The notes under the pieces are model-generated. The model ran no database searches. It was given only the letters and a program-made list of their open reading frames with translations, and was not told the DNA's origin. A DNA stretch of 64,000 bases, from positions 124,001 to 188,000 of the IMG/VR virus record IMGVR_UViG_3300022745_000017; one strand, given 5' to 3'. The position numbers were made by a program, and so were the translations under genes. Numbering within the stretch: the stretch's first letter is position 1; every line of letters begins with the position of its first letter. The stretch is from a virus. Shown here piece by piece: positions 1 through 64,000 of this stretch.

Positions 1-1
1 T

Positions 2-643
2 AATCAAGATGGTGAAGATTACTACACACCGCTCTTGTCCGATTTTGAGCGTGATGATGTCAAGGCTGCCATCATTGCACTAGCCACTTCTGCTCAGGTT
101 TCTTACTCGCAAAAGTCACTAGCAGAAGCACTGACTGCTTGCTATAGCCACTACGCTGATTACGTCTACATGCTCTCGCAGTCTCGTCAAAGTACACCTG
201 AAAAACAGGATGATGATGTCTGTTTGCCCATTGATTACCCACGTCTTGTCGACGTGTATGGAATTGGCAAGGAGCTGGTGCTGGTGGACGCCTCTGGCAA
301 GACAATCCCAGAAAAGACAAGTCAGCGGTTTGTAGGCGTGATTACATCGGCACAGATCTTTACCAGTGTCAAGCAAAATGGTACGCTAATGATGCTAGAC
401 GCACCATATGTGCGTTTTACGGCATCAAAAAAGGTCGGCCACGAACCGAGCTTTGTCGCACTGGTTCGACTTAACACCACAGCACACCCTGGGGCCGATC
501 AGGTTTGCTGGGAAGACGCCAATGTCGAGGAAGACTACTGGGCCGATGCTCGCCAGTACCTTTGGCTAATGGGCAATAAAAATCCAGTTCTCAAGAACAT
601 CAGGACAGAAAATCCCGGTGTTGACTGGAGTGTCTGGCAATGA
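2..643 (+). CDS. Hypothetical protein, 5' end outside window
   Basis: The reading frame is open from the first bases of the window to a TGA at 641-643, so the true start lies upstream and at least 213 residues are visible. A TTG at 35 is only an internal possibility. No known domain is recognised; the product looks soluble, with no membrane segment. Its stop overlaps the next start in an ATGA arrangement at 640, so the two genes are probably translationally coupled. Confidence 0.75.
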   Translation, partial: NQDGEDYYTPLLSDFERDDVKAAIIALATSAQVSYSQKSLAEALTACYSHYADYVYMLSQSRQSTPEKQDDDVCLPIDYPRLVDVYGIGKELVLVDASGKTIPEKTSQRFVGVITSAQIFTSVKQNGTLMMLDAPYVRFTASKKVGHEPSFVALVRLNTTAHPGADQVCWEDANVEEDYWADARQYLWLMGNKNPVLKNIRTENPGVDWSVWQ

Positions 644-948
644 GCTTTGCACAAACGATCGCTGCGTTCTACATCTCCCAGTACCACCAGATCCAAGCCG
701 GTGGCTGGGCCGTGGCCATTACCATCATCATGCCTTACGTGCTGAGCGTCAACACCATGTTCAGCATGCACTACGTCGGCAAGCTGCGCACCATTGGCTG
801 GGCACTCCAGTTGGGTGGACAGTTTGGCTGGCTGCTGTGGATGGTGGTGTCTCAGAACTTCGGGTTCTTGTTGCTCAACGCCTTCATGTGGTATGTGATC
901 ATCAAGAACCTCTTGGCCTGGCGTAAGAACCCGCCGTCACAAGGCTAA
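640..948 (+). CDS. Small multi-pass membrane protein
   Basis: The 102-residue product has about three hydrophobic segments (roughly residues 20-38, 50-70 and 73-90) and ends in a basic tail (AWRKNPPSQG). Aromatic-rich spacing such as GWALQLGGQFGWLLW resembles small phage membrane proteins with a PnuC-like layout, but that link is weak. It starts in an ATGA overlap with the upstream gene and is followed by a strong terminator. Its codons are more GC-rich than those of its downstream neighbours. A holin-like or transporter-like role is possible but not shown. Confidence 0.75.
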   Translation: MSFAQTIAAFYISQYHQIQAGGWAVAITIIMPYVLSVNTMFSMHYVGKLRTIGWALQLGGQFGWLLWMVVSQNFGFLLLNAFMWYVIIKNLLAWRKNPPSQG

Positions 949-960
949 ACAACAACCACT

Positions 961-1007
961 GCGCTGTACTGCTTGGCTAAATACCAAGCAGTACAGCGCT
1001 CTTTTTT
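961..1007 (+). terminator. Rho-independent terminator
   Basis: A perfect 16-bp stem (961-976 with 984-999) with a 7-nt loop is followed by TCTTTTTT. It ends the unit that includes the membrane protein gene. Confidence 0.9.
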
Positions 1008-1020
1008 GAGGATGATAAAC

Positions 1021-1440
1021 ATGTCTGGTTTTAAAGCATTTCTGGAATTGGCTCAGATGGAACAAGAGGAGTTAATCCAGCCAGCTGATGGTAGTGGCGC
1101 TATCGCTGTGACTTATTATGTTGACTTTCATGGCACACGCTACCGTGTAAAATGCGAGTATGTTAATAACGCAGTTGGAGCTACTAACGAGATCTCTTTC
1201 ACGCATAGTGACGAAGGGTTTAACTTACAGGAAGCTCTCACGACCCGCAAGGATGAGTTAATCTTTCAATACCTCATCAGGATGCCTAAGCGCAATACAC
1301 GGATTTATCTGGCCTTCGACGATGCAAACAACGAGGCTAGCTGTATTTGCAAACACCCCCGTTGGTGCATCAAGATCACCACCACTAAAATAACCAAACA
1401 GCTCGCAGAGGTTAACAATGAAAAAGTTCAACCCGAGTGA
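1021..1440 (+). CDS. Hypothetical protein (139 aa)
   Basis: The ATG at 1021 is chosen because GAGG at 1008-1011 lies nine bases upstream; the earlier in-frame starts sit inside the terminator or directly on the GAGG. The product is soluble and carries several cysteines near its C-terminus (SCICKHPRWC), but no family is recognised. The next gene begins inside its 3' end, which suggests co-translation. Confidence 0.75.
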   Translation: MSGFKAFLELAQMEQEELIQPADGSGAIAVTYYVDFHGTRYRVKCEYVNNAVGATNEISFTHSDEGFNLQEALTTRKDELIFQYLIRMPKRNTRIYLAFDDANNEASCICKHPRWCIKITTTKITKQLAEVNNEKVQPE

Positions 1441-1903
1441 GTTAGCACAGGTGCGCCAGCGGGTAGAAGAGTTGATGGCTAAGCCCATTGATGAAAATGT
1501 CGAACCTGAGCTACTGGCTTGTGAGTTGAGTAGCTTATACTGGGCTGGCAGCTTTTACAACGCGCTCATGCGCTCTGTGCACATGGCGTGGCGAGGTAGA
1601 ATCACTGTAGATGAGCGCCCGGTCATCTCTGGCGTTTTTGTGTGCTCAAAGTACCTACACCTCGATGTCTTGATCGCTGAGGGTAGTCTGGTTAGACAAC
1701 TATTCAATGAAACCAATACCGAGCCTGCTACCGACCCTACAAAGGCTATCCGGGCCATACTACCTGACTGCCACATCTTCGGTCAGTACTTTGAAAACAA
1801 CGGCAAGACGTACCGCGCAGTCTACACATTTCGTGTGAGTGGCTTCAAAGAGCCACCTATCTTACTTATCTCAACCACCTCTTGCAAGAAAGAACTGTTA
1901 TGA
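1418..1903 (+). CDS. Hypothetical protein (161 aa)
   Basis: It begins 23 bases before the end of the preceding gene and ends in an ATGA overlap with the following one, as the middle gene of a three-gene operon. No domain is recognised. The composition is mixed alpha/beta with no membrane segment. Confidence 0.75.
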   Translation: MKKFNPSELAQVRQRVEELMAKPIDENVEPELLACELSSLYWAGSFYNALMRSVHMAWRGRITVDERPVISGVFVCSKYLHLDVLIAEGSLVRQLFNETNTEPATDPTKAIRAILPDCHIFGQYFENNGKTYRAVYTFRVSGFKEPPILLISTTSCKKELL

Positions 1904-2481
1904 GCCAACAAGAATATGTGATCGGTGAACAAGTCGGTCAATGCTTACTAGCGACGGAGCGCGCTGACATCTTTCTTTTTCAGCGACTACCCGATGACAA
2001 TGGTAAGGCGCGCTACATGGAGATCTCTAGTAAGCAAGAGGTCGACGTGTATTACCGCTTCAAAGATGATAAAATCATTTTTGTTGATAAAGATAAGGAG
2101 AAGTCAGAGATCGTTGTGGAAAAGTTTGAAGCTGGCTACACAGTTGTTTCCGAAGAACAATTGGTTAGTCTCTACTCCTTGGAGTTCACATGGCAAAACA
2201 TCCCGATTGCCTGGACCTCAGAAGTGGCGCAAGCTCAGGGTAAGGCTATTACTGCGCTGAAGAACCAACGAGTTAAATACCGTCCGTCACCACCACCTGA
2301 GCGTCTAGAAACTATGGTCGATGAGAAGATCATCTATGTACTCTCGACTGCACTCGATGAGTTGGTGTCAGCTTGCCTAGATGAGAAGGGCAGTCCTGTT
2401 GCTCCTAGCAAAGCCGCGATCGCTAAGGCGCGCTCGATGCTACCGGCCAAGTACAAGAACACCTTTGTGAAGAAGGTGTAA
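1900..2481 (+). CDS. Hypothetical protein (193 aa)
   Basis: The ATG at 1900 overlaps the previous stop (ATGA) with AAGAAAG upstream, so it is preferred over an in-frame start at 1882. The product is rich in charged residues. Its C-terminal part (KSAIAKARSMLPAKYKN style) is basic and might bind nucleic acid, but no family is recognised. It is the last gene of its operon. Confidence 0.75.
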   Translation: MSQQEYVIGEQVGQCLLATERADIFLFQRLPDDNGKARYMEISSKQEVDVYYRFKDDKIIFVDKDKEKSEIVVEKFEAGYTVVSEEQLVSLYSLEFTWQNIPIAWTSEVAQAQGKAITALKNQRVKYRPSPPPERLETMVDEKIIYVLSTALDELVSACLDEKGSPVAPSKAAIAKARSMLPAKYKNTFVKKV

Positions 2482-2489
2482 GCTGCTGA

Positions 2490-2538
2490 CACTGGGGTGA
2501 CTTGGCTCACCCCAGTGCCGGTTTGTTTCTTTTTATTC
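2490..2538 (+). terminator. Hairpin terminator with T-rich tail
   Basis: The stem CACTGGGGTGA (2490-2500) pairs with 2507-2517 over a 6-nt loop. It is followed by a T-rich stretch containing TTTCTTTTTATT. Confidence 0.7.
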
Positions 2539-2552
2539 GATCCTAGAAAATC

Positions 2553-2566
2553 TCAGTCACATATAT
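2553..2566 (+). promoter_or_regulatory. Phage promoter-like motif TCAGTCACATATAT
   Basis: This is one of a family of near-identical intergenic motifs that lie after a terminator and 60-80 bases before a start codon. The folded leader begins about six bases after the ATAT, the position expected for a transcription start. Confidence 0.55.
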
Positions 2567-2571
2567 CAATG

Positions 2572-2616
2572 GTGAGTTAGTGATGGTGTTAAGCTGACTC
2601 GCTTCTATTTTACACC
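2572..2616 (+). promoter_or_regulatory. Pseudoknot leader, copy 1
   Basis: Stem 1 pairs 2572-2580 with 2594-2602 (9 bp, two U-G). Stem 2 pairs GGTGT in the loop (2585-2589) with ACACC (2612-2616), directly before the GGAG at 2618-2621. The result is an H-type pseudoknot ending at the ribosome binding site. Confidence 0.6.
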
Positions 2617-2628
2617 CGGAGATTGATC

Positions 2629-3003
2629 ATGCGTATTGTTGTTACCCAAGCTGAGTTCGCTCTGTTCGCCAAACAAAATGCTGCGCTGGCAGCACTGGTG
2701 AAGAAAGAGTTTGGGATTGACCTCAAAGGTGAGGAGATCTCAATGCAAGAAGTGGCTGCAAAGTTGTCATCGAAAACGAAGTCTACCTGGGCTGACGCCT
2801 GGGTAGACCAGGATACTGAGTGCCTCGTGATCTACGTCTCGGAAGATGCCTTGCGCATCTCTGGTGCGATGATGCTGGAAAACGCCGAAGCGATCTTTGC
2901 GATCGGTAAGGCTTTCTACGCAGTATTCAGCATGGTTAAACCCATGCTGAAAGGTATTGTGGCACGGGCGGATGCCATCCGCCAGCGCTACGTGCTGAAG
3001 TGA
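2629..3003 (+). CDS. Hypothetical protein with pseudoknot leader (124 aa)
   Basis: The start is the ATG seven bases after GGAG (2618-2621), not the in-frame TTG at 2623. The product is a small soluble protein with no recognised domain and a moderately hydrophobic C-terminal third (residues about 85-110). It is transcribed alone: a motif promoter and pseudoknot lie upstream, and a palindrome that begins at its stop codon plus a terminator lie downstream. Confidence 0.75.
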   Translation: MRIVVTQAEFALFAKQNAALAALVKKEFGIDLKGEEISMQEVAAKLSSKTKSTWADAWVDQDTECLVIYVSEDALRISGAMMLENAEAIFAIGKAFYAVFSMVKPMLKGIVARADAIRQRYVLK

Positions 3004-3032
3004 TTACAGTGGGCCTAGGCCCACTGTAATCA
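3001..3032. repeat. 32-bp perfect palindrome overlapping a stop codon
   Basis: The sequence is a perfect palindrome without a spacer, with the core GGGCCTAGGCCC. Its first three bases are the stop codon of the upstream gene. The same core occurs in the palindromes at 33760 and 43532. Confidence 0.9.
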
Positions 3033-3033
3033 G

Positions 3034-3058
3034 AGAAACCGGAAACGGTTTCTTTTTT
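3034..3058 (+). terminator. Rho-independent terminator with GAAA tetraloop
   Basis: AGAAACCG (3034-3041) pairs with CGGTTTCT (3046-3053) around a GAAA loop and is followed by a T run. It lies directly after the palindrome. Confidence 0.92.
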
Positions 3059-3075
3059 CATTCGAGATATAGACA

Positions 3076-3085
3076 ATCACATATA
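3076..3085 (+). promoter_or_regulatory. Phage promoter-like motif ATCACATATA
   Basis: A member of the CACATATA motif family, placed after a terminator and before a pseudoknot leader. Confidence 0.5.
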
Positions 3086-3092
3086 CTCACCT

Positions 3093-3136
3093 TGATGAGC
3101 AATGGTGTTGCGCTTATCACTTCAAACATTTACACC
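3093..3136 (+). promoter_or_regulatory. Pseudoknot leader, copy 2
   Basis: Stem 1 pairs TGATGAGC (3093-3100) with GCTTATCA (3112-3119). Stem 2 pairs GGTGT (3104-3108) with ACACC (3132-3136). The junction is AAT, as in four other copies. The downstream ribosome binding site is AAGG at 3140-3143. Confidence 0.6.
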
Positions 3137-3151
3137 AAAAAGGTTAACAAC

Positions 3152-3607
3152 ATGGACCATAAACAAGTCCTCAGAATTCTCCAAGGTAAGCCTAACTACG
3201 TGCCAGGCTACCCTTTCGCAGGACAGTTCACTGTCATGGAGCCATCTCCTGACTTGCCCTCCCGTGAGTTGTTCTTTGCGGACGAGTCTGGTAGCGTTAA
3301 GCTGCTTGCCTCATTTGCTTCGTGCAAATACAAAGGTAGCCGTATTCTGTTTGACCGTGTAGAGTTTGAGTGGCGTGAGGTGACACCACCCTCACAAGCC
3401 CTACGATTCCTGCACAGCTTTGAGCCTCTTAAAGATGGTGTCTTAGACTTCCTGATCATGGCCCCGTCAGTGCGTCTGTACCGGCTCGACACCACACGAG
3501 CTGTCAAGCACATCTCTCCTATCGGCAAGGTGGACAAGCTGTTCATCAAGCTAGATAGTAGCTGGGACAGCACTGACGCTTTCATCATCACTCGCGTAAT
3601 GGCCTAA
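3152..3607 (+). CDS. Hypothetical protein with pseudoknot leader (151 aa)
   Basis: The ATG at 3152 follows AAAAAGG with eight bases of spacing. The longer in-frame start at 3092 would put the pseudoknot inside the coding region and is rejected. The product is soluble with no recognised domain. It is a single-gene unit ended by the terminator at 3628. Confidence 0.75.
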   Translation: MDHKQVLRILQGKPNYVPGYPFAGQFTVMEPSPDLPSRELFFADESGSVKLLASFASCKYKGSRILFDRVEFEWREVTPPSQALRFLHSFEPLKDGVLDFLIMAPSVRLYRLDTTRAVKHISPIGKVDKLFIKLDSSWDSTDAFIITRVMA

Positions 3608-3627
3608 CCGGGTCACTACGCGAGGAG

Positions 3628-3654
3628 AAGCACCTGCGGGTGCTTTTTCTTTTT
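3628..3654 (+). terminator. Rho-independent terminator
   Basis: AAGCACC pairs with GGTGCTT over a 4-nt loop and is followed by TTTCTTTTT. Confidence 0.9.
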
Positions 3655-3676
3655 GTCGATTCTATTTTATCACAGC

Positions 3677-3714
3677 ACCATATCACTTGAGTAGTCATGG
3701 CGCAGTGCTATGAC
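3677..3714 (+). promoter_or_regulatory. Degenerate promoter motif and leader hairpin
   Basis: CACCATATCAC (3677-3687) resembles the CACATATA motif. It is followed by a 7-bp hairpin (3694-3700 with 3708-3714) whose loop contains AGTGCTA, matching the stem-2 signature of the pseudoknot leaders. No GCACT partner lies downstream, so this looks like a degenerate member. Confidence 0.35.
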
Positions 3715-3740
3715 CTTCTTAGCTTAGAAAGGCTACTATC

Positions 3741-4238
3741 ATGTTCAAGAATATCGTGGGTATTTTGCTGGGGTTGGTGCTCTGTATTTTGGTGAGTGCC
3801 TGTGGGCAGAGCAAGCCGCCCGAGATCCCTGTGGTCGTGGCAGCCAGTGCACCCGAAACCAAGGTCAAGGTAGTGCCTTACGAGACGTGGAGCAAGAACT
3901 CTGCGGCCAGTCGTGACAACCTCACCATCAACGCCAACGCCTACCGATCCAGTTCTGCGCGTTTGAAGGGCTACAACTTCATTGACCGGGCGGACTCCAC
4001 GATTGGCTCCAAGTGTTCGGTTGGTCATGGCTGGGCTGAAGTCATCTTCACCAAAGCGGATGAAGAAAAGAAAGATGCCACAGGCAACCCCGTCATCCAC
4101 CGTATCTCGGTGTGGTGCAGCACGTTTGACAAGTCTCGCGGCTGCATGTTGGACGACGTGTTTCGCAAGTCGAACTACACCACCGAGGCGCAAGAATGCC
4201 AAGACGGTAAACTGCCTGACCCCCTGCCGCGCATCTGA
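3741..4238 (+). CDS. Predicted lipoprotein (165 aa)
   Basis: The N-terminus has a hydrophobic signal (residues 5-18) followed by a good lipobox, LVSAC, with the acylated cysteine at residue 21. The mature part contains five further cysteines (such as SKCSVGHGW and WCSTF) and suits the periplasm. The start is ATG 3741 after AGAAAGG. A tiny membrane protein gene follows within two bases. A phage lipoprotein might act in lysis (outer spanin) or superinfection exclusion; the sequence does not decide this. Confidence 0.8.
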   Translation: MFKNIVGILLGLVLCILVSACGQSKPPEIPVVVAASAPETKVKVVPYETWSKNSAASRDNLTINANAYRSSSARLKGYNFIDRADSTIGSKCSVGHGWAEVIFTKADEEKKDATGNPVIHRISVWCSTFDKSRGCMLDDVFRKSNYTTEAQECQDGKLPDPLPRI

Positions 4239-4239
4239 C

Positions 4240-4356
4240 ATGTTCACCATCCCTACCTTCTTGGCCAACATCGGTGCCGCTGTCGTGGTGACTGCCCTCT
4301 TGGGCACTGGCGGTGTCGTGGGTTGGTACGCCCATAAGTACCTGGGTAAGAAATAA
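4240..4356 (+). CDS. Tiny single-span membrane protein (38 aa)
   Basis: The ORF starts one base after the lipoprotein stop. It encodes one hydrophobic segment (residues about 9-29) with a short basic tail (HKYLGKK). No clear Shine-Dalgarno is visible, so translation would depend on coupling to the lipoprotein gene. It may be its partner, for example in lysis or exclusion. It is too small to assign to a family. Confidence 0.5.
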   Translation: MFTIPTFLANIGAAVVVTALLGTGGVVGWYAHKYLGKK

Positions 4357-4362
4357 GCCCTG

Positions 4363-4397
4363 GACAGTGTGTACGGTTAACACCCGTACACACTGTC
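4363..4397 (+). terminator. Long hairpin after the lipoprotein pair
   Basis: GACAGTGTGTACGG (4363-4376) pairs perfectly with 4384-4397. There is no T run, so it may be a processing or stability hairpin and not a terminator. Confidence 0.5.
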
Positions 4398-4422
4398 TAA
4401 CCACTCTCATTGAAAGATTTTT

Positions 4423-5205
4423 ATGCGCAGACTCACTCAACAACAAGCTCATGTCCATCAATACTTCGATGGTCGCACACGTCTTTTCATCACGAAAGAT
4501 TCCCTAAGCTCTGAAGATTCTCGTATCCAGGTCTATCGCGGCGTGATCAAAACCATTAGCATTGCCACAACAAACCAGGACGGCACTCCCAGTAAGAGAG
4601 CAATTGCCCACTACGAGGCTGTCGTAGAAAATGTGGGGTCTATATTTACAACAGTACTCTTGTCAGAGCAATTAGACAGTCTTGAGCGCGGGATTATCTG
4701 GAATACCAATCCTAACACAGTACACGATCTTAACAGTCGCTTCTTTGTGTCTGCAAAGCAAATCGCCATGTGGAGACCGCAGCAAGAGCGAATCCGTTTC
4801 TACGAGTCCATATGTCTGAATCACAAAGATTTGGTCACTTTGCATGGCTTTGATCTGTTGTACCTAGATCAGATCAAGAAGATCCAGAACTCCGGCTTGA
4901 GTGGGGCGTATGCGCCTATTGAGAAACACGAAATAGGTACGTTGACCAAGGCTGCTCGGCAAAACAATCCAGGAATCGATTCATCTTTTTGGACTGAAAA
5001 CAATGTGAAACCGGGCCACAATATCAGTGACACCTCTCTCACATTGGTCGACGAATCGGGGTTTGGTATCTTTAGCATTTTCAAGATCACAGACGATACC
5101 TACACGTTGGAGGAAGCCTGTGATGGATGCTACACGCGTGACTTCACCAAGCGACAACTCATCGAGCAACTGCGCAGCGCAATCAACTGGATTGAAAGAC
5201 AATGA
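4423..5205 (+). CDS. Hypothetical protein (260 aa)
   Basis: It starts at ATG 4423 with GAAAG upstream and ends in an ATGA overlap with the next gene, as the first of a three-gene chain. It is a soluble, mixed-composition protein. A CDGCYTRDF segment near the C-terminus carries two cysteines. No family is recognised. Confidence 0.75.
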   Translation: MRRLTQQQAHVHQYFDGRTRLFITKDSLSSEDSRIQVYRGVIKTISIATTNQDGTPSKRAIAHYEAVVENVGSIFTTVLLSEQLDSLERGIIWNTNPNTVHDLNSRFFVSAKQIAMWRPQQERIRFYESICLNHKDLVTLHGFDLLYLDQIKKIQNSGLSGAYAPIEKHEIGTLTKAARQNNPGIDSSFWTENNVKPGHNISDTSLTLVDESGFGIFSIFKITDDTYTLEEACDGCYTRDFTKRQLIEQLRSAINWIERQ

Positions 5206-5582
5206 AACCACAACCTCCCGAGAGCTCCTATGTGCGAGATGAAGAGATAGAGGTAAAGCCGCCTCTACCTCCAAAACCGCTACCACCAACCCGGCCTAAC
5301 AACAGAGTGACTGAGACAGGATTCTCTTCATTACCACCCCAATTAGTAGCAGTCATCCTTGTGGCTGTTATATTGCTGTTTATCTTACTGATGGTTGGAG
5401 CAGAAAAATCTGATCGCCATGTGTACCCTATACGAGTCGACGTAGTTGAGAGACTACCTGATAGTCAACCAGGTATGACCTGTGACAAATACACTGAGCG
5501 CAGATGTAAGGACGCCAGTCAAACAGAATGTGTGGTCTGGGGATCACCACGGATATCTTGCTACCAGAGGAGTGCCAAATGA
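5202..5582 (+). CDS. Single-pass membrane protein, proline-rich N-terminus
   Basis: The 126-residue product has a proline-rich cytoplasmic head (PPLPPKPLPPTRP, residues about 20-32), one strong membrane span (about 47-67) and a short outer domain with five cysteines. It overlaps its neighbours at both ends (ATGA), so it is translated as part of a chain. Type II topology with a cysteine-bearing periplasmic domain is the likely layout; the function is unknown. Confidence 0.75.
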   Translation: MKPQPPESSYVRDEEIEVKPPLPPKPLPPTRPNNRVTETGFSSLPPQLVAVILVAVILLFILLMVGAEKSDRHVYPIRVDVVERLPDSQPGMTCDKYTERRCKDASQTECVVWGSPRISCYQRSAK

Positions 5583-5989
5583 ACAACCCGGCAATAGAAG
5601 AGCAGTTGCACAGCTTCGAAAAACAGATTAAAAATACCCTCAAAGTAGTTGCTAACGCAGATGGCTACAGCGAAGATGGTTGGTCTGGCGTACATCCGGC
5701 AGACCGACAAAAGGTCGCTGATGTTTTGCTAGGCGGTATCGCCTCTCTAAAAGCCATATATGCAGCAGCTCAGCATGGTCGCACTAACACCGTCGATGAG
5801 CTCCGTGAAAAACTAATGCTGGGTTGGAGCACTACCAAGTATGAGTTTAAATCGTCCTACGACACAGTTCGACATTACCGGGACCTCGCTACTTGTCTGG
5901 AGTCTCAGATCTGTATCTTTAGCTGGACAGTTTCAAAAAGCGGTGAGATTGATAATACACTAGGTGCACGCACCAGGTTGGCGTCTTAA
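5579..5989 (+). CDS. Hypothetical protein (136 aa)
   Basis: The ATG at 5579 overlaps the previous stop and follows GAGGAG with six bases of spacing, so it is preferred to the earlier start at 5528. The product is small, soluble and mainly helical. It is the last gene of the operon; no family is recognised. Confidence 0.75.
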   Translation: MNNPAIEEQLHSFEKQIKNTLKVVANADGYSEDGWSGVHPADRQKVADVLLGGIASLKAIYAAAQHGRTNTVDELREKLMLGWSTTKYEFKSSYDTVRHYRDLATCLESQICIFSWTVSKSGEIDNTLGARTRLAS

Positions 5990-6000
5990 CCCAGTTTTCT

Positions 6001-6014
6001 TCAGTCACATATAT
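6001..6014 (+). promoter_or_regulatory. Phage promoter-like motif TCAGTCACATATAT
   Basis: An exact copy of the motif at 2553, again preceded by TTTTCT and followed by a pseudoknot leader. Confidence 0.55.
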
Positions 6015-6018
6015 CAAT

Positions 6019-6067
6019 GGTGAGTCTTTGATGGTGTTAAAGGACTCACCTATCTGAAACATACACC
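6019..6067 (+). promoter_or_regulatory. Pseudoknot leader, copy 3
   Basis: Stem 1 pairs GGTGAGTC (6019-6026) perfectly with GACTCACC (6043-6050) and extends by two pairs inward. Stem 2 pairs GGTGT (6033-6037) with ACACC (6063-6067), two bases before GGAG (6070-6073). Confidence 0.65.
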
Positions 6068-6081
6068 CTGGAGTATTTATC

Positions 6082-6510
6082 ATGCGCAAGTCCAACAGCA
6101 ACCCCGCCGACACATACATTCGCCTGATGGAGGCGGCCTCCTTAGCGAAAGCCATCTGCATTGCGATCTATGGGTCGGTGGAGAATTTCCCGAAAGACTG
6201 GGGGACAAACCTGGCGAAGTACCCTCGGCTTGCCCAATGGAAAGCTCTGCGGAGCAAGGCCGCCGACGCGGGCGAGAAGCTCTTGTCTGAGCATAAGGGG
6301 CCGGATAAACAGCGAGAGCTGTTTGTCCACTTCATGATCTACAAAGGTGACACCCTGGTGGACAAAATGGCTGCTGTGCGGTTGACGCACATTGTGAAGC
6401 CCAACACTGAAACGGCGGGGCTACTCCACATCCCAGTGGAGCACTTAGGTGCGCAGCAGCTCCAAGCCGAGCTGAACCTGTTCTTGGACACCCACCGGAT
6501 CTACGTGTAA
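6082..6510 (+). CDS. Hypothetical protein with pseudoknot leader (142 aa)
   Basis: It starts at ATG 6082, eight bases after GGAG. The product is a helical, lysine- and alanine-rich soluble protein with GC-rich codons compared with neighbouring genes. No family is recognised. It is a single-gene unit, bounded by the motif promoter and the hairpin at 6523. Confidence 0.75.
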   Translation: MRKSNSNPADTYIRLMEAASLAKAICIAIYGSVENFPKDWGTNLAKYPRLAQWKALRSKAADAGEKLLSEHKGPDKQRELFVHFMIYKGDTLVDKMAAVRLTHIVKPNTETAGLLHIPVEHLGAQQLQAELNLFLDTHRIYV

Positions 6511-6522
6511 GTCTGGTGGGCT

Positions 6523-6567
6523 AGCTACGGGTGGGCCTCGGCCCACCCGTAGCTGCTCTTTCTTTTT
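6523..6567 (+). terminator. 14-bp stem hairpin with T-rich tail
   Basis: AGCTACGGGTGGGC (6523-6536) pairs with 6541-6554 around CTCG and is followed by CTCTTTCTTTTTTG. Confidence 0.85.
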
Positions 6568-6587
6568 TGTTTCGATTCATCTACACC

Positions 6588-6617
6588 CACATATCACCTA
6601 CGTGGTCTAATCTAGAC
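6588..6617 (+). promoter_or_regulatory. Promoter-like motif CACATATCAC and leader hairpin
   Basis: The motif (6588-6597) is followed by a GTCTA/TAGAC hairpin (6605-6617). No second stem is visible, so this is not a pseudoknot copy. Confidence 0.45.
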
Positions 6618-6639
6618 TATCACTGTGAGAGTACTTATC

Positions 6640-7830
6640 ATGATCAATACGCAATCCCTGATGGAAAACTTGCAAAATGGCAAGACCGTCTACCGTGTCG
6701 GCTTTCGCTATGATCAAAACAGCAAGCAACCCATCTACAAGCTGTTCGAAGTCATTGGTTACCGAGCCGTGGTGGCCATGTCGCACACAGCTATTCACTC
6801 ATCTGTTCCAATGCCTGAGGTTAAAATGGCAGCGATCTTGAAAGGATCGTGCGAGCAAGACATCTATATCCTTGGTGGGCGACCTTCTAAAACGGATGGG
6901 GTCGAGACATGGATGATGATTTATGGTCGCTCCATCTGTAGTAACCATTACGACATTACCCGAGAGAAAGATCATGGTGACATCTGGTTTGAAGTACAGA
7001 TGTACGCTAACCTCACCTACGACAGTGAGCTGATGATCGGGGCTATCAAAGCGTTCCCCCAGGCTTGGCAAGCTGTGCCGGATGAGCTGTTGGGCGCTGC
7101 TTATTGCCTGAACTGCTACGCAGACGAGACACCTATTGATTTCGAACTCCTGAAAGCCCTGCGCAGCGGGGATACCGTGTCTGAAAAACTGGTGATCAGT
7201 ACGAAAAGCTGGGATGGTGGCCATCCCACTGACACACCTAAGGCTTATAACAAACAAGGCCTGGTGGTTACTGACCCATTTGGTCGGAGCAGCCCCACTG
7301 ACATGAGCGTCGTTCCGGCAGGGAAATTCAACCGTGCTGGCCCTACGGGGGATGGTAAGGAGTATTCCCATCACGCTTGGGTCAATCGCTTGCCTGGCTT
7401 GGTGCCTTCCTCACAACACGCATCTGCGCCCAATACCTTCAAGTGTACAGATTGCGTGCAACAAGTGACCATGTTTTGCCCAGGTGATCATAGCGGTTGT
7501 CCGAATGATTTCCGAGGTATTCGTGAGGCCATGGCTGTCGTCGCTGAAATAAATGAGTCGCCAGCCAGTGGTGAAGATGTAGGGGTTGAATCGCCGGCAG
7601 AAGTGTCTGCGTTTGCTGCGCAGCATCGCTTCGATTGTCCCACCACTTTAGAGCAGGCGCGTGAAAGCGCTGATAACCAAAGACCGGTGGTCGCGGGGTT
7701 GAGCGCTTTCTTCGATCCATCAAAAGCTTACGAGGAGGCAAATCTGAAAACTGATGAGCTGCCGCGTCAGGAGTCTAGTGATACCTCATCGCAAAGCGAC
7801 ACATCGACGCCCGATACATCCCAGGACTGA
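6640..7830 (+). CDS. Paralogue-cluster protein with cysteine motif (396 aa)
   Basis: It starts at ATG 6640 after GAGAG. The segment at about residues 130-175 (AFPQAWQ, then YADETPID) matches the AFPHVWH / LYIDEP region of the genes at 8674 and 9545, so it belongs to the same expanded family. A later block holds CTDC and CPGDHSGCP cysteines (about residues 267-289), a possible metal site. The last 60 residues are disordered and rich in S, T, D and Q. It has its own promoter-like motif and is the first and largest gene of the cluster. Function unknown. Confidence 0.75.
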   Translation: MINTQSLMENLQNGKTVYRVGFRYDQNSKQPIYKLFEVIGYRAVVAMSHTAIHSSVPMPEVKMAAILKGSCEQDIYILGGRPSKTDGVETWMMIYGRSICSNHYDITREKDHGDIWFEVQMYANLTYDSELMIGAIKAFPQAWQAVPDELLGAAYCLNCYADETPIDFELLKALRSGDTVSEKLVISTKSWDGGHPTDTPKAYNKQGLVVTDPFGRSSPTDMSVVPAGKFNRAGPTGDGKEYSHHAWVNRLPGLVPSSQHASAPNTFKCTDCVQQVTMFCPGDHSGCPNDFRGIREAMAVVAEINESPASGEDVGVESPAEVSAFAAQHRFDCPTTLEQARESADNQRPVVAGLSAFFDPSKAYEEANLKTDELPRQESSDTSSQSDTSTPDTSQD

Positions 7831-7840
7831 TTGAACCCCA

Positions 7841-7874
7841 GTACACTAGGTGAGGGTCTACTCACCTAGTGTAC
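7841..7874 (+). terminator. 14-bp perfect intergenic hairpin
   Basis: GTACACTAGGTGAG (7841-7854) pairs with 7861-7874 over a 6-nt loop. There is no T run; the next Shine-Dalgarno is 13 bases downstream. It may be a processing or stability element between co-transcribed genes. Confidence 0.5.
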
Positions 7875-7896
7875 GTCCTCTATCTCGGAGTTTTAT

Positions 7897-8208
7897 ATGG
7901 AAGTTTTCACACCTCCGGCTATCGGTAGTCATTTTGTTGGCTTTAAAGGCCCTCAGACTCCCGATAATACGTTTACTTTTAAGCGCTTTACAGTAGTTGG
8001 CTATGTGCCGATGATGTGCGCGTTTGAAATAGGCGTAAGACAGATGCAAGGCTTGCACTTGCAAGACGAAGAAAAGGTCGATTACTACCAGGCTGGCACT
8101 TGGTTACAAGATCAACAAATCTGGTTCTACCGGGTTTGTCCTACTGGCTGCGCCGGGCCTTCAGTGATACAGACAAAAGACGGTAGCGACATCTGGTTAA
8201 CCCAATAA
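7897..8208 (+). CDS. Paralogue-cluster protein, short form A (103 aa)
   Basis: It starts after GGAG (7887-7890). It is a tandem duplicate of the next gene: both share an IGS..GFK..PDNT.TFK.FTVVGYVPM block, then LHLQDEE.VDYYQAGTW and a C-terminal TKGG/DGSDIW motif. The N-terminal IG(S/A) block also occurs in the genes at 8674 and 9545. It may be a small beta-rich fold; no known family is recognised. Confidence 0.8.
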   Translation: MEVFTPPAIGSHFVGFKGPQTPDNTFTFKRFTVVGYVPMMCAFEIGVRQMQGLHLQDEEKVDYYQAGTWLQDQQIWFYRVCPTGCAGPSVIQTKDGSDIWLTQ

Positions 8209-8228
8209 ACCCTGTACTTGGAGTTTTT

Positions 8229-8660
8229 ATGTCAATTTTCAAACAACCGTCTATCGGCAGTCGCATCATTGGCTTTAAACGCCTCGCGCTGCCTGACAAT
8301 ACTTATACCTTCAAAATCTTCACAGTGGTTGGCTATGTGCCGATGCTCTATGAAAATATGCACACGGTATGTCCGGATGAGGGCCTACATCTGCAAGACG
8401 AAGAGCAAGTCGATTACTACCAAGCAGGTACGTGGGTGCCAGATCAACAAACCTGGTACTGCCAAGAGCATCCAGTAGAATACGCGGGTCGTTTTCATAT
8501 ACAGACCAAAGGTGGTACAGACATTTGGACAAATGCCTTACCATATATCGCCAACAAAGAATACAATTGGCAAGGGCTAACCCAAGCTATTGTATTTCGC
8601 AGCCCTCAGGAAATCAAAACCCTGGTGGATGGCCACATTCATTTCGTAGATATCGATTAA
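8229..8660 (+). CDS. Paralogue-cluster protein, short form B (143 aa)
   Basis: It is a duplicate of the 103-residue protein just upstream, with about 40 extra residues at the C-terminus. The Shine-Dalgarno TTGGAG lies seven bases upstream. Both copies keep the same aromatic and acidic positions, so both are probably functional. The role is unknown. Confidence 0.8.
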   Translation: MSIFKQPSIGSRIIGFKRLALPDNTYTFKIFTVVGYVPMLYENMHTVCPDEGLHLQDEEQVDYYQAGTWVPDQQTWYCQEHPVEYAGRFHIQTKGGTDIWTNALPYIANKEYNWQGLTQAIVFRSPQEIKTLVDGHIHFVDID

Positions 8661-8673
8661 AGGAAACTATCAC

Positions 8674-9459
8674 ATGCCTAAATACCTGCACCAGGTCATT
8701 ATTCATCCCGAAGATCTATCCAACATTGTCAACCTCCAACCAACTCAAGCGGTCTTGGACTTTGGCTATGACGATTACATGAACCAGATACCAGCACCGG
8801 CTATTGGCGCTAAGCGTGTGGCCGTCATGTTGACTGAAAAAGGAGAGTGGTTTAATAAAGTCATCACGGGGGTTGACTACAGAGTATTGACTGTGACGGA
8901 GTACACGCACGTCAAAGCGGTTAACCTAGGTGACAAGAGATCGATTTCACCGTCTATCATGAACAGTAACTCTCGGTATCCTATCTACACCGATAGTGAA
9001 GGGCTCGCTTACATCCCTGGTGGCAACAGCATCTTCGGTCGTGAAGGTGAATACCTGTTGTATGGTCGTCACAACACCCTCAGCAGCTGTGCAGTGCTCA
9101 AGGTGGTAAAGAATGGTGAAGTCATTGGTGAGGCCGTTGAAGTCCAAGCTGTTGATTTCAACTGGTATCAAAATGAATTCAAAAACATAGCGATGGTGTT
9201 GTTCCCAGAGGTCTTTCAAGAGATCGATCATGCCCACATGGACTATGCTTATAACCTGCCGCTCTACATCGACGAGCCGGCAGTAGACATCGAAGCTATC
9301 TTGAAACAAAAGGCCCCTGAGCTGGCAGGAAAATCCTCAGGAGTTAAAGGCTTCAAGCGCCGTGGGCTCAAATCCTACTTTTTAGAGCGCCCTACCATCA
9401 GGCCTAACGTGGTTGGGTGGCAAGACGTTACAGCGATTTTAGACACTGAATTAAGCTAA
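8674..9459 (+). CDS. Paralogue-cluster protein, long form A (261 aa)
   Basis: It starts after AAAGGAAA, 14 bases after the previous stop. An IGAKRV block (residues about 45-50) and a C-terminal YNLPLYIDEP block (about residue 195) match the gene at 9545. A basic C-terminal tail (KGFKRRGLK) follows. No enzyme motif is recognised. Confidence 0.8.
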   Translation: MPKYLHQVIIHPEDLSNIVNLQPTQAVLDFGYDDYMNQIPAPAIGAKRVAVMLTEKGEWFNKVITGVDYRVLTVTEYTHVKAVNLGDKRSISPSIMNSNSRYPIYTDSEGLAYIPGGNSIFGREGEYLLYGRHNTLSSCAVLKVVKNGEVIGEAVEVQAVDFNWYQNEFKNIAMVLFPEVFQEIDHAHMDYAYNLPLYIDEPAVDIEAILKQKAPELAGKSSGVKGFKRRGLKSYFLERPTIRPNVVGWQDVTAILDTELS

Positions 9460-9479
9460 GGCACACAAACCCCTATACT

Positions 9480-9514
9480 CACTCTAGCAGTGCCTTAGTG
9501 GGCCTGCTAGAGTG
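9480..9514 (+). promoter_or_regulatory. 11-bp leader hairpin
   Basis: CACTCTAGCAG (9480-9490) pairs perfectly with 9504-9514. It lies between paralogues, 30 bases before the AAAGAGG ribosome binding site. There is no T run. Confidence 0.5.
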
Positions 9515-9544
9515 GTTTAAACACGTTTTAAAGAGGTATTTCAA

Positions 9545-10222
9545 ATGAATCAAGTCAGCAGTGAAATTGATCTAGTCACCCGACTGCGTTATCCTCTGGC
9601 ATCCATCGGCGCTAAGCGCATTGTCGCCAGTATCCCTGATAGTGAAGATCAGCTACGTGGACAAGTCGAGTTTCGTGAACTCACAGTGACGGGCCATCTT
9701 GACTGCCAGATTGATTATCACAGTCCTACAGATAAAGAAAGTCCGGTGCAGATGGGTAGAGTCCTTACAAAGAAATGGAAAGGTCTCATCTACTCTGATC
9801 AGCAAGGACGGGTGTACTGGCAGTGTGGTAGCTTGCCTGATAAGGATGGCAATGATGGCTATGTCTTTGACTATGGGAATGTCATCTTTCACAACGCATC
9901 AAGCGTCTGGGAGTTAGTGGATGGTAAACCCACTCACCTGCACTGTGAGGTGCAAGGCATTAGCTACTACATGAATGATGCTGTCTTCAAGATGCAAGCC
10001 ATGGCAGCCTTCCCTCATGTGTGGCATGACACCCCTAAGGCTTTGTGGCACTACAGCCATAACCTACCTCTCTACATCGATGAGCCTGTGCATGACTACA
10101 GTCAGTACACTTCTGAGATGAAGAGCGGTATGGACCTGGGTAAGCTCATCATCCCCGATGCAGCTAACCTGGTAGTCTCAGGAGTATTGACGCTGAGACT
10201 ACCAGGTTACGATGAGGATTGA
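9545..10222 (+). CDS. Paralogue-cluster protein, long form B (225 aa)
   Basis: It is a close relative of the previous gene: IGAKRI near residue 20, a central YWQCG region, an AFPHVWHDTPK segment and HNLPLYIDEP near residue 180. It is the last of five related genes and abuts the gene-free pyrimidine-rich island. Its stop is TGA at 10220-10222. Function unknown. Confidence 0.8.
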   Translation: MNQVSSEIDLVTRLRYPLASIGAKRIVASIPDSEDQLRGQVEFRELTVTGHLDCQIDYHSPTDKESPVQMGRVLTKKWKGLIYSDQQGRVYWQCGSLPDKDGNDGYVFDYGNVIFHNASSVWELVDGKPTHLHCEVQGISYYMNDAVFKMQAMAAFPHVWHDTPKALWHYSHNLPLYIDEPVHDYSQYTSEMKSGMDLGKLIIPDAANLVVSGVLTLRLPGYDED

Positions 10223-10881
10223 TAGGTGAGGATTAGGGTGGTTTAAGGAGGGGAGTAGGGAGATTTCATATTTCAAAAGAAAGAAGAAAGAGAGAAAAGT
10301 CTCTCCTCCTTCCTCCCTCTTCTTTCTTCTTCTTCTCTCCTCTTTCCTCTTCTTTCCCCCTTCCCCCTATCTCTCCTCTCCTTAAACCTCTCCTCTCTAT
10401 CCCCCTACCCCCAATCAACTCCTATCACCTCTCATCATCATCAATCATCTCCCTCCTACCTCCTCTCCAAAAGAGAGAAAGTAGAAAGAAAAGAAATAGA
10501 TAAACAAGAGTTTTTCACTCACACTATTAGGAGGTAGAAGTTGGTTATTAAAAAGAGGATAAGTAGGTAGTAAGTAAGACAATACAAAGAAGTGTTTAGA
10601 GCAATCTCTGATTGCTCTAAAGGAGCCCAATAACAAACGAAAAAGCTTTTATTTTCCTTTAGGTAGGAGTAGGTAGTGACTCGTAGGGTAGTAGGTATAC
10701 ATGCGTAACTACTTATCCCTACATTGTTTTTAATACTGCTTTTAAGTTAATAGAGTACACGCGCGGGCGTGTGCGCGCGTTTATAATTGATAAGGAGTGT
10801 AAAAATATAACAGATAGTACATATTAACCAAACGAGTCTTTTATATGTGTAACCTTTCCTTAGTCAAACCGGAGAATAGCT
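10223..10881. other. Gene-free island with purine/pyrimidine and CG-alternating tracts
   Basis: About 660 bases lack a credible gene. They contain 25 uninterrupted purines (10275-10299) joined directly to 69 uninterrupted pyrimidines (10300-10368), and then further CT-rich sequence to about 10468. A second purine-rich tract (10469-10500), an 11-bp hairpin (10595-10605 with 10611-10621), an alternating purine/pyrimidine stretch (about 10757-10780) and AT-rich sequence before the next gene follow. Such composition is seen at replication origins and triplex-forming sites; which applies here is not known. A 63-codon reverse ORF inside it looks like a by-product of the skewed composition. Confidence 0.85.
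10595..10621. repeat. 11-bp inverted repeat in the gene-free island
   Basis: TTTAGAGCAAT and ATTGCTCTAAA are separated by five bases. There is no T run, so it is not a typical terminator. Confidence 0.7.
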
Positions 10882-11658
10882 ATGACACACGTTAACTTGC
10901 CCTTTGAGAAGCTTTGCGCTAAGCAGCGCTTAGACCTCTATCGCAGTCTCAACATCAGCTTACAGAGCATCTGTAAGTTTGTCATCACGGACGACTTTGG
11001 TTTAACCATTGTCAACCCTGAGCCTTACTACGTCAAGATGCGTCGTCAGCTCAAAGAGCCTCACGCCTGGCAAGACATCAATCTCAACAAACACAAGGAC
11101 AACTACTCCATCATCTTGAACATGAGCATCATCCTAGCTCTCAAATACTTGGGTGTGAGCGCACCTACAGTAACCCTAGACCATGATACTTATGGCAAAG
11201 CCCAAGCGGTGGCTGTTGGGATGTTTTTGCGATACACGAAAGTCATGAGCAGTTTGTCTCTTTACAACGAGGCGATCATCAGTGGAGCCAATTGGGCGGA
11301 GGTCTATATGTTTTGTTGCCGCCCCAGTATTAGCTTCACTGCGAACAAGCCTTTAGGTGACCAACTAAAAGACCTCAATAGCTACATGGTCTATACGAAT
11401 ACAAATATGGAAAAGTTAAAGCCCGAAGACATTGGTTTGGTGGATGGTAAGGCTAAAGCGTTTTTCTATCGGTATGGCTATTGGGAGTTAAGTAGGATAT
11501 CAACTAAGTTTTTGTCGGGTGACACTGTGCGCACGAAGGTGACCCGTGAGGCACTTGATAAGCTCAATGTCAGGTTAAATGTGACGGCCGCCGAGGTCCG
11601 GACTATGCTTGAATCTGAGTACAACCAGGCAAAACAACCATCTCCCAAAAACATTTAA
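10882..11658 (+). CDS. Hypothetical protein (258 aa)
   Basis: It starts at ATG 10882 after CGGAG. The product is largely helical and soluble, with no recognised domain. It is the first gene after the gene-free island; a TTATATGTGTAA stretch upstream might serve as a promoter. A leader hairpin for the next gene follows its stop. Confidence 0.75.
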   Translation: MTHVNLPFEKLCAKQRLDLYRSLNISLQSICKFVITDDFGLTIVNPEPYYVKMRRQLKEPHAWQDINLNKHKDNYSIILNMSIILALKYLGVSAPTVTLDHDTYGKAQAVAVGMFLRYTKVMSSLSLYNEAIISGANWAEVYMFCCRPSISFTANKPLGDQLKDLNSYMVYTNTNMEKLKPEDIGLVDGKAKAFFYRYGYWELSRISTKFLSGDTVRTKVTREALDKLNVRLNVTAAEVRTMLESEYNQAKQPSPKNI

Positions 11659-11659
11659 C

Positions 11660-11693
11660 CACATATCCCCTACCTGGAGTCAAGTGACTCCAG
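11660..11693 (+). promoter_or_regulatory. Promoter-like motif CACATAT and leader hairpin
   Basis: CACATAT (11660-11666) is followed by an 8-bp perfect hairpin (11674-11681 with 11686-11693, loop AAGT). It has the same order of elements as the pseudoknot leaders but lacks the second stem. Confidence 0.45.
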
Positions 11694-11717
11694 TCGCCCC
11701 CCAATCAAGGAACCCCT

Positions 11718-12392
11718 ATGGAAAACACGGTCAAGAAATCTGAGACTACCAACTACAACGTCGGTGACAAGATCGTCATCTGCTCAACTGCCCTTAAGCA
11801 CCCAGGTTACCATGAGCACATCCGTGATCTCAACGATGAAGGCAAACCAGAGCTCGCTGCTTTTGCAGCCTATGACTATTGTCAAGCCACCATCACCAAG
11901 ATCACCCATAGTGAGAACGAAGGCCATACCCACCTCCAAGTAGAGGCTGTCATCCTCGAAGACAACCTCGTTTTCATCCAAGAGTCCTTTAGCCATAAGC
12001 CTACCATGGGTGGACAAGCCCGCTGGCGTCTACAGACAACCGAAGGTGTGGACTACACCAAAGGCGAAGATGGCGTGGTCACCCCTTGTGGGCGCTTTCA
12101 AGACTTTACGCCAGTTGAGTTTGCACTGCGTCACTGGTGGCGCGATGTGAGCTTCATGGACTGGGGCCCAGCCCTCATGGTGGCATGGGGTCAGATGTGT
12201 GTGCAAAACTGGCCGGACTTGTTTACGCTGTGTGAGCAAATCGCTGACCCTGAGGTCTTGCAAATCCCTGAGATGCTCGACCAAGAAGAAACCCATCACT
12301 ACGAACTCACAGGGCCACAGTACCATAACCAGCAATGTGTGGCTTGTCAGCTCACAGCGCACTTTCAAGCCGACAAAGCGTTTGTAGTTTAA
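11718..12392 (+). CDS. Hypothetical protein (224 aa)
   Basis: It starts after AAGGAA. It is acidic and soluble; a CVAC pair near the C-terminus is the only notable motif. It is followed after nine bases by the Nudix gene, so the two are probably co-transcribed. Family not recognised. Confidence 0.75.
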   Translation: MENTVKKSETTNYNVGDKIVICSTALKHPGYHEHIRDLNDEGKPELAAFAAYDYCQATITKITHSENEGHTHLQVEAVILEDNLVFIQESFSHKPTMGGQARWRLQTTEGVDYTKGEDGVVTPCGRFQDFTPVEFALRHWWRDVSFMDWGPALMVAWGQMCVQNWPDLFTLCEQIADPEVLQIPEMLDQEETHHYELTGPQYHNQQCVACQLTAHFQADKAFVV

Positions 12393-12401
12393 GGATTAGC
12401 C

Positions 12402-12890
12402 ATGAAGACGTTTCTCAGTGCCAGAACGCGCTTAGCCCTATTTAACCCAGAAGGCCAAGTCCTACTGATGGTCAGGGGTTCAAAGCACCTAGGCATTCTC
12501 TTGCCTCCGGGTGGTGGAGTTGATGCATCAGAAGACTTCGATGCCTCGATGCAACGAGAAGTCCAAGAAGAAATACAGCTTCCGGACGACGCAGTTATCT
12601 AGGACTACGAAGTCAAGTACAGCCACCGCTTACCTCAGCACATCGGTGCGTTTGAGAAGCACTACTTCCACACACAGCACCCGAACATCATCACCTTTGC
12701 AAAGTGGTATGTCGCCAGGACTAAACAGCCCGAACAAGTCACTCTCAGAGAACCAGAGAAGTTTTGCTTACACGCTTGGTTCCACCCGCACCAAATCCAC
12801 CCCTTTGCCATAAAACACGGCTTTGACATCGGAGACGGTGTTGAGCAAATCGCCAAAGCGTATGACTACCTGCTGAGCCTGGAGATTTAA
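12402..12890 (+). CDS. Nudix hydrolase, interrupted by an in-frame amber codon
   Basis: The frame runs 162 codons to TAA at 12888 but has TAG at 12600-12602 (codon 67). The first part carries a Nudix box: G, five residues, E, seven residues, then REVQEEIQL. This fits GX5EX7REUXEEXGU except that the late glycine is glutamine. The part after TAG continues as convincing protein (KYSHRLPQHIGAFEKHYFH) with no new start site. Nudix enzymes hydrolyse nucleoside diphosphates linked to another moiety, such as ADP-ribose, NADH or dNTPs. A CAG-to-TAG change, suppression, readthrough or a sequencing error would explain the break. If the stop is real, the product is a 66-residue fragment that keeps the Nudix box. 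Confidence 0.7.
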
Positions 12891-12901
12891 ACCAGATTCT
12901 T

Positions 12902-12915
12902 TCAGTCACATATAT
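12902..12915 (+). promoter_or_regulatory. Phage promoter-like motif TCAGTCACATATAT
   Basis: An exact copy of the motif, after TTCTT and before a pseudoknot leader. Confidence 0.55.
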
Positions 12916-12917
12916 CC

Positions 12918-12966
12918 GGAGATGAATCGGCGATGATGCTGACTGGTTCATCTCTTTAACTGCATC
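12918..12966 (+). promoter_or_regulatory. Pseudoknot leader, copy 4
   Basis: Stem 1 pairs GAGATGAA (12919-12926) with TTCATCTC (12947-12954) and extends to about 12 pairs. Stem 2 pairs GATGC (12935-12939) with GCATC (12962-12966). Both stems differ in sequence from copies 1-3 but keep the pairing. GGAG lies at 12971-12974. Confidence 0.65.
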
Positions 12967-12979
12967 AAAAGGAGTTACT

Positions 12980-13438
12980 GTGGTTGACCTCGGTGATAAT
13001 AGCAGCTTCGGGCTGCCTCGTGTCCTGACTTGTGTCACACAGGTCATGCAAGCGCTTGGTTTTGAATACCGCCTGCGTGGCACCCCCAGGGTGCGGATCG
13101 TCATGGAAATAGGTAAAAGTGGGGTCTTGGCTGGTTACAGCCATAAGGACAACACGATATACCTTACCTTAGGGGCCCCAACAGCCGCTATGTGGCATGA
13201 AGCCGTGCACGCGGGGCAACCTGATGCCGAGCATGTGGACTACTACACCTCTCTGGGCGTCATAGACCAAGAGCTCTATTCGACATCCCGAACCGAGCAG
13301 GAAGCGCGCGCTGTGACTGCTGTGTACTACCTAGCCCGCAAGCTAGGTAGTCTGGACGAGGCAATTGCGAAAGCGGTAGCTTGCCAGAAGAAGACTAGCT
13401 TGGGCAACTTAGAGCAAGCCATATCAGCTTGTATCTGA
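12980..13438 (+). CDS. HExxH zinc metalloprotein A (152 aa)
   Basis: It starts at GTG 12980, five bases after GGAG. MWHEAVHAGQ gives an HEAVH zinc site (H73, E74, H77), and the EQEARAV segment about 40 residues later offers a glutamate as possible third ligand. The gene at 14493 has the same architecture, so the two are paralogues. The size and motif order resemble small phage metallopeptidases of the ImmA/IrrE or SprT-like type; the substrate is unknown. It has its own pseudoknot leader and ends at a 40-bp palindrome. Confidence 0.75.
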   Translation: MVDLGDNSSFGLPRVLTCVTQVMQALGFEYRLRGTPRVRIVMEIGKSGVLAGYSHKDNTIYLTLGAPTAAMWHEAVHAGQPDAEHVDYYTSLGVIDQELYSTSRTEQEARAVTAVYYLARKLGSLDEAIAKAVACQKKTSLGNLEQAISACI

Positions 13439-13443
13439 GCGAG

Positions 13444-13483
13444 ATAGTCGAGAGGTGTGCTGTACAGCACACCTCTCGACTAT
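13444..13483. repeat. 40-bp perfect palindrome
   Basis: Two 20-base arms join with no spacer (centre GTAC) six bases after a stop codon. A T-rich stretch (CTATTTTTCTTT) follows. It is probably a transcription end or processing hairpin. Confidence 0.9.
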
Positions 13484-13500
13484 AATCTATTTTTCTTTGG

Positions 13501-13509
13501 TAACATATA
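13501..13509 (+). promoter_or_regulatory. Promoter-like motif TAACATATA
   Basis: A variant of the CACATATA motif in the same position relative to the T-rich tract and the pseudoknot. Confidence 0.5.
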
Positions 13510-13514
13510 CCAGC

Positions 13515-13558
13515 AGTGAGTCTAAATGATGCTAAGGCTCACTATCACTAACTGCATC
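13515..13558 (+). promoter_or_regulatory. Pseudoknot leader, copy 5
   Basis: Stem 1 pairs 13515-13523 with 13535-13543 (9 bp, one U-G). Stem 2 pairs GATGC (13528-13532) with GCATC (13554-13558), followed two bases later by GGAG (13561-13564). Confidence 0.65.
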
Positions 13559-13571
13559 TAGGAGATGGATT

Positions 13572-14000
13572 ATGACCTATTTGGCATTTGTGTTATCAGA
13601 CAAGACACGTTCTCGACTGATGGCTAAGCATGGAGTCGTGGAAGACCCGGCGACAAAGGTCTACGTGCACCACGTCACAATTGACTTGACGTGGGGTGCT
13701 ACGACTGCGCATGAGTCTCGTGCGGCATACTTAAACCGTATGCAGGAGACAGAAGGCCTCCGGGTGTATGCATCCGAAAACAAGGTCAGTGCACCTAATG
13801 GAGAGACGGTCTTTGCCAAGATCGTTTTCGAAGGTGTGGACACTCTGCGCTCCACCGCAGGCCCACTCCACATCACCCTCTGGGTACTCAAACCCCTGCC
13901 TGCAAAAACAGGTAGACTCATCGCTGAAGAAGCGCTGAGTAAGTTCGATGGTCAATGGGACCCAATCCCGCTGACCGGATCTTTTCAAGTGTTAAACTAA
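13572..14000 (+). CDS. 2H phosphoesterase-like protein (142 aa)
   Basis: Two hydrophobic-flanked HxT motifs, HHVTID (H34, T36) and PLHITLW (H100, T102), lie 66 residues apart. This is the hallmark of the 2H phosphoesterase superfamily (LigT, CPDase, phage Acb1). Members open 2',3'-cyclic, 1'',2''-cyclic or 2'-5'/3'-5' linked phosphates. The short size suits a CPDase or an anti-CBASS Acb1-like enzyme more than an RNA ligase. It has its own pseudoknot leader and is followed at once by an AAAGGAGA-led gene. The substrate cannot be told from sequence. Confidence 0.65.
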   Translation: MTYLAFVLSDKTRSRLMAKHGVVEDPATKVYVHHVTIDLTWGATTAHESRAAYLNRMQETEGLRVYASENKVSAPNGETVFAKIVFEGVDTLRSTAGPLHITLWVLKPLPAKTGRLIAEEALSKFDGQWDPIPLTGSFQVLN

Positions 14001-14011
14001 AGGAGACAATC

Positions 14012-14347
14012 GTGGAATTTAATGATATCAAGGTAGTGACTGAGCAAGCCACTGTATACTTCAGCGTGGTGGATGACCGCGTAGTAGCCGGAATTACCTT
14101 TGATGGCAAGCCGGCTTTCCCCATGTCAGCTACAAAGGCTGTGCTGGCAGAGATCAGGGATAGACTTGAGGAGGCATGCTCAGATGGTTCTTATGGTCCC
14201 TTCGCTAGTTCCTTCGAGGATGTTTGGAAGGTATTTCCAGGCACTCATTATACAGCGCGTCTGAAGACAGCGATCGGCCTGGATTACGCTGGCTGGAGCG
14301 CTTGTGTGGAAGGCATGAGCAATGTATTCATGTTCAGGTTCGGTTGA
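14012..14347 (+). CDS. Hypothetical protein (111 aa)
   Basis: The start is GTG 14012, right after AAAGGAGA; the longer in-frame start at 13955 would overlap the preceding gene and lacks a ribosome site. The small soluble product is not recognised. It is probably co-transcribed with the 2H gene and is followed by a terminator. Confidence 0.7.
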   Translation: MEFNDIKVVTEQATVYFSVVDDRVVAGITFDGKPAFPMSATKAVLAEIRDRLEEACSDGSYGPFASSFEDVWKVFPGTHYTARLKTAIGLDYAGWSACVEGMSNVFMFRFG

Positions 14348-14360
14348 GCTGACGTGAGGG

Positions 14361-14400
14361 AAATAAGAGGGCATACACCAGTCCTCTTATTTTTCTTTTA
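14361..14400 (+). terminator. Rho-independent terminator
   Basis: AAATAAGAGG pairs with CCTCTTATTT over a 12-nt loop and runs into TTTTTCTTTTA. Confidence 0.85.
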
Positions 14401-14414
14401 GAATGTAGTTTATT

Positions 14415-14427
14415 TCAGTCACATATA
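14415..14427 (+). promoter_or_regulatory. Phage promoter-like motif TCAGTCACATATA
   Basis: A copy of the motif upstream of a pseudoknot leader. Confidence 0.55.
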
Positions 14428-14433
14428 GCGACA

Positions 14434-14477
14434 ATGAGATTGCAATAGTGCTAGTGATCTCATATACCAACTGCACT
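14434..14477 (+). promoter_or_regulatory. Pseudoknot leader, copy 6
   Basis: Stem 1 pairs ATGAGAT (14434-14440) with ATCTCAT (14457-14463), plus two wobble pairs and one C-G inward. Stem 2 pairs AGTGC (14447-14451) with GCACT (14473-14477). GGAG lies at 14481-14484. Confidence 0.65.
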
Positions 14478-14492
14478 TTAGGAGTAATGAAA

Positions 14493-15005
14493 ATGGAATT
14501 CGAATACATGGAGTTTGAGGAGACTGTGTCAAATACCCATATGGTGGCCCAGATGATGGGCTATCTCGGCTATGAGGTCGAAAGGGGTATCGATATGCCG
14601 ATCATCCGAGTGACTGACGAGTATGTCGGACACGCTGCCGATTGGCGACTGGTGAACGGCAGGATAAGCGCCATCACAATGTATGCTGGGCGCTGCGAGA
14701 GCTCATTGTGGCACGAGCTATGCCACCACCACCAACCGATTCTCCGGCAAGGTGTAGACCCATCATACTACCGTGAAGACGGCAGTATGGATGAGGCCGC
14801 ATATGCCGCCGACCCAGTAGAGTGCCAGGCTCGCGCCGTTGGCATGCTGGCAGTAGCTGCTAAGATACATGGGGAGCGGCGCGCTGTCGACATGGCCCTG
14901 ATAACCAGGGCTGTCCTCGGAGCCGACCCACTCCATCATGAGTTGTTCATAGCCACGCTCACCGGCTTGAAAGCTCTCTCTCTCTGTATCATGCGGAGAA
15001 GTTAG
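14493..15005 (+). CDS. HExxH zinc metalloprotein B (170 aa)
   Basis: The ATG at 14493 is eight bases after GGAG; an ATG at 14487 is too close and the GTG at 14448 lies inside the pseudoknot. SLWHELCHHH gives HELCH (H74, E75, H78), and PVECQARAVG supplies a likely third ligand, as in the paralogue at 12980. The C-terminal half is helical. It ends at TAG 15003-15005, two bases before a tiny gene. It is probably a metallopeptidase of unknown substrate. Confidence 0.75.
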   Translation: MEFEYMEFEETVSNTHMVAQMMGYLGYEVERGIDMPIIRVTDEYVGHAADWRLVNGRISAITMYAGRCESSLWHELCHHHQPILRQGVDPSYYREDGSMDEAAYAADPVECQARAVGMLAVAAKIHGERRAVDMALITRAVLGADPLHHELFIATLTGLKALSLCIMRRS

Positions 15006-15007
15006 CT

Positions 15008-15109
15008 GTGGAGCGCCTTGATAGAGGCGATGATGTGGGTAGTTTATGCGAGGCTATCACGGCAGCCGATGAAAAAAGAGCCAAAGCACGTCGAGCAGGA
15101 CAATCCTAA
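15008..15109 (+). CDS. Tiny charged protein (33 aa)
   Basis: It starts at GTG 15008, nine bases after GGAG (14995-14998), directly behind the metalloprotein gene. The product is hydrophilic and helical with a basic end (KRAKARRAGQS). It could be a small regulator or partner of the metalloprotein. Its good ribosome site is the main support. Confidence 0.5.
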   Translation: MERLDRGDDVGSLCEAITAADEKRAKARRAGQS

Positions 15110-15125
15110 GAAAGCATAAACCAAA

Positions 15126-15163
15126 CCCAACTAACCTACCTGTAAAACGGTAGGTTAGTTGGG
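15126..15163 (+). terminator. 15-bp perfect hairpin
   Basis: CCCAACTAACCTACC (15126-15140) pairs with 15149-15163. T-rich sequence (TTTTCTTTTG, then TATTTTTCTT) follows at a distance. Confidence 0.65.
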
Positions 15164-15199
15164 CTGAGTAATGTGTTTTCTTTTGTATCCTATTTTTCT

Positions 15200-15213
15200 T
15201 CAGTCACATATAT
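15200..15213 (+). promoter_or_regulatory. Phage promoter-like motif TCAGTCACATATAT
   Basis: An exact copy, preceded by TATTTTTCT. Confidence 0.55.
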
Positions 15214-15218
15214 CGTTG

Positions 15219-15263
15219 GTGACTTGGCAATGGTGCTAGTCAAGGCATATCTTTAATTGCACT
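15219..15263 (+). promoter_or_regulatory. Pseudoknot leader, copy 7
   Basis: Stem 1 pairs 15219-15228 with 15239-15248 with one A-G mismatch. Stem 2 pairs GGTGC (15232-15236) with GCACT (15259-15263), including one G-U. GGAG lies at 15266-15269. Confidence 0.55.
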
Positions 15264-15276
15264 TAGGAGATTGATT

Positions 15277-15654
15277 ATGACACACCACGCAGCAGTATAT
15301 GAGATCACCGGATTCTTTGATGGTCAGCTGGACGGTGTAGTGGATTTTGCAGGGCTCACAGCCCTGCAAAATCCAGCACTGTTAGCAGCCGGCTTGAAAG
15401 CCGGCACAGCGGCTTGTGGCCGCACAGAGAAGGCCCTGTGGGCCATCGCCCTCAAGGAGGGTAGACTGTACCTCACCGTGGCGGGTGAGGTCGCCCAGCT
15501 AACCAAGGAGACGTGGCCTCCGGTTATCTGGGCGGTTAGTGAGCATCTGGCTCCGATCCCGCCGGAAGGCGTGGTTGGGCCGGATGTCTTTGAAGATATC
15601 TGGCACCGCATCGGTGCTCCAGTTATCGAAGGAGGGCAACATGTTCTCCATTGA
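15277..15654 (+). CDS. Hypothetical protein with pseudoknot leader (125 aa)
   Basis: The start is ATG 15277, seven bases after GGAG; the TTG at 15271 is rejected. The alanine- and glycine-rich soluble protein has GC-rich codons. Inside the gene, TTTTGCAGGGCT and AGCCCTGCAAAA (about 15345-15373) form a strong internal inverted repeat. The family is not recognised. It overlaps the next gene by 14 bases. Confidence 0.75.
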   Translation: MTHHAAVYEITGFFDGQLDGVVDFAGLTALQNPALLAAGLKAGTAACGRTEKALWAIALKEGRLYLTVAGEVAQLTKETWPPVIWAVSEHLAPIPPEGVVGPDVFEDIWHRIGAPVIEGGQHVLH

Positions 15655-16072
15655 TAACTGGACAGCAGAGCAGCTAAAGGATGCTGCTCTGCTGAAGGCG
15701 GGAGTGTTGTGGGAAGGCTTCTGCAAAGAGCCTCCCACAATACCGACCACCTGGCGACACGGTTGGGAGATCAAGTCAATCTTGATCCCCGGCCAGCAAG
15801 ACCCGGCCGGTGCTGAGAAGTACAGACTGGTCATAAAGCCCAAGTCTGCTGAGAACAGGCAGATTTGGCAACAAGGCCAGGTGGACTTCTTTGCTAAGCG
15901 GGGCTTCACGCCAGCGCAAGCAAAGCACCTGGCCACTAGCCGGTGGCCCTGTAAGCACGAGCTGGCTGAGGCCACTGTCAAGTACCTGCGCACCGGCAGG
16001 ATCAGCTCTTGCCTGAACCAGCGAAAAGCAGAGCTGGTCAAGCGGCTCTGTAAGGAGCTCGCTGTTTTATAA
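15641..16072 (+). CDS. Hypothetical protein (143 aa)
   Basis: The start at ATG 15641 follows GGAGGG and lies within the end of the previous gene. The product is basic and tryptophan-containing, with a lysine/arginine-rich C-terminal half that could bind nucleic acid. No family is recognised. Confidence 0.7.
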   Translation: MFSIDNWTAEQLKDAALLKAGVLWEGFCKEPPTIPTTWRHGWEIKSILIPGQQDPAGAEKYRLVIKPKSAENRQIWQQGQVDFFAKRGFTPAQAKHLATSRWPCKHELAEATVKYLRTGRISSCLNQRKAELVKRLCKELAVL

Positions 16073-16073
16073 A

Positions 16074-16126
16074 CCCACCGGTTAATCCCGGTGGGAGAAA
16101 AGACCTCAGGGCCTTTTCTTTTTTTT
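16074..16126 (+). terminator. Double hairpin terminator
   Basis: A CCCACCGG/CCGGTGGG stem (16074-16095) is followed by a second stem (16096-16119, AGAAAAG with CTTTTCT) and eight T residues. Confidence 0.9.
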
Positions 16127-16140
16127 GTATTCGTTTACAA

Positions 16141-16154
16141 TCACTTATTATCTA
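16141..16154 (+). promoter_or_regulatory. Second-class promoter-like motif TCACTTATTATCTA
   Basis: The same block recurs at 57914, and CACTTATTA recurs at 26018. It lies after a terminator and 23 bases before the next ATG, and its leader has no pseudoknot. Confidence 0.45.
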
Positions 16155-16176
16155 TTTGAGTTCAATAGGAGAAATC

Positions 16177-17190
16177 ATGAGTAAGCAAAAACCTTTCGAT
16201 GTCCGCATCATGCGTGGACTAATCATGTCCGAAGTCACTTTCGAGAAATCCACTAGGCATTGGGCCAGCTTTGATCAGCTGATCTTCAAATCAACCTGTG
16301 GTCGCACTTTCCGCTTGGGCACAGACGATTGCTCTGCACCCGAGCTCATCGACATCGTCGGTGATTTACAAGACTTGGTTGGGCATCCTCTTTTGCAAGC
16401 GGAGTCAGTGCAGTCTAAAGCAAAGCTGTCTAACCGCTACAAGTTCTCTCGTAAGAAGGCAGATACGCACACCAAGAGCATGTGGACTTACTATAAGTTT
16501 GCTACCATCAAAGGCCATGTGCATTTGCGCTGGTTAGGTGAGTCTGATTACTATTCGGTCGAGGTAGACTTTGTCGAACTCGTTGGCCTACAAGCAGCGC
16601 ATGACCACGAGGAAGTGGCTCACCTGCGGGCAAAGCTAGAGCAAAAACAAGCCGAAGAGAAGCCAGGTAAACCCATCTTGTCCATGTGCGAGAAGCTGGC
16701 CTTTTTCGGTTACTCAGAGCTAAACGCCTGTCTAACTGTAGCCCCTGGCTCCAGCTGTATGGTGGTCAACGACAAGTCCGGCAGCACTTACACCGGGGGT
16801 GGTGACTACTTTCACACTGCGGTCGTTATGGCTTTGATAGAGTACGGGTTTGCAGACCAGATATCCTCACTGAGCAAACCCTGCGCACTCAGTGAGTTGC
16901 TGCGCGATCACGTCATGCCACTACAAACCTTAGGCATCTCCCAAGTGCAATTGGAGATTAACCCACACCTCAACCCCAACCACATACTCACACTACCCGA
17001 GTACCTAGCCACCATTGACCCACCTATCACCGAGCAAGAATCATCTGACATCCAAGATGACAACTGTTTGTTCAAATTCACTCTACAATCTGTTTGGAAA
17101 GAACATCATGGAAAATCATTCTACGCAAGGTCAGCCCAGCTCGTCAGCCATAAAGCTGCCGACTACATTAGAGCAAGCACTAGCCATTAA
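16177..17190 (+). CDS. Hypothetical protein (337 aa)
   Basis: The start at ATG 16177 follows AGGAGA. The soluble protein has a lysine/glutamate-rich helical linker around residues 150-170. No known domain is recognised. Its last 83 bases overlap the start of the next gene in another frame. Confidence 0.75.
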   Translation: MSKQKPFDVRIMRGLIMSEVTFEKSTRHWASFDQLIFKSTCGRTFRLGTDDCSAPELIDIVGDLQDLVGHPLLQAESVQSKAKLSNRYKFSRKKADTHTKSMWTYYKFATIKGHVHLRWLGESDYYSVEVDFVELVGLQAAHDHEEVAHLRAKLEQKQAEEKPGKPILSMCEKLAFFGYSELNACLTVAPGSSCMVVNDKSGSTYTGGGDYFHTAVVMALIEYGFADQISSLSKPCALSELLRDHVMPLQTLGISQVQLEINPHLNPNHILTLPEYLATIDPPITEQESSDIQDDNCLFKFTLQSVWKEHHGKSFYARSAQLVSHKAADYIRASTSH

Positions 17191-17605
17191 GCACCTACGG
17201 GGTGGTGATAGTTATACCGCTATTTGTAAGAGGGCATACGAAGACATCATGGCATGGCATCTCATGCACATGAACACGTTCTACACGGCAAATAACCCAC
17301 CGCCTGATACTTGGATTTATGACATCGCTGCAAACAAAGACGATGTCATGCAAAAGCGCTACCACATCGATGTCCCACCTGACCTGCGACTGATGGCGAT
17401 ACGCGCGATTGCCAGTAGCTACCCGATTTACTTCGAGCACTTCACCCAAGAGAGCATGCTCGATGTCGATCCTGCGGCCTTGCAAAAGGTTATAGATAGC
17501 CTCCAAGAGTATGTCTATGGTAGCAATGACATCAACACGCTATGCAGCGCGATCTCTGTGCTAGAGACAACCATCGCTCAGATCTGCAGCCGGGCAAGTA
17601 AATAA
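17108..17605 (+). CDS. Hypothetical protein (165 aa)
   Basis: ATG 17108 follows GGAAAG inside the 3' end of the preceding gene, an unusually long overlap for this window. The product is helical and acidic with a short S/Q-rich N-terminus. No family is recognised. Confidence 0.7.
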   Translation: MENHSTQGQPSSSAIKLPTTLEQALAIKHLRGGDSYTAICKRAYEDIMAWHLMHMNTFYTANNPPPDTWIYDIAANKDDVMQKRYHIDVPPDLRLMAIRAIASSYPIYFEHFTQESMLDVDPAALQKVIDSLQEYVYGSNDINTLCSAISVLETTIAQICSRASK

Positions 17606-17629
17606 GCAAACCAGCTCAACATCTTTTAG

Positions 17630-17663
17630 AGCCACTCTAACCAGGGTGGCTACATTTTTCTTT
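17630..17663 (+). terminator. Hairpin with T-rich tail
   Basis: AGCCAC (17630-17635) pairs with GTGGCT (17646-17651), plus two inner pairs. ATTTTTCTTTT follows. The next Shine-Dalgarno (AGGAG) comes directly after, so it may be partial or regulated termination. Confidence 0.65.
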
Positions 17664-17675
17664 TAGGAGTTGCTC

Positions 17676-19355
17676 ATGAACCCGAAGCACCTGAATGCTC
17701 TTGGACATTTCTCATACATGATCTTTAGCCACACGCAGATATCCCTCACCTTGCGAGAAACAGCTGCTGTGGCCAAAGACCTAGCTGTTAATACCCATAG
17801 CGATAGCGATACAGTGGTGGCAGATCTCTTAGAAGGTCGTGATTGGGATACCTTTGAAAATCTGGAGACCTATGACGATGTCTTGGAAGGCATTCGACGC
17901 TCAGATATCTTGCAGTCTGTAGCGGACTACTACATCGCAGCGATTCCTGATGATAAGCTAGCTAAAAAGCTCTTAGCGTCATCAAAGCAATTCATCTGGG
18001 GAAGGGATCTACTCAGCGTCGAGCAGGTTCGCATTTTCCTCAGCTCTATTCGCCCTGCAAATCCAGAACCCAAAGTTCTCAACATTTACAAGATGGACTT
18101 GGCTCAGATAGATGGTATTTACTGCGGTCGTCCTTCCATCTATGGCAATCTCTACGGCACTAAGGAGTTTGGCCGTGGTAATGCAGTGGTGCTCCATCAA
18201 GACTACTTGCAAAAACACCCTAAGTACGTCGAGGACATTAAACCCGACCTAGAAGGGCAAAACCTCGTTTGCTTTTGTAAACCCAAAGCTTGCCACTGCG
18301 ATAACTTACTGACCGTCTGCAACACGCCCAAAACCGAGAACCGGCTCTCTAAGCTCGTTGTAGCTGAAAAGCTGATAGAGTCCAAGCCTACACGATCTCT
18401 TATCGACAAAATAGTCGAAGACACAATTGGCAACGACGATACATTTTGGAGGTGGATCAGAGAGTTACAAGATCAGGTCAAAAAGCTGGACTTCTACTCC
18501 AAGCCCTCGGAAAAGACTGAGAAAGTCAATCAAGCCCCGCCTAAGGCTAGCCTGGGTTATGAGGGCTTACAGTACGAGCAAGGCGCTTGGCACTACACTG
18601 GCAATGAAGTCGTCAAGGAGTGCCTGCGCCGACTCCATGACACGCCGTCCGGGATTCCTAAGCAGGAGTCTTACATGCCTCGGGTGTGGGAAGAGTTTCA
18701 AGCAATGGCAGGACAGAGAGCAGCAACGCAGCTTGCTTCGCCTAAGCCGTGTGACCCAGCCCAAACCCAGCAGGGTGGTTACTTGGTGGACATCACTGAG
18801 TCTCTGCCTAAGAACTACATTTATCTGCCACACGACAATAGTGTAGCAGTGAAAACAGCAGACCTGGTTTGGTCGATCCAGCCCCACGCCGCCGGATCTA
18901 AAGAGCGCTACGAAGCTCTTTGCCAGATCTTACCCAACAAGCTGCACCAAACCCAACACCCCTTGTCTATCATTGTGGACTGTGAGAAGCTCAGGAAGAC
19001 CTTTCCCAACGGTTGTATCTGGATTACTTACACTCCCAGTGAAATGACTGACAGCAACGTCAGCATTGTCAAAGCGGTCTGTGGTGATTTGGCAGTACCT
19101 AACAGCAAGCAACTCCAGGCCTACACTTTCTCGGTGACTTGGGAGCTATGGAAGCCCCACCAGCACAATGCCGACTTCTTAGCTGACCATGGCCTGTACC
19201 AAGCATGTCAAGCCATCGCTGACTGGATCGCCATTGTGACGGAGTACGCAGCCATCTCTCCGGAAGGTACACTGATGGAGATCGGTGTGCCGGCCAGACT
19301 CAATCTGGGCAAATGCACTGCTGACATGACCAATTGCGAAATCTCGGAGTTCTAA
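17676..19355 (+). CDS. DUF4326-containing multidomain protein (559 aa)
   Basis: The start at ATG 17676 follows AGGAG. Residues about 130-215 match DUF4326: a KVLNIYK strand, then YCGRPSIYGN, and the cysteine/histidine block CFCKPKACHCD. The rest, including a basic linker and a C-terminal domain with WSIQPH and WITYT segments, is not recognised. DUF4326 is common in phages and its activity is not settled as far as I know; the C-x-C/H pattern suggests metal binding. It is followed by an overlapping gene and lies three genes upstream of sspB in the same operon. Confidence 0.7.
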   Translation: MNPKHLNALGHFSYMIFSHTQISLTLRETAAVAKDLAVNTHSDSDTVVADLLEGRDWDTFENLETYDDVLEGIRRSDILQSVADYYIAAIPDDKLAKKLLASSKQFIWGRDLLSVEQVRIFLSSIRPANPEPKVLNIYKMDLAQIDGIYCGRPSIYGNLYGTKEFGRGNAVVLHQDYLQKHPKYVEDIKPDLEGQNLVCFCKPKACHCDNLLTVCNTPKTENRLSKLVVAEKLIESKPTRSLIDKIVEDTIGNDDTFWRWIRELQDQVKKLDFYSKPSEKTEKVNQAPPKASLGYEGLQYEQGAWHYTGNEVVKECLRRLHDTPSGIPKQESYMPRVWEEFQAMAGQRAATQLASPKPCDPAQTQQGGYLVDITESLPKNYIYLPHDNSVAVKTADLVWSIQPHAAGSKERYEALCQILPNKLHQTQHPLSIIVDCEKLRKTFPNGCIWITYTPSEMTDSNVSIVKAVCGDLAVPNSKQLQAYTFSVTWELWKPHQHNADFLADHGLYQACQAIADWIAIVTEYAAISPEGTLMEIGVPARLNLGKCTADMTNCEISEF

Positions 19356-19732
19356 TGAAACAACCTGACAAAATCATTCAAGCCACCATTTTCTCGACGT
19401 GCTACGTCGTTGTAGATGGTGAGACCCACCACCACGCAAACCTCGCTAACAAAGGCAGGCCCTACGATTACCTGGCTTCATGTCTAGAGATCGTTAGCGC
19501 CCGCTACCCTGGCCAGGTCATCAAGATCAATTGTGCCACGCGCACATTGGAGCTTCCATTTGTAGTGATCATCGCCCCCGACGAGATCACCGTTGACTAC
19601 ACTCCCGGCCACCAGCTAGAAAACAAAGTGACCCTCAAGCGAGACGAAGATCACCTCTTCAAAACCACTCGCATCCCGCAGCTCTATGACGCACTACAAA
19701 GCGCATGGAAAACCAGCTTGAAAAAGGACTGA
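19355..19732 (+). CDS. Hypothetical protein (125 aa)
   Basis: The ATG overlaps the last base of the previous stop (TAATG) behind CGGAG, so translation is coupled. The soluble alpha/beta-like product is not recognised. Confidence 0.75.
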   Translation: MKQPDKIIQATIFSTCYVVVDGETHHHANLANKGRPYDYLASCLEIVSARYPGQVIKINCATRTLELPFVVIIAPDEITVDYTPGHQLENKVTLKRDEDHLFKTTRIPQLYDALQSAWKTSLKKD

Positions 19733-19733
19733 T

Positions 19734-20108
19734 ATGAAACCCGATCACCCCGAGCTCATGACCAAAGGCGAGCTCGCTTACGATCAGCAGCTCCAAGAGT
19801 TCGCTGCCAAACTGAAGCCTGTGCACATCGAGCAGCTCTACTCACTCATCAAGAGCCGCCGCCCCATTGAAGATGGTTCTGTACTCAGCAAGTCTGCCCG
19901 TGATGATTTGTTGGAGATTGGCGCAATCAGTAAGGCCGTCTTCAATGGACAAGAAGGCTATCAGGTCTGCACCTACATGGGGGCTGAGCTGTTTCGCAAA
20001 GCTATGCACAAAGACGGCTTTGAAGCAGCGACGCTGGACAAGGCTATCGCTGAGTACAAAGCCCGCCACACGCCACCAGAAGACCAACCCATCTACTTCA
20101 CGGTTTAA
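19734..20108 (+). CDS. Hypothetical protein (124 aa)
   Basis: It starts one base after the previous stop with AAAAAGGA upstream. The product is a small, helical, acidic protein directly before sspB in the same operon, so it might be a partner or client of the adaptor. No family is recognised. Confidence 0.75.
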   Translation: MKPDHPELMTKGELAYDQQLQEFAAKLKPVHIEQLYSLIKSRRPIEDGSVLSKSARDDLLEIGAISKAVFNGQEGYQVCTYMGAELFRKAMHKDGFEAATLDKAIAEYKARHTPPEDQPIYFTV

Positions 20109-20119
20109 GGATACCAATC

Positions 20120-20548
20120 ATGTCACACAAGCAAGTCAATCCAGCCCCTTACCTGCAACGCGCCATTTACGAATGGTGCCTCGCGTCAGGTTTCACACCT
20201 CACGTCGCATTCATTGCGACACCGGAAATGGGTGTGCCCATGCAGTACGTCAAGGACAACGCTGTCGCGCTCAATGTGTTGCCCAGTGCGGTAAACAATC
20301 TGACTTGGGGCGACGATTACTTGGCATTCGAAGCTCGCTTCAATGGCCAAGCCCACCACATCGTCATCCCAGTTACCCACATCTTGAAGGTGTTTGCCAA
20401 AGAAACGGGTGAGGGCCTGGATTTCATCCCTGTCTTACAAGACCCGATTCCCTTCGCTACGCAATCCCCACCAACCGATCAGCCCCATCCGGGTGAAAAC
20501 CCCTCGACTACCAAACCCCGTCCTAAACTGACCCTCGTGAAAGGTTAA
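20120..20548 (+). CDS. sspB: SspB-like ClpXP adaptor (142 aa)
   Basis: The order of motifs follows bacterial SspB: PYLQRAIYEWCLASGFTPH at the N-terminus, then VPMQYVKDNAVALNV, AVNNLTWGDDYLAFEARFNG and IPVTHILKVFAKE. A flexible proline-rich linker follows, ending in PRPKLTLVKG. In E. coli SspB the substrate domain binds ssrA-tagged proteins and the C-terminal LRVVK (XB) motif docks on ClpX; LTLVK here fits that motif. A phage copy could deliver host or defence proteins to ClpXP or protect phage proteins. The Shine-Dalgarno is AAGGAT. The start and the full length match the family (about 130-165 aa). Confidence 0.88.
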   Translation: MSHKQVNPAPYLQRAIYEWCLASGFTPHVAFIATPEMGVPMQYVKDNAVALNVLPSAVNNLTWGDDYLAFEARFNGQAHHIVIPVTHILKVFAKETGEGLDFIPVLQDPIPFATQSPPTDQPHPGENPSTTKPRPKLTLVKG

Positions 20549-20550
20549 TC

Positions 20551-21306
20551 ATGGACCATCGCAATCCCTTAGGGGCCGCTCGTTTCATCCATACCGCCTA
20601 CGCACTCACCCACCCACTACAGTTTGCGTGGGAGCACGGTGAGCGTATCCACAAACTCTCCAAAGTCTGGGGTGCGTCAGCTAAAGACACTGTGGGCTAC
20701 CTCACAGAAGAAGCTATCAGTGTCTATGCGAACCACCCTGACACCAAGCAGCTGACCATTGCACACATTCAAAACCGCATGGCGCAGGAAATCTACACGA
20801 CTCTGGAGCGAAAAAGCGCTACTGAGTTCGAGTTCCTGGCGTTTTGCATCAACAAGTTTGAGTGCATGCCTGGTTTGGTGATGCGCCCCGGTGTCGTCGA
20901 ATGGGCTAAGCGTGCACAAGCCAACAAGACATCGCACCGCGTATCGATCCTGTCACCCAAATACCCCACCCTGAGCGACGATGACAAGCTCCGAAGTGTG
21001 CTGGTGATCGATGAGGAAGATGTCCATCTTACAGCCACCATCAGCCGCTTGGTGGAGACTTGCAACGAGTATGAGGTATGGCTCAGTTGCAAGACGATCG
21101 AAGCCTATGCCCAAGCTGTGACAGCTGCTATCGACTCTGGATCGGGGTTGCGAATAGCCCCGTGCTCCTTGAATTACGAATCCAACACCAGCAAAAGCTT
21201 TGTCCGTGCTAATCGCAATGGTGAGCTTAAAGGAGATTACACCACTGTAAGTGTCCGTATTCGAGACATCAACCCAGTCGGTAAGTTGTTGTTGCACTGG
21301 CAGTGA
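20551..21306 (+). CDS. Hypothetical protein (251 aa)
   Basis: It follows sspB by two bases with AAAGG upstream, so it is probably co-translated with it. The helical N-terminal half (about 1-110) may be a protein-interaction domain; the second half has beta-type segments. No family is recognised. Confidence 0.75.
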   Translation: MDHRNPLGAARFIHTAYALTHPLQFAWEHGERIHKLSKVWGASAKDTVGYLTEEAISVYANHPDTKQLTIAHIQNRMAQEIYTTLERKSATEFEFLAFCINKFECMPGLVMRPGVVEWAKRAQANKTSHRVSILSPKYPTLSDDDKLRSVLVIDEEDVHLTATISRLVETCNEYEVWLSCKTIEAYAQAVTAAIDSGSGLRIAPCSLNYESNTSKSFVRANRNGELKGDYTTVSVRIRDINPVGKLLLHWQ

Positions 21307-21312
21307 TAGTTA

Positions 21313-21337
21313 GTAGGTAGGTTAAAGACCTACCTGC
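21313..21337 (+). terminator. Hairpin after the sspB operon
   Basis: GTAGGTAGGT pairs with ACCTACCTGC over five bases (10 pairs including one wobble). There is no T run. Confidence 0.45.
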
Positions 21338-21370
21338 CGACATGTGGTTAACAAAATGTAGAGGATTACC

Positions 21371-21670
21371 ATGGCTGAAGAGCTGATCAAAAAGGTTACC
21401 CGAGACTTAAATGCAGCAGGATACGAACTCGTCGATGTACTCGATCCGAATAAACGATTCCTCATCCACCGCGTGGAAGACATAGTCGATCACCAGACAC
21501 TTAACGAGATAGATATGTGGCTATACACCAACGGTGTACACGGCGAGCTACCGCCTAAGCACATCGTTGATGGATTGACGCTTCTAGGTCTTACGGACTT
21601 TGAGCAGAGACGCTTTCATACTCTTAACGGCTTAAGCCACCTCAAAGTGTGGACTAAAATAAAGTCCTAA
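21371..21670 (+). CDS. Duplicated small protein A (99 aa)
   Basis: It starts after GAGGAT. It is a paralogue of the gene at 21819: AAGYEL.DVL.P.KR, a central HxxxNEID(M/E)xL segment, GELPPKH and FHTLNGL. The helical pattern would suit a small nucleic-acid or protein-binding fold, but no family is recognised. Confidence 0.75.
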   Translation: MAEELIKKVTRDLNAAGYELVDVLDPNKRFLIHRVEDIVDHQTLNEIDMWLYTNGVHGELPPKHIVDGLTLLGLTDFEQRRFHTLNGLSHLKVWTKIKS

Positions 21671-21680
21671 CGGTCCTTTA

Positions 21681-21714
21681 GCAGTGGTAGGCAGCTGGGA
21701 CTGCCTACCACTGC
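21681..21714 (+). terminator. 14-bp perfect hairpin
   Basis: GCAGTGGTAGGCAG (21681-21694) pairs with 21701-21714. CTATTTTTCTTC follows about 15 bases later. Confidence 0.65.
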
Positions 21715-21738
21715 GTATCTATTTGACTCTATTTTTCT

Positions 21739-21750
21739 TCAGTCACATAT
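21739..21750 (+). promoter_or_regulatory. Phage promoter-like motif TCAGTCACATAT
   Basis: A copy of the motif, preceded by TATTTTTCT. Confidence 0.55.
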
Positions 21751-21756
21751 GCTCTT

Positions 21757-21803
21757 AGTGAGTTGGTAATAATGCTAAGCTAACTTGTCTCATTCACTGC
21801 ATC
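21757..21803 (+). promoter_or_regulatory. Pseudoknot leader, copy 8
   Basis: Stem 1 pairs 21758-21767 with 21779-21788 using several G-U pairs. Stem 2 pairs ATGC (21772-21775) with GCAT (21799-21802), with an A-C mismatch where others pair. GGAG lies at 21806-21809. This is the weakest of the eight copies. Confidence 0.5.
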
Positions 21804-21818
21804 GAGGAGATTGATATC

Positions 21819-22166
21819 GTGACAATGATCAAACAGCACCCACAGGGTGACCTGATCACCCGTGCAACTCGTATTCTGGCTGCGGCTGGATACGAGCTCA
21901 GCGACGTGCTCAATCCGGCCAAACGGCCGAAAATCCTGCGGCTTTATGCCGTGGGCCACTCGACAGTTAAAGCTGTCGATGAACACCTACATGCCAGTGG
22001 CGTGTACGGGAAGTTGCCACCGAAGAAAGTGGCTGCTGCGTTGAGCAGCATGGGCCTCACCGAGGCCCAACAGCGCCACTTCCACACCTTGGGCGGCGTG
22101 AAGTGGCTTACAGAGCACCTCACGGTGCATGACTTGAATGGGGAGGACCAAAATGGCACTGTCTGA
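21819..22166 (+). CDS. Duplicated small protein B (115 aa)
   Basis: It starts at GTG 21819, nine bases after GGAG. It is a diverged duplicate of the gene at 21371 with GC-rich codons and its own pseudoknot leader. Shared blocks include AAAGYELSDVLNPAKRP, SGVYGKLPPKK and FHTLGGV. It overlaps the next frame by 14 bases. Confidence 0.75.
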   Translation: MTMIKQHPQGDLITRATRILAAAGYELSDVLNPAKRPKILRLYAVGHSTVKAVDEHLHASGVYGKLPPKKVAAALSSMGLTEAQQRHFHTLGGVKWLTEHLTVHDLNGEDQNGTV

Positions 22167-22425
22167 GAAAGAGATCTCCCAGGCTAAGGCCTGGGTGGAT
22201 GGCCTGCGTAACGAGGCCAAGTAGTCACTGCCGGAAGGCAGTGACTACAAGGACATGGCAGCCCATGTCCATGAGTACATCCAAATGGCCATGGAGCCTT
22301 TTGGATGGGACGACGAGCTGGTGGCTCGTCAGCCTGAAAAGGCTAAGCTGGCGACATGGGTGCTGAGCACCATGCCTGATGGGTACAATTGCCCACGCAG
22401 TTTCCTGGACTGGCTTAACGCCTGA
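22153..22425 (+). CDS. Small protein interrupted by an in-frame amber codon
   Basis: The frame starts at ATG 22153 behind GGAGGACC and runs 90 codons to TGA at 22423, with TAG at 22222-22224 (codon 24). Sequence on both sides looks coding: AKAWVDGLRNEAK before, then AHVHEYIQMAMEPFGWDDEL after. The TAG sits in the first bases of a perfect 12-bp hairpin. No good ribosome site lies directly before the second half. It may be two small genes, a nonsense mutant, or a readthrough gene. No family is recognised. Confidence 0.5.
22221..22248 (+). promoter_or_regulatory. 12-bp hairpin overlapping an amber codon
   Basis: GTAGTCACTGCC (22221-22232) pairs perfectly with 22237-22248 around GGAA. The TAG codon lies at 22222-22224. 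Confidence 0.75.
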
Positions 22426-22440
22426 TCCGGAGAAACTGCC

Positions 22441-22469
22441 AAAAGAGCCCGAGGACTCTTTTTTCTTTT
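22441..22469 (+). terminator. Rho-independent terminator
   Basis: AAAAGAG (22441-22447) pairs with CTCTTTT (22456-22462) and is followed by TTCTTTTC. Confidence 0.85.
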
Positions 22470-22478
22470 CTCTCTCAG

Positions 22479-22492
22479 CTAACATATTTTGA
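22479..22492 (+). promoter_or_regulatory. Promoter-like motif CTAACATATTTTGA
   Basis: A weak member of the motif family between the terminator and thyA, with a short unstructured leader. Confidence 0.35.
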
Positions 22493-22510
22493 CTGAACTA
22501 GGAGCTCATC

Positions 22511-23320
22511 ATGCAAATTCTCGCACAAGCTTACCAACACATCTTGGACAACGGCGTTGTCAAGACAGACCGCACTGGCACTGGCACGATCAGTGTCTTT
22601 GGTATGAACATGCGCTTTGACTTAGCCAAAGGCTTTCCGATTGTCACCACGAAGAAGGTTTTCTTCAAAGCCGTGGTACTAGAGCTGCTATGGTTTTTGC
22701 GCGGCGATAGCAACATCAACTGGCTCAAAGAGCGCGGTTGCAACATCTGGAATGAATGGGCTGATGCCAAGGGCGATCTTGGCCCTGTCTACGGTGTGCA
22801 GTGGCGCTCTTGGCCTTGTAACAACGGTAATACAATTGATCAAATCGCAGCTGTTATCCATCAACTCAAGCACACCCCTGATAGTCGCCGAATCATCGTG
22901 AGTGCTTGGAATGTCGGCCAACTCCACGAGATGGCTTTGATGCCATGCCACGCATTCTTTCAGTTTTACGTGACCCCAGCTACTGACACTAGCCGAGCCA
23001 AGCTCAGCTGTCAGCTCTATCAGCGCAGTGCAGACATGTTCCTGGGAGTGCCTTTCAACATCGCTAGCTACGCCCTGCTTGTGCACATGATCGCCCAGCA
23101 GGTGGATATGGATGTCGGTGAGTTCATCTGGACGGGTGGGGATTGTCACATCTACACCAACCACTTGGATCAAATCCGCCAGCAACTCTCTCGGGACCCA
23201 CTAGCCCTTCCCCAAATCAAGATCACCAAAAAGCAAGATATCAACAGCTACAACTTGGAAGACATCGAGTTGATCGGCTACGATCATTACCCCGCAATCA
23301 AAGCACCCGTCGCCGTATGA
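22511..23320 (+). CDS. thyA: Thymidylate synthase (269 aa)
   Basis: It converts dUMP to dTMP using methylene-tetrahydrofolate. The family signatures are clear: DRTGTGT near the N-terminus (dUMP phosphate arginine), [18 protein letters not shown], the catalytic cysteine C146 in [28 protein letters not shown], and HIYTNHLDQ. Length and cysteine position are as in E. coli ThyA. The start follows AGGAG. It ends in an ATGA overlap with the dihydrofolate reductase gene, its metabolic partner. Confidence 0.97.
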
Positions 23321-23862
23321 ATAACACCCCTGAGATTTGCCTGATTGCAGCCATGGCAAAAAACGCTGTCATTGGCAACAATGGAAAAATACCTTGGCAC
23401 GCTCCCGAGGACTTGAATTACTTCAAGAAAATCACCACAGGACAAACGGTGGTTATGGGGCGAAAAACTTGGCTGTCGCTACCTGAGGCTGTCAGGCCTT
23501 TACCAAATCGCACCAACCTGGTTTTATCGCGTTACAAAGGGGTATTGTTGAATGGAGCCACGATAGTCAGTAGCATGGAAGAAGCCATTGCGCAGACCAC
23601 TACCCCTAAGTTATTCATCATTGGTGGAGCGCAAGTCTACGAGAGTGTTGGGCATTTAGCTACCGAGCTACACATCACGACCATCGACAAAAACGTGGTA
23701 GGCGATAGTGTTTTCCCAGTACAGGTGTTAGCGCATTGTGACCCAGTTGGTTTTCACAAACTGCGCGGTTTAGCTATCACAGTGACGACCTTCCGCAGGC
23801 ACAATTTAATCGACCAATATATGCGAAAACATCCTCCAGGCACACCAGTCAATTCTTTGTAG
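23317..23862 (+). CDS. folA: Dihydrofolate reductase (181 aa)
   Basis: It regenerates tetrahydrofolate consumed by thymidylate synthase. Motifs: [19 protein letters not shown], then E-D at the active site, [18 protein letters not shown] and [10 protein letters not shown]. The true start is the ATG overlapping the thyA stop; a longer frame from 23143 lies inside thyA. The C-terminus extends about 15 residues beyond the usual end. The stop is TAG at 23860-23862. Confidence 0.95.
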
Positions 23863-23965
23863 CGGGGACTGCTTAGAGCTACCTGCTACCCAATTTATTA
23901 GCCCGGTGCCCTTAGCATTAAGCGGAACAACACCGACCCCATCTTTTCTTTTGTTAGTCAACCCA

Positions 23966-25939
23966 ATGATCACCGCAGACCCCTCTTTCGATTACGCTAA
24001 GGCCTCACGCGAGCGTTTCAAAGATTACAAACTCCCCACGGTCTTCCAGCAGTTCATGCACAAGGCGCACTACGCCCGCTGGCTGTACCCTGATAAGCGC
24101 CGAGAGAATTGGCGTGAAACAGCTGGGCGTTACTGTCTGTTCTTCGAAAAGCGGTTTCCAGGGATCTTCCCCACGGAAGAAGCATACGAGTACATCGCCA
24201 CCCTGAAGAGCATGCCCAGTATGCGGGCACTGTGGACAGCGGGCCCAGCGCTTGACCGCGACGAGATCTCTGCTTTCAACTGCTCGTTTACTGCCATCAA
24301 CGACCCGAAGAAGTTCGACGAGATCATGTACGTGCTCTCATGTGGCACGGGCGTTGGCTTCTCGGTAGAGAAAAAGCACGTCAACAAGCTACCGGTTGTG
24401 CCGTTTTACATGCGTCGCAACAAAGAAGTCATCGTCGTCGAGGACTCCAAAGACGGCTGGCAGATGGCTTATCGCCGCTTGATCCAGTGCTTGTACCGGG
24501 GACAAATCCCGACATGGGACACAAGTCAGGTACGGCCCAAGGGTGCGATCTTGAAAACATTTGGTGGTCGAGCCTCTGGCCCCATCCCACTTGAAGAGCT
24601 CTTTTACTTCACCAAGAAGATCTTCCGCCGAGCGCACGGTCGCCGCCTGACCACCCTGGAATGCCATGACATCGTTTGCAAGGTGGCTCGCTCGATCGTC
24701 TCTGGTGGTGTGCGTCGTTCCGCATTGATCTCCATCTCGGATCTCGATGACCAACTGATGCGCACAGCCAAGCCCCAGAACTTCTGGCTGGCAAACCCGC
24801 AACGTGGCCTGGCCAACAACAGTGCTGTCTACGACAACACTCCCACCGAAGAAGACTTCGACAAAGAGTGGGCTGCATTGGTGGCCTCTCGCACTGGTGA
24901 GCGTGGCTTCTTCAACCGTGGTGGTATGGTCGCCATGCTACAACAGCTGGGTCGTCGTGACGTGGCCATCCTAGTGGAAGAAGGTGGTCTCAATCCGTGT
25001 GGTGAAATCTTCTTGCGCCCCGATGGTTTGTGCAACCTCACCGAAGCCGTGGTGCGTGCTGGCGACACACTCGATCAGCTCAAGGAAAAGGTGCGTGTTG
25101 CAGCCATCCTTGGCACGTTCCAAGCGACACTGTCGAACTACCGCGACAACATCGACCCCAACTGGAAGAAGAACCAAGAAGAAGAGCGCTTGCTGGGCGT
25201 GTCCCTGACAGGTATCTTGGATCACGAGGTCTTGCAACAAGCCACCGAAGAAACCGCAGTTTGGCTGCGTGAACTCAACGCTGTGGTGGTAGCGACCAAC
25301 GTCATCTGGGCGGCTAAGCTGGGCATCCGGCCTGCCGCAGCAGCGACTTGTGTCAAGCCTTCTGGCACTGTGTCACAACTGGTGGACTCAGCATCGGGCG
25401 CACACACCCGTCACAACGACTACTACATCCGTCACAAGGTGATCGCCAAGACTGATCCTCTGGCCAAGTTCTTCCGTGCCAAGGGTTATCCGATCAAGGA
25501 CGATTACTACGAGCCAGCTATCAGTGACGTGATTGCCTTCCCGGTAAAAGCTCCCGAAGGCGCTGTGCTGCGCCACCATCGCTCTGCCATCGAGCAGCTC
25601 GAACACTATCTCATCATCCGTGAGAACTGGTGTGACCACAATCCGAGCATGACGGTGTATGTGCAAGACCACGAGTGGGGCGACTCCCAGACACCTGGCA
25701 CAGTTGGGCACTGGATGTACAAGCACTTCGAGAAGGTCGGCGGTGTGAGCTTCTTGCCTTCGGACAACAGCTCTTACAAGCAGTTGCCGTTTGAAGACTG
25801 TGATGAGTCGCACTACGGCGTCTGCAACGAAGCCTTCCCCGATGACATTGACTGGGATGAGATGGCTGCGTTCGAGAGCGAAGACATGACTTCTGGTGCA
25901 CAGGAGTTGGCGTGTGTTGGCGGTATGTGCACGCTGTAA
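23966..25939 (+). CDS. nrdJ: Class II (B12-dependent) ribonucleotide reductase
   Basis: This single-chain reductase of 657 aa resembles the monomeric Lactobacillus-type RTPR. It makes deoxyribonucleotides using adenosylcobalamin, with no oxygen need and no small subunit. Active-site signatures are NCSF (C106), NPCGEI (C345, E347) and C356, with the 11-residue spacing known for the family. The C-terminal redox pair is in LACVGGMCTL. The start at ATG 23966 is preferred because family homology (ARWLYPDKRRENW) begins soon after; an upstream GTG at 23906 is also in frame, and no strong Shine-Dalgarno is visible for either. It forms a nucleotide block with thyA and folA. Confidence 0.93.
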   Translation: MITADPSFDYAKASRERFKDYKLPTVFQQFMHKAHYARWLYPDKRRENWRETAGRYCLFFEKRFPGIFPTEEAYEYIATLKSMPSMRALWTAGPALDRDEISAFNCSFTAINDPKKFDEIMYVLSCGTGVGFSVEKKHVNKLPVVPFYMRRNKEVIVVEDSKDGWQMAYRRLIQCLYRGQIPTWDTSQVRPKGAILKTFGGRASGPIPLEELFYFTKKIFRRAHGRRLTTLECHDIVCKVARSIVSGGVRRSALISISDLDDQLMRTAKPQNFWLANPQRGLANNSAVYDNTPTEEDFDKEWAALVASRTGERGFFNRGGMVAMLQQLGRRDVAILVEEGGLNPCGEIFLRPDGLCNLTEAVVRAGDTLDQLKEKVRVAAILGTFQATLSNYRDNIDPNWKKNQEEERLLGVSLTGILDHEVLQQATEETAVWLRELNAVVVATNVIWAAKLGIRPAAAATCVKPSGTVSQLVDSASGAHTRHNDYYIRHKVIAKTDPLAKFFRAKGYPIKDDYYEPAISDVIAFPVKAPEGAVLRHHRSAIEQLEHYLIIRENWCDHNPSMTVYVQDHEWGDSQTPGTVGHWMYKHFEKVGGVSFLPSDNSSYKQLPFEDCDESHYGVCNEAFPDDIDWDEMAAFESEDMTSGAQELACVGGMCTL

Positions 25940-25959
25940 TCGCTGATGCTTAGGCATAG

Positions 25960-25993
25960 CCCAGGTAGTATTGCTAGCGCAATACTACCTGGG
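25960..25993 (+). terminator. 15-bp hairpin after nrdJ
   Basis: CCCAGGTAGTATTGC (25960-25974) pairs perfectly with 25979-25993 over 4 nt. There is no T run close by. Confidence 0.6.
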
Positions 25994-26017
25994 ATTATGT
26001 TTGTAGAGTATTTTAAC

Positions 26018-26026
26018 CACTTATTA
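26018..26026 (+). promoter_or_regulatory. Second-class promoter-like motif CACTTATTA
   Basis: It shares its core with the motifs at 16141 and 57914; it lies 44 bases before the next ATG. Confidence 0.4.
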
Positions 26027-26069
26027 CAACTAGGATCACTATTGATCTGTTCTAAAAGGAAAACCAAAT

Positions 26070-26564
26070 ATGCAACAAGATTTCGAAGAGTTCATTAAAG
26101 GCTACCCCGTCGTCATTATCACGCGCAATGGACAGCCCGTACTGGCCCATAAGTCACAGGGCCTTTACCATTTCGAAGTCTGCGGTGTCGCTCACCGCAT
26201 TCGCTCGGCTGACATTCAGGCAGTCTGTAGATACATTGACGCCACATACAGCACAGTGATTAGCCTTAATGTCGCTGAAGCTGTTGTGCAAGAACAACTC
26301 TGTAAAAACAAAGCAGGCATCTGCGTCGTGTTTATTATGCCAGAACTTGCCCTTCATATGTTTGAAGACGATGGTGAGGTCGTAACGACGCTGTGCGCTG
26401 ACGACGAACAGATCGCAGAAGCGTCACTGCAAAAAGACGGAAACGTCATCTACTCCTGTGTTGACAAGTTGGCCAGTATGCACTTGTTGACAAGTCGACT
26501 GATGTCCGCGCGTACCTGGTTGCGTGGTTTGATGCCACATCGCCCCACCTCTGCTTTTGCTTGA
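26070..26564 (+). CDS. Hypothetical protein (164 aa)
   Basis: It starts after AAAAGGAAAA. The product is soluble, alpha/beta in character, with an acidic central part and a basic C-terminal tail. No domain is recognised. It heads a run of co-directional genes extending to 30267. Confidence 0.75.
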   Translation: MQQDFEEFIKGYPVVIITRNGQPVLAHKSQGLYHFEVCGVAHRIRSADIQAVCRYIDATYSTVISLNVAEAVVQEQLCKNKAGICVVFIMPELALHMFEDDGEVVTTLCADDEQIAEASLQKDGNVIYSCVDKLASMHLLTSRLMSARTWLRGLMPHRPTSAFA

Positions 26565-26575
26565 AGGAGATCACC

Positions 26576-26740
26576 ATGTCTTTTGGAATCATCGTCTTTT
26601 TAGGTTGTTTGCTATTTCTTATCGCTGTCGCTTGGCTGGCTGTTGGTCCGAGCATTCGTGACAACGATGATGACATCTCCAAGCGCATGCGCGAGACAGA
26701 ACCGACCTGCCCCAATCTGTGGTACGACCGCTTTAACTAA
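26576..26740 (+). CDS. Small single-span membrane protein (54 aa)
   Basis: ATG 26576 follows AAGGAGA. Residues 3-26 form one strong membrane span, followed by a charged cytoplasmic or periplasmic tail (DDDISKRMRE). It sits 11 bases after the previous gene and 13 before the next. Function unknown. Confidence 0.75.
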   Translation: MSFGIIVFLGCLLFLIAVAWLAVGPSIRDNDDDISKRMRETEPTCPNLWYDRFN

Positions 26741-26753
26741 TCTGGAGTCAATC

Positions 26754-27209
26754 ATGTACGCTTCATGTCCTTCCGACATTCGACAACTCGCATGCAAAGG
26801 TGACGCCGTCACTTTCGAGCAAGTCATCCGCCGAACCTTCGATGAGGAAAGCGCCGGTGATATTCTCTCACAAAAACACATCACTTTTGACACGCATTTT
26901 GGTGATCTCAAAGGCAAACCTAACTTTTTGCGTGGCGGCAGCTATGCTGAGATCGAAGCTAAGGTTGAGAATCGCTTCAATCACCTTAGTGAAGCTGAAG
27001 CCAAGGTTCGTGGCCTGATCATGATCAAAGAAGAGCTACTATGGCAACACGCCTGGAATCTCTCGGGGTATGCCCCAATAATCTCTGCGACCACACTCCG
27101 TAGCACACCCTTGTGGATGTTGATGTACGTGATCAACCACTACCAAGAAAAGCGTGTCAAGAAGACCTTACTAACTCGCCTGAAAGGACTTGTCAACCAT
27201 GGGAATTGA
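26754..27209 (+). CDS. Duplicated hypothetical protein A (151 aa)
   Basis: The start at ATG 26754 follows TGGAG; the longer frame from 26643 overlaps the membrane protein gene. It shares TFEQVIRRTFDEESAGDIL with the TVEDLVNYFFDELSARDIL block of the next gene, so they are diverged tandem duplicates. No known family. Confidence 0.75.
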   Translation: MYASCPSDIRQLACKGDAVTFEQVIRRTFDEESAGDILSQKHITFDTHFGDLKGKPNFLRGGSYAEIEAKVENRFNHLSEAEAKVRGLIMIKEELLWQHAWNLSGYAPIISATTLRSTPLWMLMYVINHYQEKRVKKTLLTRLKGLVNHGN

Positions 27210-27690
27210 AGTAACTGACTTGCGCCAAGTCATTAAAAAGCCAGACTATACTGTTGAAGACTTAGTCAACTACTTCTTCGATGAGTTGTCAGCAAGGGAC
27301 ATCTTGCGCAACCCGATCCTCTATGGGAGGACGTTCGAAACTTTGACCGGAATTCCAAAAGAATTTGACATCCGCAAGAACCTCATGTACTTGAATACTG
27401 ATTCACAAGGTGACTCTTATTTTGACTATGAGCGTCACCGCATGATGTTTCAGAAAATGCACAACGAGCGGTTCTCGATTCTGATGAGTCGTCCGGGGAT
27501 TGTTTGTGACATTAGCAAAATGCTGGTCATCGACATCTTGCGACTTATCAACGAGCACATCGATGAAACCCTGAACCGCTCCTCTTTGTCATTCGTGTAC
27601 TGGATACAGCGAGTGACTGGTACACCCAAGAGCGATCTTATCAACGAAGTCATACTGGTGAATTTAGAAAATGGAACAAAACACGTTTAA
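27199..27690 (+). CDS. Duplicated hypothetical protein B (163 aa)
   Basis: It starts at ATG 27199, overlapping the end of its paralogue, with AAAGGA nine bases upstream. The helical soluble protein keeps the FDE.SA.DIL block near residue 25. Function unknown. Confidence 0.75.
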   Translation: MGIEVTDLRQVIKKPDYTVEDLVNYFFDELSARDILRNPILYGRTFETLTGIPKEFDIRKNLMYLNTDSQGDSYFDYERHRMMFQKMHNERFSILMSRPGIVCDISKMLVIDILRLINEHIDETLNRSSLSFVYWIQRVTGTPKSDLINEVILVNLENGTKHV

Positions 27691-28180
27691 CACCACTTCG
27701 CGCTCGGCGTTTCGCCAAGAAGTATTGGCCAAAGTCATTGACCATGACCGTGAGTTTGTGATCCCTGCGATCACTGACGCCCTCAGTTACGTCCAATACC
27801 AGCTTAACGAAGAGATCTATTGGGATACCTTTAACGGTGTCGCCAGCATCATCGAAGAGCTGTGCAAAGTGTATCGTCACGCTCTTGCACATCACTTCCG
27901 ATTTAGCCGGCCTGCGAATTTCCACTCACCGGCACAAGCCGAACTTGTTCATGGTGTGCAGATACGTGGTGAGCACCTGTATCGCGGTAATGCGCCTTAC
28001 ATTTGCACAGACCCAGAGAAGTATCACCCACACATGGTGACATCCCTCAAGGTGATCGAGTACCGCCGGACTCGAAAAGGCAAGACTCACATGTACTGCG
28101 GCAAGCAACGCATGTTCCCACGGACTTACGCCGAGCTCGATCCGAACCACTTCCCGATCCTCTCGCGCATTTTCAAGTAA
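27671..28180 (+). CDS. Hypothetical protein (169 aa)
   Basis: It overlaps the previous gene by 20 bases. The histidine- and arginine-rich product has a basic C-terminal third (RRTRKGKTHMYCGKQR) that could bind nucleic acid. No family is recognised. Confidence 0.7.
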   Translation: MEQNTFNTTSRSAFRQEVLAKVIDHDREFVIPAITDALSYVQYQLNEEIYWDTFNGVASIIEELCKVYRHALAHHFRFSRPANFHSPAQAELVHGVQIRGEHLYRGNAPYICTDPEKYHPHMVTSLKVIEYRRTRKGKTHMYCGKQRMFPRTYAELDPNHFPILSRIFK

Positions 28181-28191
28181 CCAATGCCCAT

Positions 28192-28215
28192 GAGACCGGA
28201 CAAGATTCCGGTCTC
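28192..28215 (+). promoter_or_regulatory. 9-bp intergenic hairpin
   Basis: GAGACCGGA pairs with TCCGGTCTC over 6 nt, directly before the AAAGGAG ribosome site of the next gene. There is no T run. Confidence 0.55.
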
Positions 28216-28229
28216 CCAAAGGAGACTTA

Positions 28230-28493
28230 ATGACCAAGCAGCGATGGCAAGTCGTTACCGAGATTCTCGATATCTCTTGGTCTCTTTTTCTCACCTGCTT
28301 GATAAAGGTAGATGGTGATGTAGATCTCGTGCTTGTGCGCATGTTGAACGATGGCGCAAGCCCAGACAAAATCAAGCTCTATACCCAAGCCTCAAAATGG
28401 CTCAGACAACATGTAAAGGAAAACAATATCGCTTTCTCTGATGTGATCAAAATGAAATTCTACCTCATCAACGACACCTATCGTCTGCGTTAA
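28230..28493 (+). CDS. Hypothetical protein (87 aa)
   Basis: A strong AAAGGAG lies upstream. The small helical protein has one moderately hydrophobic N-terminal segment (about residues 12-25). No family is recognised. Confidence 0.7.
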   Translation: MTKQRWQVVTEILDISWSLFLTCLIKVDGDVDLVLVRMLNDGASPDKIKLYTQASKWLRQHVKENNIAFSDVIKMKFYLINDTYRLR

Positions 28494-28502
28494 AGGATAA
28501 AC

Positions 28503-29384
28503 ATGTTCGACTTCTTCATTGTTAGTTTGTTTTACTTCCTGCTGATCAGCTACGTCGGCTTTCTATCTGAAAGGCCATTGGGTTGGCGAATCTTTCTAGC
28601 CGCCTCAGCAGGCACTTACTTCTACGCTGGCGGTAGTGCATGGTGGCCTATTATGTTGTACAGTACTGCCGATGTAACTGATTACTTTCTCAAGGCCCCG
28701 TACTACCACTCTAAGCAGCTAGCCCTGCCTCGTTGGTTTATCAGTGACACAGTGACTACCTTCGGTGCGGATGGACGCTTGACCGTCTCAGCCCACACTC
28801 CCGCTGGCTGGATGATCATGACCTCGGTTGACTCCTTACTCACATTTAAAGAGTGGCGCAGAAATGATAGTATCGCTTTCACTTATTGCATTTGCAGCGG
28901 TGATAAGCACTCTGTGGTAAGAATCCCCAAGAAAAACTTGGAGCGAATGTTAAGCCATACGACTGAGCAGTTAATCAACAGCCATCTGGATTATTTGGTC
29001 GAGCGATACAGGCGTTTTACCGATAACTTGTTTAAAAGTGAGGCTACGGAAAAGGGGACATACAGGGTCATTAACACCCTTGATAACTATTGCTTTGATG
29101 ACGCAGGTCGACTCGATACTTCCACCGTCATTGATACCAATTTCATCAAGATTCAGATTCACCGGGGTCGGCAAGTCCTTCTGGTGATCCCGCTGCAAAT
29201 GCGCTGGGAAAAGGTCGGCAGCCGCCAGGAGTTCGGCATGCATTACTACGACGTTACCAACGGCAAGAAAGACTGGAAACAACTGCGTGACTTCCGAGTT
29301 GCCTTGAGCCCAATGAGATTTACGTTTGGCCGGCGGATCTATGAGTACAAAGCTACACTGGCCTACCAACCCAACTTGCCCTGA
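28503..29384 (+). CDS. Membrane-anchored protein (293 aa)
   Basis: It starts after AAAGGAT. The first 60 residues hold two or three membrane segments; the remaining 230 residues are soluble and mixed. A VRIPKKNLERM block resembles LRVPARNLHQR in the next gene, so the pair may be distant relatives with the same layout. Function unknown. Confidence 0.75.
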   Translation: MFDFFIVSLFYFLLISYVGFLSERPLGWRIFLAASAGTYFYAGGSAWWPIMLYSTADVTDYFLKAPYYHSKQLALPRWFISDTVTTFGADGRLTVSAHTPAGWMIMTSVDSLLTFKEWRRNDSIAFTYCICSGDKHSVVRIPKKNLERMLSHTTEQLINSHLDYLVERYRRFTDNLFKSEATEKGTYRVINTLDNYCFDDAGRLDTSTVIDTNFIKIQIHRGRQVLLVIPLQMRWEKVGSRQEFGMHYYDVTNGKKDWKQLRDFRVALSPMRFTFGRRIYEYKATLAYQPNLP

Positions 29385-29400
29385 AAAAGGAACAACCAAA

Positions 29401-30267
29401 ATGTTAGAGTTAGAAACTAAGCAGATCGTCGGGATTAGTATCTACGTGGTACTGGCCCTTATCTCGGTCAAAGCCGTCATCTCTGAAAAGCTGCATGGGA
29501 AAAAGTGGTGGGGCATGTTGCTCATCAGCCTTTTACCAGCGTTTAACATCTTCACTGCCTTGTTCTATATCTTGGACAGGGTGGAAAAACACATCGTGAA
29601 GATCAATCAGCCATCATTCTTGCAGAATAACCGGTGGTACTCATTTCGCTTGCATCCCATCACCTTGGGTGAGCCCATGGTAGCAGACATCTGGGTGTGG
29701 ACACTGTTTGGAAAGGTTTCCTTCACTCTGCGCACAGTAGCGCCAGCCTGCTATCACACCTTCGCCCTGGCTGATATCCCTACGGCCAATCCAGTGCTCA
29801 AACTGTACGTCAACTTAGAAGGTAAAGCCGGCATCGAAGGCTATCCCTATATGTCTGGACACGGTGATCATCTTGGCCGGGTATGCGACGCCATGATTGG
29901 GAACCTTTGGGCGTACCTGACGCTGTACGACAAGGTAGCAAAGAAGAACTACCAGGATTTCAATGAACTGTTGCACAAGGCCGCGCTAGAGCCGGCAGTA
30001 GCGTCTCATGAAGTTGGGAACAACGGGGCTATGGTCTTGAAGGGAGTTAAGTGCGTTACACCCGAGATGATCTTAGCCTCTGTGTTCGAAGACGAAGCCG
30101 ATCGTGAACCAATGCTGCCAGTGCGTATCTATTGGAAAGATCAAACACTGTATCTGCTGATGTACCGGCTTAACTCACAGACGTATTTGCGGGTGCCTGC
30201 GAGAAACTTGCATCAGCGCTGCCCCATCTCGCTGATGTGGTTGGGTCAACCTCGTCAACGGAAGTAA
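29401..30267 (+). CDS. Membrane-anchored protein (288 aa)
   Basis: ATG 29401 follows AAGGAA; the earlier frame start at 29326 lies inside the previous gene. Two membrane spans (about residues 8-25 and 40-60) precede a large soluble domain. Same architecture as its upstream neighbour. No family recognised. Confidence 0.75.
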   Translation: MLELETKQIVGISIYVVLALISVKAVISEKLHGKKWWGMLLISLLPAFNIFTALFYILDRVEKHIVKINQPSFLQNNRWYSFRLHPITLGEPMVADIWVWTLFGKVSFTLRTVAPACYHTFALADIPTANPVLKLYVNLEGKAGIEGYPYMSGHGDHLGRVCDAMIGNLWAYLTLYDKVAKKNYQDFNELLHKAALEPAVASHEVGNNGAMVLKGVKCVTPEMILASVFEDEADREPMLPVRIYWKDQTLYLLMYRLNSQTYLRVPARNLHQRCPISLMWLGQPRQRK

Positions 30268-30273
30268 GCACAC

Positions 30274-30309
30274 GTCCTCACTGATGCTATTGTACGCATC
30301 AGTGAGGAC
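30274..30309 (+). terminator. 14-bp perfect hairpin
   Basis: GTCCTCACTGATGC (30274-30287) pairs with 30296-30309. A short ACTCTTTTC follows. Confidence 0.6.
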
Positions 30310-30341
30310 AACTCTTTTCATCCAATTATTTATTTGACACT

Positions 30342-30815
30342 ATGAAAATCGTAACAGACCAATCCCTTATGTCGGTTAGAAAAGGCATCATCATTCACGG
30401 AGTCAATGGACAAGGTAAGATGAATAAAGGCCTAGCCAAACAAATCAGACAAGCTTACCCTGTCGTTTACGAAGACTACATGAACCGACAAGCTACACAC
30501 GGCTTGTTGCTCGGTAGTATCATTGTCAGTGAGATTACTCCAGACCTAATTGTCATCAGCGGTGTATCCCAGAAGTACTACGGTAATGACCCGAATGTGA
30601 CTTATGCCAGTTTAGGTGCTATTAAGAAGATTTTCAGACTCGTGACCAACTACAATCTGAAGTACCAGCAAGGGCGCTTAGAGATTCACTACCCGAGGAT
30701 TGGTGGACAATTAGGCAATCTCCCATGGCCACAAACACAACGAGAAATAGAGGCTGAATTCAGCGATCAACTAACCTACGTCTTACACGACTACCGGCAA
30801 GACAGTGTGCCTTAG
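30342..30815 (+). CDS. Macro-domain protein (157 aa)
   Basis: GIIIHGVNGQGKMNKGLAK (residues 15-33) is the ADP-ribose-binding opening of a macro domain, and the single-domain length fits. Macro domains bind ADP-ribose; some remove it from proteins or hydrolyse ADP-ribose-1''-phosphate. The VN.QG.M..G form is closest to Poa1/ALC1-type domains. No Shine-Dalgarno is evident before ATG 30342 and the upstream bases are AT-rich, so the message may be leaderless or start downstream. It stands between a hairpin and a helicase gene. Confidence 0.8.
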   Translation: MKIVTDQSLMSVRKGIIIHGVNGQGKMNKGLAKQIRQAYPVVYEDYMNRQATHGLLLGSIIVSEITPDLIVISGVSQKYYGNDPNVTYASLGAIKKIFRLVTNYNLKYQQGRLEIHYPRIGGQLGNLPWPQTQREIEAEFSDQLTYVLHDYRQDSVP

Positions 30816-30860
30816 AATTCTATGTTGCCTACCCTTTAAATTTTTACATAGAAACTTATC

Positions 30861-32948
30861 ATGTCTACTTTTGCTCGAAGGATGTTTGGTTTTGTAAATG
30901 TCCGAGAGGAAGACGGTGTTGTTTATGTGGAGGGCGTTAATGCCCGAATCATGCATGACAACATCGACAACCTCTGGCGGACATCGCGTGTATGTGCAAA
31001 TGCTTTTTTGCATAAAGACCTCTCTAGTTTTTCTTTTCCTTCCTTTTATGCTCTGGACATTTGCTACTCGTTTGAGCGAATGCTCGCACAGCCAGAAGCT
31101 TTCTCAGGGGTTCGAACGATCTCCAAAATCGTAGAGGGTTTGCTGCAAAACACTTGGTTGAAAAAGACCAGGCAACCTCACCACGACCGACTTGATTACT
31201 CACGTCTAAAGCTACTCAATGTAACTCTGCGAGACTACCAAAGCGACTTGCTGGTAAACTACGCCAAGAACACAGACCTCTATGACCTCAAAGGCTACTT
31301 GTTTGGCGCAGCTCCGGGTACTGGCAAGACGATTACCTCTATTGCACTCCACCTCTGCTTGAAAAACGATTTAGCGATCGTCACAGTCCCACAGGTAGCC
31401 ATTGAAGACGTATGGGTGCAAACGCTCACTGGTATCTTTAAAAGGCCTGTGAAGGTATGGACTTCACACATGACTGAGGAGCCCAAGGGCGATGAGGATG
31501 TCATTGTCATCCACTATGAGTTCCTCAAGAAGCTCTTGGAGATGATCTATAAGTTTCGTCATCGCAAAGTGACGAACATCTTAGATGAGTCGCACAACTT
31601 CAATACGATTGGCACACTGCGCAGCGACCTCTACGTTGACCTCACCAGCCAGTCTAATTGCAAGGATGTGCTTTGGCTCTCAGGAACACCCATCAAGGCA
31701 CTCCCGATCGAAGCAGCACCACTCATCCGCTGCATCGATCCAAAGTTCACTGACGACTGCTATAACCGGTTTAAACGCATTTATGCAGGCGCTACTAACC
31801 AAGCCCTAGAGATCTTGCAACACCGCCTTGGCATCATCTCGATGTATGTCAAAAAGGATGTCTTGAACTTAGCCCCTCCAATTTTCCAAGATGTCAAAGT
31901 CGTCTTGAAAAATGCGAGGGACTACACCTTGCCAGCTATCCGGCAGGCGATGATAGAGTTTACGCAAAAGCAAGAGATCTACTACGCCTCACGTCGCAAA
32001 GAAGACGAGGAGTTTTTCTACGGGATCTTGAACACTTACGCAGCCACTCTTAAATCAGCTGCGCAAAAGAGCGAGTACCAAGCTTATCGCAGGTCTTTAG
32101 ATATCGTGATTCGCTCCAGTGGCTCTGCGATTGCCAGCGATGAGATCAGGGCTTGTAATGAGTTTGAAACACGCTGCATCATGCCTATCCTCAATTATGA
32201 GGAGCGCAAGATGTTCAAAGATGTTCGCTCTGTCATCAAGTACGTTAAGCTCAAGATCCAGGGCGAGTGCTTGGGCCGTGTAGTGGGGGGCTTGCGTATT
32301 CAGTGCGCTGTTGACATGGCTAAGGTATTTGACTTCCAGTCGATCTGCGAGACCACTACTAAGAAAACAGTGGTGTTCACAAGCTACGTTCAGGTGTTGT
32401 TGGAAGGACTGCAAAACGTCAAAAACAATACTGACTACACTCCACTGAGCGCTTACGCAGAAAACTCAGGCAAACTCCACGAAACTGTCAAAGAGTTCTA
32501 CGACAATGAGAATGCAAACCCACTATTTGCTACTTACAAGACTCTCTCGACTGCTGTGCCACTTACAGCGGCAGACGTAGCTGTGATTTTTGATGCACCA
32601 TTCAGAGACTACACTTTGCAACAAGCCATCGCCCGGATTCACCGCGATGACTCTCGCCCTGGGCACAAAATCACCCAGGTGTACGTCTACCTCGTGAGCC
32701 TTGACACAGGTGAAGAGATTAACATCTCGTCGCGCTCCTTTGACATCCTCAAATGGAGTCAAGAGCAAGTCCAAGCCATCACAGGTGTGCAGTCCCCCTT
32801 CGATATCACGACGCTCCAGAGTCAAAATGACCCAGCTATGGAGTCTCTTGGTTGGTATCACGACTTCCAAAACCACTGGGAAACCAGTAAAGAAGTGGAG
32901 CCGTTTACAGTCACGATGGGACAAACACCTAAGGCTTTGATGTGGTGA
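30861..32948 (+). CDS. Superfamily II helicase/ATPase (695 aa)
   Basis: Helicase motifs in order: LRDYQSDL (Q-type, about residue 123), GAAPGTGKTITS (Walker A, 149-160), ILDESHNF (Walker B DESH, 242-245), SGTP (motif III, 274-277), and QAIARIHRDD (motif VI, about 590). The layout is that of SNF2/DEAD-like phage helicases acting on DNA or RNA during replication, repair or recombination. The N-terminal 120 residues are unassigned. The start at ATG 30861 lacks a strong Shine-Dalgarno. Confidence 0.9.
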   Translation: MSTFARRMFGFVNVREEDGVVYVEGVNARIMHDNIDNLWRTSRVCANAFLHKDLSSFSFPSFYALDICYSFERMLAQPEAFSGVRTISKIVEGLLQNTWLKKTRQPHHDRLDYSRLKLLNVTLRDYQSDLLVNYAKNTDLYDLKGYLFGAAPGTGKTITSIALHLCLKNDLAIVTVPQVAIEDVWVQTLTGIFKRPVKVWTSHMTEEPKGDEDVIVIHYEFLKKLLEMIYKFRHRKVTNILDESHNFNTIGTLRSDLYVDLTSQSNCKDVLWLSGTPIKALPIEAAPLIRCIDPKFTDDCYNRFKRIYAGATNQALEILQHRLGIISMYVKKDVLNLAPPIFQDVKVVLKNARDYTLPAIRQAMIEFTQKQEIYYASRRKEDEEFFYGILNTYAATLKSAAQKSEYQAYRRSLDIVIRSSGSAIASDEIRACNEFETRCIMPILNYEERKMFKDVRSVIKYVKLKIQGECLGRVVGGLRIQCAVDMAKVFDFQSICETTTKKTVVFTSYVQVLLEGLQNVKNNTDYTPLSAYAENSGKLHETVKEFYDNENANPLFATYKTLSTAVPLTAADVAVIFDAPFRDYTLQQAIARIHRDDSRPGHKITQVYVYLVSLDTGEEINISSRSFDILKWSQEQVQAITGVQSPFDITTLQSQNDPAMESLGWYHDFQNHWETSKEVEPFTVTMGQTPKALMW

Positions 32949-32964
32949 TTAAACTAAAATAACT

Positions 32965-33011
32965 CGGTCACATATACTGTTAGTGTACCAGGAATGGTTT
33001 TTGGTACACTA
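32965..33011 (+). promoter_or_regulatory. Promoter-like motif CGGTCACATATA and leader hairpin
   Basis: The motif (32965-32976) is followed by a 10-bp perfect hairpin (32981-32990 with 33002-33011). The loop has AATGG but no downstream partner, so it looks like a pseudoknot leader that lacks stem 2. Confidence 0.5.
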
Positions 33012-33029
33012 CTTTGAAGGACTGAGAAA

Positions 33030-33491
33030 GTGAAAATAATCATCAAGAGCAACGCTCTGCTTCACGAGAAGCTGAGCTCCCTGCGACTCAGGGGCGTCTA
33101 CTCGACGCCCGCTGAGATTACTTTGACCGGTGAGCGCCACGAGCTGCATGCCAGTGGGGTCATGAAACAGCTCACTCAGCTGATCTTGTCTTCTTACGTG
33201 CACGGCGCGGATGAGAAGGCGTCGTGGCCATTGAACCTAGCTGACAAAGCTGTGCTCAACAGCCACACCGTGACCGTCGTCGTAGACGATGGTTTGGCAG
33301 CGACCGTACCTTGGTACATGAGCGAGGAAGATTACCTCTGGCAAAGCACCAGCTTCGCCCGACGTGTCCAGGTGATGGCTAATATGCAACGCACTGGCCG
33401 ACACCCTGCGAATGAAGCTTACCACGATCTCACGACCCAAGTAGTCGTAGGTGTGATGGCATCAAAAGCCAAACAAAGGCTTGCAGCATGA
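33030..33491 (+). CDS. Hypothetical protein (153 aa)
   Basis: It starts at GTG 33030, eight bases after AAGGA. The soluble protein has no recognised domain. It ends in an ATGA overlap with the next gene. Confidence 0.75.
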   Translation: MKIIIKSNALLHEKLSSLRLRGVYSTPAEITLTGERHELHASGVMKQLTQLILSSYVHGADEKASWPLNLADKAVLNSHTVTVVVDDGLAATVPWYMSEEDYLWQSTSFARRVQVMANMQRTGRHPANEAYHDLTTQVVVGVMASKAKQRLAA

Positions 33492-33757
33492 CCAGAGCCC
33501 TGTCTATCACCATAGATAAAATAATCAAAGGTGAGGAGACAATTCACTTCCTCCCCAACCAGGACCCTGACTTTCATAAAGTTTACGACTCCTATAGATT
33601 CATCACTAACAAAGGTGTTGAGTTTGAAATGGAGATGTACTACGGTGAGATTTTATCTATAAGCGATGCTGACAGAACCCTTGAAGCAAAGCTTATAGAC
33701 CCACAAGACTTGAACGCACTACTAGAGTGTGTCATTGCTAGTCAGATCAGTCCATAA
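33488..33757 (+). CDS. Hypothetical protein (89 aa)
   Basis: It is translationally coupled to the previous gene by ATGA. The small acidic alpha/beta protein is not recognised. It is the last forward gene before the reverse-strand cassette. Confidence 0.7.
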   Translation: MTRALSITIDKIIKGEETIHFLPNQDPDFHKVYDSYRFITNKGVEFEMEMYYGEILSISDADRTLEAKLIDPQDLNALLECVIASQISP

Positions 33758-33759
33758 CA

Positions 33760-33795
33760 GCATACTCCCCCAGGCCTAGGCCTGGGGGAGTATGC
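33760..33795. terminator. 36-bp perfect palindrome between convergent genes
   Basis: GCATACTCCCCCAGGCCT is followed directly by its reverse complement, with the AGGCCTAGGCCT core. It lies two bases after a forward stop and 18 bases before a reverse-strand stop, with CTTTTTTCTT on the forward side. It probably ends transcription from both sides. Confidence 0.85.
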
Positions 33796-33812
33796 ACCAC
33801 CTTTTTTCTTGC

Positions 33813-35885
33813 TTAGCCTTGAGTGACCGTCAAAACAGCCGGGTCTAGTGGCATCTCCGGATTGAGCGGGAAGAGCGACTCTGACCAGTTAGACGATACC
33901 GTAGCGATGTTTGTCACATTAGGCACCGCGTTATGCAGATGTCGCACACTCAAGCCACTAGCAGTTTGCGAAGAAGCCAGTGTCAAGACGATACTACTGC
34001 CGCTCACGCGTGCACTATTGATCGTCACAAACGCGCCCGACTTCACCACCTCCCATCCTGTCAACTCAGCGCCAGCATCTGATAGACTCTTATAGTCCTG
34101 CATGTCAAGACCAACCGTAATCGTGAGACCATCGGCTGATAAGACTGCACTCGTTGGTGCCGCTGTGACAGAATTAATACCGGATGCAAAACCAACAGCA
34201 CGCAATGTAGCGCGAGCTAACATCACTGCAAACTTGTTTTGCGGTACTCCTGTAGCCACTGATATATTACTAACTCGCGCAAGACCCACACTGTGCGCCC
34301 CACGGTAGCGGTTCGCAGCATCAGCAATTGCTGAAGGGTTTGTCTGCAAGCGCATTACTTGGTAAGCGTCGTCAGCCACTACTTGATTAGCGGTAGGTGC
34401 GGAGAAGATCGGACTGAGCACAGCAGGTGTAGTGCTTGGAATGCCGCAGTCCGCATACAGCCCTGACACCATCGCAGTGAGCTGCGCTCGGTAGGAGGTT
34501 GGATCGGTCGCTGCGTCAGCTGTGCTATCAAAGAAGTGCAGTGCTGTAAAGCCAGTGTTTCCAGTAACCGAATTGATACGCCCAACAATGTAATTATAAT
34601 TAGTGCTACCCGGAGCATAATTGGTGATGGCTAATCCACCTAGATAAGTATTTACTACATAGCACAGTGTGGGTGCACCACTAACGATCGTTAATGCATT
34701 ACACATTGCTTGCAGAGAAGAATTAGCGAACTGCCCCGATACACTGTCGCCGATACAGATGATCGCTCCCGGCCATACGGTCGTTGATAAAGAAGTATTT
34801 ACCGCTGCCGCGAAGGCGTAAGAAATATTCCCTCCGTACATAGCAATAACATTACCGACATAAGTCGGTACACTCACTCCGCAGAGATCTTGTTCACCGA
34901 CACGTCCCTTCCCCCGGAACTCCAAGATATAAGGACCACCGTCAGGAATGCGCTTGGTGAAACCACTCCAAGAGTTATCTGTAATGACGACCGAAGTCAA
35001 ATCATCCCAATCTCGAAAGACTGTGCGATTTTTGCCAAGGACGCGGTACTCAATTCCTTGCGGCTTTAACCCTGTGAAGCTACCCTGAATTGGAGCTCGT
35101 ACCCCACCTGCGGCATCTTTCTTCCAGAATTGCTGATGACCTTTTACAGTCACTGTTCGTGAGGTGTTCGCATCCTCCGCTTGTACTTCTTCAAACCCAC
35201 CAACCACACCAACCACACCGGTGTTAGTGCTACCTTGATCGGTGAGAAAAGCTACCTTGGTAGTCCGCACGGTGAGTTCTGGAACCGCAATACTCGTATA
35301 GACGAGGTAACCGTTCTTGTAAATCAACACTTTGGAGTTGGTATTGTCCCAAGTAAATTTAAAGATTTCACCTACAGCCAAAGGTGTTACACGGAACGGC
35401 AAAGCAGTAAATACCGAGCCGACCAAGTTAATGATTTTGACAGTCACGCCATTGATAATAAAGTAAATAATAAAACGACTTGACTGCTCGCTATACCGGA
35501 TCATCACGCCGTTGTTGACGATACTGCTACCCGAAGCGTCCAGAGCTGCCGATAAAACAATGCTAAAGGATGTCGTAAAGTTCAGTCGCACTGATACGGA
35601 GTGGCTCAGCGACTGGGTGTCATATGTCAGAGCCAGTGGCGTAGTGGTGTCAGAATAGACCATCCCTTTACCACTGGCGGAAATCGTGACCTTGGTTTGT
35701 GCTGTGGCCAACGTACTAGCAGGAGCTACACACACCCAACCAGGCCGATCTGACACCTTGCTTCCAGGTGTGCCGACAAAGCGATCGTAGAGAACGCGAC
35801 GCGCTGGCGCTGGTGGATCTTGTGTGAACAAGCTGTTAGACTTCTTGCGACCACCTGCGCAAGTGACGGAACTGGTTGAACGCAT
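33813..35885 (-). CDS. Tail-fibre-like virion protein with possible GDSL domain (690 aa)
   Basis: The low-complexity T/S/V/A-rich composition, a C-terminal Ig-like segment (SADGLTITVGLDM) and pairing with another virion-type gene point to a tail fibre or tailspike. Residues about 370-560 may form a GDSL/SGNH esterase-like domain: ICIGDSVSGQF (GDS at 379-381) and a late RYRGAHSVG histidine. Such domains can deacetylate surface polysaccharides. The block III asparagine is not clear, so the enzyme call is tentative. Its Shine-Dalgarno on the reverse strand is AAGGAG. Confidence 0.65.
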   Translation of the reverse strand: MRSTSSVTCAGGRKKSNSLFTQDPPAPARRVLYDRFVGTPGSKVSDRPGWVCVAPASTLATAQTKVTISASGKGMVYSDTTTPLALTYDTQSLSHSVSVRLNFTTSFSIVLSAALDASGSSIVNNGVMIRYSEQSSRFIIYFIINGVTVKIINLVGSVFTALPFRVTPLAVGEIFKFTWDNTNSKVLIYKNGYLVYTSIAVPELTVRTTKVAFLTDQGSTNTGVVGVVGGFEEVQAEDANTSRTVTVKGHQQFWKKDAAGGVRAPIQGSFTGLKPQGIEYRVLGKNRTVFRDWDDLTSVVITDNSWSGFTKRIPDGGPYILEFRGKGRVGEQDLCGVSVPTYVGNVIAMYGGNISYAFAAAVNTSLSTTVWPGAIICIGDSVSGQFANSSLQAMCNALTIVSGAPTLCYVVNTYLGGLAITNYAPGSTNYNYIVGRINSVTGNTGFTALHFFDSTADAATDPTSYRAQLTAMVSGLYADCGIPSTTPAVLSPIFSAPTANQVVADDAYQVMRLQTNPSAIADAANRYRGAHSVGLARVSNISVATGVPQNKFAVMLARATLRAVGFASGINSVTAAPTSAVLSADGLTITVGLDMQDYKSLSDAGAELTGWEVVKSGAFVTINSARVSGSSIVLTLASSQTASGLSVRHLHNAVPNVTNIATVSSNWSESLFPLNPEMPLDPAVLTVTQG

Positions 35886-35909
35886 GATAACTCCTTTTTA
35901 GTAGTTAGA

Positions 35910-36851
35910 TCAGATCAGTTCGATGATTTCCAGAACCACGGTAGCGGCATCTTCGTGTGCAGCCTTGATTGCAGAAATCGAAGAACCAGCAGCACAGGTG
36001 TAGTCACGCTCACCATTTTCCATCAACAGCGCTCCAGTGGAGCTGTTGGGGATGGTCGATCCCATGGCGATGCGGATATCGCCGCCGCGCGCCAAGACAG
36101 TAAAGCGTGTGCAGGTGCTAGTCAGGGTGACAGTATTGCCACCTGAGGAGACGTCGATTTGCCGACCAACTCCCAAGCGACCCAGAGGCTCGGTAGTGAC
36201 CCGGTCACCTTGCTCTGCTGCATTGTGGTTTTTGATCTTGACATCAGCAGTACCAGTCACCACCAGCGCGTCACCTTGTTGACTAGCGACGTGCCCCTTC
36301 AAAGCCACTGGTTGAGAGCCAACGGTAGCCACCACCAATGGGTCGCCTTGCTGCGCCGCCACATGCCCAGCCACACGGGTCGTCTGCGCACCGGACACTT
36401 GCACAAGCAGTGCATCACCTTGCTCACTTTGAACATGGTTTTTGATCTTCACCGGCAGTGCGGTGTTGGCTGTCACAACGGTGGGTACGCTGGCACTCGA
36501 AGCCGGAGCAGCTGAGTCACTCACTGAGACATCCAGCCGGCCTTTACCACCAGTAATGATGAGTCGCCCATACACGAACGGTGTAGCGATGGTGGCTTGG
36601 TCTTCAGTCGACGTACTCGAAATCTCAGCCAAAGGCTCCCAGTTGGTATCCGAAGAGCGAGCCGGATCGTAGTTGTTGGTCACCATCAAAGTGGCATTGA
36701 TGGTGTTTTGCTCCAACCCTACGAGCTTGAAAAACACGCTAGGCCCAGCCAATCGAAACACCTCAGTGATGAGTTGCTGATTGGGCTCACCTGCTGTGTC
36801 AAAGATACCTTGGTTTTGAGTGAAAGGCAAGAAGCTATTGACGGAAGACAT
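35910..36851 (-). CDS. Repeat-containing virion-type protein (313 aa)
   Basis: The start at 36851 (MSSVNSF) follows GGAG on the reverse strand; an in-frame start at 36890 is less likely. Four degenerate repeats of about 22-24 residues, each with a (N/G)H..(S/A).QGD core, occupy residues 135-220. N- and C-terminal parts are beta-rich. It is probably a structural protein such as a fibre, baseplate or head decoration, co-transcribed with the tail-fibre-like gene 24 bases downstream. Confidence 0.65.
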   Translation of the reverse strand: MSSVNSFLPFTQNQGIFDTAGEPNQQLITEVFRLAGPSVFFKLVGLEQNTINATLMVTNNYDPARSSDTNWEPLAEISSTSTEDQATIATPFVYGRLIITGGKGRLDVSVSDSAAPASSASVPTVVTANTALPVKIKNHVQSEQGDALLVQVSGAQTTRVAGHVAAQQGDPLVVATVGSQPVALKGHVASQQGDALVVTGTADVKIKNHNAAEQGDRVTTEPLGRLGVGRQIDVSSGGNTVTLTSTCTRFTVLARGGDIRIAMGSTIPNSSTGALLMENGERDYTCAAGSSISAIKAAHEDAATVVLEIIELI

Positions 36852-36923
36852 GATAAATACTCCATAAGCGAAGGGAAGAACACATAGCATAAACCTGTAA
36901 AAAATTACTCATATGCCAATTAT

Positions 36924-37002
36924 GTGTCACGCGGCAGGTACGGCCATTAGCAGAAAATCCTTCACATCAGCAACAATGCGATGTACCCAAGTCGCGTGAC
37001 AC
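36924..37002. promoter_or_regulatory. Divergent intergenic region with 10-bp inverted repeat
   Basis: GTGTCACGCG (36924-36933) and CGCGTGACAC (36993-37002) are exact reverse complements 59 bases apart, between the reverse cassette and a forward gene. On the reverse strand GACACATAAT overlaps one arm and resembles the phage promoter motif. It could be an operator pair or two divergent promoters. Confidence 0.5.
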
Positions 37003-37030
37003 CCTTTAACCACTTTGAGAGGAGAGAGCT

Positions 37031-37315
37031 ATGCAACACCCTCCTTTCGGGGTGGTACACGTCCCGCTGATGGATGTATCCCAGATCCCAAAAAGCCGGT
37101 ATAAGGAAATCTACGACTTGATCGTTGAAAAGATTAAGTCGTTTATCAGAAACGCTTTACATTCATTTGCCGTTTTCCACACCTTCATAGAAGGATTGCG
37201 GCCGGCACCAGTGTTTGGGTGGGTGTGGTCGCAGGCCATGCGACCATTGTTGTGTGCCACTAACAAGGCGATGCTGCCAGAAATAAGAGCACCCCCGAGA
37301 CGACAAACGCTTTGA
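37031..37315 (+). CDS. Hypothetical protein (94 aa)
   Basis: A strong GAGAGGAGAG lies upstream. The basic product with aromatic residues is not recognised. It is transcribed divergently from the virion cassette. Confidence 0.6.
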   Translation: MQHPPFGVVHVPLMDVSQIPKSRYKEIYDLIVEKIKSFIRNALHSFAVFHTFIEGLRPAPVFGWVWSQAMRPLLCATNKAMLPEIRAPPRRQTL

Positions 37316-37330
37316 TTACCTGTGCTTGAG

Positions 37331-37379
37331 CATACCCCACACCACTACACCTTGAATGGATGTAGTGGTGTGGGGTATG
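37331..37379 (+). terminator. 19-bp perfect hairpin
   Basis: 37331-37349 pairs with 37361-37379 over an 11-nt loop. It is among the longest stems in the window. There is no T run. Confidence 0.65.
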
Positions 37380-37402
37380 TCCGCCATGTAAAATATCTTA
37401 AA

Positions 37403-37410
37403 CACATATA
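37403..37410 (+). promoter_or_regulatory. Promoter-like motif CACATATA
   Basis: The motif core lies 36 bases before the next ATG; no pseudoknot is seen in the short leader. Confidence 0.45.
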
Positions 37411-37445
37411 ACCCTTGTGTCACCAACCTTACCTGTGAGATCATC

Positions 37446-38453
37446 ATGGCAAACCGTAACAAAAAGCCCCTGACTAACTCTTTTGCGCGCCCACCCAAAT
37501 ATGCCATCAGTGGCACCGCCGCTGACATTCAGAAAGTAAATGGCCTCTTAGACACCAAAGAAATCGTTTACTTAGACGATACGCGAAGCATTCTCGACAA
37601 TAACCGCAAGCGCCGAGAGATGGTGGATATGTCAGACCACCGAATCATCGTGGTCAACATGTCAGACCCTCTTAACTGCATTAGTGTACTCGAAGCTGAC
37701 AATAGCCACTTGTCCCATAACCCGGCAGACATTGCTGTCATCATCGTTACACCGCCCGGCACTAAAGCGCCAAGTCTGGAATACCGCGCAACTTGGAAAC
37801 TTGGTCGCCATCTCTATAACACGGTTGGTATGGTCATTGTTGTAAATGAACTAACCCAATCGGTTGTTCGGTGTGTTGTAGGTAACTTCTTGGACAATGA
37901 AAATAAGAAGGGTAAGTTCGTGTATGGTGATAAATCAGAGACCTACCACTCTATTAGCACACATCTGGCTTGTGATAACAGCCAATATATCAAGTTGGGT
38001 ATTAAGTTGTTCGATGACTTAGATGAGATACCTGCCGACGGGATCAATTACTCTCTGGTGACGTGTGAAAGACAGGACACCGAAGCTGAGGATCTCGTTG
38101 AACACATCGCCCATGTGCTACGCGACTGTTATGTAAACCGGCATACACCGCATAATCCAGAGGACTTATCGACAGTTGGCTTCACGTTTACACTGACGGT
38201 GAACAAACAGTGGTTGACACAGCTCCAAGAAAAAGCAATCTATAGCGTAACAGATTTGAAGGACTTGCTCAGTCACGCATTGTTCACCCAGGAAAAGCCC
38301 GATCCCAGCAATGAGCTTTTCATGGCCTTCAATGCATTTGTCCAATCGCAAGAAACCCCAAAAGACATTCGTATCGACATCTTGGATGACAGACCCTATA
38401 TCGTCTGGAATGGAAAAGCTTGTCCCATCTCTGATACCCCTTCGTTTCTCTAA
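37446..38453 (+). CDS. Hypothetical protein (335 aa)
   Basis: It starts after GAGAT. The soluble protein has a basic, disordered first 20 residues and an alpha/beta middle. No motif of a known enzyme family is recognised. Confidence 0.75.
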   Translation: MANRNKKPLTNSFARPPKYAISGTAADIQKVNGLLDTKEIVYLDDTRSILDNNRKRREMVDMSDHRIIVVNMSDPLNCISVLEADNSHLSHNPADIAVIIVTPPGTKAPSLEYRATWKLGRHLYNTVGMVIVVNELTQSVVRCVVGNFLDNENKKGKFVYGDKSETYHSISTHLACDNSQYIKLGIKLFDDLDEIPADGINYSLVTCERQDTEAEDLVEHIAHVLRDCYVNRHTPHNPEDLSTVGFTFTLTVNKQWLTQLQEKAIYSVTDLKDLLSHALFTQEKPDPSNELFMAFNAFVQSQETPKDIRIDILDDRPYIVWNGKACPISDTPSFL

Positions 38454-38470
38454 ACTCTAAAGGAGTTATA

Positions 38471-38932
38471 ATGGCTGACTTTGACGGCGATGATATGCCT
38501 GGGGCTATGTTCTCAGCTCCACCCCTCAATCCTGGGCGCATTTACTCGCCCAACGAATACTTCTTGGCCCTGGGAAAAGCTATTCTCCATGGCTGCACTC
38601 CCACTACAAAAGAGTGCTTTCAAAAGGCTATGTATCCTCGCACCCCGATGGAGGAACAAACCCCTCAACAACCACTTGTCGAGTTCCGAGAAGACCGACT
38701 AGCGGTAGTCGCCATCAGTATCCTACACAGCTACATGGAAGCTAGTGCTGGGGGTACAAAAGACTGCACCATCAATTTCAAGATACCGGTGGCTGAGGAA
38801 GAAAAGATAAATCCTCACCATAGTGTGTTCAACAAAACCACACCCCCATGCAACAACACCATCTCACGCCATCTGAAGCCGTTAAAGCAGTCGTTGAAAC
38901 GACTCTGCGGCAGTGGCAAAAAACAGACGTGA
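38471..38932 (+). CDS. Hypothetical protein (153 aa)
   Basis: AAAGGAG precedes ATG 38471. The first 30 residues are acidic and proline-rich; the C-terminal 30 are strongly basic (RHLKPLKQSLKRL). No family is recognised. A second frame overlaps its 3' end. Confidence 0.7.
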   Translation: MADFDGDDMPGAMFSAPPLNPGRIYSPNEYFLALGKAILHGCTPTTKECFQKAMYPRTPMEEQTPQQPLVEFREDRLAVVAISILHSYMEASAGGTKDCTINFKIPVAEEEKINPHHSVFNKTTPPCNNTISRHLKPLKQSLKRLCGSGKKQT

Positions 38933-38970
38933 TCGATCCACTACCCAAGCTTTTGGAGCTGGCCGATTAA
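38848..38970 (+). CDS. Possible overlapping small protein (40 aa)
   Basis: A 40-codon frame overlaps the last 85 bases of the previous gene and ends before the hairpin at 38973. Its composition (SEAVKAVVETTLRQWQ, then LLELAD) looks like a natural amphipathic helix, but there is no ribosome site. Low certainty. Confidence 0.25.
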   Translation: MQQHHLTPSEAVKAVVETTLRQWQKTDVIDPLPKLLELAD

Positions 38971-38972
38971 CG

Positions 38973-39004
38973 CCTCCCTAGGACGTGAAAGCGTCCTAGG
39001 GAGG
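38973..39004 (+). promoter_or_regulatory. Hairpin sequestering a ribosome binding site
   Basis: CCTCCCTAGGACG (38973-38985) pairs perfectly with 38992-39004. The 3' arm contains GGGAGG (38999-39004), the Shine-Dalgarno of the gene at 39008, so translation should be low unless the stem opens. Confidence 0.6.
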
Positions 39005-39007
39005 TTT

Positions 39008-39268
39008 ATGCTGTTTTTATGTATGAACACACCGTATAGAGTAGATGGGCCTTGTACGCTGTTTACTTCAACTGTAGACGGCGCTCCGCCCGAAGCAGTG
39101 AGCTTTCGCCTCGATGTGCCTTGTATGTCGTTCATGATTGATCGCAGTGAGTATGACGCTCTCCAGCGCTGGGCCAAAAACAACAACCTGAAAGGGGTCG
39201 ATGCACTCTCGAACATTGTTTTATTAGCCCTAGACCAATTCATCACCAAGCAAAAGGAAACACCATGA
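39008..39268 (+). CDS. Hypothetical protein (86 aa)
   Basis: It starts three bases after GGGAGG, or alternatively at ATG 39023. The C-terminal half (residues 45-80) is helical, with YDALQRWAKNNNLKG resembling a ribbon-helix-helix or other small DNA-binding unit, but this is weak. Its ribosome site is inside a perfect hairpin. It overlaps the next gene by four bases. Confidence 0.65.
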   Translation: MLFLCMNTPYRVDGPCTLFTSTVDGAPPEAVSFRLDVPCMSFMIDRSEYDALQRWAKNNNLKGVDALSNIVLLALDQFITKQKETP

Positions 39269-39783
39269 AACGCTTCTTCGTACTGGTAAAAAACCCAGAT
39301 GGTAAAAATGACAAACGCCTGGCTAGCCTGGGTACAGCTAGTAAGGCCTTCATTCGCTCATTGACTGAAAAGGTCAAAGAAGAGCAGTCGCGCTTAGGCA
39401 AACAACTCACGGCTTTTGACTGGAACACGCACTTTGACTACTTCAAGAGTGTGCTGACCTCACCGGAAGCTTGGGGCGATGCCTACACACCGGCCAAGAT
39501 GGTATCAGCCACGCTGTGCACACCCGCTTACCGGGCTGAGATCGTTGCGCACGAGTATCGCAAGGACATGCACTTTGTCGCTCTGATCGACCGGACTACC
39601 GGCAATCCGATGCACTATGTGCCCTTGTCATGCAACTTCTTGCGCGGTTTGGTCAAGCGCTATCCCAGTACCGATGATTGGGACGGTGACCCAGCGTACA
39701 ACGAACGCCGTGGCAACGAGTTGATAGTAGAGCTCACCAAACTGGGCCTGCTGGTCTCCGAAGACTTTGTCGGAACTAACTGA
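39265..39783 (+). CDS. Hypothetical protein (172 aa)
   Basis: AAGGAAA precedes the start. The basic soluble protein is not recognised; it is coupled to the preceding small gene by an ATGA overlap. Confidence 0.75.
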   Translation: MKRFFVLVKNPDGKNDKRLASLGTASKAFIRSLTEKVKEEQSRLGKQLTAFDWNTHFDYFKSVLTSPEAWGDAYTPAKMVSATLCTPAYRAEIVAHEYRKDMHFVALIDRTTGNPMHYVPLSCNFLRGLVKRYPSTDDWDGDPAYNERRGNELIVELTKLGLLVSEDFVGTN

Positions 39784-39795
39784 TTGCAAACCCCC

Positions 39796-39823
39796 AAGGG
39801 TCATAAACCACATGACCCTTTTC
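39796..39823 (+). terminator. Short hairpin with TTTTCT tail
   Basis: AAGGGTCAT (39796-39804) pairs with ATGACCCTT (39812-39820). The tail is short and runs into the next Shine-Dalgarno (AGGAG). Confidence 0.5.
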
Positions 39824-39835
39824 TAGGAGCCCCAC

Positions 39836-40192
39836 ATGTCAGACAAAAAGATCCTCAACATCTTCCGAGAAGACTTGCCGGTGTATCAAACGACACCCAA
39901 GCGCAGCTCGGACTTACAAAAACTCTACGACATCACCCTGCCTAAAGGCATGTACTTGCGCAGAGGCCGACCCAACAGCAATGTGTCTTGCAACATTCAC
40001 TTGGTTGTCAAACTCCCTACTCATGCAATACTGCCCAAAGGTTTAGCCCAAGAAGCGGTGTTTAACGTGGGCACGACCAAGAGCTGCACCAAAGAAACCA
40101 TCTCATCCAAAATCAGCGCCGCTCAACTAGCCATCGACGCTAGAGCTGCACACATCGCACGACTCATCAATTTCACAGGTACAGACAAATGA
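39836..40192 (+). CDS. Hypothetical protein (118 aa)
   Basis: It starts after AGGAG. The small basic soluble protein has a KLYDITLPKGMYLRRGRP segment. Its stop overlaps the next start (ATGA). No family is recognised. Confidence 0.75.
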   Translation: MSDKKILNIFREDLPVYQTTPKRSSDLQKLYDITLPKGMYLRRGRPNSNVSCNIHLVVKLPTHAILPKGLAQEAVFNVGTTKSCTKETISSKISAAQLAIDARAAHIARLINFTGTDK

Positions 40193-40770
40193 TCAAAGTA
40201 GACGTTTACTCAATGACGTATGATTTCAACACTCCACTCGATGAGATCGAGTGCTCGCCTTACGACATCGTTCGCAAGCATGTCCTCGATGCTTGTAAAG
40301 AGTTCACGAAGACTCTCGCAGGACTACCTGGCTTCGTGACAGCCCACCTTTATACAAAGGGTATTTCAGCCAAGCGGCAATTCGGTGTTCTGGACGCTAT
40401 GAAGCTGGCCGCTTTTTTCAAAGCTCCGTACAATAGCACAGAGCGATGGATTGATTTGTTTGCTGAGCAGTTGAAGTTAGACGCAGCTGTAGGTAGTGAC
40501 ACCATGTTAGGACTCCTCTGGGATATCCGCCCGGCTCCTAACAACCCACGACCCTTTTACAACATACCTAAAATCGAGTACAACCATGGCACGTACCTTT
40601 TCTATCCGCCTTATGCATACACATTCGAAACAGGCGACCGGATTGGTGATTGGTTCATAACCGATGATCATGGAAACTCTGTCGATTGCCTACACGTCTG
40701 TGATTATTGGGACCGAGTACGTCTTGGCCTAGAAGAAAATAACGAAGATGCCTTCTATGACAACGAATGA
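40189..40770 (+). CDS. Hypothetical protein (193 aa)
   Basis: It is coupled to the previous gene by ATGA. The soluble acidic protein has an aromatic-rich C-terminal half (FYPPYAYTFE). It overlaps the next gene by 14 bases. No family is recognised. Confidence 0.75.
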   Translation: MIKVDVYSMTYDFNTPLDEIECSPYDIVRKHVLDACKEFTKTLAGLPGFVTAHLYTKGISAKRQFGVLDAMKLAAFFKAPYNSTERWIDLFAEQLKLDAAVGSDTMLGLLWDIRPAPNNPRPFYNIPKIEYNHGTYLFYPPYAYTFETGDRIGDWFITDDHGNSVDCLHVCDYWDRVRLGLEENNEDAFYDNE

Positions 40771-41209
40771 ATTGAGTAGGATCTGGTTACCACCGATATT
40801 GGCACAGGTTTTGTGTGCTATTGTACACAGTGTCTTTGATGCAACTTCACCACTTTGGAGTGATACCGTGAAAAGTCGAGTTAAGTCAACCAGCCTTACA
40901 TTACTGGCTATCGCCTGTTTTGTAGCCTTGATGCTGGCCGTATTTGCCGCATCGATTTCGACGGATGGACAAGACGCACGAATGCGTCGAGCTAATCACA
41001 ACCTGATTGGCGCGATCCGCTACAGTGATCTTATCCCTAAGGAAGCGACGAACGCACAATGCTTCGCTCAGTTTGACCACGACGGTTACGCACTTTGCTC
41101 TTATCAGGTGCCACCCAGCAAGCAGGTCAACTACCTTCAGTGTCCAGCTAGCTACGATCTCGTGGTGTTATACACTGTGACCAAGTGTCGCCGAGCCCAC
41201 ATCCCATAA
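40757..41209 (+). CDS. Membrane protein (150 aa)
   Basis: ATG 40757 is preferred to 40748 on spacing. One strong membrane span lies at about residues 46-68 and a weaker hydrophobic segment at about 12-28. The C-terminal 80 residues contain four cysteines (CFAQF, CSYQ, CPAS, KCRR), suggesting a disulphide-bonded periplasmic domain. Function unknown. Confidence 0.7.
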   Translation: MTTNELSRIWLPPILAQVLCAIVHSVFDATSPLWSDTVKSRVKSTSLTLLAIACFVALMLAVFAASISTDGQDARMRRANHNLIGAIRYSDLIPKEATNAQCFAQFDHDGYALCSYQVPPSKQVNYLQCPASYDLVVLYTVTKCRRAHIP

Positions 41210-41218
41210 AAACACAAG

Positions 41219-41256
41219 CACATATAACAATTGTGATCCAGGGCATTCGTCCTGGA
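41219..41256 (+). promoter_or_regulatory. Promoter-like motif CACATATA and leader hairpin
   Basis: The motif (41219-41226) is followed by TCCAGG (41237-41242) pairing with CCTGGA (41251-41256). No second stem is seen. Confidence 0.45.
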
Positions 41257-41275
41257 CTTATCTAGGAGAGCCAAA

Positions 41276-41434
41276 ATGGCTAAGTCCCCACCTGTCATCG
41301 TCCCACCTAAGGCCAAGCCTGTGGTGGCCTTTTTGCTGGCTGTCATTGCAGTGATGTCCCAGTCAGGATGTGTCACACATGTCTACCGGGGTGAACCGAC
41401 CACGGCCGTAACGCCTAGTGGCAAGACAGCCTGA
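41276..41434 (+). CDS. Small lipoprotein-like membrane protein (52 aa)
   Basis: It starts after TAGGAGAG. The proline/lysine N-terminus is followed by a hydrophobic segment (residues 16-27) and SQSGC, a weak lipobox with C32. The remaining 20 residues would be periplasmic. Size and layout suit a small outer spanin or exclusion lipoprotein; this is inference only. Confidence 0.6.
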   Translation: MAKSPPVIVPPKAKPVVAFLLAVIAVMSQSGCVTHVYRGEPTTAVTPSGKTA

Positions 41435-41436
41435 CC

Positions 41437-41489
41437 AATGCCTCCTGAGACCGAGTAAAGTCTCAGGAGGCATTCCCACTAATCATTTT
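41437..41489 (+). terminator. 15-bp hairpin with downstream T run
   Basis: AATGCCTCCTGAGAC (41437-41451) pairs with 41460-41474. CATTTTTTC follows. Confidence 0.7.
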
Positions 41490-41501
41490 TTCATCACTCC
41501 C

Positions 41502-41771
41502 ATGACCCAAGTTCAAACTTATCTGGAATGCTTATACACGCTATCTGCCATTCCTTGGCTGTCCGCACTTTTCTTTCTCACCTCTCTCGGAGCTTTCAAT
41601 CGCTTGATTGACGCACTGACCTATCGCAACTTCGTCAGCTTCCCGGCTAAGACAGCGCCCCTACTGAGCGCAGTCGCAACAGGCGCATATAGCTTCGTCA
41701 TTAGCTTACCACACATGCCGCAAGACGTACAGCGCGTAGCGATCTACGTGACACAATCCATCCTCACTTAG
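41502..41771 (+). CDS. Small membrane protein (89 aa)
   Basis: The start is taken as ATG 41502; an in-frame start at 41418 would put the terminator in the coding region. Two hydrophobic stretches lie at about residues 9-28 and 52-68. No good Shine-Dalgarno is visible. A holin-like role is possible given the size and the neighbouring lipoprotein-like gene, but unproved. The stop is TAG. Confidence 0.55.
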   Translation: MTQVQTYLECLYTLSAIPWLSALFFLTSLGAFNRLIDALTYRNFVSFPAKTAPLLSAVATGAYSFVISLPHMPQDVQRVAIYVTQSILT

Positions 41772-41827
41772 CAAGTTTTTAACAAGCCTGCGCATTTTCT
41801 GCTAACCCCTTCAATAAAGGAAATATC

Positions 41828-43516
41828 ATGACCTCCAAAATCACTGAGCTGAACTTTTACCGCAATGACATCACATTGACGGCTTCGATGAGCGACACCA
41901 TGGCACTCTATGCGATCATGCATCATCGCCCGGACCTCAAAGAAAGTCTGCACGCCAAGATTGAAGCAGCCATACGTGAAGTCTTGCGTGAGCAAGACAA
42001 CTCATGGGGCGTCCCGATGACCACGTACTTTCCCCCGAACATGGTGGCTGTGCTTCAGAAGCGATCATTGGCGAAAGGAACGCCGATCAACAATGAGCTC
42101 ATCGACAGCTTGCGCCTGGGTATGAGCCTCTGTGAAGATATGATCCCTCATCAAAGCGCCGACAGTGAAGACCCGGTTTGCAACCTGATCTCCTTGCGAG
42201 AAATCCCAGCAACGCAACCCATGAGCACTCCCACGGCTGCACAACCTGTCGCCACACCAGCACCTCAGCCTGAAGTCAAAGCCACTGCCAAGCCACCTGA
42301 GCCAATGATCCTAGGTGATTTGGACTACGCCGAAGAAGTAGCCAAGAACGTGGGTAAGCAAGAACTCCGCGATGTCAAAGAAGCCATCGATGAAGCCGGT
42401 GCCAAGCTGCGCTACATTCCGACAGAAGGCGGCGGCAGTTTGGTGTGGCGCAAGCCGGGTGAAGATATGTCCGAGGGCTACCCCGTCCAGATCGCCATGA
42501 CGGCTTTCGACGATGACCTGCGACTCTACATCTCACGCAGCACCACGATGTTCGTGTCTGATGACATCACATCACGCGCCGGCACGTCGGAAAGCGGTTT
42601 CAGCGATGGTTACACGGCGGCCTGCATCACCAACGTCGCTATGGAGGTAGTGATGGAGAAGATGCGGTCGTCCATGGGGATCGACCGCATCACTGCTTTC
42701 TCCAATGGTCTGACGGCCCGAATGTCTGACAGCCGTACTTACGGAATCGTCATGCATCATGACGTGGCCTACATCCCCGTCATCTTCAATGCCAATGAAG
42801 GTGACTTTGTGAAGACTCATGCAAATCACTGGCTCCCTCCGTCAGTAGTTATTGAGCTGTGCATGCAGTTCCCAACAATGCTGCCCCGAATTCTCGTGCA
42901 GGTCATGGACTCACACACCGGAGGCTTCAATGAGCAAACCATGTACAAGCAAAATCATGCACTGATGCGCTCGTCTTTACCCACTCAATCGGTGGTCGAT
43001 GAGGTCGAACCCGAGGTCGAAGAGCATGAGCTTGTGGTGGTGAGCTCCGAGGGAAAACGCACCTTGTCATGGGTCATCAGTGGCACTGTCAATGGTACAC
43101 CGGGTGTGACGGTGCGCCGTGTAAAGGTCAACCCTGTCTTGAGCAAAGATGTGGACGGCATAGACTACAGTTGCAGTACTGATGACTGGAAGGATTGGAA
43201 GATCACCACGAAAGATCCCAAAGTCATCGATGGCACGATCGACCCTCTACGCATCATGACGGAAAAGGTGGCGATTCACTACGCCACGTACCTCGGCTTG
43301 ATCAACCCCTCGAAACACGTCGAGAAGATCTACGAAGAGCTGAAGGCCATGAATGCCATAATCTCAAGCGGTGATTCGTTGATTTACGTGGTGAGCCTCA
43401 TCATCCGAAACCCGGAAACCCAGCTCGATTGGCAAGAGGGCAGCGATCTGGCAAAGGGTCGCAAGTGGGTCAAGCGCCCCACCCTGTCTTGGAGCGACCA
43501 AAGTACCGCTGACTGA
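41828..43516 (+). CDS. Hypothetical multidomain protein (562 aa)
   Basis: AAAGGAAA precedes the start. An N-terminal helical domain (1-130) is joined by a P/T/A-rich linker (about 137-162) to a large alpha/beta part. A short acidic linker (EVEPEVEEHE, about 395) separates a C-terminal domain. No catalytic motif is recognised. It ends just before a 38-bp palindrome. Confidence 0.75.
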   Translation: MTSKITELNFYRNDITLTASMSDTMALYAIMHHRPDLKESLHAKIEAAIREVLREQDNSWGVPMTTYFPPNMVAVLQKRSLAKGTPINNELIDSLRLGMSLCEDMIPHQSADSEDPVCNLISLREIPATQPMSTPTAAQPVATPAPQPEVKATAKPPEPMILGDLDYAEEVAKNVGKQELRDVKEAIDEAGAKLRYIPTEGGGSLVWRKPGEDMSEGYPVQIAMTAFDDDLRLYISRSTTMFVSDDITSRAGTSESGFSDGYTAACITNVAMEVVMEKMRSSMGIDRITAFSNGLTARMSDSRTYGIVMHHDVAYIPVIFNANEGDFVKTHANHWLPPSVVIELCMQFPTMLPRILVQVMDSHTGGFNEQTMYKQNHALMRSSLPTQSVVDEVEPEVEEHELVVVSSEGKRTLSWVISGTVNGTPGVTVRRVKVNPVLSKDVDGIDYSCSTDDWKDWKITTKDPKVIDGTIDPLRIMTEKVAIHYATYLGLINPSKHVEKIYEELKAMNAIISSGDSLIYVVSLIIRNPETQLDWQEGSDLAKGRKWVKRPTLSWSDQSTAD

Positions 43517-43531
43517 TGGCGTGAAGTTTGT

Positions 43532-43580
43532 GTAAGCAGACTGTGGGCCTAGGCCCACAGTCTGCTTACCTTTCTTTTTG
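43532..43580. terminator. 38-bp perfect palindrome with T-rich tail
   Basis: A 19+19 palindrome (43532-43569) has the GGGCCTAGGCCC core seen at 3001, followed by CTTTCTTTTTG. Confidence 0.85.
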
Positions 43581-43596
43581 TCTATTTAGATACGGA

Positions 43597-43604
43597 CACA
43601 TATC
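43597..43604 (+). promoter_or_regulatory. Promoter-like motif CACATATC
   Basis: The motif lies after the palindrome and 40 bases before the NADAR gene; no pseudoknot is seen. Confidence 0.45.
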
Positions 43605-43644
43605 ATCCCTATGGAACGCAGTTGTGTCTAAAGGAGATAAGCAA

Positions 43645-44082
43645 ATGATGGAGATATGGTTTTGTAAAACAAAAGACCCGCACGGCTATATGCAGAACTT
43701 CTACCGCAGGCCCATGGTAGACCAGGTGACTGGCTTGCTAATGTGTGCCAGTGAAGCCGTTTATCAGTCCAGAAAGTTTAACACCTTCAGTATCAAACAA
43801 GCAATCGCGCAGGCTGACAATCCTTTCATGGCTAAGCAGATCGCTTATCGCTACCCTATTGAAGTCCCAAATTGGGATAACGATAGATGCTTGGTTGAGA
43901 TGTTCAGCGTCGTGTACGATAAGTACAAACAACACCCAGACTTAGCGGAGCTACTCAAACAAACCTACCCAGCCAGGATATTTGAGCTCAGCTACAAAGA
44001 CCTCTATTGGGGAACTCCCCCTAATAAGTACGGTAAAAATCACTTAGGTCTCATCACCGAGACTGTTCGAGAAATGCTTTAA
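43645..44082 (+). CDS. NADAR (YbiA-like, DUF1768) protein (145 aa)
   Basis: The start at ATG 43645 follows AAGGAG. Family landmarks occur in order: MQNFYRRPM (16-24, usually SNF(Y/W)), ASEAVYQSRKF (35-45), a hydrophobic VVYDKYKQHPDLAELL helix (89-104), and LSYKDLYWGTP with GKNHLG near the C-terminus. NADAR domains bind NAD/ADP-ribose-like ligands; members cleave N-glycosidic bonds, including removal of ADP-ribose from guanine in DNA or RNA and breakdown of riboflavin intermediates (YbiA). In a phage it may reverse DarT-type modification or process ADP-ribose. It sits directly upstream of ligA. Confidence 0.82.
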   Translation: MMEIWFCKTKDPHGYMQNFYRRPMVDQVTGLLMCASEAVYQSRKFNTFSIKQAIAQADNPFMAKQIAYRYPIEVPNWDNDRCLVEMFSVVYDKYKQHPDLAELLKQTYPARIFELSYKDLYWGTPPNKYGKNHLGLITETVREML

Positions 44083-44093
44083 AGGAACTCCCC

Positions 44094-46229
44094 ATGGATA
44101 AGAACACTTACAGCAAGCTACTCCAAACAATCATTGCGCATAACTACGCTTATTACGTGCTCAATAAGCCTGTGATCAGCGACGATGCTTATAATGGCCT
44201 CTACAGTACTTTGCTGGCGATCGAGAAAGAGCACCCTGAGTACATCTTGCCCAACTCGCCTACGCAGTCCCCTGGGTCAGACTTGCATCAGATTCGCCAA
44301 GGTAAGTTCAACATCGTCAAGCACCTCACACCGATGTTGAGTCTGCGCACCGAAGTAGATACCTCCATCACCCCCATCCGTGACTTCTTTGACAGGATAG
44401 CAAAACAAAACATCTCTTACCCCCATGTCTTTAGTGAGTACAAGTATGACGGCGTCGCCCTCAGCTTGGTTTACCATAGTGAAGACGGGTGTGAAGCAGT
44501 GTTGTCTAACAGCCTGACACGCGGCGACGGCCTCTACGGTGAAGACGTGATGGTCAATGCTGAGCGGATTATTGGGGTTGACAAGTTCATCAGCTTAGCT
44601 GAAGGCGTCACTGATGCTAAGCTACCTACACTCATGAGCATTCGCGGTGAGGTCGTCATGCTCAAGAAGTATTTTGAGCGAGTCAATGCGGAGCTAGCAC
44701 TCCGTGGTGAGAAGCCTTACGCGAATTGTCGCAATGCAGCGGCCGGCATTTTACGCACATTCGACTGCCCGACGGAATCGCTCGACATGTTGGTGTTCAT
44801 CCCGTATGAAGTCTTGCTCCACAGCTCAACAGATCTAGAGACTCGTTTCGAGGACATTCATAGCTTTTATGAGTTAATCGCCCCAAAAAGCAAGACCCTG
44901 TCCTTGGCATTCGATCCTGTGGGCTTCCATGCCAGTGTCGAAGAGTGTCACACGGTTTATCAGATAATTAACGGTCAGCGTCAGCGACCATTACTGGATT
45001 TCGATATCGACGGCGTTGTCTTCAAACTCAGCTACCAACAGCGTCACCTGATGCCCCAAGCCAGTGGGCGTGAGCCGACATGGGCTTTTGCGCACAAGTT
45101 CGAACCCCAACAAGCCGTGACGACTTTGCTCAGCATTGACTTACAAGTAGGTCGCACAGGTCGTATCACACCCGTGGCTCGCATTGACCCCGTGAGTGTA
45201 GGTGGGGCCATCGTTGGCAGCGCAACGCTGCACAATGCTTCTGAGATCTCTCGACTACAGATCGGTGTTGGTGATACGGTCATCGTTCACCGTGGTGGTG
45301 ATGTGATTCCAGCCATCATCGGTGTGGCTGTCAAAGCAGTCAATCCAGTTACCTTCGAGATGCCTACAGCATGCCCAGAGTGTTCATCGACTGTGGTGGT
45401 CGACGGCGAGTCTCACTATTGCACGAACAAGAGCTGCCCGTCTCGGGTGCAAATGCGCTTTGAGCACTTCGTTAGTCGTAAAGCCATGAACATCGATGAA
45501 ATTGGTGAGCACATCATCGACTCACTGCTGCAAACTGGTTTAGTGACAACGGTGGCTGATCTCTACAGCATCGGGCAAGATAGTAGTGAGTGCTTGACCA
45601 TCGCACAGACCCAGCTTACCGCAATCACCACGCTTGTCACCAAAGGCATCTGCGGTAGCAAGACTGCTGTCAAGATTGTTCAGGCCTTGGAGAAATCCAA
45701 AAAAACGACCTTGCCAAAGTTCTTGTACGCGCTGGGCATTCGTTATGTCGGTGAAGGCACAGCCAAACGGCTAGCTAACCACTACGGCAATCTCGATGAC
45801 ATCATGAACGCCTCTCAAGCTGAGTTGGAGAAGATACCTGACATCGGCCAGACCACAGCTTCGAGTATCTTCCACTTCTTCGAACAGCAAGAAAACATCA
45901 ACCTTGTCAATGACTTGAGAGACGTTGGTGTGACCTGGTGGGAGCGATCTGGTAATTACTTAGCTAAACCATTGGCAGGTATGCGCTTTGTAATGACTGG
46001 CAGCTTTCCTAAGCCCAGGGAGTTAATGAAAGAGGTATTGGAAGAAAACGGAGCGCAGGTCAGCTCCTCGGTTGGCGCTAAGACTGATGCAGTGTTCGTT
46101 GGTGAAAAACCAACGACTGCTAAGGTAGATAAAGCTAAACATTTAAAACTTATGCTCTTGGGTTGGGATGATTTCCTAGCCATCGAAAAAGATCCTCAGA
46201 ACTGGGCAATCACCCGCGAGAAAATATAG
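44094..46229 (+). CDS. ligA: NAD-dependent DNA ligase (711 aa)
   Basis: A full-length bacterial-type LigA: NAD-binding Ia domain at the N-terminus, the adenylated lysine in EYKYDGVA (K117), the nucleotidyltransferase core with ADGLYGEDV-type and CRNAAAG-type segments, and an OB fold (VGRTGRITPVARIDPV). A four-cysteine zinc site (CPEC, CTNKSC), helix-hairpin-helix repeats (LEKIPDIG) and a C-terminal BRCT domain (GMRFVMTGSF) complete it. It seals nicks using NAD, releasing NMN and AMP. The start follows AAAGGAA. It ends with TAG, which terminates just before the next gene. Confidence 0.95.
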   Translation: MDKNTYSKLLQTIIAHNYAYYVLNKPVISDDAYNGLYSTLLAIEKEHPEYILPNSPTQSPGSDLHQIRQGKFNIVKHLTPMLSLRTEVDTSITPIRDFFDRIAKQNISYPHVFSEYKYDGVALSLVYHSEDGCEAVLSNSLTRGDGLYGEDVMVNAERIIGVDKFISLAEGVTDAKLPTLMSIRGEVVMLKKYFERVNAELALRGEKPYANCRNAAAGILRTFDCPTESLDMLVFIPYEVLLHSSTDLETRFEDIHSFYELIAPKSKTLSLAFDPVGFHASVEECHTVYQIINGQRQRPLLDFDIDGVVFKLSYQQRHLMPQASGREPTWAFAHKFEPQQAVTTLLSIDLQVGRTGRITPVARIDPVSVGGAIVGSATLHNASEISRLQIGVGDTVIVHRGGDVIPAIIGVAVKAVNPVTFEMPTACPECSSTVVVDGESHYCTNKSCPSRVQMRFEHFVSRKAMNIDEIGEHIIDSLLQTGLVTTVADLYSIGQDSSECLTIAQTQLTAITTLVTKGICGSKTAVKIVQALEKSKKTTLPKFLYALGIRYVGEGTAKRLANHYGNLDDIMNASQAELEKIPDIGQTTASSIFHFFEQQENINLVNDLRDVGVTWWERSGNYLAKPLAGMRFVMTGSFPKPRELMKEVLEENGAQVSSSVGAKTDAVFVGEKPTTAKVDKAKHLKLMLLGWDDFLAIEKDPQNWAITREKI

Positions 46230-46240
46230 GAAATGAAATC

Positions 46241-46711
46241 ATGTCTATCGATCTACTCGATTACTACGATAAGATGCGAAAGCCCGAAAACATTACTTGC
46301 ACCGCTGTTTATGACGGTGAGAGGGTGTTGGAAGTCTTTCCTGTCTTTCGTAATCGCAAAAACCTGATCAATCTGTTCGAAAGCTATGGGGTTCGCCCCG
46401 TAGATAGTCCAATGGTGTTTAAGGCTTATGTAGCTGCAACGAAAGAAGCTAGGACTGCTCAACAACTGCCGACTGATGCGTGTATGTACATGCAGGCCCA
46501 CATCAGCATCGTTAAGGTGCTTGGCAGGGGTAATGGCAGTCTTTACGCCAAGGCCGCTGTACAGCCCGATCAGGCATGCTGCTTAAACCTGTGGCAATCT
46601 GGCTGCTGGCAACAGCTCGCCAGAGATTTTACGATGGGCAACCACGACTGCCTGAAAGTCATTGTCAAGCATATGCGCATGACTTATCTGAGGGATACCG
46701 CAAATGGATGA
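46241..46711 (+). CDS. Hypothetical protein (156 aa)
   Basis: It follows ligA by 11 bases with TAGGAAA upstream. The soluble helical protein is not recognised. It overlaps the next gene by eight bases. Confidence 0.75.
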   Translation: MSIDLLDYYDKMRKPENITCTAVYDGERVLEVFPVFRNRKNLINLFESYGVRPVDSPMVFKAYVAATKEARTAQQLPTDACMYMQAHISIVKVLGRGNGSLYAKAAVQPDQACCLNLWQSGCWQQLARDFTMGNHDCLKVIVKHMRMTYLRDTANG

Positions 46712-47666
46712 AAACCTTAACCAAGTTTTACAGTGGGCCATGGTCTACATCAATGGCAAAATACCCTACGCCATTCCTGGGTGTGAGCTATCCGACGACC
46801 TCGATCAAGCAAAAGTCGAGTTCGTTTTGATGCCAGCCTCGTCGTCCCAAGCACAACCACTGCTGTGCTACTACGACAAAGCTCAGCAAAAAGGCGTCGT
46901 CGAGTTTTTAGGTAAGACTTATTACTTGACTACAGATAAACTGCTCCAACAGTATGACACCCGGTCGCACGACGCACTGGACAAATACGTCAGCTACTGG
47001 AAGGAGTGCCATAAGGAGCACATCCCTAGCAAGTCACACCACTTGCCAAAGAAGGTATCCCGCATTGTTCGCTCAATGATGCGAGATCATCAAATCGACA
47101 TCCCTGAAATATATGCGGTAGATGACTTCCACATGACTTGCTTCACGACAGGTGAGCAGCGTGGCTACATCAGTATCTGCAAACTCGAAAACACGCTGGT
47201 GGTTAGAAAGCTGATTTCCAATCCAACTAAAGTCGAAGTTAAGCAGTTTGATCTGACAGGCATTGGCGATGATCAGAAAAAGATCTCTGATTTAGCTACT
47301 ACTGTGTTTGAAAGTCTGTGCTTCGAGGTGTTACAAGACATCCGCAAGCGCAAGCTGGTAGATGAGTTTAACAATTCTCCAGAGCAAGCTGTCTCCAGAT
47401 TAAAGGGCTTTCAAGCAAAACGTGTCGGTGTAGACTTGCATCCCGCCTACTATGACCAACCAACAACCGATGAAGACGACAGCAATGGTTACATCGGATT
47501 CTGGGAGTTGGAGAACGGTAAAGTCTACAAAGGTTTTTTGTACGGAGACATCGAAACCATCATCGAGTCCAACGCCTCTAAGATCGATGTCACCTACATC
47601 GTCGTTAAAGAACAATCCACATTCCAGGTAGATAGACTCTACTCATCTAACACCCTCATCCATTAA
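46704..47666 (+). CDS. Hypothetical protein (320 aa)
   Basis: It starts inside the end of the previous gene, so it is probably coupled. The soluble acidic protein has alternating beta and helical segments; no known family. Confidence 0.75.
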   Translation: MDENLNQVLQWAMVYINGKIPYAIPGCELSDDLDQAKVEFVLMPASSSQAQPLLCYYDKAQQKGVVEFLGKTYYLTTDKLLQQYDTRSHDALDKYVSYWKECHKEHIPSKSHHLPKKVSRIVRSMMRDHQIDIPEIYAVDDFHMTCFTTGEQRGYISICKLENTLVVRKLISNPTKVEVKQFDLTGIGDDQKKISDLATTVFESLCFEVLQDIRKRKLVDEFNNSPEQAVSRLKGFQAKRVGVDLHPAYYDQPTTDEDDSNGYIGFWELENGKVYKGFLYGDIETIIESNASKIDVTYIVVKEQSTFQVDRLYSSNTLIH

Positions 47667-47675
47667 GGAGCCACC

Positions 47676-48500
47676 ATGACCATCCTCAGCGACCTCGAAA
47701 TCGACGCCTTGTGCCAAGACAAAGAAGTTACCTTTTACACCATCACTCCCAGTGGGACTGGGTTGGGGCGACAAACTCATATCAACGAGATGAGCGCCTT
47801 CTCAGCACTCTTGTCCTTTGGTTTGGATAAAACACCCTACCAAGTAGCAGCAGTGCTGCGAGCAGCTACCAAGCACGCCGAGCAGACCCCTGGTGGTACA
47901 TCCCTATACCTCTTCGACAGCTTACTCAACGAAGAGACGATCGAGCTGGAAGTGTGCCACCAACCCAACCGGCCCATGATCACACCGTTTCATAGCAAGC
48001 AGATCACCCGAGACGCTCATGACCAAAAGATCATCAGCCTGGGCCTGTCGAGCTATGGTTACGACTTGACATGTGGTGATCGCTTCAAGGTCTTCACCGA
48101 AGCATACGGTGGTCGTCTGGACGCCAAAGTCCCTAACGACAAAGCCTACGTTGAGTTTCAAGCAGGGTGCTGCGTCATCCCACCTCACGGCTTGGTGCTA
48201 GCCAATTCGGTGGAAGTGTTTGACATGCCTGCCGATGTCTTGGGTATCTGCCTGGGCAAGTCCACATATGCTCGTCTGGGTGTCGTTTGCAATACGACAC
48301 CTGCTGAGCCCGGTTGGCGCGGACACCTCACCCTGGAATTCTCCAACACCTCACCCCTACCCGTCGTCTTGCATGCTGGTGAAGGGTGCGCCCAGATGAT
48401 CTTCCTTCGTGGCAGTGCTAACGCATCTGTCACTTATGGGGATCGCGCCGGAAAGTACCAAGGCCAGGGCAATGAGCCCGTGACAGCTCGCATGAAGTAA
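47676..48500 (+). CDS. dcd: dCTP deaminase with N-terminal extension (274 aa)
   Basis: The C-terminal 160 residues carry the family signatures: SSYGYDLTCGDRFK (125-138), ICLGKSTYARLGV (191-203), TPAEPGWRGHLTLEFSN (208-224) and a GCAQMIFLR strand. Dcd deaminates dCTP to dUTP, feeding dUMP to the phage thymidylate synthase. About 110 residues precede the usual start and are not recognised. The Shine-Dalgarno is AAGGAG. No dUTPase signature is seen elsewhere in the window, so a bifunctional role is worth considering. Confidence 0.9.
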   Translation: MTILSDLEIDALCQDKEVTFYTITPSGTGLGRQTHINEMSAFSALLSFGLDKTPYQVAAVLRAATKHAEQTPGGTSLYLFDSLLNEETIELEVCHQPNRPMITPFHSKQITRDAHDQKIISLGLSSYGYDLTCGDRFKVFTEAYGGRLDAKVPNDKAYVEFQAGCCVIPPHGLVLANSVEVFDMPADVLGICLGKSTYARLGVVCNTTPAEPGWRGHLTLEFSNTSPLPVVLHAGEGCAQMIFLRGSANASVTYGDRAGKYQGQGNEPVTARMK

Positions 48501-48510
48501 GCCCACTCTT

Positions 48511-48541
48511 ATAGGGCTATCGAATAAAAAGATAGCTCTAT
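48511..48541 (+). promoter_or_regulatory. Hairpin after dcd
   Basis: ATAGGGCTATC (48511-48521) pairs with GATAGCTCTAT (48531-48541) with one G-U. There is no T run. Confidence 0.45.
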
Positions 48542-48566
48542 ATCACCCCCGAAGAAAGGACATCTC

Positions 48567-48824
48567 ATGGCTATTGACCTTGATCGATCTCAAGAGATAC
48601 TTGAGTTATCTCAAGGTTTTGTAAGACGCTCCCAAGAGTGCTCACATCACTTGAAATTCATACGTGGGTTGAAACAAACCAGTAGAGAAGAAATTGATGC
48701 ATACAGGAGGAAGCGGTCTAAGTTCGACCGCATAGTAGCGGAGCTACGCCTTATGCATGGTGGGCATAAACCTGTCGACGAAAGCCGTGTTAACGAACTG
48801 CGTCAACTCTACCGGGACTCATGA
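48567..48824 (+). CDS. Hypothetical protein (85 aa)
   Basis: AAAGGAC precedes the start. The product is almost entirely helical and highly charged, like a small coiled-coil protein. No family is recognised. Confidence 0.7.
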   Translation: MAIDLDRSQEILELSQGFVRRSQECSHHLKFIRGLKQTSREEIDAYRRKRSKFDRIVAELRLMHGGHKPVDESRVNELRQLYRDS

Positions 48825-48833
48825 AAGGCAAAC

Positions 48834-49235
48834 ATGTCGTACACAGATAAGCAAGCAGCTTTGCTTGACCAGACCAGCGAAGTCCTCGGCCCATTTGCCA
48901 GACCTTGGTTGGTGAAGATAGATCAGGCTTGGGATGGTCGAATCAATTCCAGTTTGCAAGAAGCCATATTGGACGTGTTTGGCTTAAAGCGCAGCCAGAT
49001 GCAAGACCGTGAGTTATTCGAGGTCACCAGCACTGCTGGCTTTGCTGTCAAGGCAGCCAAGTACATCCTCAAAAACACGCATGGTATCGACTGTTACAAA
49101 GGCTGGCTACCACCCATGCCTATACCCCTGGACAAGCCGTTGACGCTTTTCCAAGTCAATGTATTGTCTTACTGGATCATCAGTGTGGTTAAGACACCTC
49201 GCTGGAAATGGCCCAAACTCCCTAAAACCCCCTGA
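48834..49235 (+). CDS. Hypothetical protein (133 aa)
   Basis: It follows the previous gene by nine bases with AAAGG upstream. The soluble helical protein has a basic C-terminus (PRWKWPKLPKTP). No family is recognised. Confidence 0.75.
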   Translation: MSYTDKQAALLDQTSEVLGPFARPWLVKIDQAWDGRINSSLQEAILDVFGLKRSQMQDRELFEVTSTAGFAVKAAKYILKNTHGIDCYKGWLPPMPIPLDKPLTLFQVNVLSYWIISVVKTPRWKWPKLPKTP

Positions 49236-49236
49236 T

Positions 49237-49272
49237 CACTAGCTCTGGACGAATAAACGTCCAGAGCTAGTG
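49237..49272 (+). terminator. 15-bp perfect hairpin
   Basis: CACTAGCTCTGGACG (49237-49251) pairs with 49258-49272 around AATAAA. There is no T run. Confidence 0.6.
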
Positions 49273-49303
49273 TACCCCTTAACTCACCGAAAGAAAGACC
49301 ATC

Positions 49304-50737
49304 ATGAAAGACAAACAAGGCTATAGCTTCTCCAAGGTTATTGCAGACATTCAAGACAGCCAAAGTCGTTACCCTCACGCTCAACTCTTCAAACAAGACG
49401 AGATTGACATTGCCTCACCTTTGCGAGATTATGTGCGCAATGGCCTTTTCAAGGACGGCTTCTTACATGTGCCCGGTTTGATGAAGCAGTTTCAAAGGTG
49501 CCCACCTACCATGCTAGTGGGACAAATCGCTCAGTTGTGCGAGCTGGAGGCTAATCGTGGAAAATATGGCCCTTTGCTCACGCTATGTGACCCAGACGCC
49601 AGTAAGACGATCATCGAGCACTTGAATTTTCTCTACGGTGTGTTTCCTAGCGCTATGGCGTTCATCGAAGCCAACGCAGACCAGATCAAGTACGACTTCG
49701 TTGCAAAGGACTTTTTGGAATGGGCCTGGATGCATGCGCTCAGTGCGACATCTTCCCCTACTACTTATTTACAGTTCGTAAGGTGGGTCGAGGCTACCCT
49801 GGTGGCTGTTTTACAGTACCTGCGCGACATCACCCCAGAAGCAGATCAGTGCTTGCCAATCGTGCCCGCGCGTAGCGTGGCCGCAGATCGCACCAAAGCA
49901 CCGTGGTATCCAGGCTATGTTAGACTGTCACGCAACGGCCAAATGTCGCGCGATCTCTATTACCATTGCTTAGCTGTCGTAGGCAAAAAGTGTGAGGAGG
50001 TCTATCACGAAGTGCATCGAATTGCCGAGGAAGTATCCAACGCTCATATTCGCAAACCAGCCCTTGCGACGTACACTTTTGATCCGGCAGAAATCAGCAC
50101 AGCGTCAGCGGAGATCGCCGGGTTTAATTGCCTGACGAACTACTTCCGCTCGTACTACACTGCACCCCTACCAAAAGGAGTCAGGATTGAGTCATTGATA
50201 CAGTCTGGTAACTGGGTACTCCAATTTGCTCCAGATGAGTGCGTAGCCGTAACCGTTAAGAAGCCATTCACAGTCCAAGGACTTGTCTCCTATGAAGGCA
50301 ATGTGATTGACTTGAGCAAAGACACGGAGATGCGCAACCAGTTCTGGGAACACTTTTTCGATTACAACGAAGGTACTGTTTGGCGCATGAGTGACCTCCT
50401 CAAACATTCTTTGGTTGCGTTCCCTACCTCTGTGGACATACACCAGTTCCGTGACTACATCAGCTTGTCCAGTACTTCAGGCAAGTGTGTCATAGACAGC
50501 ATCACCTCTGCTCAGACTGTGTTTAAATCCAGTGCCTTGGCAGCAGATCACGATGGAGATTTCTGCCGATCGATGTCAAAGAAGGAGATCAAGGCCAAGA
50601 CACCCCCACCTCGTGTTAAGGAGCGTTATCGTCAGCTGACCAAACAGCTCAACTGGATGAATGCTCACAACATCCAACCACCAAGCAAAATGATTGATGA
50701 GATGGAGCGCATCTGTCACGCCTACTTGGTCGCCTGA
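49304..50737 (+). CDS. Hypothetical protein (477 aa)
   Basis: It starts after AAGAAAGA. The large soluble protein has a helical N-terminal half and a basic C-terminus (KAKTPPPRVKERYRQLTK). A DHDGDFCRSMSKKE segment is notable for clustered acidic residues, but no nuclease or polymerase motif can be confirmed. Confidence 0.75.
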   Translation: MKDKQGYSFSKVIADIQDSQSRYPHAQLFKQDEIDIASPLRDYVRNGLFKDGFLHVPGLMKQFQRCPPTMLVGQIAQLCELEANRGKYGPLLTLCDPDASKTIIEHLNFLYGVFPSAMAFIEANADQIKYDFVAKDFLEWAWMHALSATSSPTTYLQFVRWVEATLVAVLQYLRDITPEADQCLPIVPARSVAADRTKAPWYPGYVRLSRNGQMSRDLYYHCLAVVGKKCEEVYHEVHRIAEEVSNAHIRKPALATYTFDPAEISTASAEIAGFNCLTNYFRSYYTAPLPKGVRIESLIQSGNWVLQFAPDECVAVTVKKPFTVQGLVSYEGNVIDLSKDTEMRNQFWEHFFDYNEGTVWRMSDLLKHSLVAFPTSVDIHQFRDYISLSSTSGKCVIDSITSAQTVFKSSALAADHDGDFCRSMSKKEIKAKTPPPRVKERYRQLTKQLNWMNAHNIQPPSKMIDEMERICHAYLVA

Positions 50738-50746
50738 TTAACTATA

Positions 50747-50766
50747 GGTGGGCGTAACAGCCCACC
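50747..50766 (+). promoter_or_regulatory. 7-bp intergenic hairpin
   Basis: GGTGGGC pairs with GCCCACC over six bases, directly before the TAGGAAA ribosome site of the next gene. Confidence 0.45.
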
Positions 50767-50780
50767 CACTAGGAAACGCC

Positions 50781-51146
50781 ATGAACAAACAAATACCAGA
50801 TCACACACCCTACACCACAATACCTTACTCGAAAGACAACTGGCGGCATGTGCGACTGTCTCAAGCATTTGCAAAGCCAACCATCCCAGAAGTCTTGAGT
50901 GAGATTAAGCAGCTGGTCGCTGTAGAAAACGATTTACCAGACGGTGAGTTAGACCAGCTCACTAAAACAGTGTTCGACATCGTTAGTCAAAATACCTTAT
51001 TGCTCAACCTATTGGCCGCTTTACGACCAGCTACTGTGGCCTGGCCGACCATCGAACTGGCGCCAGATAAGACTCGCTGGGAGCTGGTTAAACCACCTAA
51101 GCCTGAGTTTAAAATCACCATGCCTGATATAGGAGATAAGAAATGA
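50781..51146 (+). CDS. Hypothetical protein (121 aa)
   Basis: ATG 50781 follows TAGGAAA; the in-frame start at 50748 would lie in the hairpin. The small soluble protein ends in an ATGA overlap with the next gene. No family is recognised. Confidence 0.7.
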   Translation: MNKQIPDHTPYTTIPYSKDNWRHVRLSQAFAKPTIPEVLSEIKQLVAVENDLPDGELDQLTKTVFDIVSQNTLLLNLLAALRPATVAWPTIELAPDKTRWELVKPPKPEFKITMPDIGDKK

Positions 51147-51745
51147 CATCCTTGAAAGAAATCACCCTCAGTGTTGAACAAAACGGCATCAGTATCTCTT
51201 GCCAGCACAAGAAGTACTTGATCGATTGGCAGTCACTCGTCAGCATCTCACTATGCCTGATCACTACGGGCCTTGGGGACTTAGATGAACTGCCGAGTAA
51301 ACTAAACGCTGATAGCGTCAACCTGATAAAAGACATTGAGCGCGGCATCCCGTCTGAAAGCGCTAAACTGGTCAAACAAACTACACCAGCTTTCTTTGAA
51401 AACGATAGCCAGATTGCATTTTTCTGGACTTACAACGGCTCGCTCATGAAGGTGCGCCTGCATCAGCAAGTCATCGTTTACTTATCTGGCCTCGATGCTT
51501 ATTGGCGCAATGTCGATCCGATTTGCTTCGATCGTTATGACCGTCAAGAGGTGTTTAAGCGCCTAGAGCGGATCTTCAATGCCAAGACTGAATACCTTGG
51601 CTTATGTGGAAAAGAGACGGTCGAGGAGATAATTCAGCGCTTCTTGTACCACGCACAATCCTATCATCATAAACGGAATGATCCTCTCACCATGGAGTCG
51701 CTGAAGAACCAAGCTTTCTTGGCTGCTTTCGCCTCACACTTCTAA
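51143..51745 (+). CDS. Hypothetical protein (200 aa)
   Basis: It is coupled by ATGA behind GGAGATAAG. The soluble alpha/beta protein is not recognised. It is the last forward gene before the reverse helicase operon. Confidence 0.75.
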   Translation: MTSLKEITLSVEQNGISISCQHKKYLIDWQSLVSISLCLITTGLGDLDELPSKLNADSVNLIKDIERGIPSESAKLVKQTTPAFFENDSQIAFFWTYNGSLMKVRLHQQVIVYLSGLDAYWRNVDPICFDRYDRQEVFKRLERIFNAKTEYLGLCGKETVEEIIQRFLYHAQSYHHKRNDPLTMESLKNQAFLAAFASHF

Positions 51746-51769
51746 ACCAACACCTCTATTAACGGCATA

Positions 51770-51821
51770 CGCAGACTGGTGGGATTACCCCACCAGTCTG
51801 CGCAGTGTTTTCTTTTTTTTT
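51770..51821. terminator. 14-bp hairpin between convergent genes
   Basis: CGCAGACTGGTGGG (51770-51783) pairs with 51789-51802, followed by TTTTCTTTTTTTT on the forward side. It separates converging transcription units. Confidence 0.85.
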
Positions 51822-51826
51822 CTTTC

Positions 51827-52594
51827 TCACCAATTCAAGGGAACGGGTGGCTTGCCAAGACTCAATAAAGAAGCTGTGAGACTCTTAAACTCATTGTACT
51901 CAGCCTCAGAGACTTCGGTGAATTCATAGATCTCCTTGTCCTTGGCATTACACCCAACCATGCTTGACACCCCGAGGTTATCAAACTTAGCCTTGATGCG
52001 GTAAAAGCCTTTGGGCTTAGCTTCACCTTCGTCGAGAAACGGCAAGCCCTCAGCGTAGTCGTGCTCCAGGTAAAACTCAGCAACCATCAGAGGATCACTC
52101 TTAGCGCGAGGAGCAATCTCTAAGGACGTACAAAACAGCTTACCGATGGCTGTAGACTTGTACGTCGCAGTCGCTTTGTTGTAAGCCACGAGCCACACTT
52201 CACCCGTAGCTTCAGACTCCCAGAGCAACTTCTTGTTGATGGTAATAGCGTAGTTGAACGGGATGGTCTGTACGATGTAGCCGCCGTGGTAGCCAGTGAC
52301 CTTGGTCGTACTTTTTCCCATGCTATTATAGATATCGTCTTTCCAGCGATTGTATCCAATTACACACCCCATCAGACTGCGTCCCATGCAGATGCGTGGC
52401 GTCGAAGCGTTTTCAATTACCTCATCTTTGGCGGCGGTGTAAGGCAGTCGCGGGATGTAGACCTTTTGCACTTCCTTGTCAATGCGAAACAAGTGCTTGA
52501 TGCCAAGGTCTTCAGGTGTAACGATCTTGGCATTCTTTCTCACTAGAGGTGATTGCAATTGCATCCAGTGGTCGATCTCTTCTAACTCAGTCAT
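51827..52594 (-). CDS. Hypothetical protein in the helicase operon (255 aa)
   Basis: It starts in an ATGA overlap with the XRE gene, so the two are translated together. The soluble, beta-rich product has lysine/glutamate-rich segments, with no toxin, nuclease or kinase motif recognised. Coupling to a regulator gene suggests a regulated effector or partner. Confidence 0.75.
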   Translation of the reverse strand: MTELEEIDHWMQLQSPLVRKNAKIVTPEDLGIKHLFRIDKEVQKVYIPRLPYTAAKDEVIENASTPRICMGRSLMGCVIGYNRWKDDIYNSMGKSTTKVTGYHGGYIVQTIPFNYAITINKKLLWESEATGEVWLVAYNKATATYKSTAIGKLFCTSLEIAPRAKSDPLMVAEFYLEHDYAEGLPFLDEGEAKPKGFYRIKAKFDNLGVSSMVGCNAKDKEIYEFTEVSEAEYNEFKSLTASLLSLGKPPVPLNW

Positions 52595-52905
52595 TTCTTA
52601 TCTCCTTTAGCCAAAGCCTTTTCTTTCCAATGCTTGCTTAGATTCACACAGGCCTTCTCACAGGTATCGAACTTCTTGCAACACGCGCTACAAGGCTCTA
52701 ACAGCTCTACAGGCTGTATCCCTAGTGTCTTGGCAATCGTCACCATCTCCGGCAGTGTTACAGGCGCTAAGCGCCCTTTCTCGATCTCCACCAACCGAGT
52801 AACTGTCATGCGCGACTTAGCTCGAAAATCAAGTACCGACATGCGAGCAGCTTTTCGCACTTTGTTGACGTTCTCACCAAAGCCTTTTGCAGATAGAGAA
52901 TCCAT
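52591..52905 (-). CDS. XRE-family HTH regulator with cysteine-rich tail (104 aa)
   Basis: Residues about 10-65 form a Cro/C1-type helix-turn-helix (VRKAARMSVLDFRAKSRMTV, then LVEIEKGR and LGIQPVELL). The tail holds five cysteines (CSACCKKFDTCEKAC, about 72-86), a likely metal or redox site that could sense zinc, iron-sulphur state or oxidation. AAGGAG lies upstream. It may repress its own operon; the inverted repeat at 54778 is a candidate operator. Confidence 0.85.
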   Translation of the reverse strand: MDSLSAKGFGENVNKVRKAARMSVLDFRAKSRMTVTRLVEIEKGRLAPVTLPEMVTIAKTLGIQPVELLEPCSACCKKFDTCEKACVNLSKHWKEKALAKGDKK

Positions 52906-52911
52906 TTTGTT

Positions 52912-53193
52912 TTACTCCTTGATCAGTGAGTAACCACTATCGATGTTGGCCGCAGGACTAAAGGACTCGTAGTTGTCCTCATAGATCACGTAATACCCAC
53001 CTGCAACAGGTTTGTGTTTTTCCAGGTAAGCTGAGGTCACCGTGATGATCACGGGCTCCTTATCGGGATCGACATTTTCCAGCGTCATGTAGTTAGACAG
53101 TGGCCCCATCTCAATAAAGAGAATCTTGGCAGCTTTGACCTTCTTGTGACACTGGTAGGTAGGCAACTCGGAGTTGGTAAAAGTGTTCTTCAT
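52912..53193 (-). CDS. Small hypothetical phage protein (93 aa)
   Basis: It lies between the helicase and XRE genes with AAGGAT upstream. The beta-rich protein begins with YQCHKKVKAAKI and ends with a YYVIYEDNYESFSP segment. A start of this kind is common in small accessory proteins of phages, but no function is known. Confidence 0.7.
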   Translation of the reverse strand: MKNTFTNSELPTYQCHKKVKAAKILFIEMGPLSNYMTLENVDPDKEPVIITVTSAYLEKHKPVAGGYYVIYEDNYESFSPAANIDSGYSLIKE

Positions 53194-53213
53194 GATGGAG
53201 GTATCCTTTTCAG

Positions 53214-54737
53214 TTATGCAAATTCATCTTCGAGGTCATCAGTGGTTTGACCAGCCATGAGACCCACGCGTGCTACATTTGAGCGCTCTTTGCCGTGATC
53301 GCTTGGAATTGGGCCTGTCGGTGGGAAAGGGTAAACAATGTATTTTTGATCTTCGGGGATCTCGTCATAGCCACGGTGTTTGCCGCGCAGCAGAGTGAGC
53401 CAAGCTGACCCGCCTTTGCGCTCAATGTGGATGTACATCTCACCGTCGACCTCATTGTCCACTGCCTTACACATCTGGTACATGCCCTTGCCTTCGACTT
53501 GTTTGACGAAGTCAGTGACCCCTTCACGAATGAGGTTTTTGGCATCACTACTCAATTGATGCGGCGTAAACATGATGATGTCTTTAGAGGAGCAAAGGTT
53601 GCGAACCTTCTTGTAGAGCTCCTGGATGAACTTGCTGGTATTGGGCTCACCGTGAGGAATCGGTAGCATCGAGAGATAGTCTAGCGCCAAGACATGGACT
53701 TCATATCCATCAGCTTCATACTTAGCGATCTGATCAGCAATGTCTCGGTATGACCACCCCGACGGGTTGACCCGCATGAACTGTACATGGTAGCCTGTCG
53801 CCTTGAGATTTTTCTGTACATAGGCAGCCATCTGCTTGGCTGTGAAATTCTTCAAGTTGGCATTCTTGCCATACTCGCACATCCAGAAGTACTTGAACAA
53901 AAAGCGAAAGTTATTGACCAAGCTATCTTCAAACGAGATACGCAGCATCAAGGGCTTTTTAGTCGGATCTTTGAGGACAGGTGTGTTGATCCGGCACATC
54001 TCAGCAAACACTGATAGACTAAAGCCAGTCTTATAGCGGTGCTGTAGCGCAGGGAACACCCAACTCTCGCCTTTGCGCATTCCGCCTTGCATAGCGTCAT
54101 CTACAGCCTGAAAGCCAGTCTGCATGACAAAGCGAGAGCTACTGGAGTCTGTAACTGTTTCGTAAATCTCTTCAAACAGTTGTAGATCATCCAGACCAAC
54201 CGAAGCGACGACATTGGGGTCGGCCTTATTGTCTTTGAGCAAATGCGGCTCTAGCTTGGACTCAATCTCGTTGGCGATGTATTTGCCGACATCGTCGATC
54301 GAATCGCGCTTAAACCGCAACTGATGGGCCATCTTCTGCACGATGTCAATCATCTCAGCATCATTGAACTGCGCACGAATGTAGTTCTTGATGCTGATAG
54401 CTGTCTTCTTGATTTGCTCCTGTGTCAAATCGGTATCGATGACTTGACAAAAGCTCTCATAGAGCCTGTCATCGTTACCACAGTTAACTTGTAGACGCTG
54501 GAGCAAATCGATCTTATCATGCTCAACACCGACAGGTGACTCAACCATGTACAGCGCGGTCTCTTTGAGCGCAATCAACAACTCTTTCTCGTTGTCAATC
54601 GTCATCACTGTCTCAGGCAATTTGATCGAGTTGATTGCCTTGCGAACCATATCCGCAGAGTTATCAGTCGCTCCAGTGATATGACTCTCAAGATACAAAA
54701 GAGTAATGCTCTTAACCAGCAGAATGCGTGAGTCCAT
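53214..54737 (-). CDS. DnaB-like replicative helicase (507 aa)
   Basis: The C-terminal RecA-like core starts near residue 205 (TGFQAVDDAMQGGMRKGE). Where DnaB has a Walker A loop, this protein has PALQHRYKTGFSLS (229-242): the lysine-threonine pair remains but the glycine before it is tyrosine. Walker B is HVLALDYLSML (D353), followed by a FTPHQLSSDAK sensor-type segment. The N-terminal 200 residues are helical, as in DnaB. It would unwind DNA at the phage fork. No strong Shine-Dalgarno precedes 54737. It leads the reverse operon. Confidence 0.8.
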   Translation of the reverse strand: MDSRILLVKSITLLYLESHITGATDNSADMVRKAINSIKLPETVMTIDNEKELLIALKETALYMVESPVGVEHDKIDLLQRLQVNCGNDDRLYESFCQVIDTDLTQEQIKKTAISIKNYIRAQFNDAEMIDIVQKMAHQLRFKRDSIDDVGKYIANEIESKLEPHLLKDNKADPNVVASVGLDDLQLFEEIYETVTDSSSSRFVMQTGFQAVDDAMQGGMRKGESWVFPALQHRYKTGFSLSVFAEMCRINTPVLKDPTKKPLMLRISFEDSLVNNFRFLFKYFWMCEYGKNANLKNFTAKQMAAYVQKNLKATGYHVQFMRVNPSGWSYRDIADQIAKYEADGYEVHVLALDYLSMLPIPHGEPNTSKFIQELYKKVRNLCSSKDIIMFTPHQLSSDAKNLIREGVTDFVKQVEGKGMYQMCKAVDNEVDGEMYIHIERKGGSAWLTLLRGKHRGYDEIPEDQKYIVYPFPPTGPIPSDHGKERSNVARVGLMAGQTTDDLEDEFA

Positions 54738-54777
54738 GGCGTTTGACTTGCTATGATTTTCAAAGGTTGGTAGGGAT

Positions 54778-54791
54778 TGACTCAGGAGTCA
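54778..54791. promoter_or_regulatory. Inverted repeat TGACTC-AG-GAGTCA, possible operator
   Basis: A 6-2-6 inverted repeat lies between the divergent helicase operon and the gene at 54890. Size and position suit an XRE-type operator, but this is inference. Confidence 0.4.
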
Positions 54792-54889
54792 GACATAGTA
54801 TCAAAGAGCGTTTTCAAATGTAAAAGGTAGGTGTGTTATTTTTCTTTTGATATGTTATGTTTATTGCTTTTAGCCTAGGGGTGAGCCCT

Positions 54890-55435
54890 ATGTGCGAGCT
54901 AAATAGTCCCATTTACACACATGAGGGTTCCATGTACGCCCCTGAAAAAAGAGTGAGTTTGATTCCGTCTTGGGTTTGGCGAGCGGTGCAACGCAGTGGC
55001 CTGCCAGCTGAGAGCTTGCATGACTGGAATGCCATGAAGTCACGACTATCTCAAGAAGACCTCGCTAGCTTGGTCTCCATCATGGATCAGCAAAACCGAA
55101 TCCTTGGCACACTCTACGCGACCGACTTGGCCATCGAGCCTTATGAGTATCTGAGAGAAGAGTTGTTCGATGCTGTTCGCTTGAACATGCCTTCTTTCTT
55201 GACACGTTTATTTGACGCCCCACCCGAAGGAGATATCCCTTATGAAATCAAAGACCTGGTCACCGAATATTGGACAGTGATTATCTACCCTGGTCATTTC
55301 TCCCCAAACCTGAGCAAAACCAACACTTTCAACCTCTGCCGAGAGCTCTGCATCAAGGAGTATAACCGCAGTGATTTTGAAAGTGCCGCAAAAAAAGATT
55401 TTTTCAACACATACCTGTACGGTTTAACTGTATAA
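54890..55435 (+). CDS. Hypothetical protein (181 aa)
   Basis: ATG 54890 (behind TAGGGG) is preferred, though an in-frame ATG at 54857 exists. The soluble helical protein lies directly upstream of the capsid gene and diverges from the helicase operon. No family is recognised. Confidence 0.65.
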   Translation: MCELNSPIYTHEGSMYAPEKRVSLIPSWVWRAVQRSGLPAESLHDWNAMKSRLSQEDLASLVSIMDQQNRILGTLYATDLAIEPYEYLREELFDAVRLNMPSFLTRLFDAPPEGDIPYEIKDLVTEYWTVIIYPGHFSPNLSKTNTFNLCRELCIKEYNRSDFESAAKKDFFNTYLYGLTV

Positions 55436-55572
55436 ATGCTGTGACGACATTTGTGCACTCGCTGGCCCACCAGTTTGTTGTACAGAAGTCGTGTGAAAAA
55501 GCTTTTTCATCGGTTTGATCGACCACAACTTCGGCGTCTGCCTTTCACACTTTTCTTTTTGAGGATACAAAA

Positions 55573-57750
55573 ATGTCCGTCTCTGACATCCTGTTTTCCG
55601 GCGCTTTGCCGGAAGCCAAGCAACTGCCCGTGCAGCAAATCATCGGCGCTGTCGCGCAGTTGAACTCTGGCCGTCCAGCCTATGGGCGTGAGCTCGCTGA
55701 AAAGACCTTCACCATGGAAGGTATGCGGGAATCCGACACCGCTGCGCTGAAGTCCGGCGTCGACAGCCTGCTGGTGCGCCTCAAGCGTGAGTTGCCCACC
55801 GCCTCGACTGCCTCGCTCAAGGCCGCTGCCTACGCCCATGCCCATAGCGAAGCCCCCACCGCTGCGGTGAAGAACCAAGGCCGAACCCTGGCGCAAGTAC
55901 GCTCGGTGTTTGCTGCTGATGAAAACACCTTGGTGGTTTCCGCTGAAGGCATGTCCGACACCCTGGACGCCCGCTCCAGCGAGTGGCAGCTCGAAGCCTT
56001 CCAAGAGACCGAAAACACCCGTGTGCAGCAATACTCGGTGGCCTACAACCTACTGGCCAGCCGTCAAGACCTGTTCGGCGAAACCCTCTACCCCACGGTG
56101 GTGGTGGCTCCCGAGCACTATGGCTACATGGTGTCGATCAACCTGGCGATCGTTCAAGACGACGTGCGCCGCCAAACCACTGGTGCACTGGCACTGTTCA
56201 ACCGCAAAAACGTGGCATGGGCTTACACCGATGCCAACATCCTGCAAGATGAATCGACCCGCTGCGTGCCCGTGTACCGCGATGACACCGTGGACAACAG
56301 CGACAAGTTCCTGGACGCCATCGGTGTGCAGACCGTCAAGGTCGGCAACGAGATGGTGAACACCAAGCCGCTGCTGTGTGGCGTGGAACACGATCTGCTG
56401 GGCCTGAGCCAAACCAACGCCATGCTGGCGCTGGGTGAATCCGGCGTGGAAGACGATCTGGACTCATCGATCCGACTGAGCAAGATCTACGTGAAGCTGC
56501 ACTCCGGCAACACCACAGAGTACTTCTCCTTCCCCACCGACAAGCTCCCGTTCAACGACTTCAGCGGCGCGACGCAGGCCAACAGCCGCAAGATGACCCT
56601 GAACTTCGAAACCTCGGCTCTGAAGTTTGTGGCTGGTCAAAAGACCGTCGCCGGCACCACCAGTGCCCTGCTGTCCGCCCTGACCGACCGCGTCGTGCAC
56701 ATGAAGGTGGACATCTTCGGCAAGGTGACCCTGGACACCGCAACCACTGTGGTGAACCCCGCCAAGCTGACCGTCGCCTCCATCACCGCCACCGACAAGT
56801 CGCAAGTGGCTGACCCCAACATCGTGGCTGCTCTCGCCTCTGCTGAAGTGGTGGGTTACGATCTGTTGGCTTGGCGTACCAACGCGGCCCGTCGTCAACG
56901 CGGCAAGCTGCTGGACTCGCAAACCGTGAACATGCTCTACACGGTGCCTCTGCTGAGCCCGCTGTCGACCCTGCGCCCGGTTGGCAAGAACGATGCCGAA
57001 GACGCTGCCAAGGTGTCCGTGCTGATCAACGCCACCCACGTCAAGACCAGCAACGCTGCCGTGACTTCGGTGCTGGATCTGCGCGAAACCCTGGCCACCT
57101 ACGCTTCGTCGGTGGACACCTTCGGCAACTCGCCGGTGGTGCTGGGCGCTGCCTCCTACGTGCTCAAGCCGTTCTACGACAACATCGGCGCGTTCAACGT
57201 CGCCACGAATGTTGACTCGCTGACTTCGTCGGCCCGCATCGCTGACTTGCAAACGCTGCTGATCAACAAGATCCGTGACTCGGCCGCTCGCATGGCCTAC
57301 AACAGCGGTTACTTGAACGCGCTGCGTCTGCAATACAACGGCGTGCCGCCCAAGATCGTGGTGATCATCGCCACCGACCCGATCATCGAGCGCTACCTCA
57401 CCATCAACGGTGACCCGCGTCTGGCTGGTGATCAGTTCGACTACAAGATCGTCAGCTCGCTGGACAGCCGCATGTTCGGCCGTGTGCTGATCACCTTGGG
57501 CCTGGAAGAAGCCATGACCAGCGGTGCGCCCAACTGGCTGCACTTCGGCAACATGGCCTGGAAGCCCGAGTTGACTGTGGTGATGCCGATGGTGCGCAAC
57601 AACGCCAACGTGGTGGAACTGACGGTGCAACCTTGCTTCCGTCACATCAACAACCTGCCCCTGATGGTCGAAATGACCGTGACTGGCATCGAGTCCATCA
57701 TCGGTGGCAAGGTGAGCATGAACGTCAACAACACGGTCATCACGCCGTAA
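55573..57750 (+). CDS. Major capsid protein candidate (725 aa)
   Basis: GAGGA precedes ATG 55573. The gene is strongly GC-rich and uses a narrow codon set (CTG, AAC, GCC, ACC), unlike its neighbours, as expected of the most abundant virion protein. A helical, charged N-terminal 110 residues, possibly a processed delta domain, precedes an NTRVQQYSVAYNLLASRQD and LYPTVVV..EHYG segment that resembles capsid proteins of phiKZ-type jumbo phages. The rest is beta-rich. The family call is from pattern and context, not alignment. It is transcribed alone, between a structured upstream region and two long terminator hairpins. Confidence 0.72.
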   Translation: MSVSDILFSGALPEAKQLPVQQIIGAVAQLNSGRPAYGRELAEKTFTMEGMRESDTAALKSGVDSLLVRLKRELPTASTASLKAAAYAHAHSEAPTAAVKNQGRTLAQVRSVFAADENTLVVSAEGMSDTLDARSSEWQLEAFQETENTRVQQYSVAYNLLASRQDLFGETLYPTVVVAPEHYGYMVSINLAIVQDDVRRQTTGALALFNRKNVAWAYTDANILQDESTRCVPVYRDDTVDNSDKFLDAIGVQTVKVGNEMVNTKPLLCGVEHDLLGLSQTNAMLALGESGVEDDLDSSIRLSKIYVKLHSGNTTEYFSFPTDKLPFNDFSGATQANSRKMTLNFETSALKFVAGQKTVAGTTSALLSALTDRVVHMKVDIFGKVTLDTATTVVNPAKLTVASITATDKSQVADPNIVAALASAEVVGYDLLAWRTNAARRQRGKLLDSQTVNMLYTVPLLSPLSTLRPVGKNDAEDAAKVSVLINATHVKTSNAAVTSVLDLRETLATYASSVDTFGNSPVVLGAASYVLKPFYDNIGAFNVATNVDSLTSSARIADLQTLLINKIRDSAARMAYNSGYLNALRLQYNGVPPKIVVIIATDPIIERYLTINGDPRLAGDQFDYKIVSSLDSRMFGRVLITLGLEEAMTSGAPNWLHFGNMAWKPELTVVMPMVRNNANVVELTVQPCFRHINNLPLMVEMTVTGIESIIGGKVSMNVNNTVITP

Positions 57751-57764
57751 GACAGTCTCAGACA

Positions 57765-57823
57765 AGTCTTGGTTGGTGTAGGGTGATTTGGTTAGCCACC
57801 AGTAACTCGAACCAACCAAGACT
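57765..57823 (+). terminator. 13-bp stem after the capsid gene
   Basis: AGTCTTGGTTGGT (57765-57777) pairs perfectly with 57811-57823 around a 33-nt loop. Confidence 0.55.
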
Positions 57824-57838
57824 CTAGACAAATGTCAT

Positions 57839-57889
57839 TACTCAGCAACTACCTACTTGGCGGTGAGGCCAGTAGGTAGTTGCTGAGTA
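57839..57889 (+). terminator. 19-bp perfect hairpin
   Basis: 57839-57857 pairs with 57871-57889 over a 13-nt loop. A short T-rich stretch (GATTATTCTT) follows. Confidence 0.65.
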
Positions 57890-57910
57890 TGCCGCATGTT
57901 CGATTATTCT

Positions 57911-57924
57911 TCAGTCACTTATTA
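57911..57924 (+). promoter_or_regulatory. Second-class promoter-like motif TCAGTCACTTATTA
   Basis: It joins the TCAGTCAC half of the main motif to the TTATTA half seen at 16141 and 26018. Confidence 0.45.
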
Positions 57925-58089
57925 TCTAACTGAGTCATGGACGGTAAGGGTTGTGGCAAAATGGGCAAGACGATGCTCCATCACAACCCCTTGACTACTC
58001 GTAAGCTTACGGGTAACAAAACAACACCCTCAAAGGTTAACTAGGCATAGAACCCTTGAGTCTTAAGTTAGTTTGCTTAAGGCCTAGCA

Positions 58090-59556
58090 ATGATTATCAG
58101 CGAAATCCTGCCACCGTGTGTAAAAAATACGGCGGCTTTCATTGGGATCTTCAACAACGCGCGTGTTGGGATCAACAACCAGACTCGACTGAGCTTTGAT
58201 GCGGCTGAACAAGAGCAGCACGCCCACGGCGAAGTCAGCGAAACTTGGACGTATGTAAATTACACAAACAAAGACATCACCATCAAAGACCGCACTGGCA
58301 TTGCTTTTAAGATTAAGAGCACGCCAAAGGTCACCAATCGCCATTTTGTATTGCGGCGATGTTTTAAGATGCGATACACGGGATTTGAGTCACTGGTGAA
58401 ACTGCTACAGAGCAAGGAAGTGTTTGATGAGCCTGAACTCAATGGACTGCGTCAGAATTTACACGCCGTTCGCAAGCTCAACGCCCACTACTTAGAGTTT
58501 ACACTAGAGTACCTTATCCCGATAGAAGACCTCCAGAGAGCTGGTGGGTATATCTATCATTTTCAGACCGATAAGGTTTTGTCCATCGGCGATGTAGATG
58601 AGAGTCCCCTACATCCTTACGGACAAAGCAATAAAGATTTAACCGGCTTTGGCAGGCAAGAGTATTTCACCGTCCAGCGGGCTATCAACCACCGTGTTCG
58701 ATATGTCAGCCACGAAGATAATCCTCGCCCCCGGTATATCAAGATACTCAATCATGTCTATACTCTTTACCCAGAGCGCTTAGCACCGGCTAGGACGATG
58801 GTTATGCGCACTACAGACGGCGTCTGGTGTGCAAAGCCAATGGGGGAGTATATCCAGCTCGTACACACGTCGAGCAAGGACAATGTTTCGGGTATTTTCT
58901 CAATCATCTACACCCTTGAAGAAGCGCAAAAGGAAATCGGGGTGTTCGACTCGTATGAGATGGCTAGGAGTCACGGAGACATCGAGTCATCTCAAAAGCA
59001 AAAGCTCGCTCAAGCTCAATACGCGATCGAGCAGCTTAAACTAGAAACCCTCAGAGAAAAAGAGGCCGCTCAGCAGTCAGCAGACCTGCGCAGCAACGAG
59101 CTCGCCATGAAGAACCATGAGCTCGATCTCTTTAAGATCTCAGCAACCAGAGAAAAAGCAGCGTTAGAGCAACACGCTATCAAACTGCAATCCGATTTGC
59201 AAGAGTTAAAGACCGCGCAAATCAAGTCAGAGATTGAGCTCACCAATCTACTGGCCGAACAAAAGCGTATCGACGCAGATAGAAAGTCCAAAGACGAGCA
59301 GTTGCAACGGGAAGCCCGCCAACAAGACGAGAGGTTAGCCAGAATGCGTGACGAACATGAAGCCACCCTCAAGAAGATACGCGACGAACACGCTGATCAA
59401 CTCAAGCGTGAAGCGGCACAGCTTAAAGACAGCTACGAAGCCCGCTCACTAGCGCGTAAAGACGCATCGGAATCTATTAAAATTATCCCCGCACTCATCA
59501 TGACTATAGGTACTATCATTGCCTTTTTCTTCGGAAAGAGCACAAAGAGCGCCTGA
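58090..59556 (+). CDS. Tail-anchored coiled-coil protein (488 aa)
   Basis: It starts after AAGG. A globular N-terminal part (1-290) is followed by a long coiled coil (about 295-470, rich in E, K, Q, A) and a final membrane span (about 465-480, PALIMTIGTIIAFFFG). The C-terminal anchor with a long rod would place the globular domain away from the membrane. No family is recognised; roles in membrane remodelling, exclusion or intracellular organisation are possible. Confidence 0.8.
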   Translation: MIISEILPPCVKNTAAFIGIFNNARVGINNQTRLSFDAAEQEQHAHGEVSETWTYVNYTNKDITIKDRTGIAFKIKSTPKVTNRHFVLRRCFKMRYTGFESLVKLLQSKEVFDEPELNGLRQNLHAVRKLNAHYLEFTLEYLIPIEDLQRAGGYIYHFQTDKVLSIGDVDESPLHPYGQSNKDLTGFGRQEYFTVQRAINHRVRYVSHEDNPRPRYIKILNHVYTLYPERLAPARTMVMRTTDGVWCAKPMGEYIQLVHTSSKDNVSGIFSIIYTLEEAQKEIGVFDSYEMARSHGDIESSQKQKLAQAQYAIEQLKLETLREKEAAQQSADLRSNELAMKNHELDLFKISATREKAALEQHAIKLQSDLQELKTAQIKSEIELTNLLAEQKRIDADRKSKDEQLQREARQQDERLARMRDEHEATLKKIRDEHADQLKREAAQLKDSYEARSLARKDASESIKIIPALIMTIGTIIAFFFGKSTKSA

Positions 59557-59596
59557 GTTTAACACTGAGTGTTCAACCACCAACCTATCTTAACAT

Positions 59597-61216
59597 ATGT
59601 TCCCACAGGAAATCGAAGATGAAATCGACCGCATCACAACACCGTTCAATGAACGGATCGCTAGTGGGTTGGCTACCCACGAGCTAAAGAAGTCGGCCAC
59701 CTACATCGACAAGGTGTTAAAGAGTGTGGCCCGAGGATTTCCTTCGAGTGTGCGCTATGCCGGCTATCGCCCACTGACACCCGAAGAAGAGTTTGCCAAG
59801 CTCACGAGTATGCGCGCCCAAGCGCCTGCGACTCTGGACATCGCTAACTCGACACTGCGCATGTTTTTGTACATGTTTGAATTCCATCAGAGCGACGGTC
59901 AGATCCACAAGATCGACAAACCACTTCAATTGCTGCACGGCAGCATTGGTGGCGCTGGACGGTTTGAGATCGCAGGATCAAAATTCCTGGCTTCTCCTGT
60001 CTTAGCAGACCAAGTCTTCTCGGTGATGGAAGACCACGTCTTCATTAAGCTGATGAAAGCCAAGCTCATTGTCAAGCAGCTCTCCTATCACTGGATGGCC
60101 GCTGGCATTCGGGACTCCGCTTATGTCGCCTGGGCTGACGTTTATAATGAACGCTCTACGCCTGGCGCTCCACGCAACCCGATCACAGCTAAGACGTGCC
60201 TGGCCCATTACTTGTTTTGTAAGTTTGGGGTCACCAAAGCCTTCCGCAAATTCGCTCATGCGGAGATCAAGGTCGGTGGCATTGAGATCACGGAACAGAT
60301 GTACCCGCCTGACAAGTGGTTGATCTGTACGTCGGTTCAAATCAAACCCAAGACTTACCGGCTCTTTTACGAACCCTCTGACATTCGTGTAGCCGTGCGG
60401 ATCGATCAGCTCAACACCATGACCCGGTGTTTGTTAGCTGGCTTGTTTTATGTGGTCGACCATTTCCCCCAGCGCATGTTAGCCCGAGAGATCGATAACA
60501 TCGATACTTGGCGCGTGATGTTGGGCTTGCTCATCTGGAGTGGCACAGTCAACGAGGGCAAGCTCCTCTCGAATGTGAACAACCATTTCAACAGCTTAGA
60601 TGAGTATGTCGACAACATGGTCATTGACAAGTTGCGTGTGATTAACGTGCCTTGTCAGGATGTCTATGAGCTGTTTGGCTACGTGATCAGTAACATGATC
60701 AAGTGGCTGCAAGAAAGTAGCCGTACCAGTAACTCTATGTGGAATAAAGAGTTGGTGGTGTTGCCGTTCATCTATTACAAGGTGATCGAAGCAATTCACT
60801 TGCTTTACTTCAAGCTCAATGCAAGCCAGCACAGAGAGCTCACCCTACAGCGCGTTGAGAAAGCACTCCAGCACTTGACGCCGGGTGTGATCTACAAGGT
60901 GACAAGAAACGGTGAGGTATCGACCACCTCGTGTCCTGGTGACAATCCAGCTACACGCATGACATCCATCATTGTTCCGCAAGCCAAGAGTGCTTCTGGC
61001 ACCAGTGCTGACCGGACATCGACCACTGATCCGTCACAACGGCTCCACCCGTCGACCATTGATACCGGATGCTACCTGGCACTGCCAAAAGCAGATCCGT
61101 CAGGCCGTGGTAGAATTAACCTCGCTGTACAAACCACCGACACCGGCTTGATCGTGCGCGATCCACGCTATATCGACATTTTGAATGAAGCTGAACAATA
61201 CTTCAGCAGAAGGTAA
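59597..61216 (+). CDS. Large hypothetical protein (539 aa)
   Basis: No Shine-Dalgarno precedes ATG 59597, which is part of AACATATG. The soluble helical protein has many aromatic residues and a disordered S/T-rich region (about 465-500). It is the upstream neighbour of another large unknown; both may be virion or assembly proteins given the nearby capsid gene. No family is recognised. Confidence 0.75.
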   Translation: MFPQEIEDEIDRITTPFNERIASGLATHELKKSATYIDKVLKSVARGFPSSVRYAGYRPLTPEEEFAKLTSMRAQAPATLDIANSTLRMFLYMFEFHQSDGQIHKIDKPLQLLHGSIGGAGRFEIAGSKFLASPVLADQVFSVMEDHVFIKLMKAKLIVKQLSYHWMAAGIRDSAYVAWADVYNERSTPGAPRNPITAKTCLAHYLFCKFGVTKAFRKFAHAEIKVGGIEITEQMYPPDKWLICTSVQIKPKTYRLFYEPSDIRVAVRIDQLNTMTRCLLAGLFYVVDHFPQRMLAREIDNIDTWRVMLGLLIWSGTVNEGKLLSNVNNHFNSLDEYVDNMVIDKLRVINVPCQDVYELFGYVISNMIKWLQESSRTSNSMWNKELVVLPFIYYKVIEAIHLLYFKLNASQHRELTLQRVEKALQHLTPGVIYKVTRNGEVSTTSCPGDNPATRMTSIIVPQAKSASGTSADRTSTTDPSQRLHPSTIDTGCYLALPKADPSGRGRINLAVQTTDTGLIVRDPRYIDILNEAEQYFSRR

Positions 61217-61220
61217 TAAG

Positions 61221-63275
61221 ATGCAACCACAATTTAGTATGTCTCGCGCTCAGTCGCGGCCTGTCAACTATGCACGGGGTTTTCCCTTTTCGATCCTGTG
61301 CCGGCCGACAGAAGCCACACGGGACTTGGTTGAAGAAGCGGCACTGGAGCTGGTTACGATCATCCAGCGTGAGGCAGCAAATAGCGGCCTGCGGATGTTC
61401 CTCTTCAACCAGATGAGTGATAACGGGTTCAATAACCGTGACTTCTTCGATCTGGTGCAGACAACCCTCGATTTGATCGACGCCGAGATCATGACTTATC
61501 GGCGAGTACCTGTCGGCCTGGTACAGGACTGCGCCAAGCTGGCTACGGACTGGGAAAACGTACTCAATGCAGATCGTTTTAATCTGTTTGAGTTCATCTC
61601 GCGTGACCTTCATCAGGATGTGGTCAACGGCATTAACATGGCCAAAGAAGAGCGCCGCGTGCGTCTGCGCACCCCTGCGCGCGGCGCTGAGCGTGATCCT
61701 TATCACGACGCAACGCGTTCTCGGTATACTCCCACTTACGACGATCGCCGAGGCTACGATGATCGTGGTGGTTTGCCACGCTCTTATCAGTCTGTTGCTC
61801 GTGCGCCAGTATACGCACCAACGACTGTGTCAGCTGCACCGCCTCGTGTAAGCGTGGCTGGCAATCCGCGCGAACAAGTGCCGCCGGTGCACACACCTGA
61901 TCCAGCCTACGAGCAACGTATGCGCACGCCCACAGCCCGACTCGAAGTCATCCGCGCTGGAGCAGCGATTCCGCGCCAACAACCCGTGGTCGCTGACCTG
62001 CCTAGCTGCACGAATTTGCAGCTGTCAGAGAAAGACAAAGCAATGCGCCGCGAATTGGCGCTGGCCGTCTCCAAAAATGGAACAGTTGTCGTAGACGTTC
62101 AACGCTATGATGACCCAGGTGTGCAGTTTGTTGCGACTGACAAGTGGTGGTTCATCCCTGTATTCAACGCGAAGACCCACACTCTTTACTACATCATCAA
62201 AGACGATGGGGCCATGTGTCCTATCACCGTGAAAGCTTTTGAGGAATTCGACGTGGACGCAGAAAAACACTTGGGCAAACCCGCCAACTACGTTCAAGCG
62301 GTCATTCCTCAGCCAGCAAAAGTCAAACAGCAGCAAAAGCTGCTTGACTCTATCACCGAGAGCCTCGATGCTCAAGAAGCTTTGTTCACTGACATCGTCG
62401 TGATCGAAGCCAATGAGTACGCTGCTGCCGGTGTGCCGGCAGAGGAGATACCCATGAAAGACCGAGTCTACAGCGTATGCGACTTGTCGCAAGGCTGGTT
62501 GATCGCAGACCACACCGCAGGTGTGATGAAAGAGCAGCTGGATAAACCCAGCACCATCAGCGCAGTACGTGTCAAAGTCTCACTGACTGACACGGTGATT
62601 GATTCAGCCGACTCAGCCTGGCTCGATCATCTGGGGAATATGAAAGACTTCTCCCAACTGCGAACAGCCATCACCACGCAGCTCGATAAGCTGCAATGCG
62701 GCATTCCCACCACACTCGTCAGCGAGAAAGTGATCTCCCGCATCGACAAGCGTTTAGCCAACGAGATCAGCCACGTCCTCAAGAACGTGATCGGTGTGGA
62801 CATCACGATCGACTCTTTCCTCGATCCCAACGGCGGCGGTGCGCTTATGGCGTATCTGTCAGAGAACATGCCCAGCATTGGTAGTCTGCTGCTGGATTAC
62901 CAAGAAGAGATCATCTCGGCTGCACTCAGCCGGGTGCATGGGTCCGATGAGATCTCTGAGATTCTCTACAGCCTCTGCTGCGAAACACCCACCGATCAGA
63001 AACCACCGGTGGTGATGTTCACGTCGAGCTATGTCTTGGTGAAGATCGGGTTCGAATCGACGGTGTTCTTCAACGGTATGGTCATGCCGCATGAAGTATG
63101 CCACATCAACGCCAACGAAATGCCGGTTTTGAACAAACTGTTTGCGACGTTGCGCAAAGACATGAAGACGCGTGAGCGTTTGATCATCCAGCTGGAAGAC
63201 GGTGTCACAGTCCATGTCAACCGTGGCGTGTTGGAAGACTCTCCGTTTGCTATGCGTGTTGAGAAGGCTGCTTAA
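61221..63275 (+). CDS. Large hypothetical protein with R/Y-rich segment (684 aa)
   Basis: ATG 61221 follows AGAAGG. A helical N-terminal 140 residues precede a low-complexity arginine-, tyrosine- and proline-rich stretch (about 145-265, RRGYDDRGG type). Such stretches can drive RNA binding or condensate formation. The rest is a large alpha/beta region without a recognised motif. It may be a structural or assembly protein; the function is unknown. Confidence 0.75.
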   Translation: MQPQFSMSRAQSRPVNYARGFPFSILCRPTEATRDLVEEAALELVTIIQREAANSGLRMFLFNQMSDNGFNNRDFFDLVQTTLDLIDAEIMTYRRVPVGLVQDCAKLATDWENVLNADRFNLFEFISRDLHQDVVNGINMAKEERRVRLRTPARGAERDPYHDATRSRYTPTYDDRRGYDDRGGLPRSYQSVARAPVYAPTTVSAAPPRVSVAGNPREQVPPVHTPDPAYEQRMRTPTARLEVIRAGAAIPRQQPVVADLPSCTNLQLSEKDKAMRRELALAVSKNGTVVVDVQRYDDPGVQFVATDKWWFIPVFNAKTHTLYYIIKDDGAMCPITVKAFEEFDVDAEKHLGKPANYVQAVIPQPAKVKQQQKLLDSITESLDAQEALFTDIVVIEANEYAAAGVPAEEIPMKDRVYSVCDLSQGWLIADHTAGVMKEQLDKPSTISAVRVKVSLTDTVIDSADSAWLDHLGNMKDFSQLRTAITTQLDKLQCGIPTTLVSEKVISRIDKRLANEISHVLKNVIGVDITIDSFLDPNGGGALMAYLSENMPSIGSLLLDYQEEIISAALSRVHGSDEISEILYSLCCETPTDQKPPVVMFTSSYVLVKIGFESTVFFNGMVMPHEVCHINANEMPVLNKLFATLRKDMKTRERLIIQLEDGVTVHVNRGVLEDSPFAMRVEKAA

Positions 63276-63297
63276 ATTGCTCGGTTAAACGGCACAA

Positions 63298-63333
63298 CTC
63301 CAGGTGGGGACGCTTACGCGTCCCCACCTGGAG
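63298..63333. terminator. 16-bp hairpin between convergent genes
   Basis: CTCCAGGTGGGGACGC (63298-63313) pairs with 63318-63333 around TTAC. A T-rich stretch (CTATTTATTTTTCTT) follows on the forward side. It ends convergent transcription. Confidence 0.85.
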
Positions 63334-63353
63334 CTAACCTCTATTTATTTTTC

Positions 63354-63998
63354 TTATAAGAAGTCAGGTGGTGTATCCTCTTTTCCCGTGCCACCGTCTT
63401 CACCAGTCGGTGTTTCGCCCTCTGTGTCCGCTGGTGGTGTCTCACCATCACCGCTGCCCTCTTCACCTGTTGTCGACCCTTCGTCTCCACCACCGCTACT
63501 ACCTGGCTCTGGTGAGCTAGCACCATCACCATCAATCTGGTTGTTATCCAAGTCTTTGTTTGAGGCAGCAATCATAGGTTGGATCTCAACTGACAAAGCA
63601 GTACAGGTACGCACCAGTGCTTTCACATGGACCATTGTGTTTCTCATCAGATCCACTTGATCACTGTTGTCATCACTCACAGCTGTTAGTGCTGAGAGTT
63701 CAGGCATGTACCCATGACTAGCCATCCAGTCACGCTGTAGCTGAGACAAAGCCAATGCTTTATAGGTTTCCACCTTACTAGAGACGTTGCCAGCAGTATC
63801 AGCGTTGAAGAACGAGTCATTGATTTGTGCCTCAATGGCTTTCTTAGCCGCTTCGGAAAACTTATCAAACTCTTGGGCCTGTTGCTCCAAGTTCACACTC
63901 ACAGGCTTAAGCAGTTCAGCAGAAAAGCCCGACAAGAACATGTGTAGTCCGATCGTGACTTTCAAACGCTGAACTTGCTCATCGGTGATGTTAATCCC
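63354..63998 (-). CDS. Hypothetical protein, acidic disordered tail; 5' end outside window
   Basis: The frame is open to the right edge, so the start lies outside; at least 214 residues are visible. The visible N-terminal part is helical, with a short hydrophobic TIGLHMFLSGF segment. The last 60 residues are a G/S/E/P/T/D-rich disordered tail ending in TPPDFL. The tail has the look of a linker ending in a short docking motif. No family is recognised. Confidence 0.7.
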   Translation of the reverse strand, partial: GINITDEQVQRLKVTIGLHMFLSGFSAELLKPVSVNLEQQAQEFDKFSEAAKKAIEAQINDSFFNADTAGNVSSKVETYKALALSQLQRDWMASHGYMPELSALTAVSDDNSDQVDLMRNTMVHVKALVRTCTALSVEIQPMIAASNKDLDNNQIDGDGASSPEPGSSGGGDEGSTTGEEGSGDGETPPADTEGETPTGEDGGTGKEDTPPDFL

Positions 63999-64000
63999 GT

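Follow-up and report, generated by a model that had tools for sequence, protein, structure and literature searches.

In E. coli, the operator of the single gene rpsO is a pseudoknot at the ribosome binding site that binds S15, and 30S entry is thereby blocked, much as gp32 blocks it on T4 gene 32 mRNA. Reported phage pseudoknots in translational control are few. A close parallel for the present case is the gene 32 leader of T4, T2 and RB69, in which one gene is preceded by a pseudoknot located about 67 nt ahead of the start codon, with an unstructured, gp32-coated stretch between the two (PMC3014915, where the rpsO pseudoknot operator is also mentioned). A 5′ stem-loop can stabilise an mRNA in E. 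coli, according to the passages of PMC3997798 that draw on Emory 1992 and Bouvet & Belasco 1992; the PeSL cassettes of T4-like phages set a terminator stem-loop and an early promoter before small accessory genes (Arbiol 2010; Comeau 2014); and for the jumbo phage AR9, PMC5312081 reports a motif in the 5′ UTRs of early transcripts.

The leaders considered here lie in the genome represented by the 217,973-bp virus record IMGVR_UViG_3300022745_000017, of which positions 124001 to 188000 form the 64,000-nucleotide stretch that was analysed as a whole (the window). Like the gene 32 leader, they are predicted H-type pseudoknots in a phage mRNA leader, 5′ of the ribosome binding site, but they precede 13 genes rather than one, and the fold runs from the presumed 5′ end to the side of the Shine-Dalgarno (SD) sequence. 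As for a gene 32-type system, whose leader precedes an ssDNA-binding-protein gene, a NUDIX domain was the only Pfam match among ten downstream products scanned, most of these being without assigned function. The likeness to rpsO is one of layout, a pseudoknot at the ribosome binding site, whereas rpsO is a single gene bound by S15. The stabilising stem-loops of ompA and papA, for which protection from RNase E has been proposed, likewise put a stem at or near the mRNA 5′ end; those, however, are plain hairpins, while here the loop is knotted to SD-proximal sequence. The units resemble the PeSL cassettes in having a repeated terminator-like hairpin (here of 11-18 bp, 5′ of 9 of the 13 units) and an early-type promoter, but the PeSL stem-loop is the terminator, whereas here a further RNA element, the pseudoknot leader, follows the promoter. 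The likeness to AR9 is that of a shared motif in the early 5′ UTRs of a jumbo phage. Structured phage mRNA leaders as a kind are already known, and the present ones would be a variant of them with a pseudoknot beside the SD.

The phage and its leader copies

The source is a nucleus-forming, phiKZ-type jumbo phage with multisubunit RNA polymerases, to judge by its genes for a major capsid protein of the phiKZ type, a nuclear shell protein and several beta-type subunits of RNA polymerase; a divergent DnaB-like ATPase is also encoded. The closest capsid relatives in the collections searched show at most 47% identity, and megablast of the leader region against known phages gave no match.

Eight leaders had been claimed in the original prediction, and all were confirmed in both position and sequence. 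When the remainder of the genome was searched with the promoter as anchor, five more were added (starting near genome positions 20120, 27242, 67805, 74970 and 121460), for a total of 13 copies, all on the same strand. Every one lies 3′ of a common promoter, TTCAGTCACATATA, and ends 1-4 nt upstream of the SD; the gap from stem 2 to GGAG had been put at 2-5 bases. Each unit reads in the order terminator-like hairpin (in 9 of 13), promoter, pseudoknot, SD and small gene. The hairpin directly 5′ of the unit at 13515 has 18 bp (13444..13483, plus strand).

The following window coordinates are all on the plus strand. The leader at 2572..2616 follows the early-type promoter motif CTCAGTCACATATA (2552..2565), which is kept in related jumbo phages; the halves of its stem 2 are GGTGT (2585-2589) and ACACC (2612-2616), with GGAG 1 nt on. 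The same halves recur at 3104-3108 and 3132-3136 in the leader at 3093..3136, which follows promoter motif GACAATCACATATA (3072..3085) and has AAAAAGG as its SD; GGAG had been claimed after every leader, and it does follow the other seven. At 6019..6067 (promoter 6000..6013) stem 2 is again GGTGT with ACACC (6033-6037, 6063-6067), and GGAG lies 2 nt on. Stem 2 becomes GATGC with GCATC in the leaders at 12918..12966 (promoter 12901..12914; halves 12935-12939 and 12962-12966; GGAG 4 nt on) and 13515..13558 (promoter variant TTTGGTAACATATA, 13496..13509; halves 13528-13532 and 13554-13558; GGAG 2 nt on). It is AGTGC with GCACT at 14434..14477 (promoter 14414..14427; halves 14447-14451 and 14473-14477; GGAG 3 nt on) and GGTGC with GCACT at 15219..15263, where stem 1 is imperfect (promoter 15199..15212; halves 15232-15236 and 15259-15263; GGAG 2 nt on). 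In the last copy of the window, at 21757..21803 (promoter 21738..21751), AATGC (21771-21775) faces GCATC (21799-21803), and GGAG is 2 nt on. The downstream products are unrelated small proteins, and the sole Pfam match among the ten scanned was a NUDIX domain (hydrolase).

Fold and covariation of the leaders

Pair counts were taken from a plain MAFFT alignment of the 13 leaders (alignment A1). Standard pairs fill 90% of its pair cells, and the paired share drops to 31-43% when the registers are slid. Changes on both sides were found in 10 of the 14 pairs (3 of 5 for stem 2 alone), with 21 doubly changed cells against 7.5 in shuffles, and none of 500 shuffles attained the observed level of covariation. 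Stem 2 is the strongest part of the fold: 98.5% of its cells are paired, it occurs as GGTGT/ACACC, GATGC/GCATC, GATGT/ACATC, AGTGC/GCACT and GGTGC/GCACT, and it is intact in 12 of 13 copies, the exception being the leader at 21757, with 4 bp and an A-C mismatch. When linkers were swapped among leaders, the observed pairing between loop and linker was reached in 0 of 300 trials. In a tree-aware G-test, in which substitutions were re-placed along FastTree branches and APC correction was applied to 2,485 column pairs, ranks 1 and 2 both went to stem 2, with E values of about 0.03 and 0.15; the highest-placed pair of stem 1 came fifth and is not significant alone.

It is very unlikely that the units are simply recently duplicated promoter cassettes, in which pairing would reflect shared ancestry or a DNA palindrome and not a selected RNA fold. 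The copies do share sequence beyond the stems, and a terminator joined to a promoter is reminiscent of the PeSL cassettes, which are mobile in T4-like phages. Nevertheless, two stem-2 pairs still come out on top under the tree-aware null, doubly changed cells are in clear excess over the shuffles, and G-U outnumbers A-C by 17 to 3 among the stem-1 cells, which argues that it is the sense-strand RNA that folds and not a DNA palindrome. Cassette spread and selection on the RNA can, moreover, go together. On this comparative evidence, the predicted leader fold is a real, selected RNA structure, and the claims of compensatory change in both stems and of a covarying fold that reaches from the predicted 5′ end to the ribosome binding site are upheld by the direct counts and by the tree-aware test.

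In independent minimum-energy folds, stem 1 forms with about 8-15 bp in most copies, compared with the 8-12 bp first claimed, and is imperfect in three of 13, namely the leader at 15219 and those at genome positions 20120 and 27242. Where stem 1 folds as predicted, loop 1 has about 3 nt, stem 2 has 5 bp, loop 2 has 2-4 nt and loop 3 has 6-12 nt, and these lengths are judged fit to span the stems of an H-type pseudoknot. Membership in the H-type class, in which a hairpin loop pairs with outside sequence to give two stems, is supported for the predicted fold. The loop bases (A/G)AT and TA are conserved and unpaired.

Related RNAs and the leaders of relatives

A covariance model, R1, was built from the 13 leaders. 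In the whole-genome search that the original prediction had called for, they scored 47-80 bits and the next match 29.9 bits; since the 13 are the training set of R1, only the gap to the other matches is informative. That next match (32968..33030 of the window, plus strand) is a useful contrast, with the promoter and the stem-1 hairpin only and no stem-2 partner. With the promoter left out, a loose descriptor of the structure is no evidence by itself, because it gave a background of 22-30 matches per shuffled genome, and it was set aside.

The 64-kb window contained no Rfam match above the gathering threshold, and a permissive search of two stretches (E up to 5) gave only chance miRNA, sRNA and snoRNA matches away from the leaders. 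It had been claimed that no described phage RNA family has such a layout, and indeed we found no described RNA family that covers it. These results bear on whether the leader might be a riboswitch that senses a ligand, of small H-type classes like preQ1-I and SAM-II. A small H-type pseudoknot that adjoins the SD and has conserved loop bases would suit such a class, but the Rfam searches, including the permissive one in two stretches, covered preQ1-I and SAM-II without a match, the bases seem too little conserved to form a ligand pocket, the SD is left free, and the genes downstream encode unrelated small proteins, mostly lacking Pfam matches among the ten scanned. We consider this the least probable of the explanations, and extremely improbable. 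Judged by Rfam and by the collections searched, the leaders make up a new RNA family.

A search of IMG/VR with pseudoknot-plus-promoter patterns found no true copy; the sole match lay inside coding sequence and was put down to chance. R1 gave weak matches only on 21 capsid-related records, and the one in record L044 proved to consist of a related promoter with a plain hairpin. Under stricter filters, R1 gave no match in the named phages phiKZ, EL, OBP, FLC9, FLC8, LucasX, pVa-21 or Proteus phage 10. The product of one leader's own gene and the ligase, used as IMG/VR queries, returned no related loci. Among the relatives searched, from which very near records may be missing, the pseudoknot was found only in this phage.

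The promoter is far more widespread. Early promoters of such jumbo phages carry a conserved AT-rich motif of about 10 nt centred near -10 (PMC7598289), and in this genome, where multisubunit RNA polymerase genes are present, the motif is repeated 5′ of transcription units; by this analogy, it is most likely the early promoter of the virion polymerase (vRNAP). About 20 distantly related IMG/VR contigs share the promoter, and TTYTTCAGTCACATATA was found in 25 IMG/VR stretches; in 13 such records the promoter (at most 1 mismatch) keeps to a single strand, and a reversed control gave no match. In these relatives the leader opens with a hairpin, equally far from the promoter. Six contigs (G001, G022, G027, G028, G032 and G033) have a further short hairpin that stops 1-3 nt short of the SD, and its arms (GCnnn/nnnGC) vary yet pair, as read from the six sequences (for example GCTAC/GTAGC, GCAGC/GCTGC, GCGTA/TACGC). 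The leaders of G025 and G030 contain a long nested hairpin, which stops just upstream of TTAAGGAG and covaries strongly, with 96% of cells paired and 37 doubly changed cells. For G031 and G023, no element but the 5′ hairpin is clear. None of the leaders in these contigs has the pseudoknot of the window. A pseudoknot in G025 and G030 was rejected, the nested extended hairpin accounting for these leaders, and a putative stem 2 in G001 was dropped, as it overlaps the conserved small hairpin. Because promoter and 5′ hairpin are common to other jumbo phages, what sets this one apart is the pseudoknot version alone. On this comparison, the promoter and 5′ hairpin look ancestral to the wider group and an SD-side helix is common within it, the pseudoknot being the variant that belongs to this phage.

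The put RNAs of phage HK022 act on the host polymerase. By analogy, the nascent leader could act on the phage RNA polymerase, through pausing, promoter escape or antitermination, and not on translation. The fold would be the first RNA made, a terminator hairpin precedes 9 of the 13 units, and in relatives a hairpin is retained in the equivalent position behind the shared promoter. However, the downstream stem stands beside the SD in all copies and, by other means, in two groups of relatives, a placement for which transcription has no need, and the genes are short, with terminators between many units. We regard this explanation as quite unlikely.

Proposed role in early messages

The best explanation, which we hold with middling confidence, is that 13 early-type units share a cis-acting pseudoknot leader that caps the 5′ end and presents the SD. 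An RNA polymerase of the phage itself, probably that of the virion, would start at TTCAGTCACATATA, with the transcript 5′ end within a few bases of stem 1. The loop of stem 1, a stem of about 8-13 bp, would then pair with the stretch immediately 5′ of the SD, giving the H-type pseudoknot. Such a fold would leave almost no unpaired 5′ end, so that decay dependent on the 5′ end (RppH/RNase E) would, in this proposal, be slowed, and the compact leader body would stop just before the SD, keeping it free of leader pairing for 30S entry. Where the transcript starts, by which polymerase and when, and the two effects of the leader are inferences. The shared fold points to a common way of protecting or tuning what would be early messages.

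Stem 2 leaves the SD unpaired, and so would adjoin it and not hide it. Predicted mean SD accessibility rises from 0.48 to 0.67 without leader pairing, a modest gain that is partly trivial, since a shorter fragment pairs less, and one not seen in every copy, with a clear fall in the leader at 6019. When the stem-2 bases alone were blocked, the mean was unchanged (0.47 vs 0.47). A 5-bp stem 2 is weak by itself, which is a point against the best explanation.

The main rival holds that the pseudoknot is an operator for translational repression, at which a bound phage, host or ribosomal protein would block 30S entry and so time or shut off the early genes together. One fold with conserved loop bases before 13 genes is as expected of a regulon operator, the fold abuts the SD, and T4 gene 32 supplies a phage precedent (PMC3014915). 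On the other hand, the SD itself lies outside the fold, and relatives keep the position but neither the fold nor the sequence, which argues against one conserved binder. A repressor site is possible, though on balance we think it unlikely. The (A/G)AT and TA loop bases would be needless for a mere cap, a hint of tertiary contacts or of a bound factor.

If the cap and SD-presenting leader does protect or promote phage messages, it would offer a testable cis-element and a ready reporter system, and could help explain how early jumbo-phage mRNA builds up and is translated within minutes. A helix whose place stays the same although its fold and sequence differ fits a role for shape or position, and relatives in which the position is kept and the architecture replaced make the role of the leader directly testable. 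More speculatively, and to our minds rather doubtfully, nucleus-forming jumbo phages in general may tag their early mRNAs with a start-site hairpin and an SD-side helix for selective stabilisation, export or translation, through the pseudoknot here and other folds in relatives.

As a separate observation, the loop AATrGTGyTA of this phage resembles the AGTGGTT loop of some relatives (G001 and G022).

Helices and a shared element before the Shine-Dalgarno sequence in relatives

A long nested hairpin that covaries between copies is common to about 15 leaders of 2 relatives (L107-L111 in G030 and L131-L135 in G025; alignment A3) and ends just before the Shine-Dalgarno (SD) sequence; we know of no family name for it. 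In early-type leaders of other relatives (L059, L128, L129, L146, L148, L152, and L139, from records G001, G033, G032, G027, G028, and G022), a short hairpin lies 1-3 nt 5′ of a (G)AAAGG SD, and its arms differ between leaders yet remain complementary. The leaders of record G020 (L060, L063, L067, and L070) have in common an ATTCGAA element, mostly in the form ACATTCGAA, a short distance before the SD, with a promoter of the same type upstream.

A second promoter form in the window's phage

A second promoter form, CCACATATC, occurs at genome position ~42214 (L011). This form, followed by plain leaders from which the pseudoknot is absent, is found upstream of several genes, including that of the nuclear shell protein.

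Pseudoknot-leader products and a gene-poor stretch

Two products encoded behind pseudoknot leaders, at window 12980-13438 and 14493-15005, carry HExxH-like stretches (WHEAVHAGQ and WHELCHHHQ) and are possibly small metalloproteins; neither had a match in the Pfam scan. The open frame behind the leader at genome 121460 comprises only 32 codons (L015 2133-2231). Elsewhere, some 660 bases (window 10223-10881) are devoid of any long plausible gene. Two hairpins lie within them, one of purine/pyrimidine type at 10287-10320 and the other rich in CGCG at 10759-10780.
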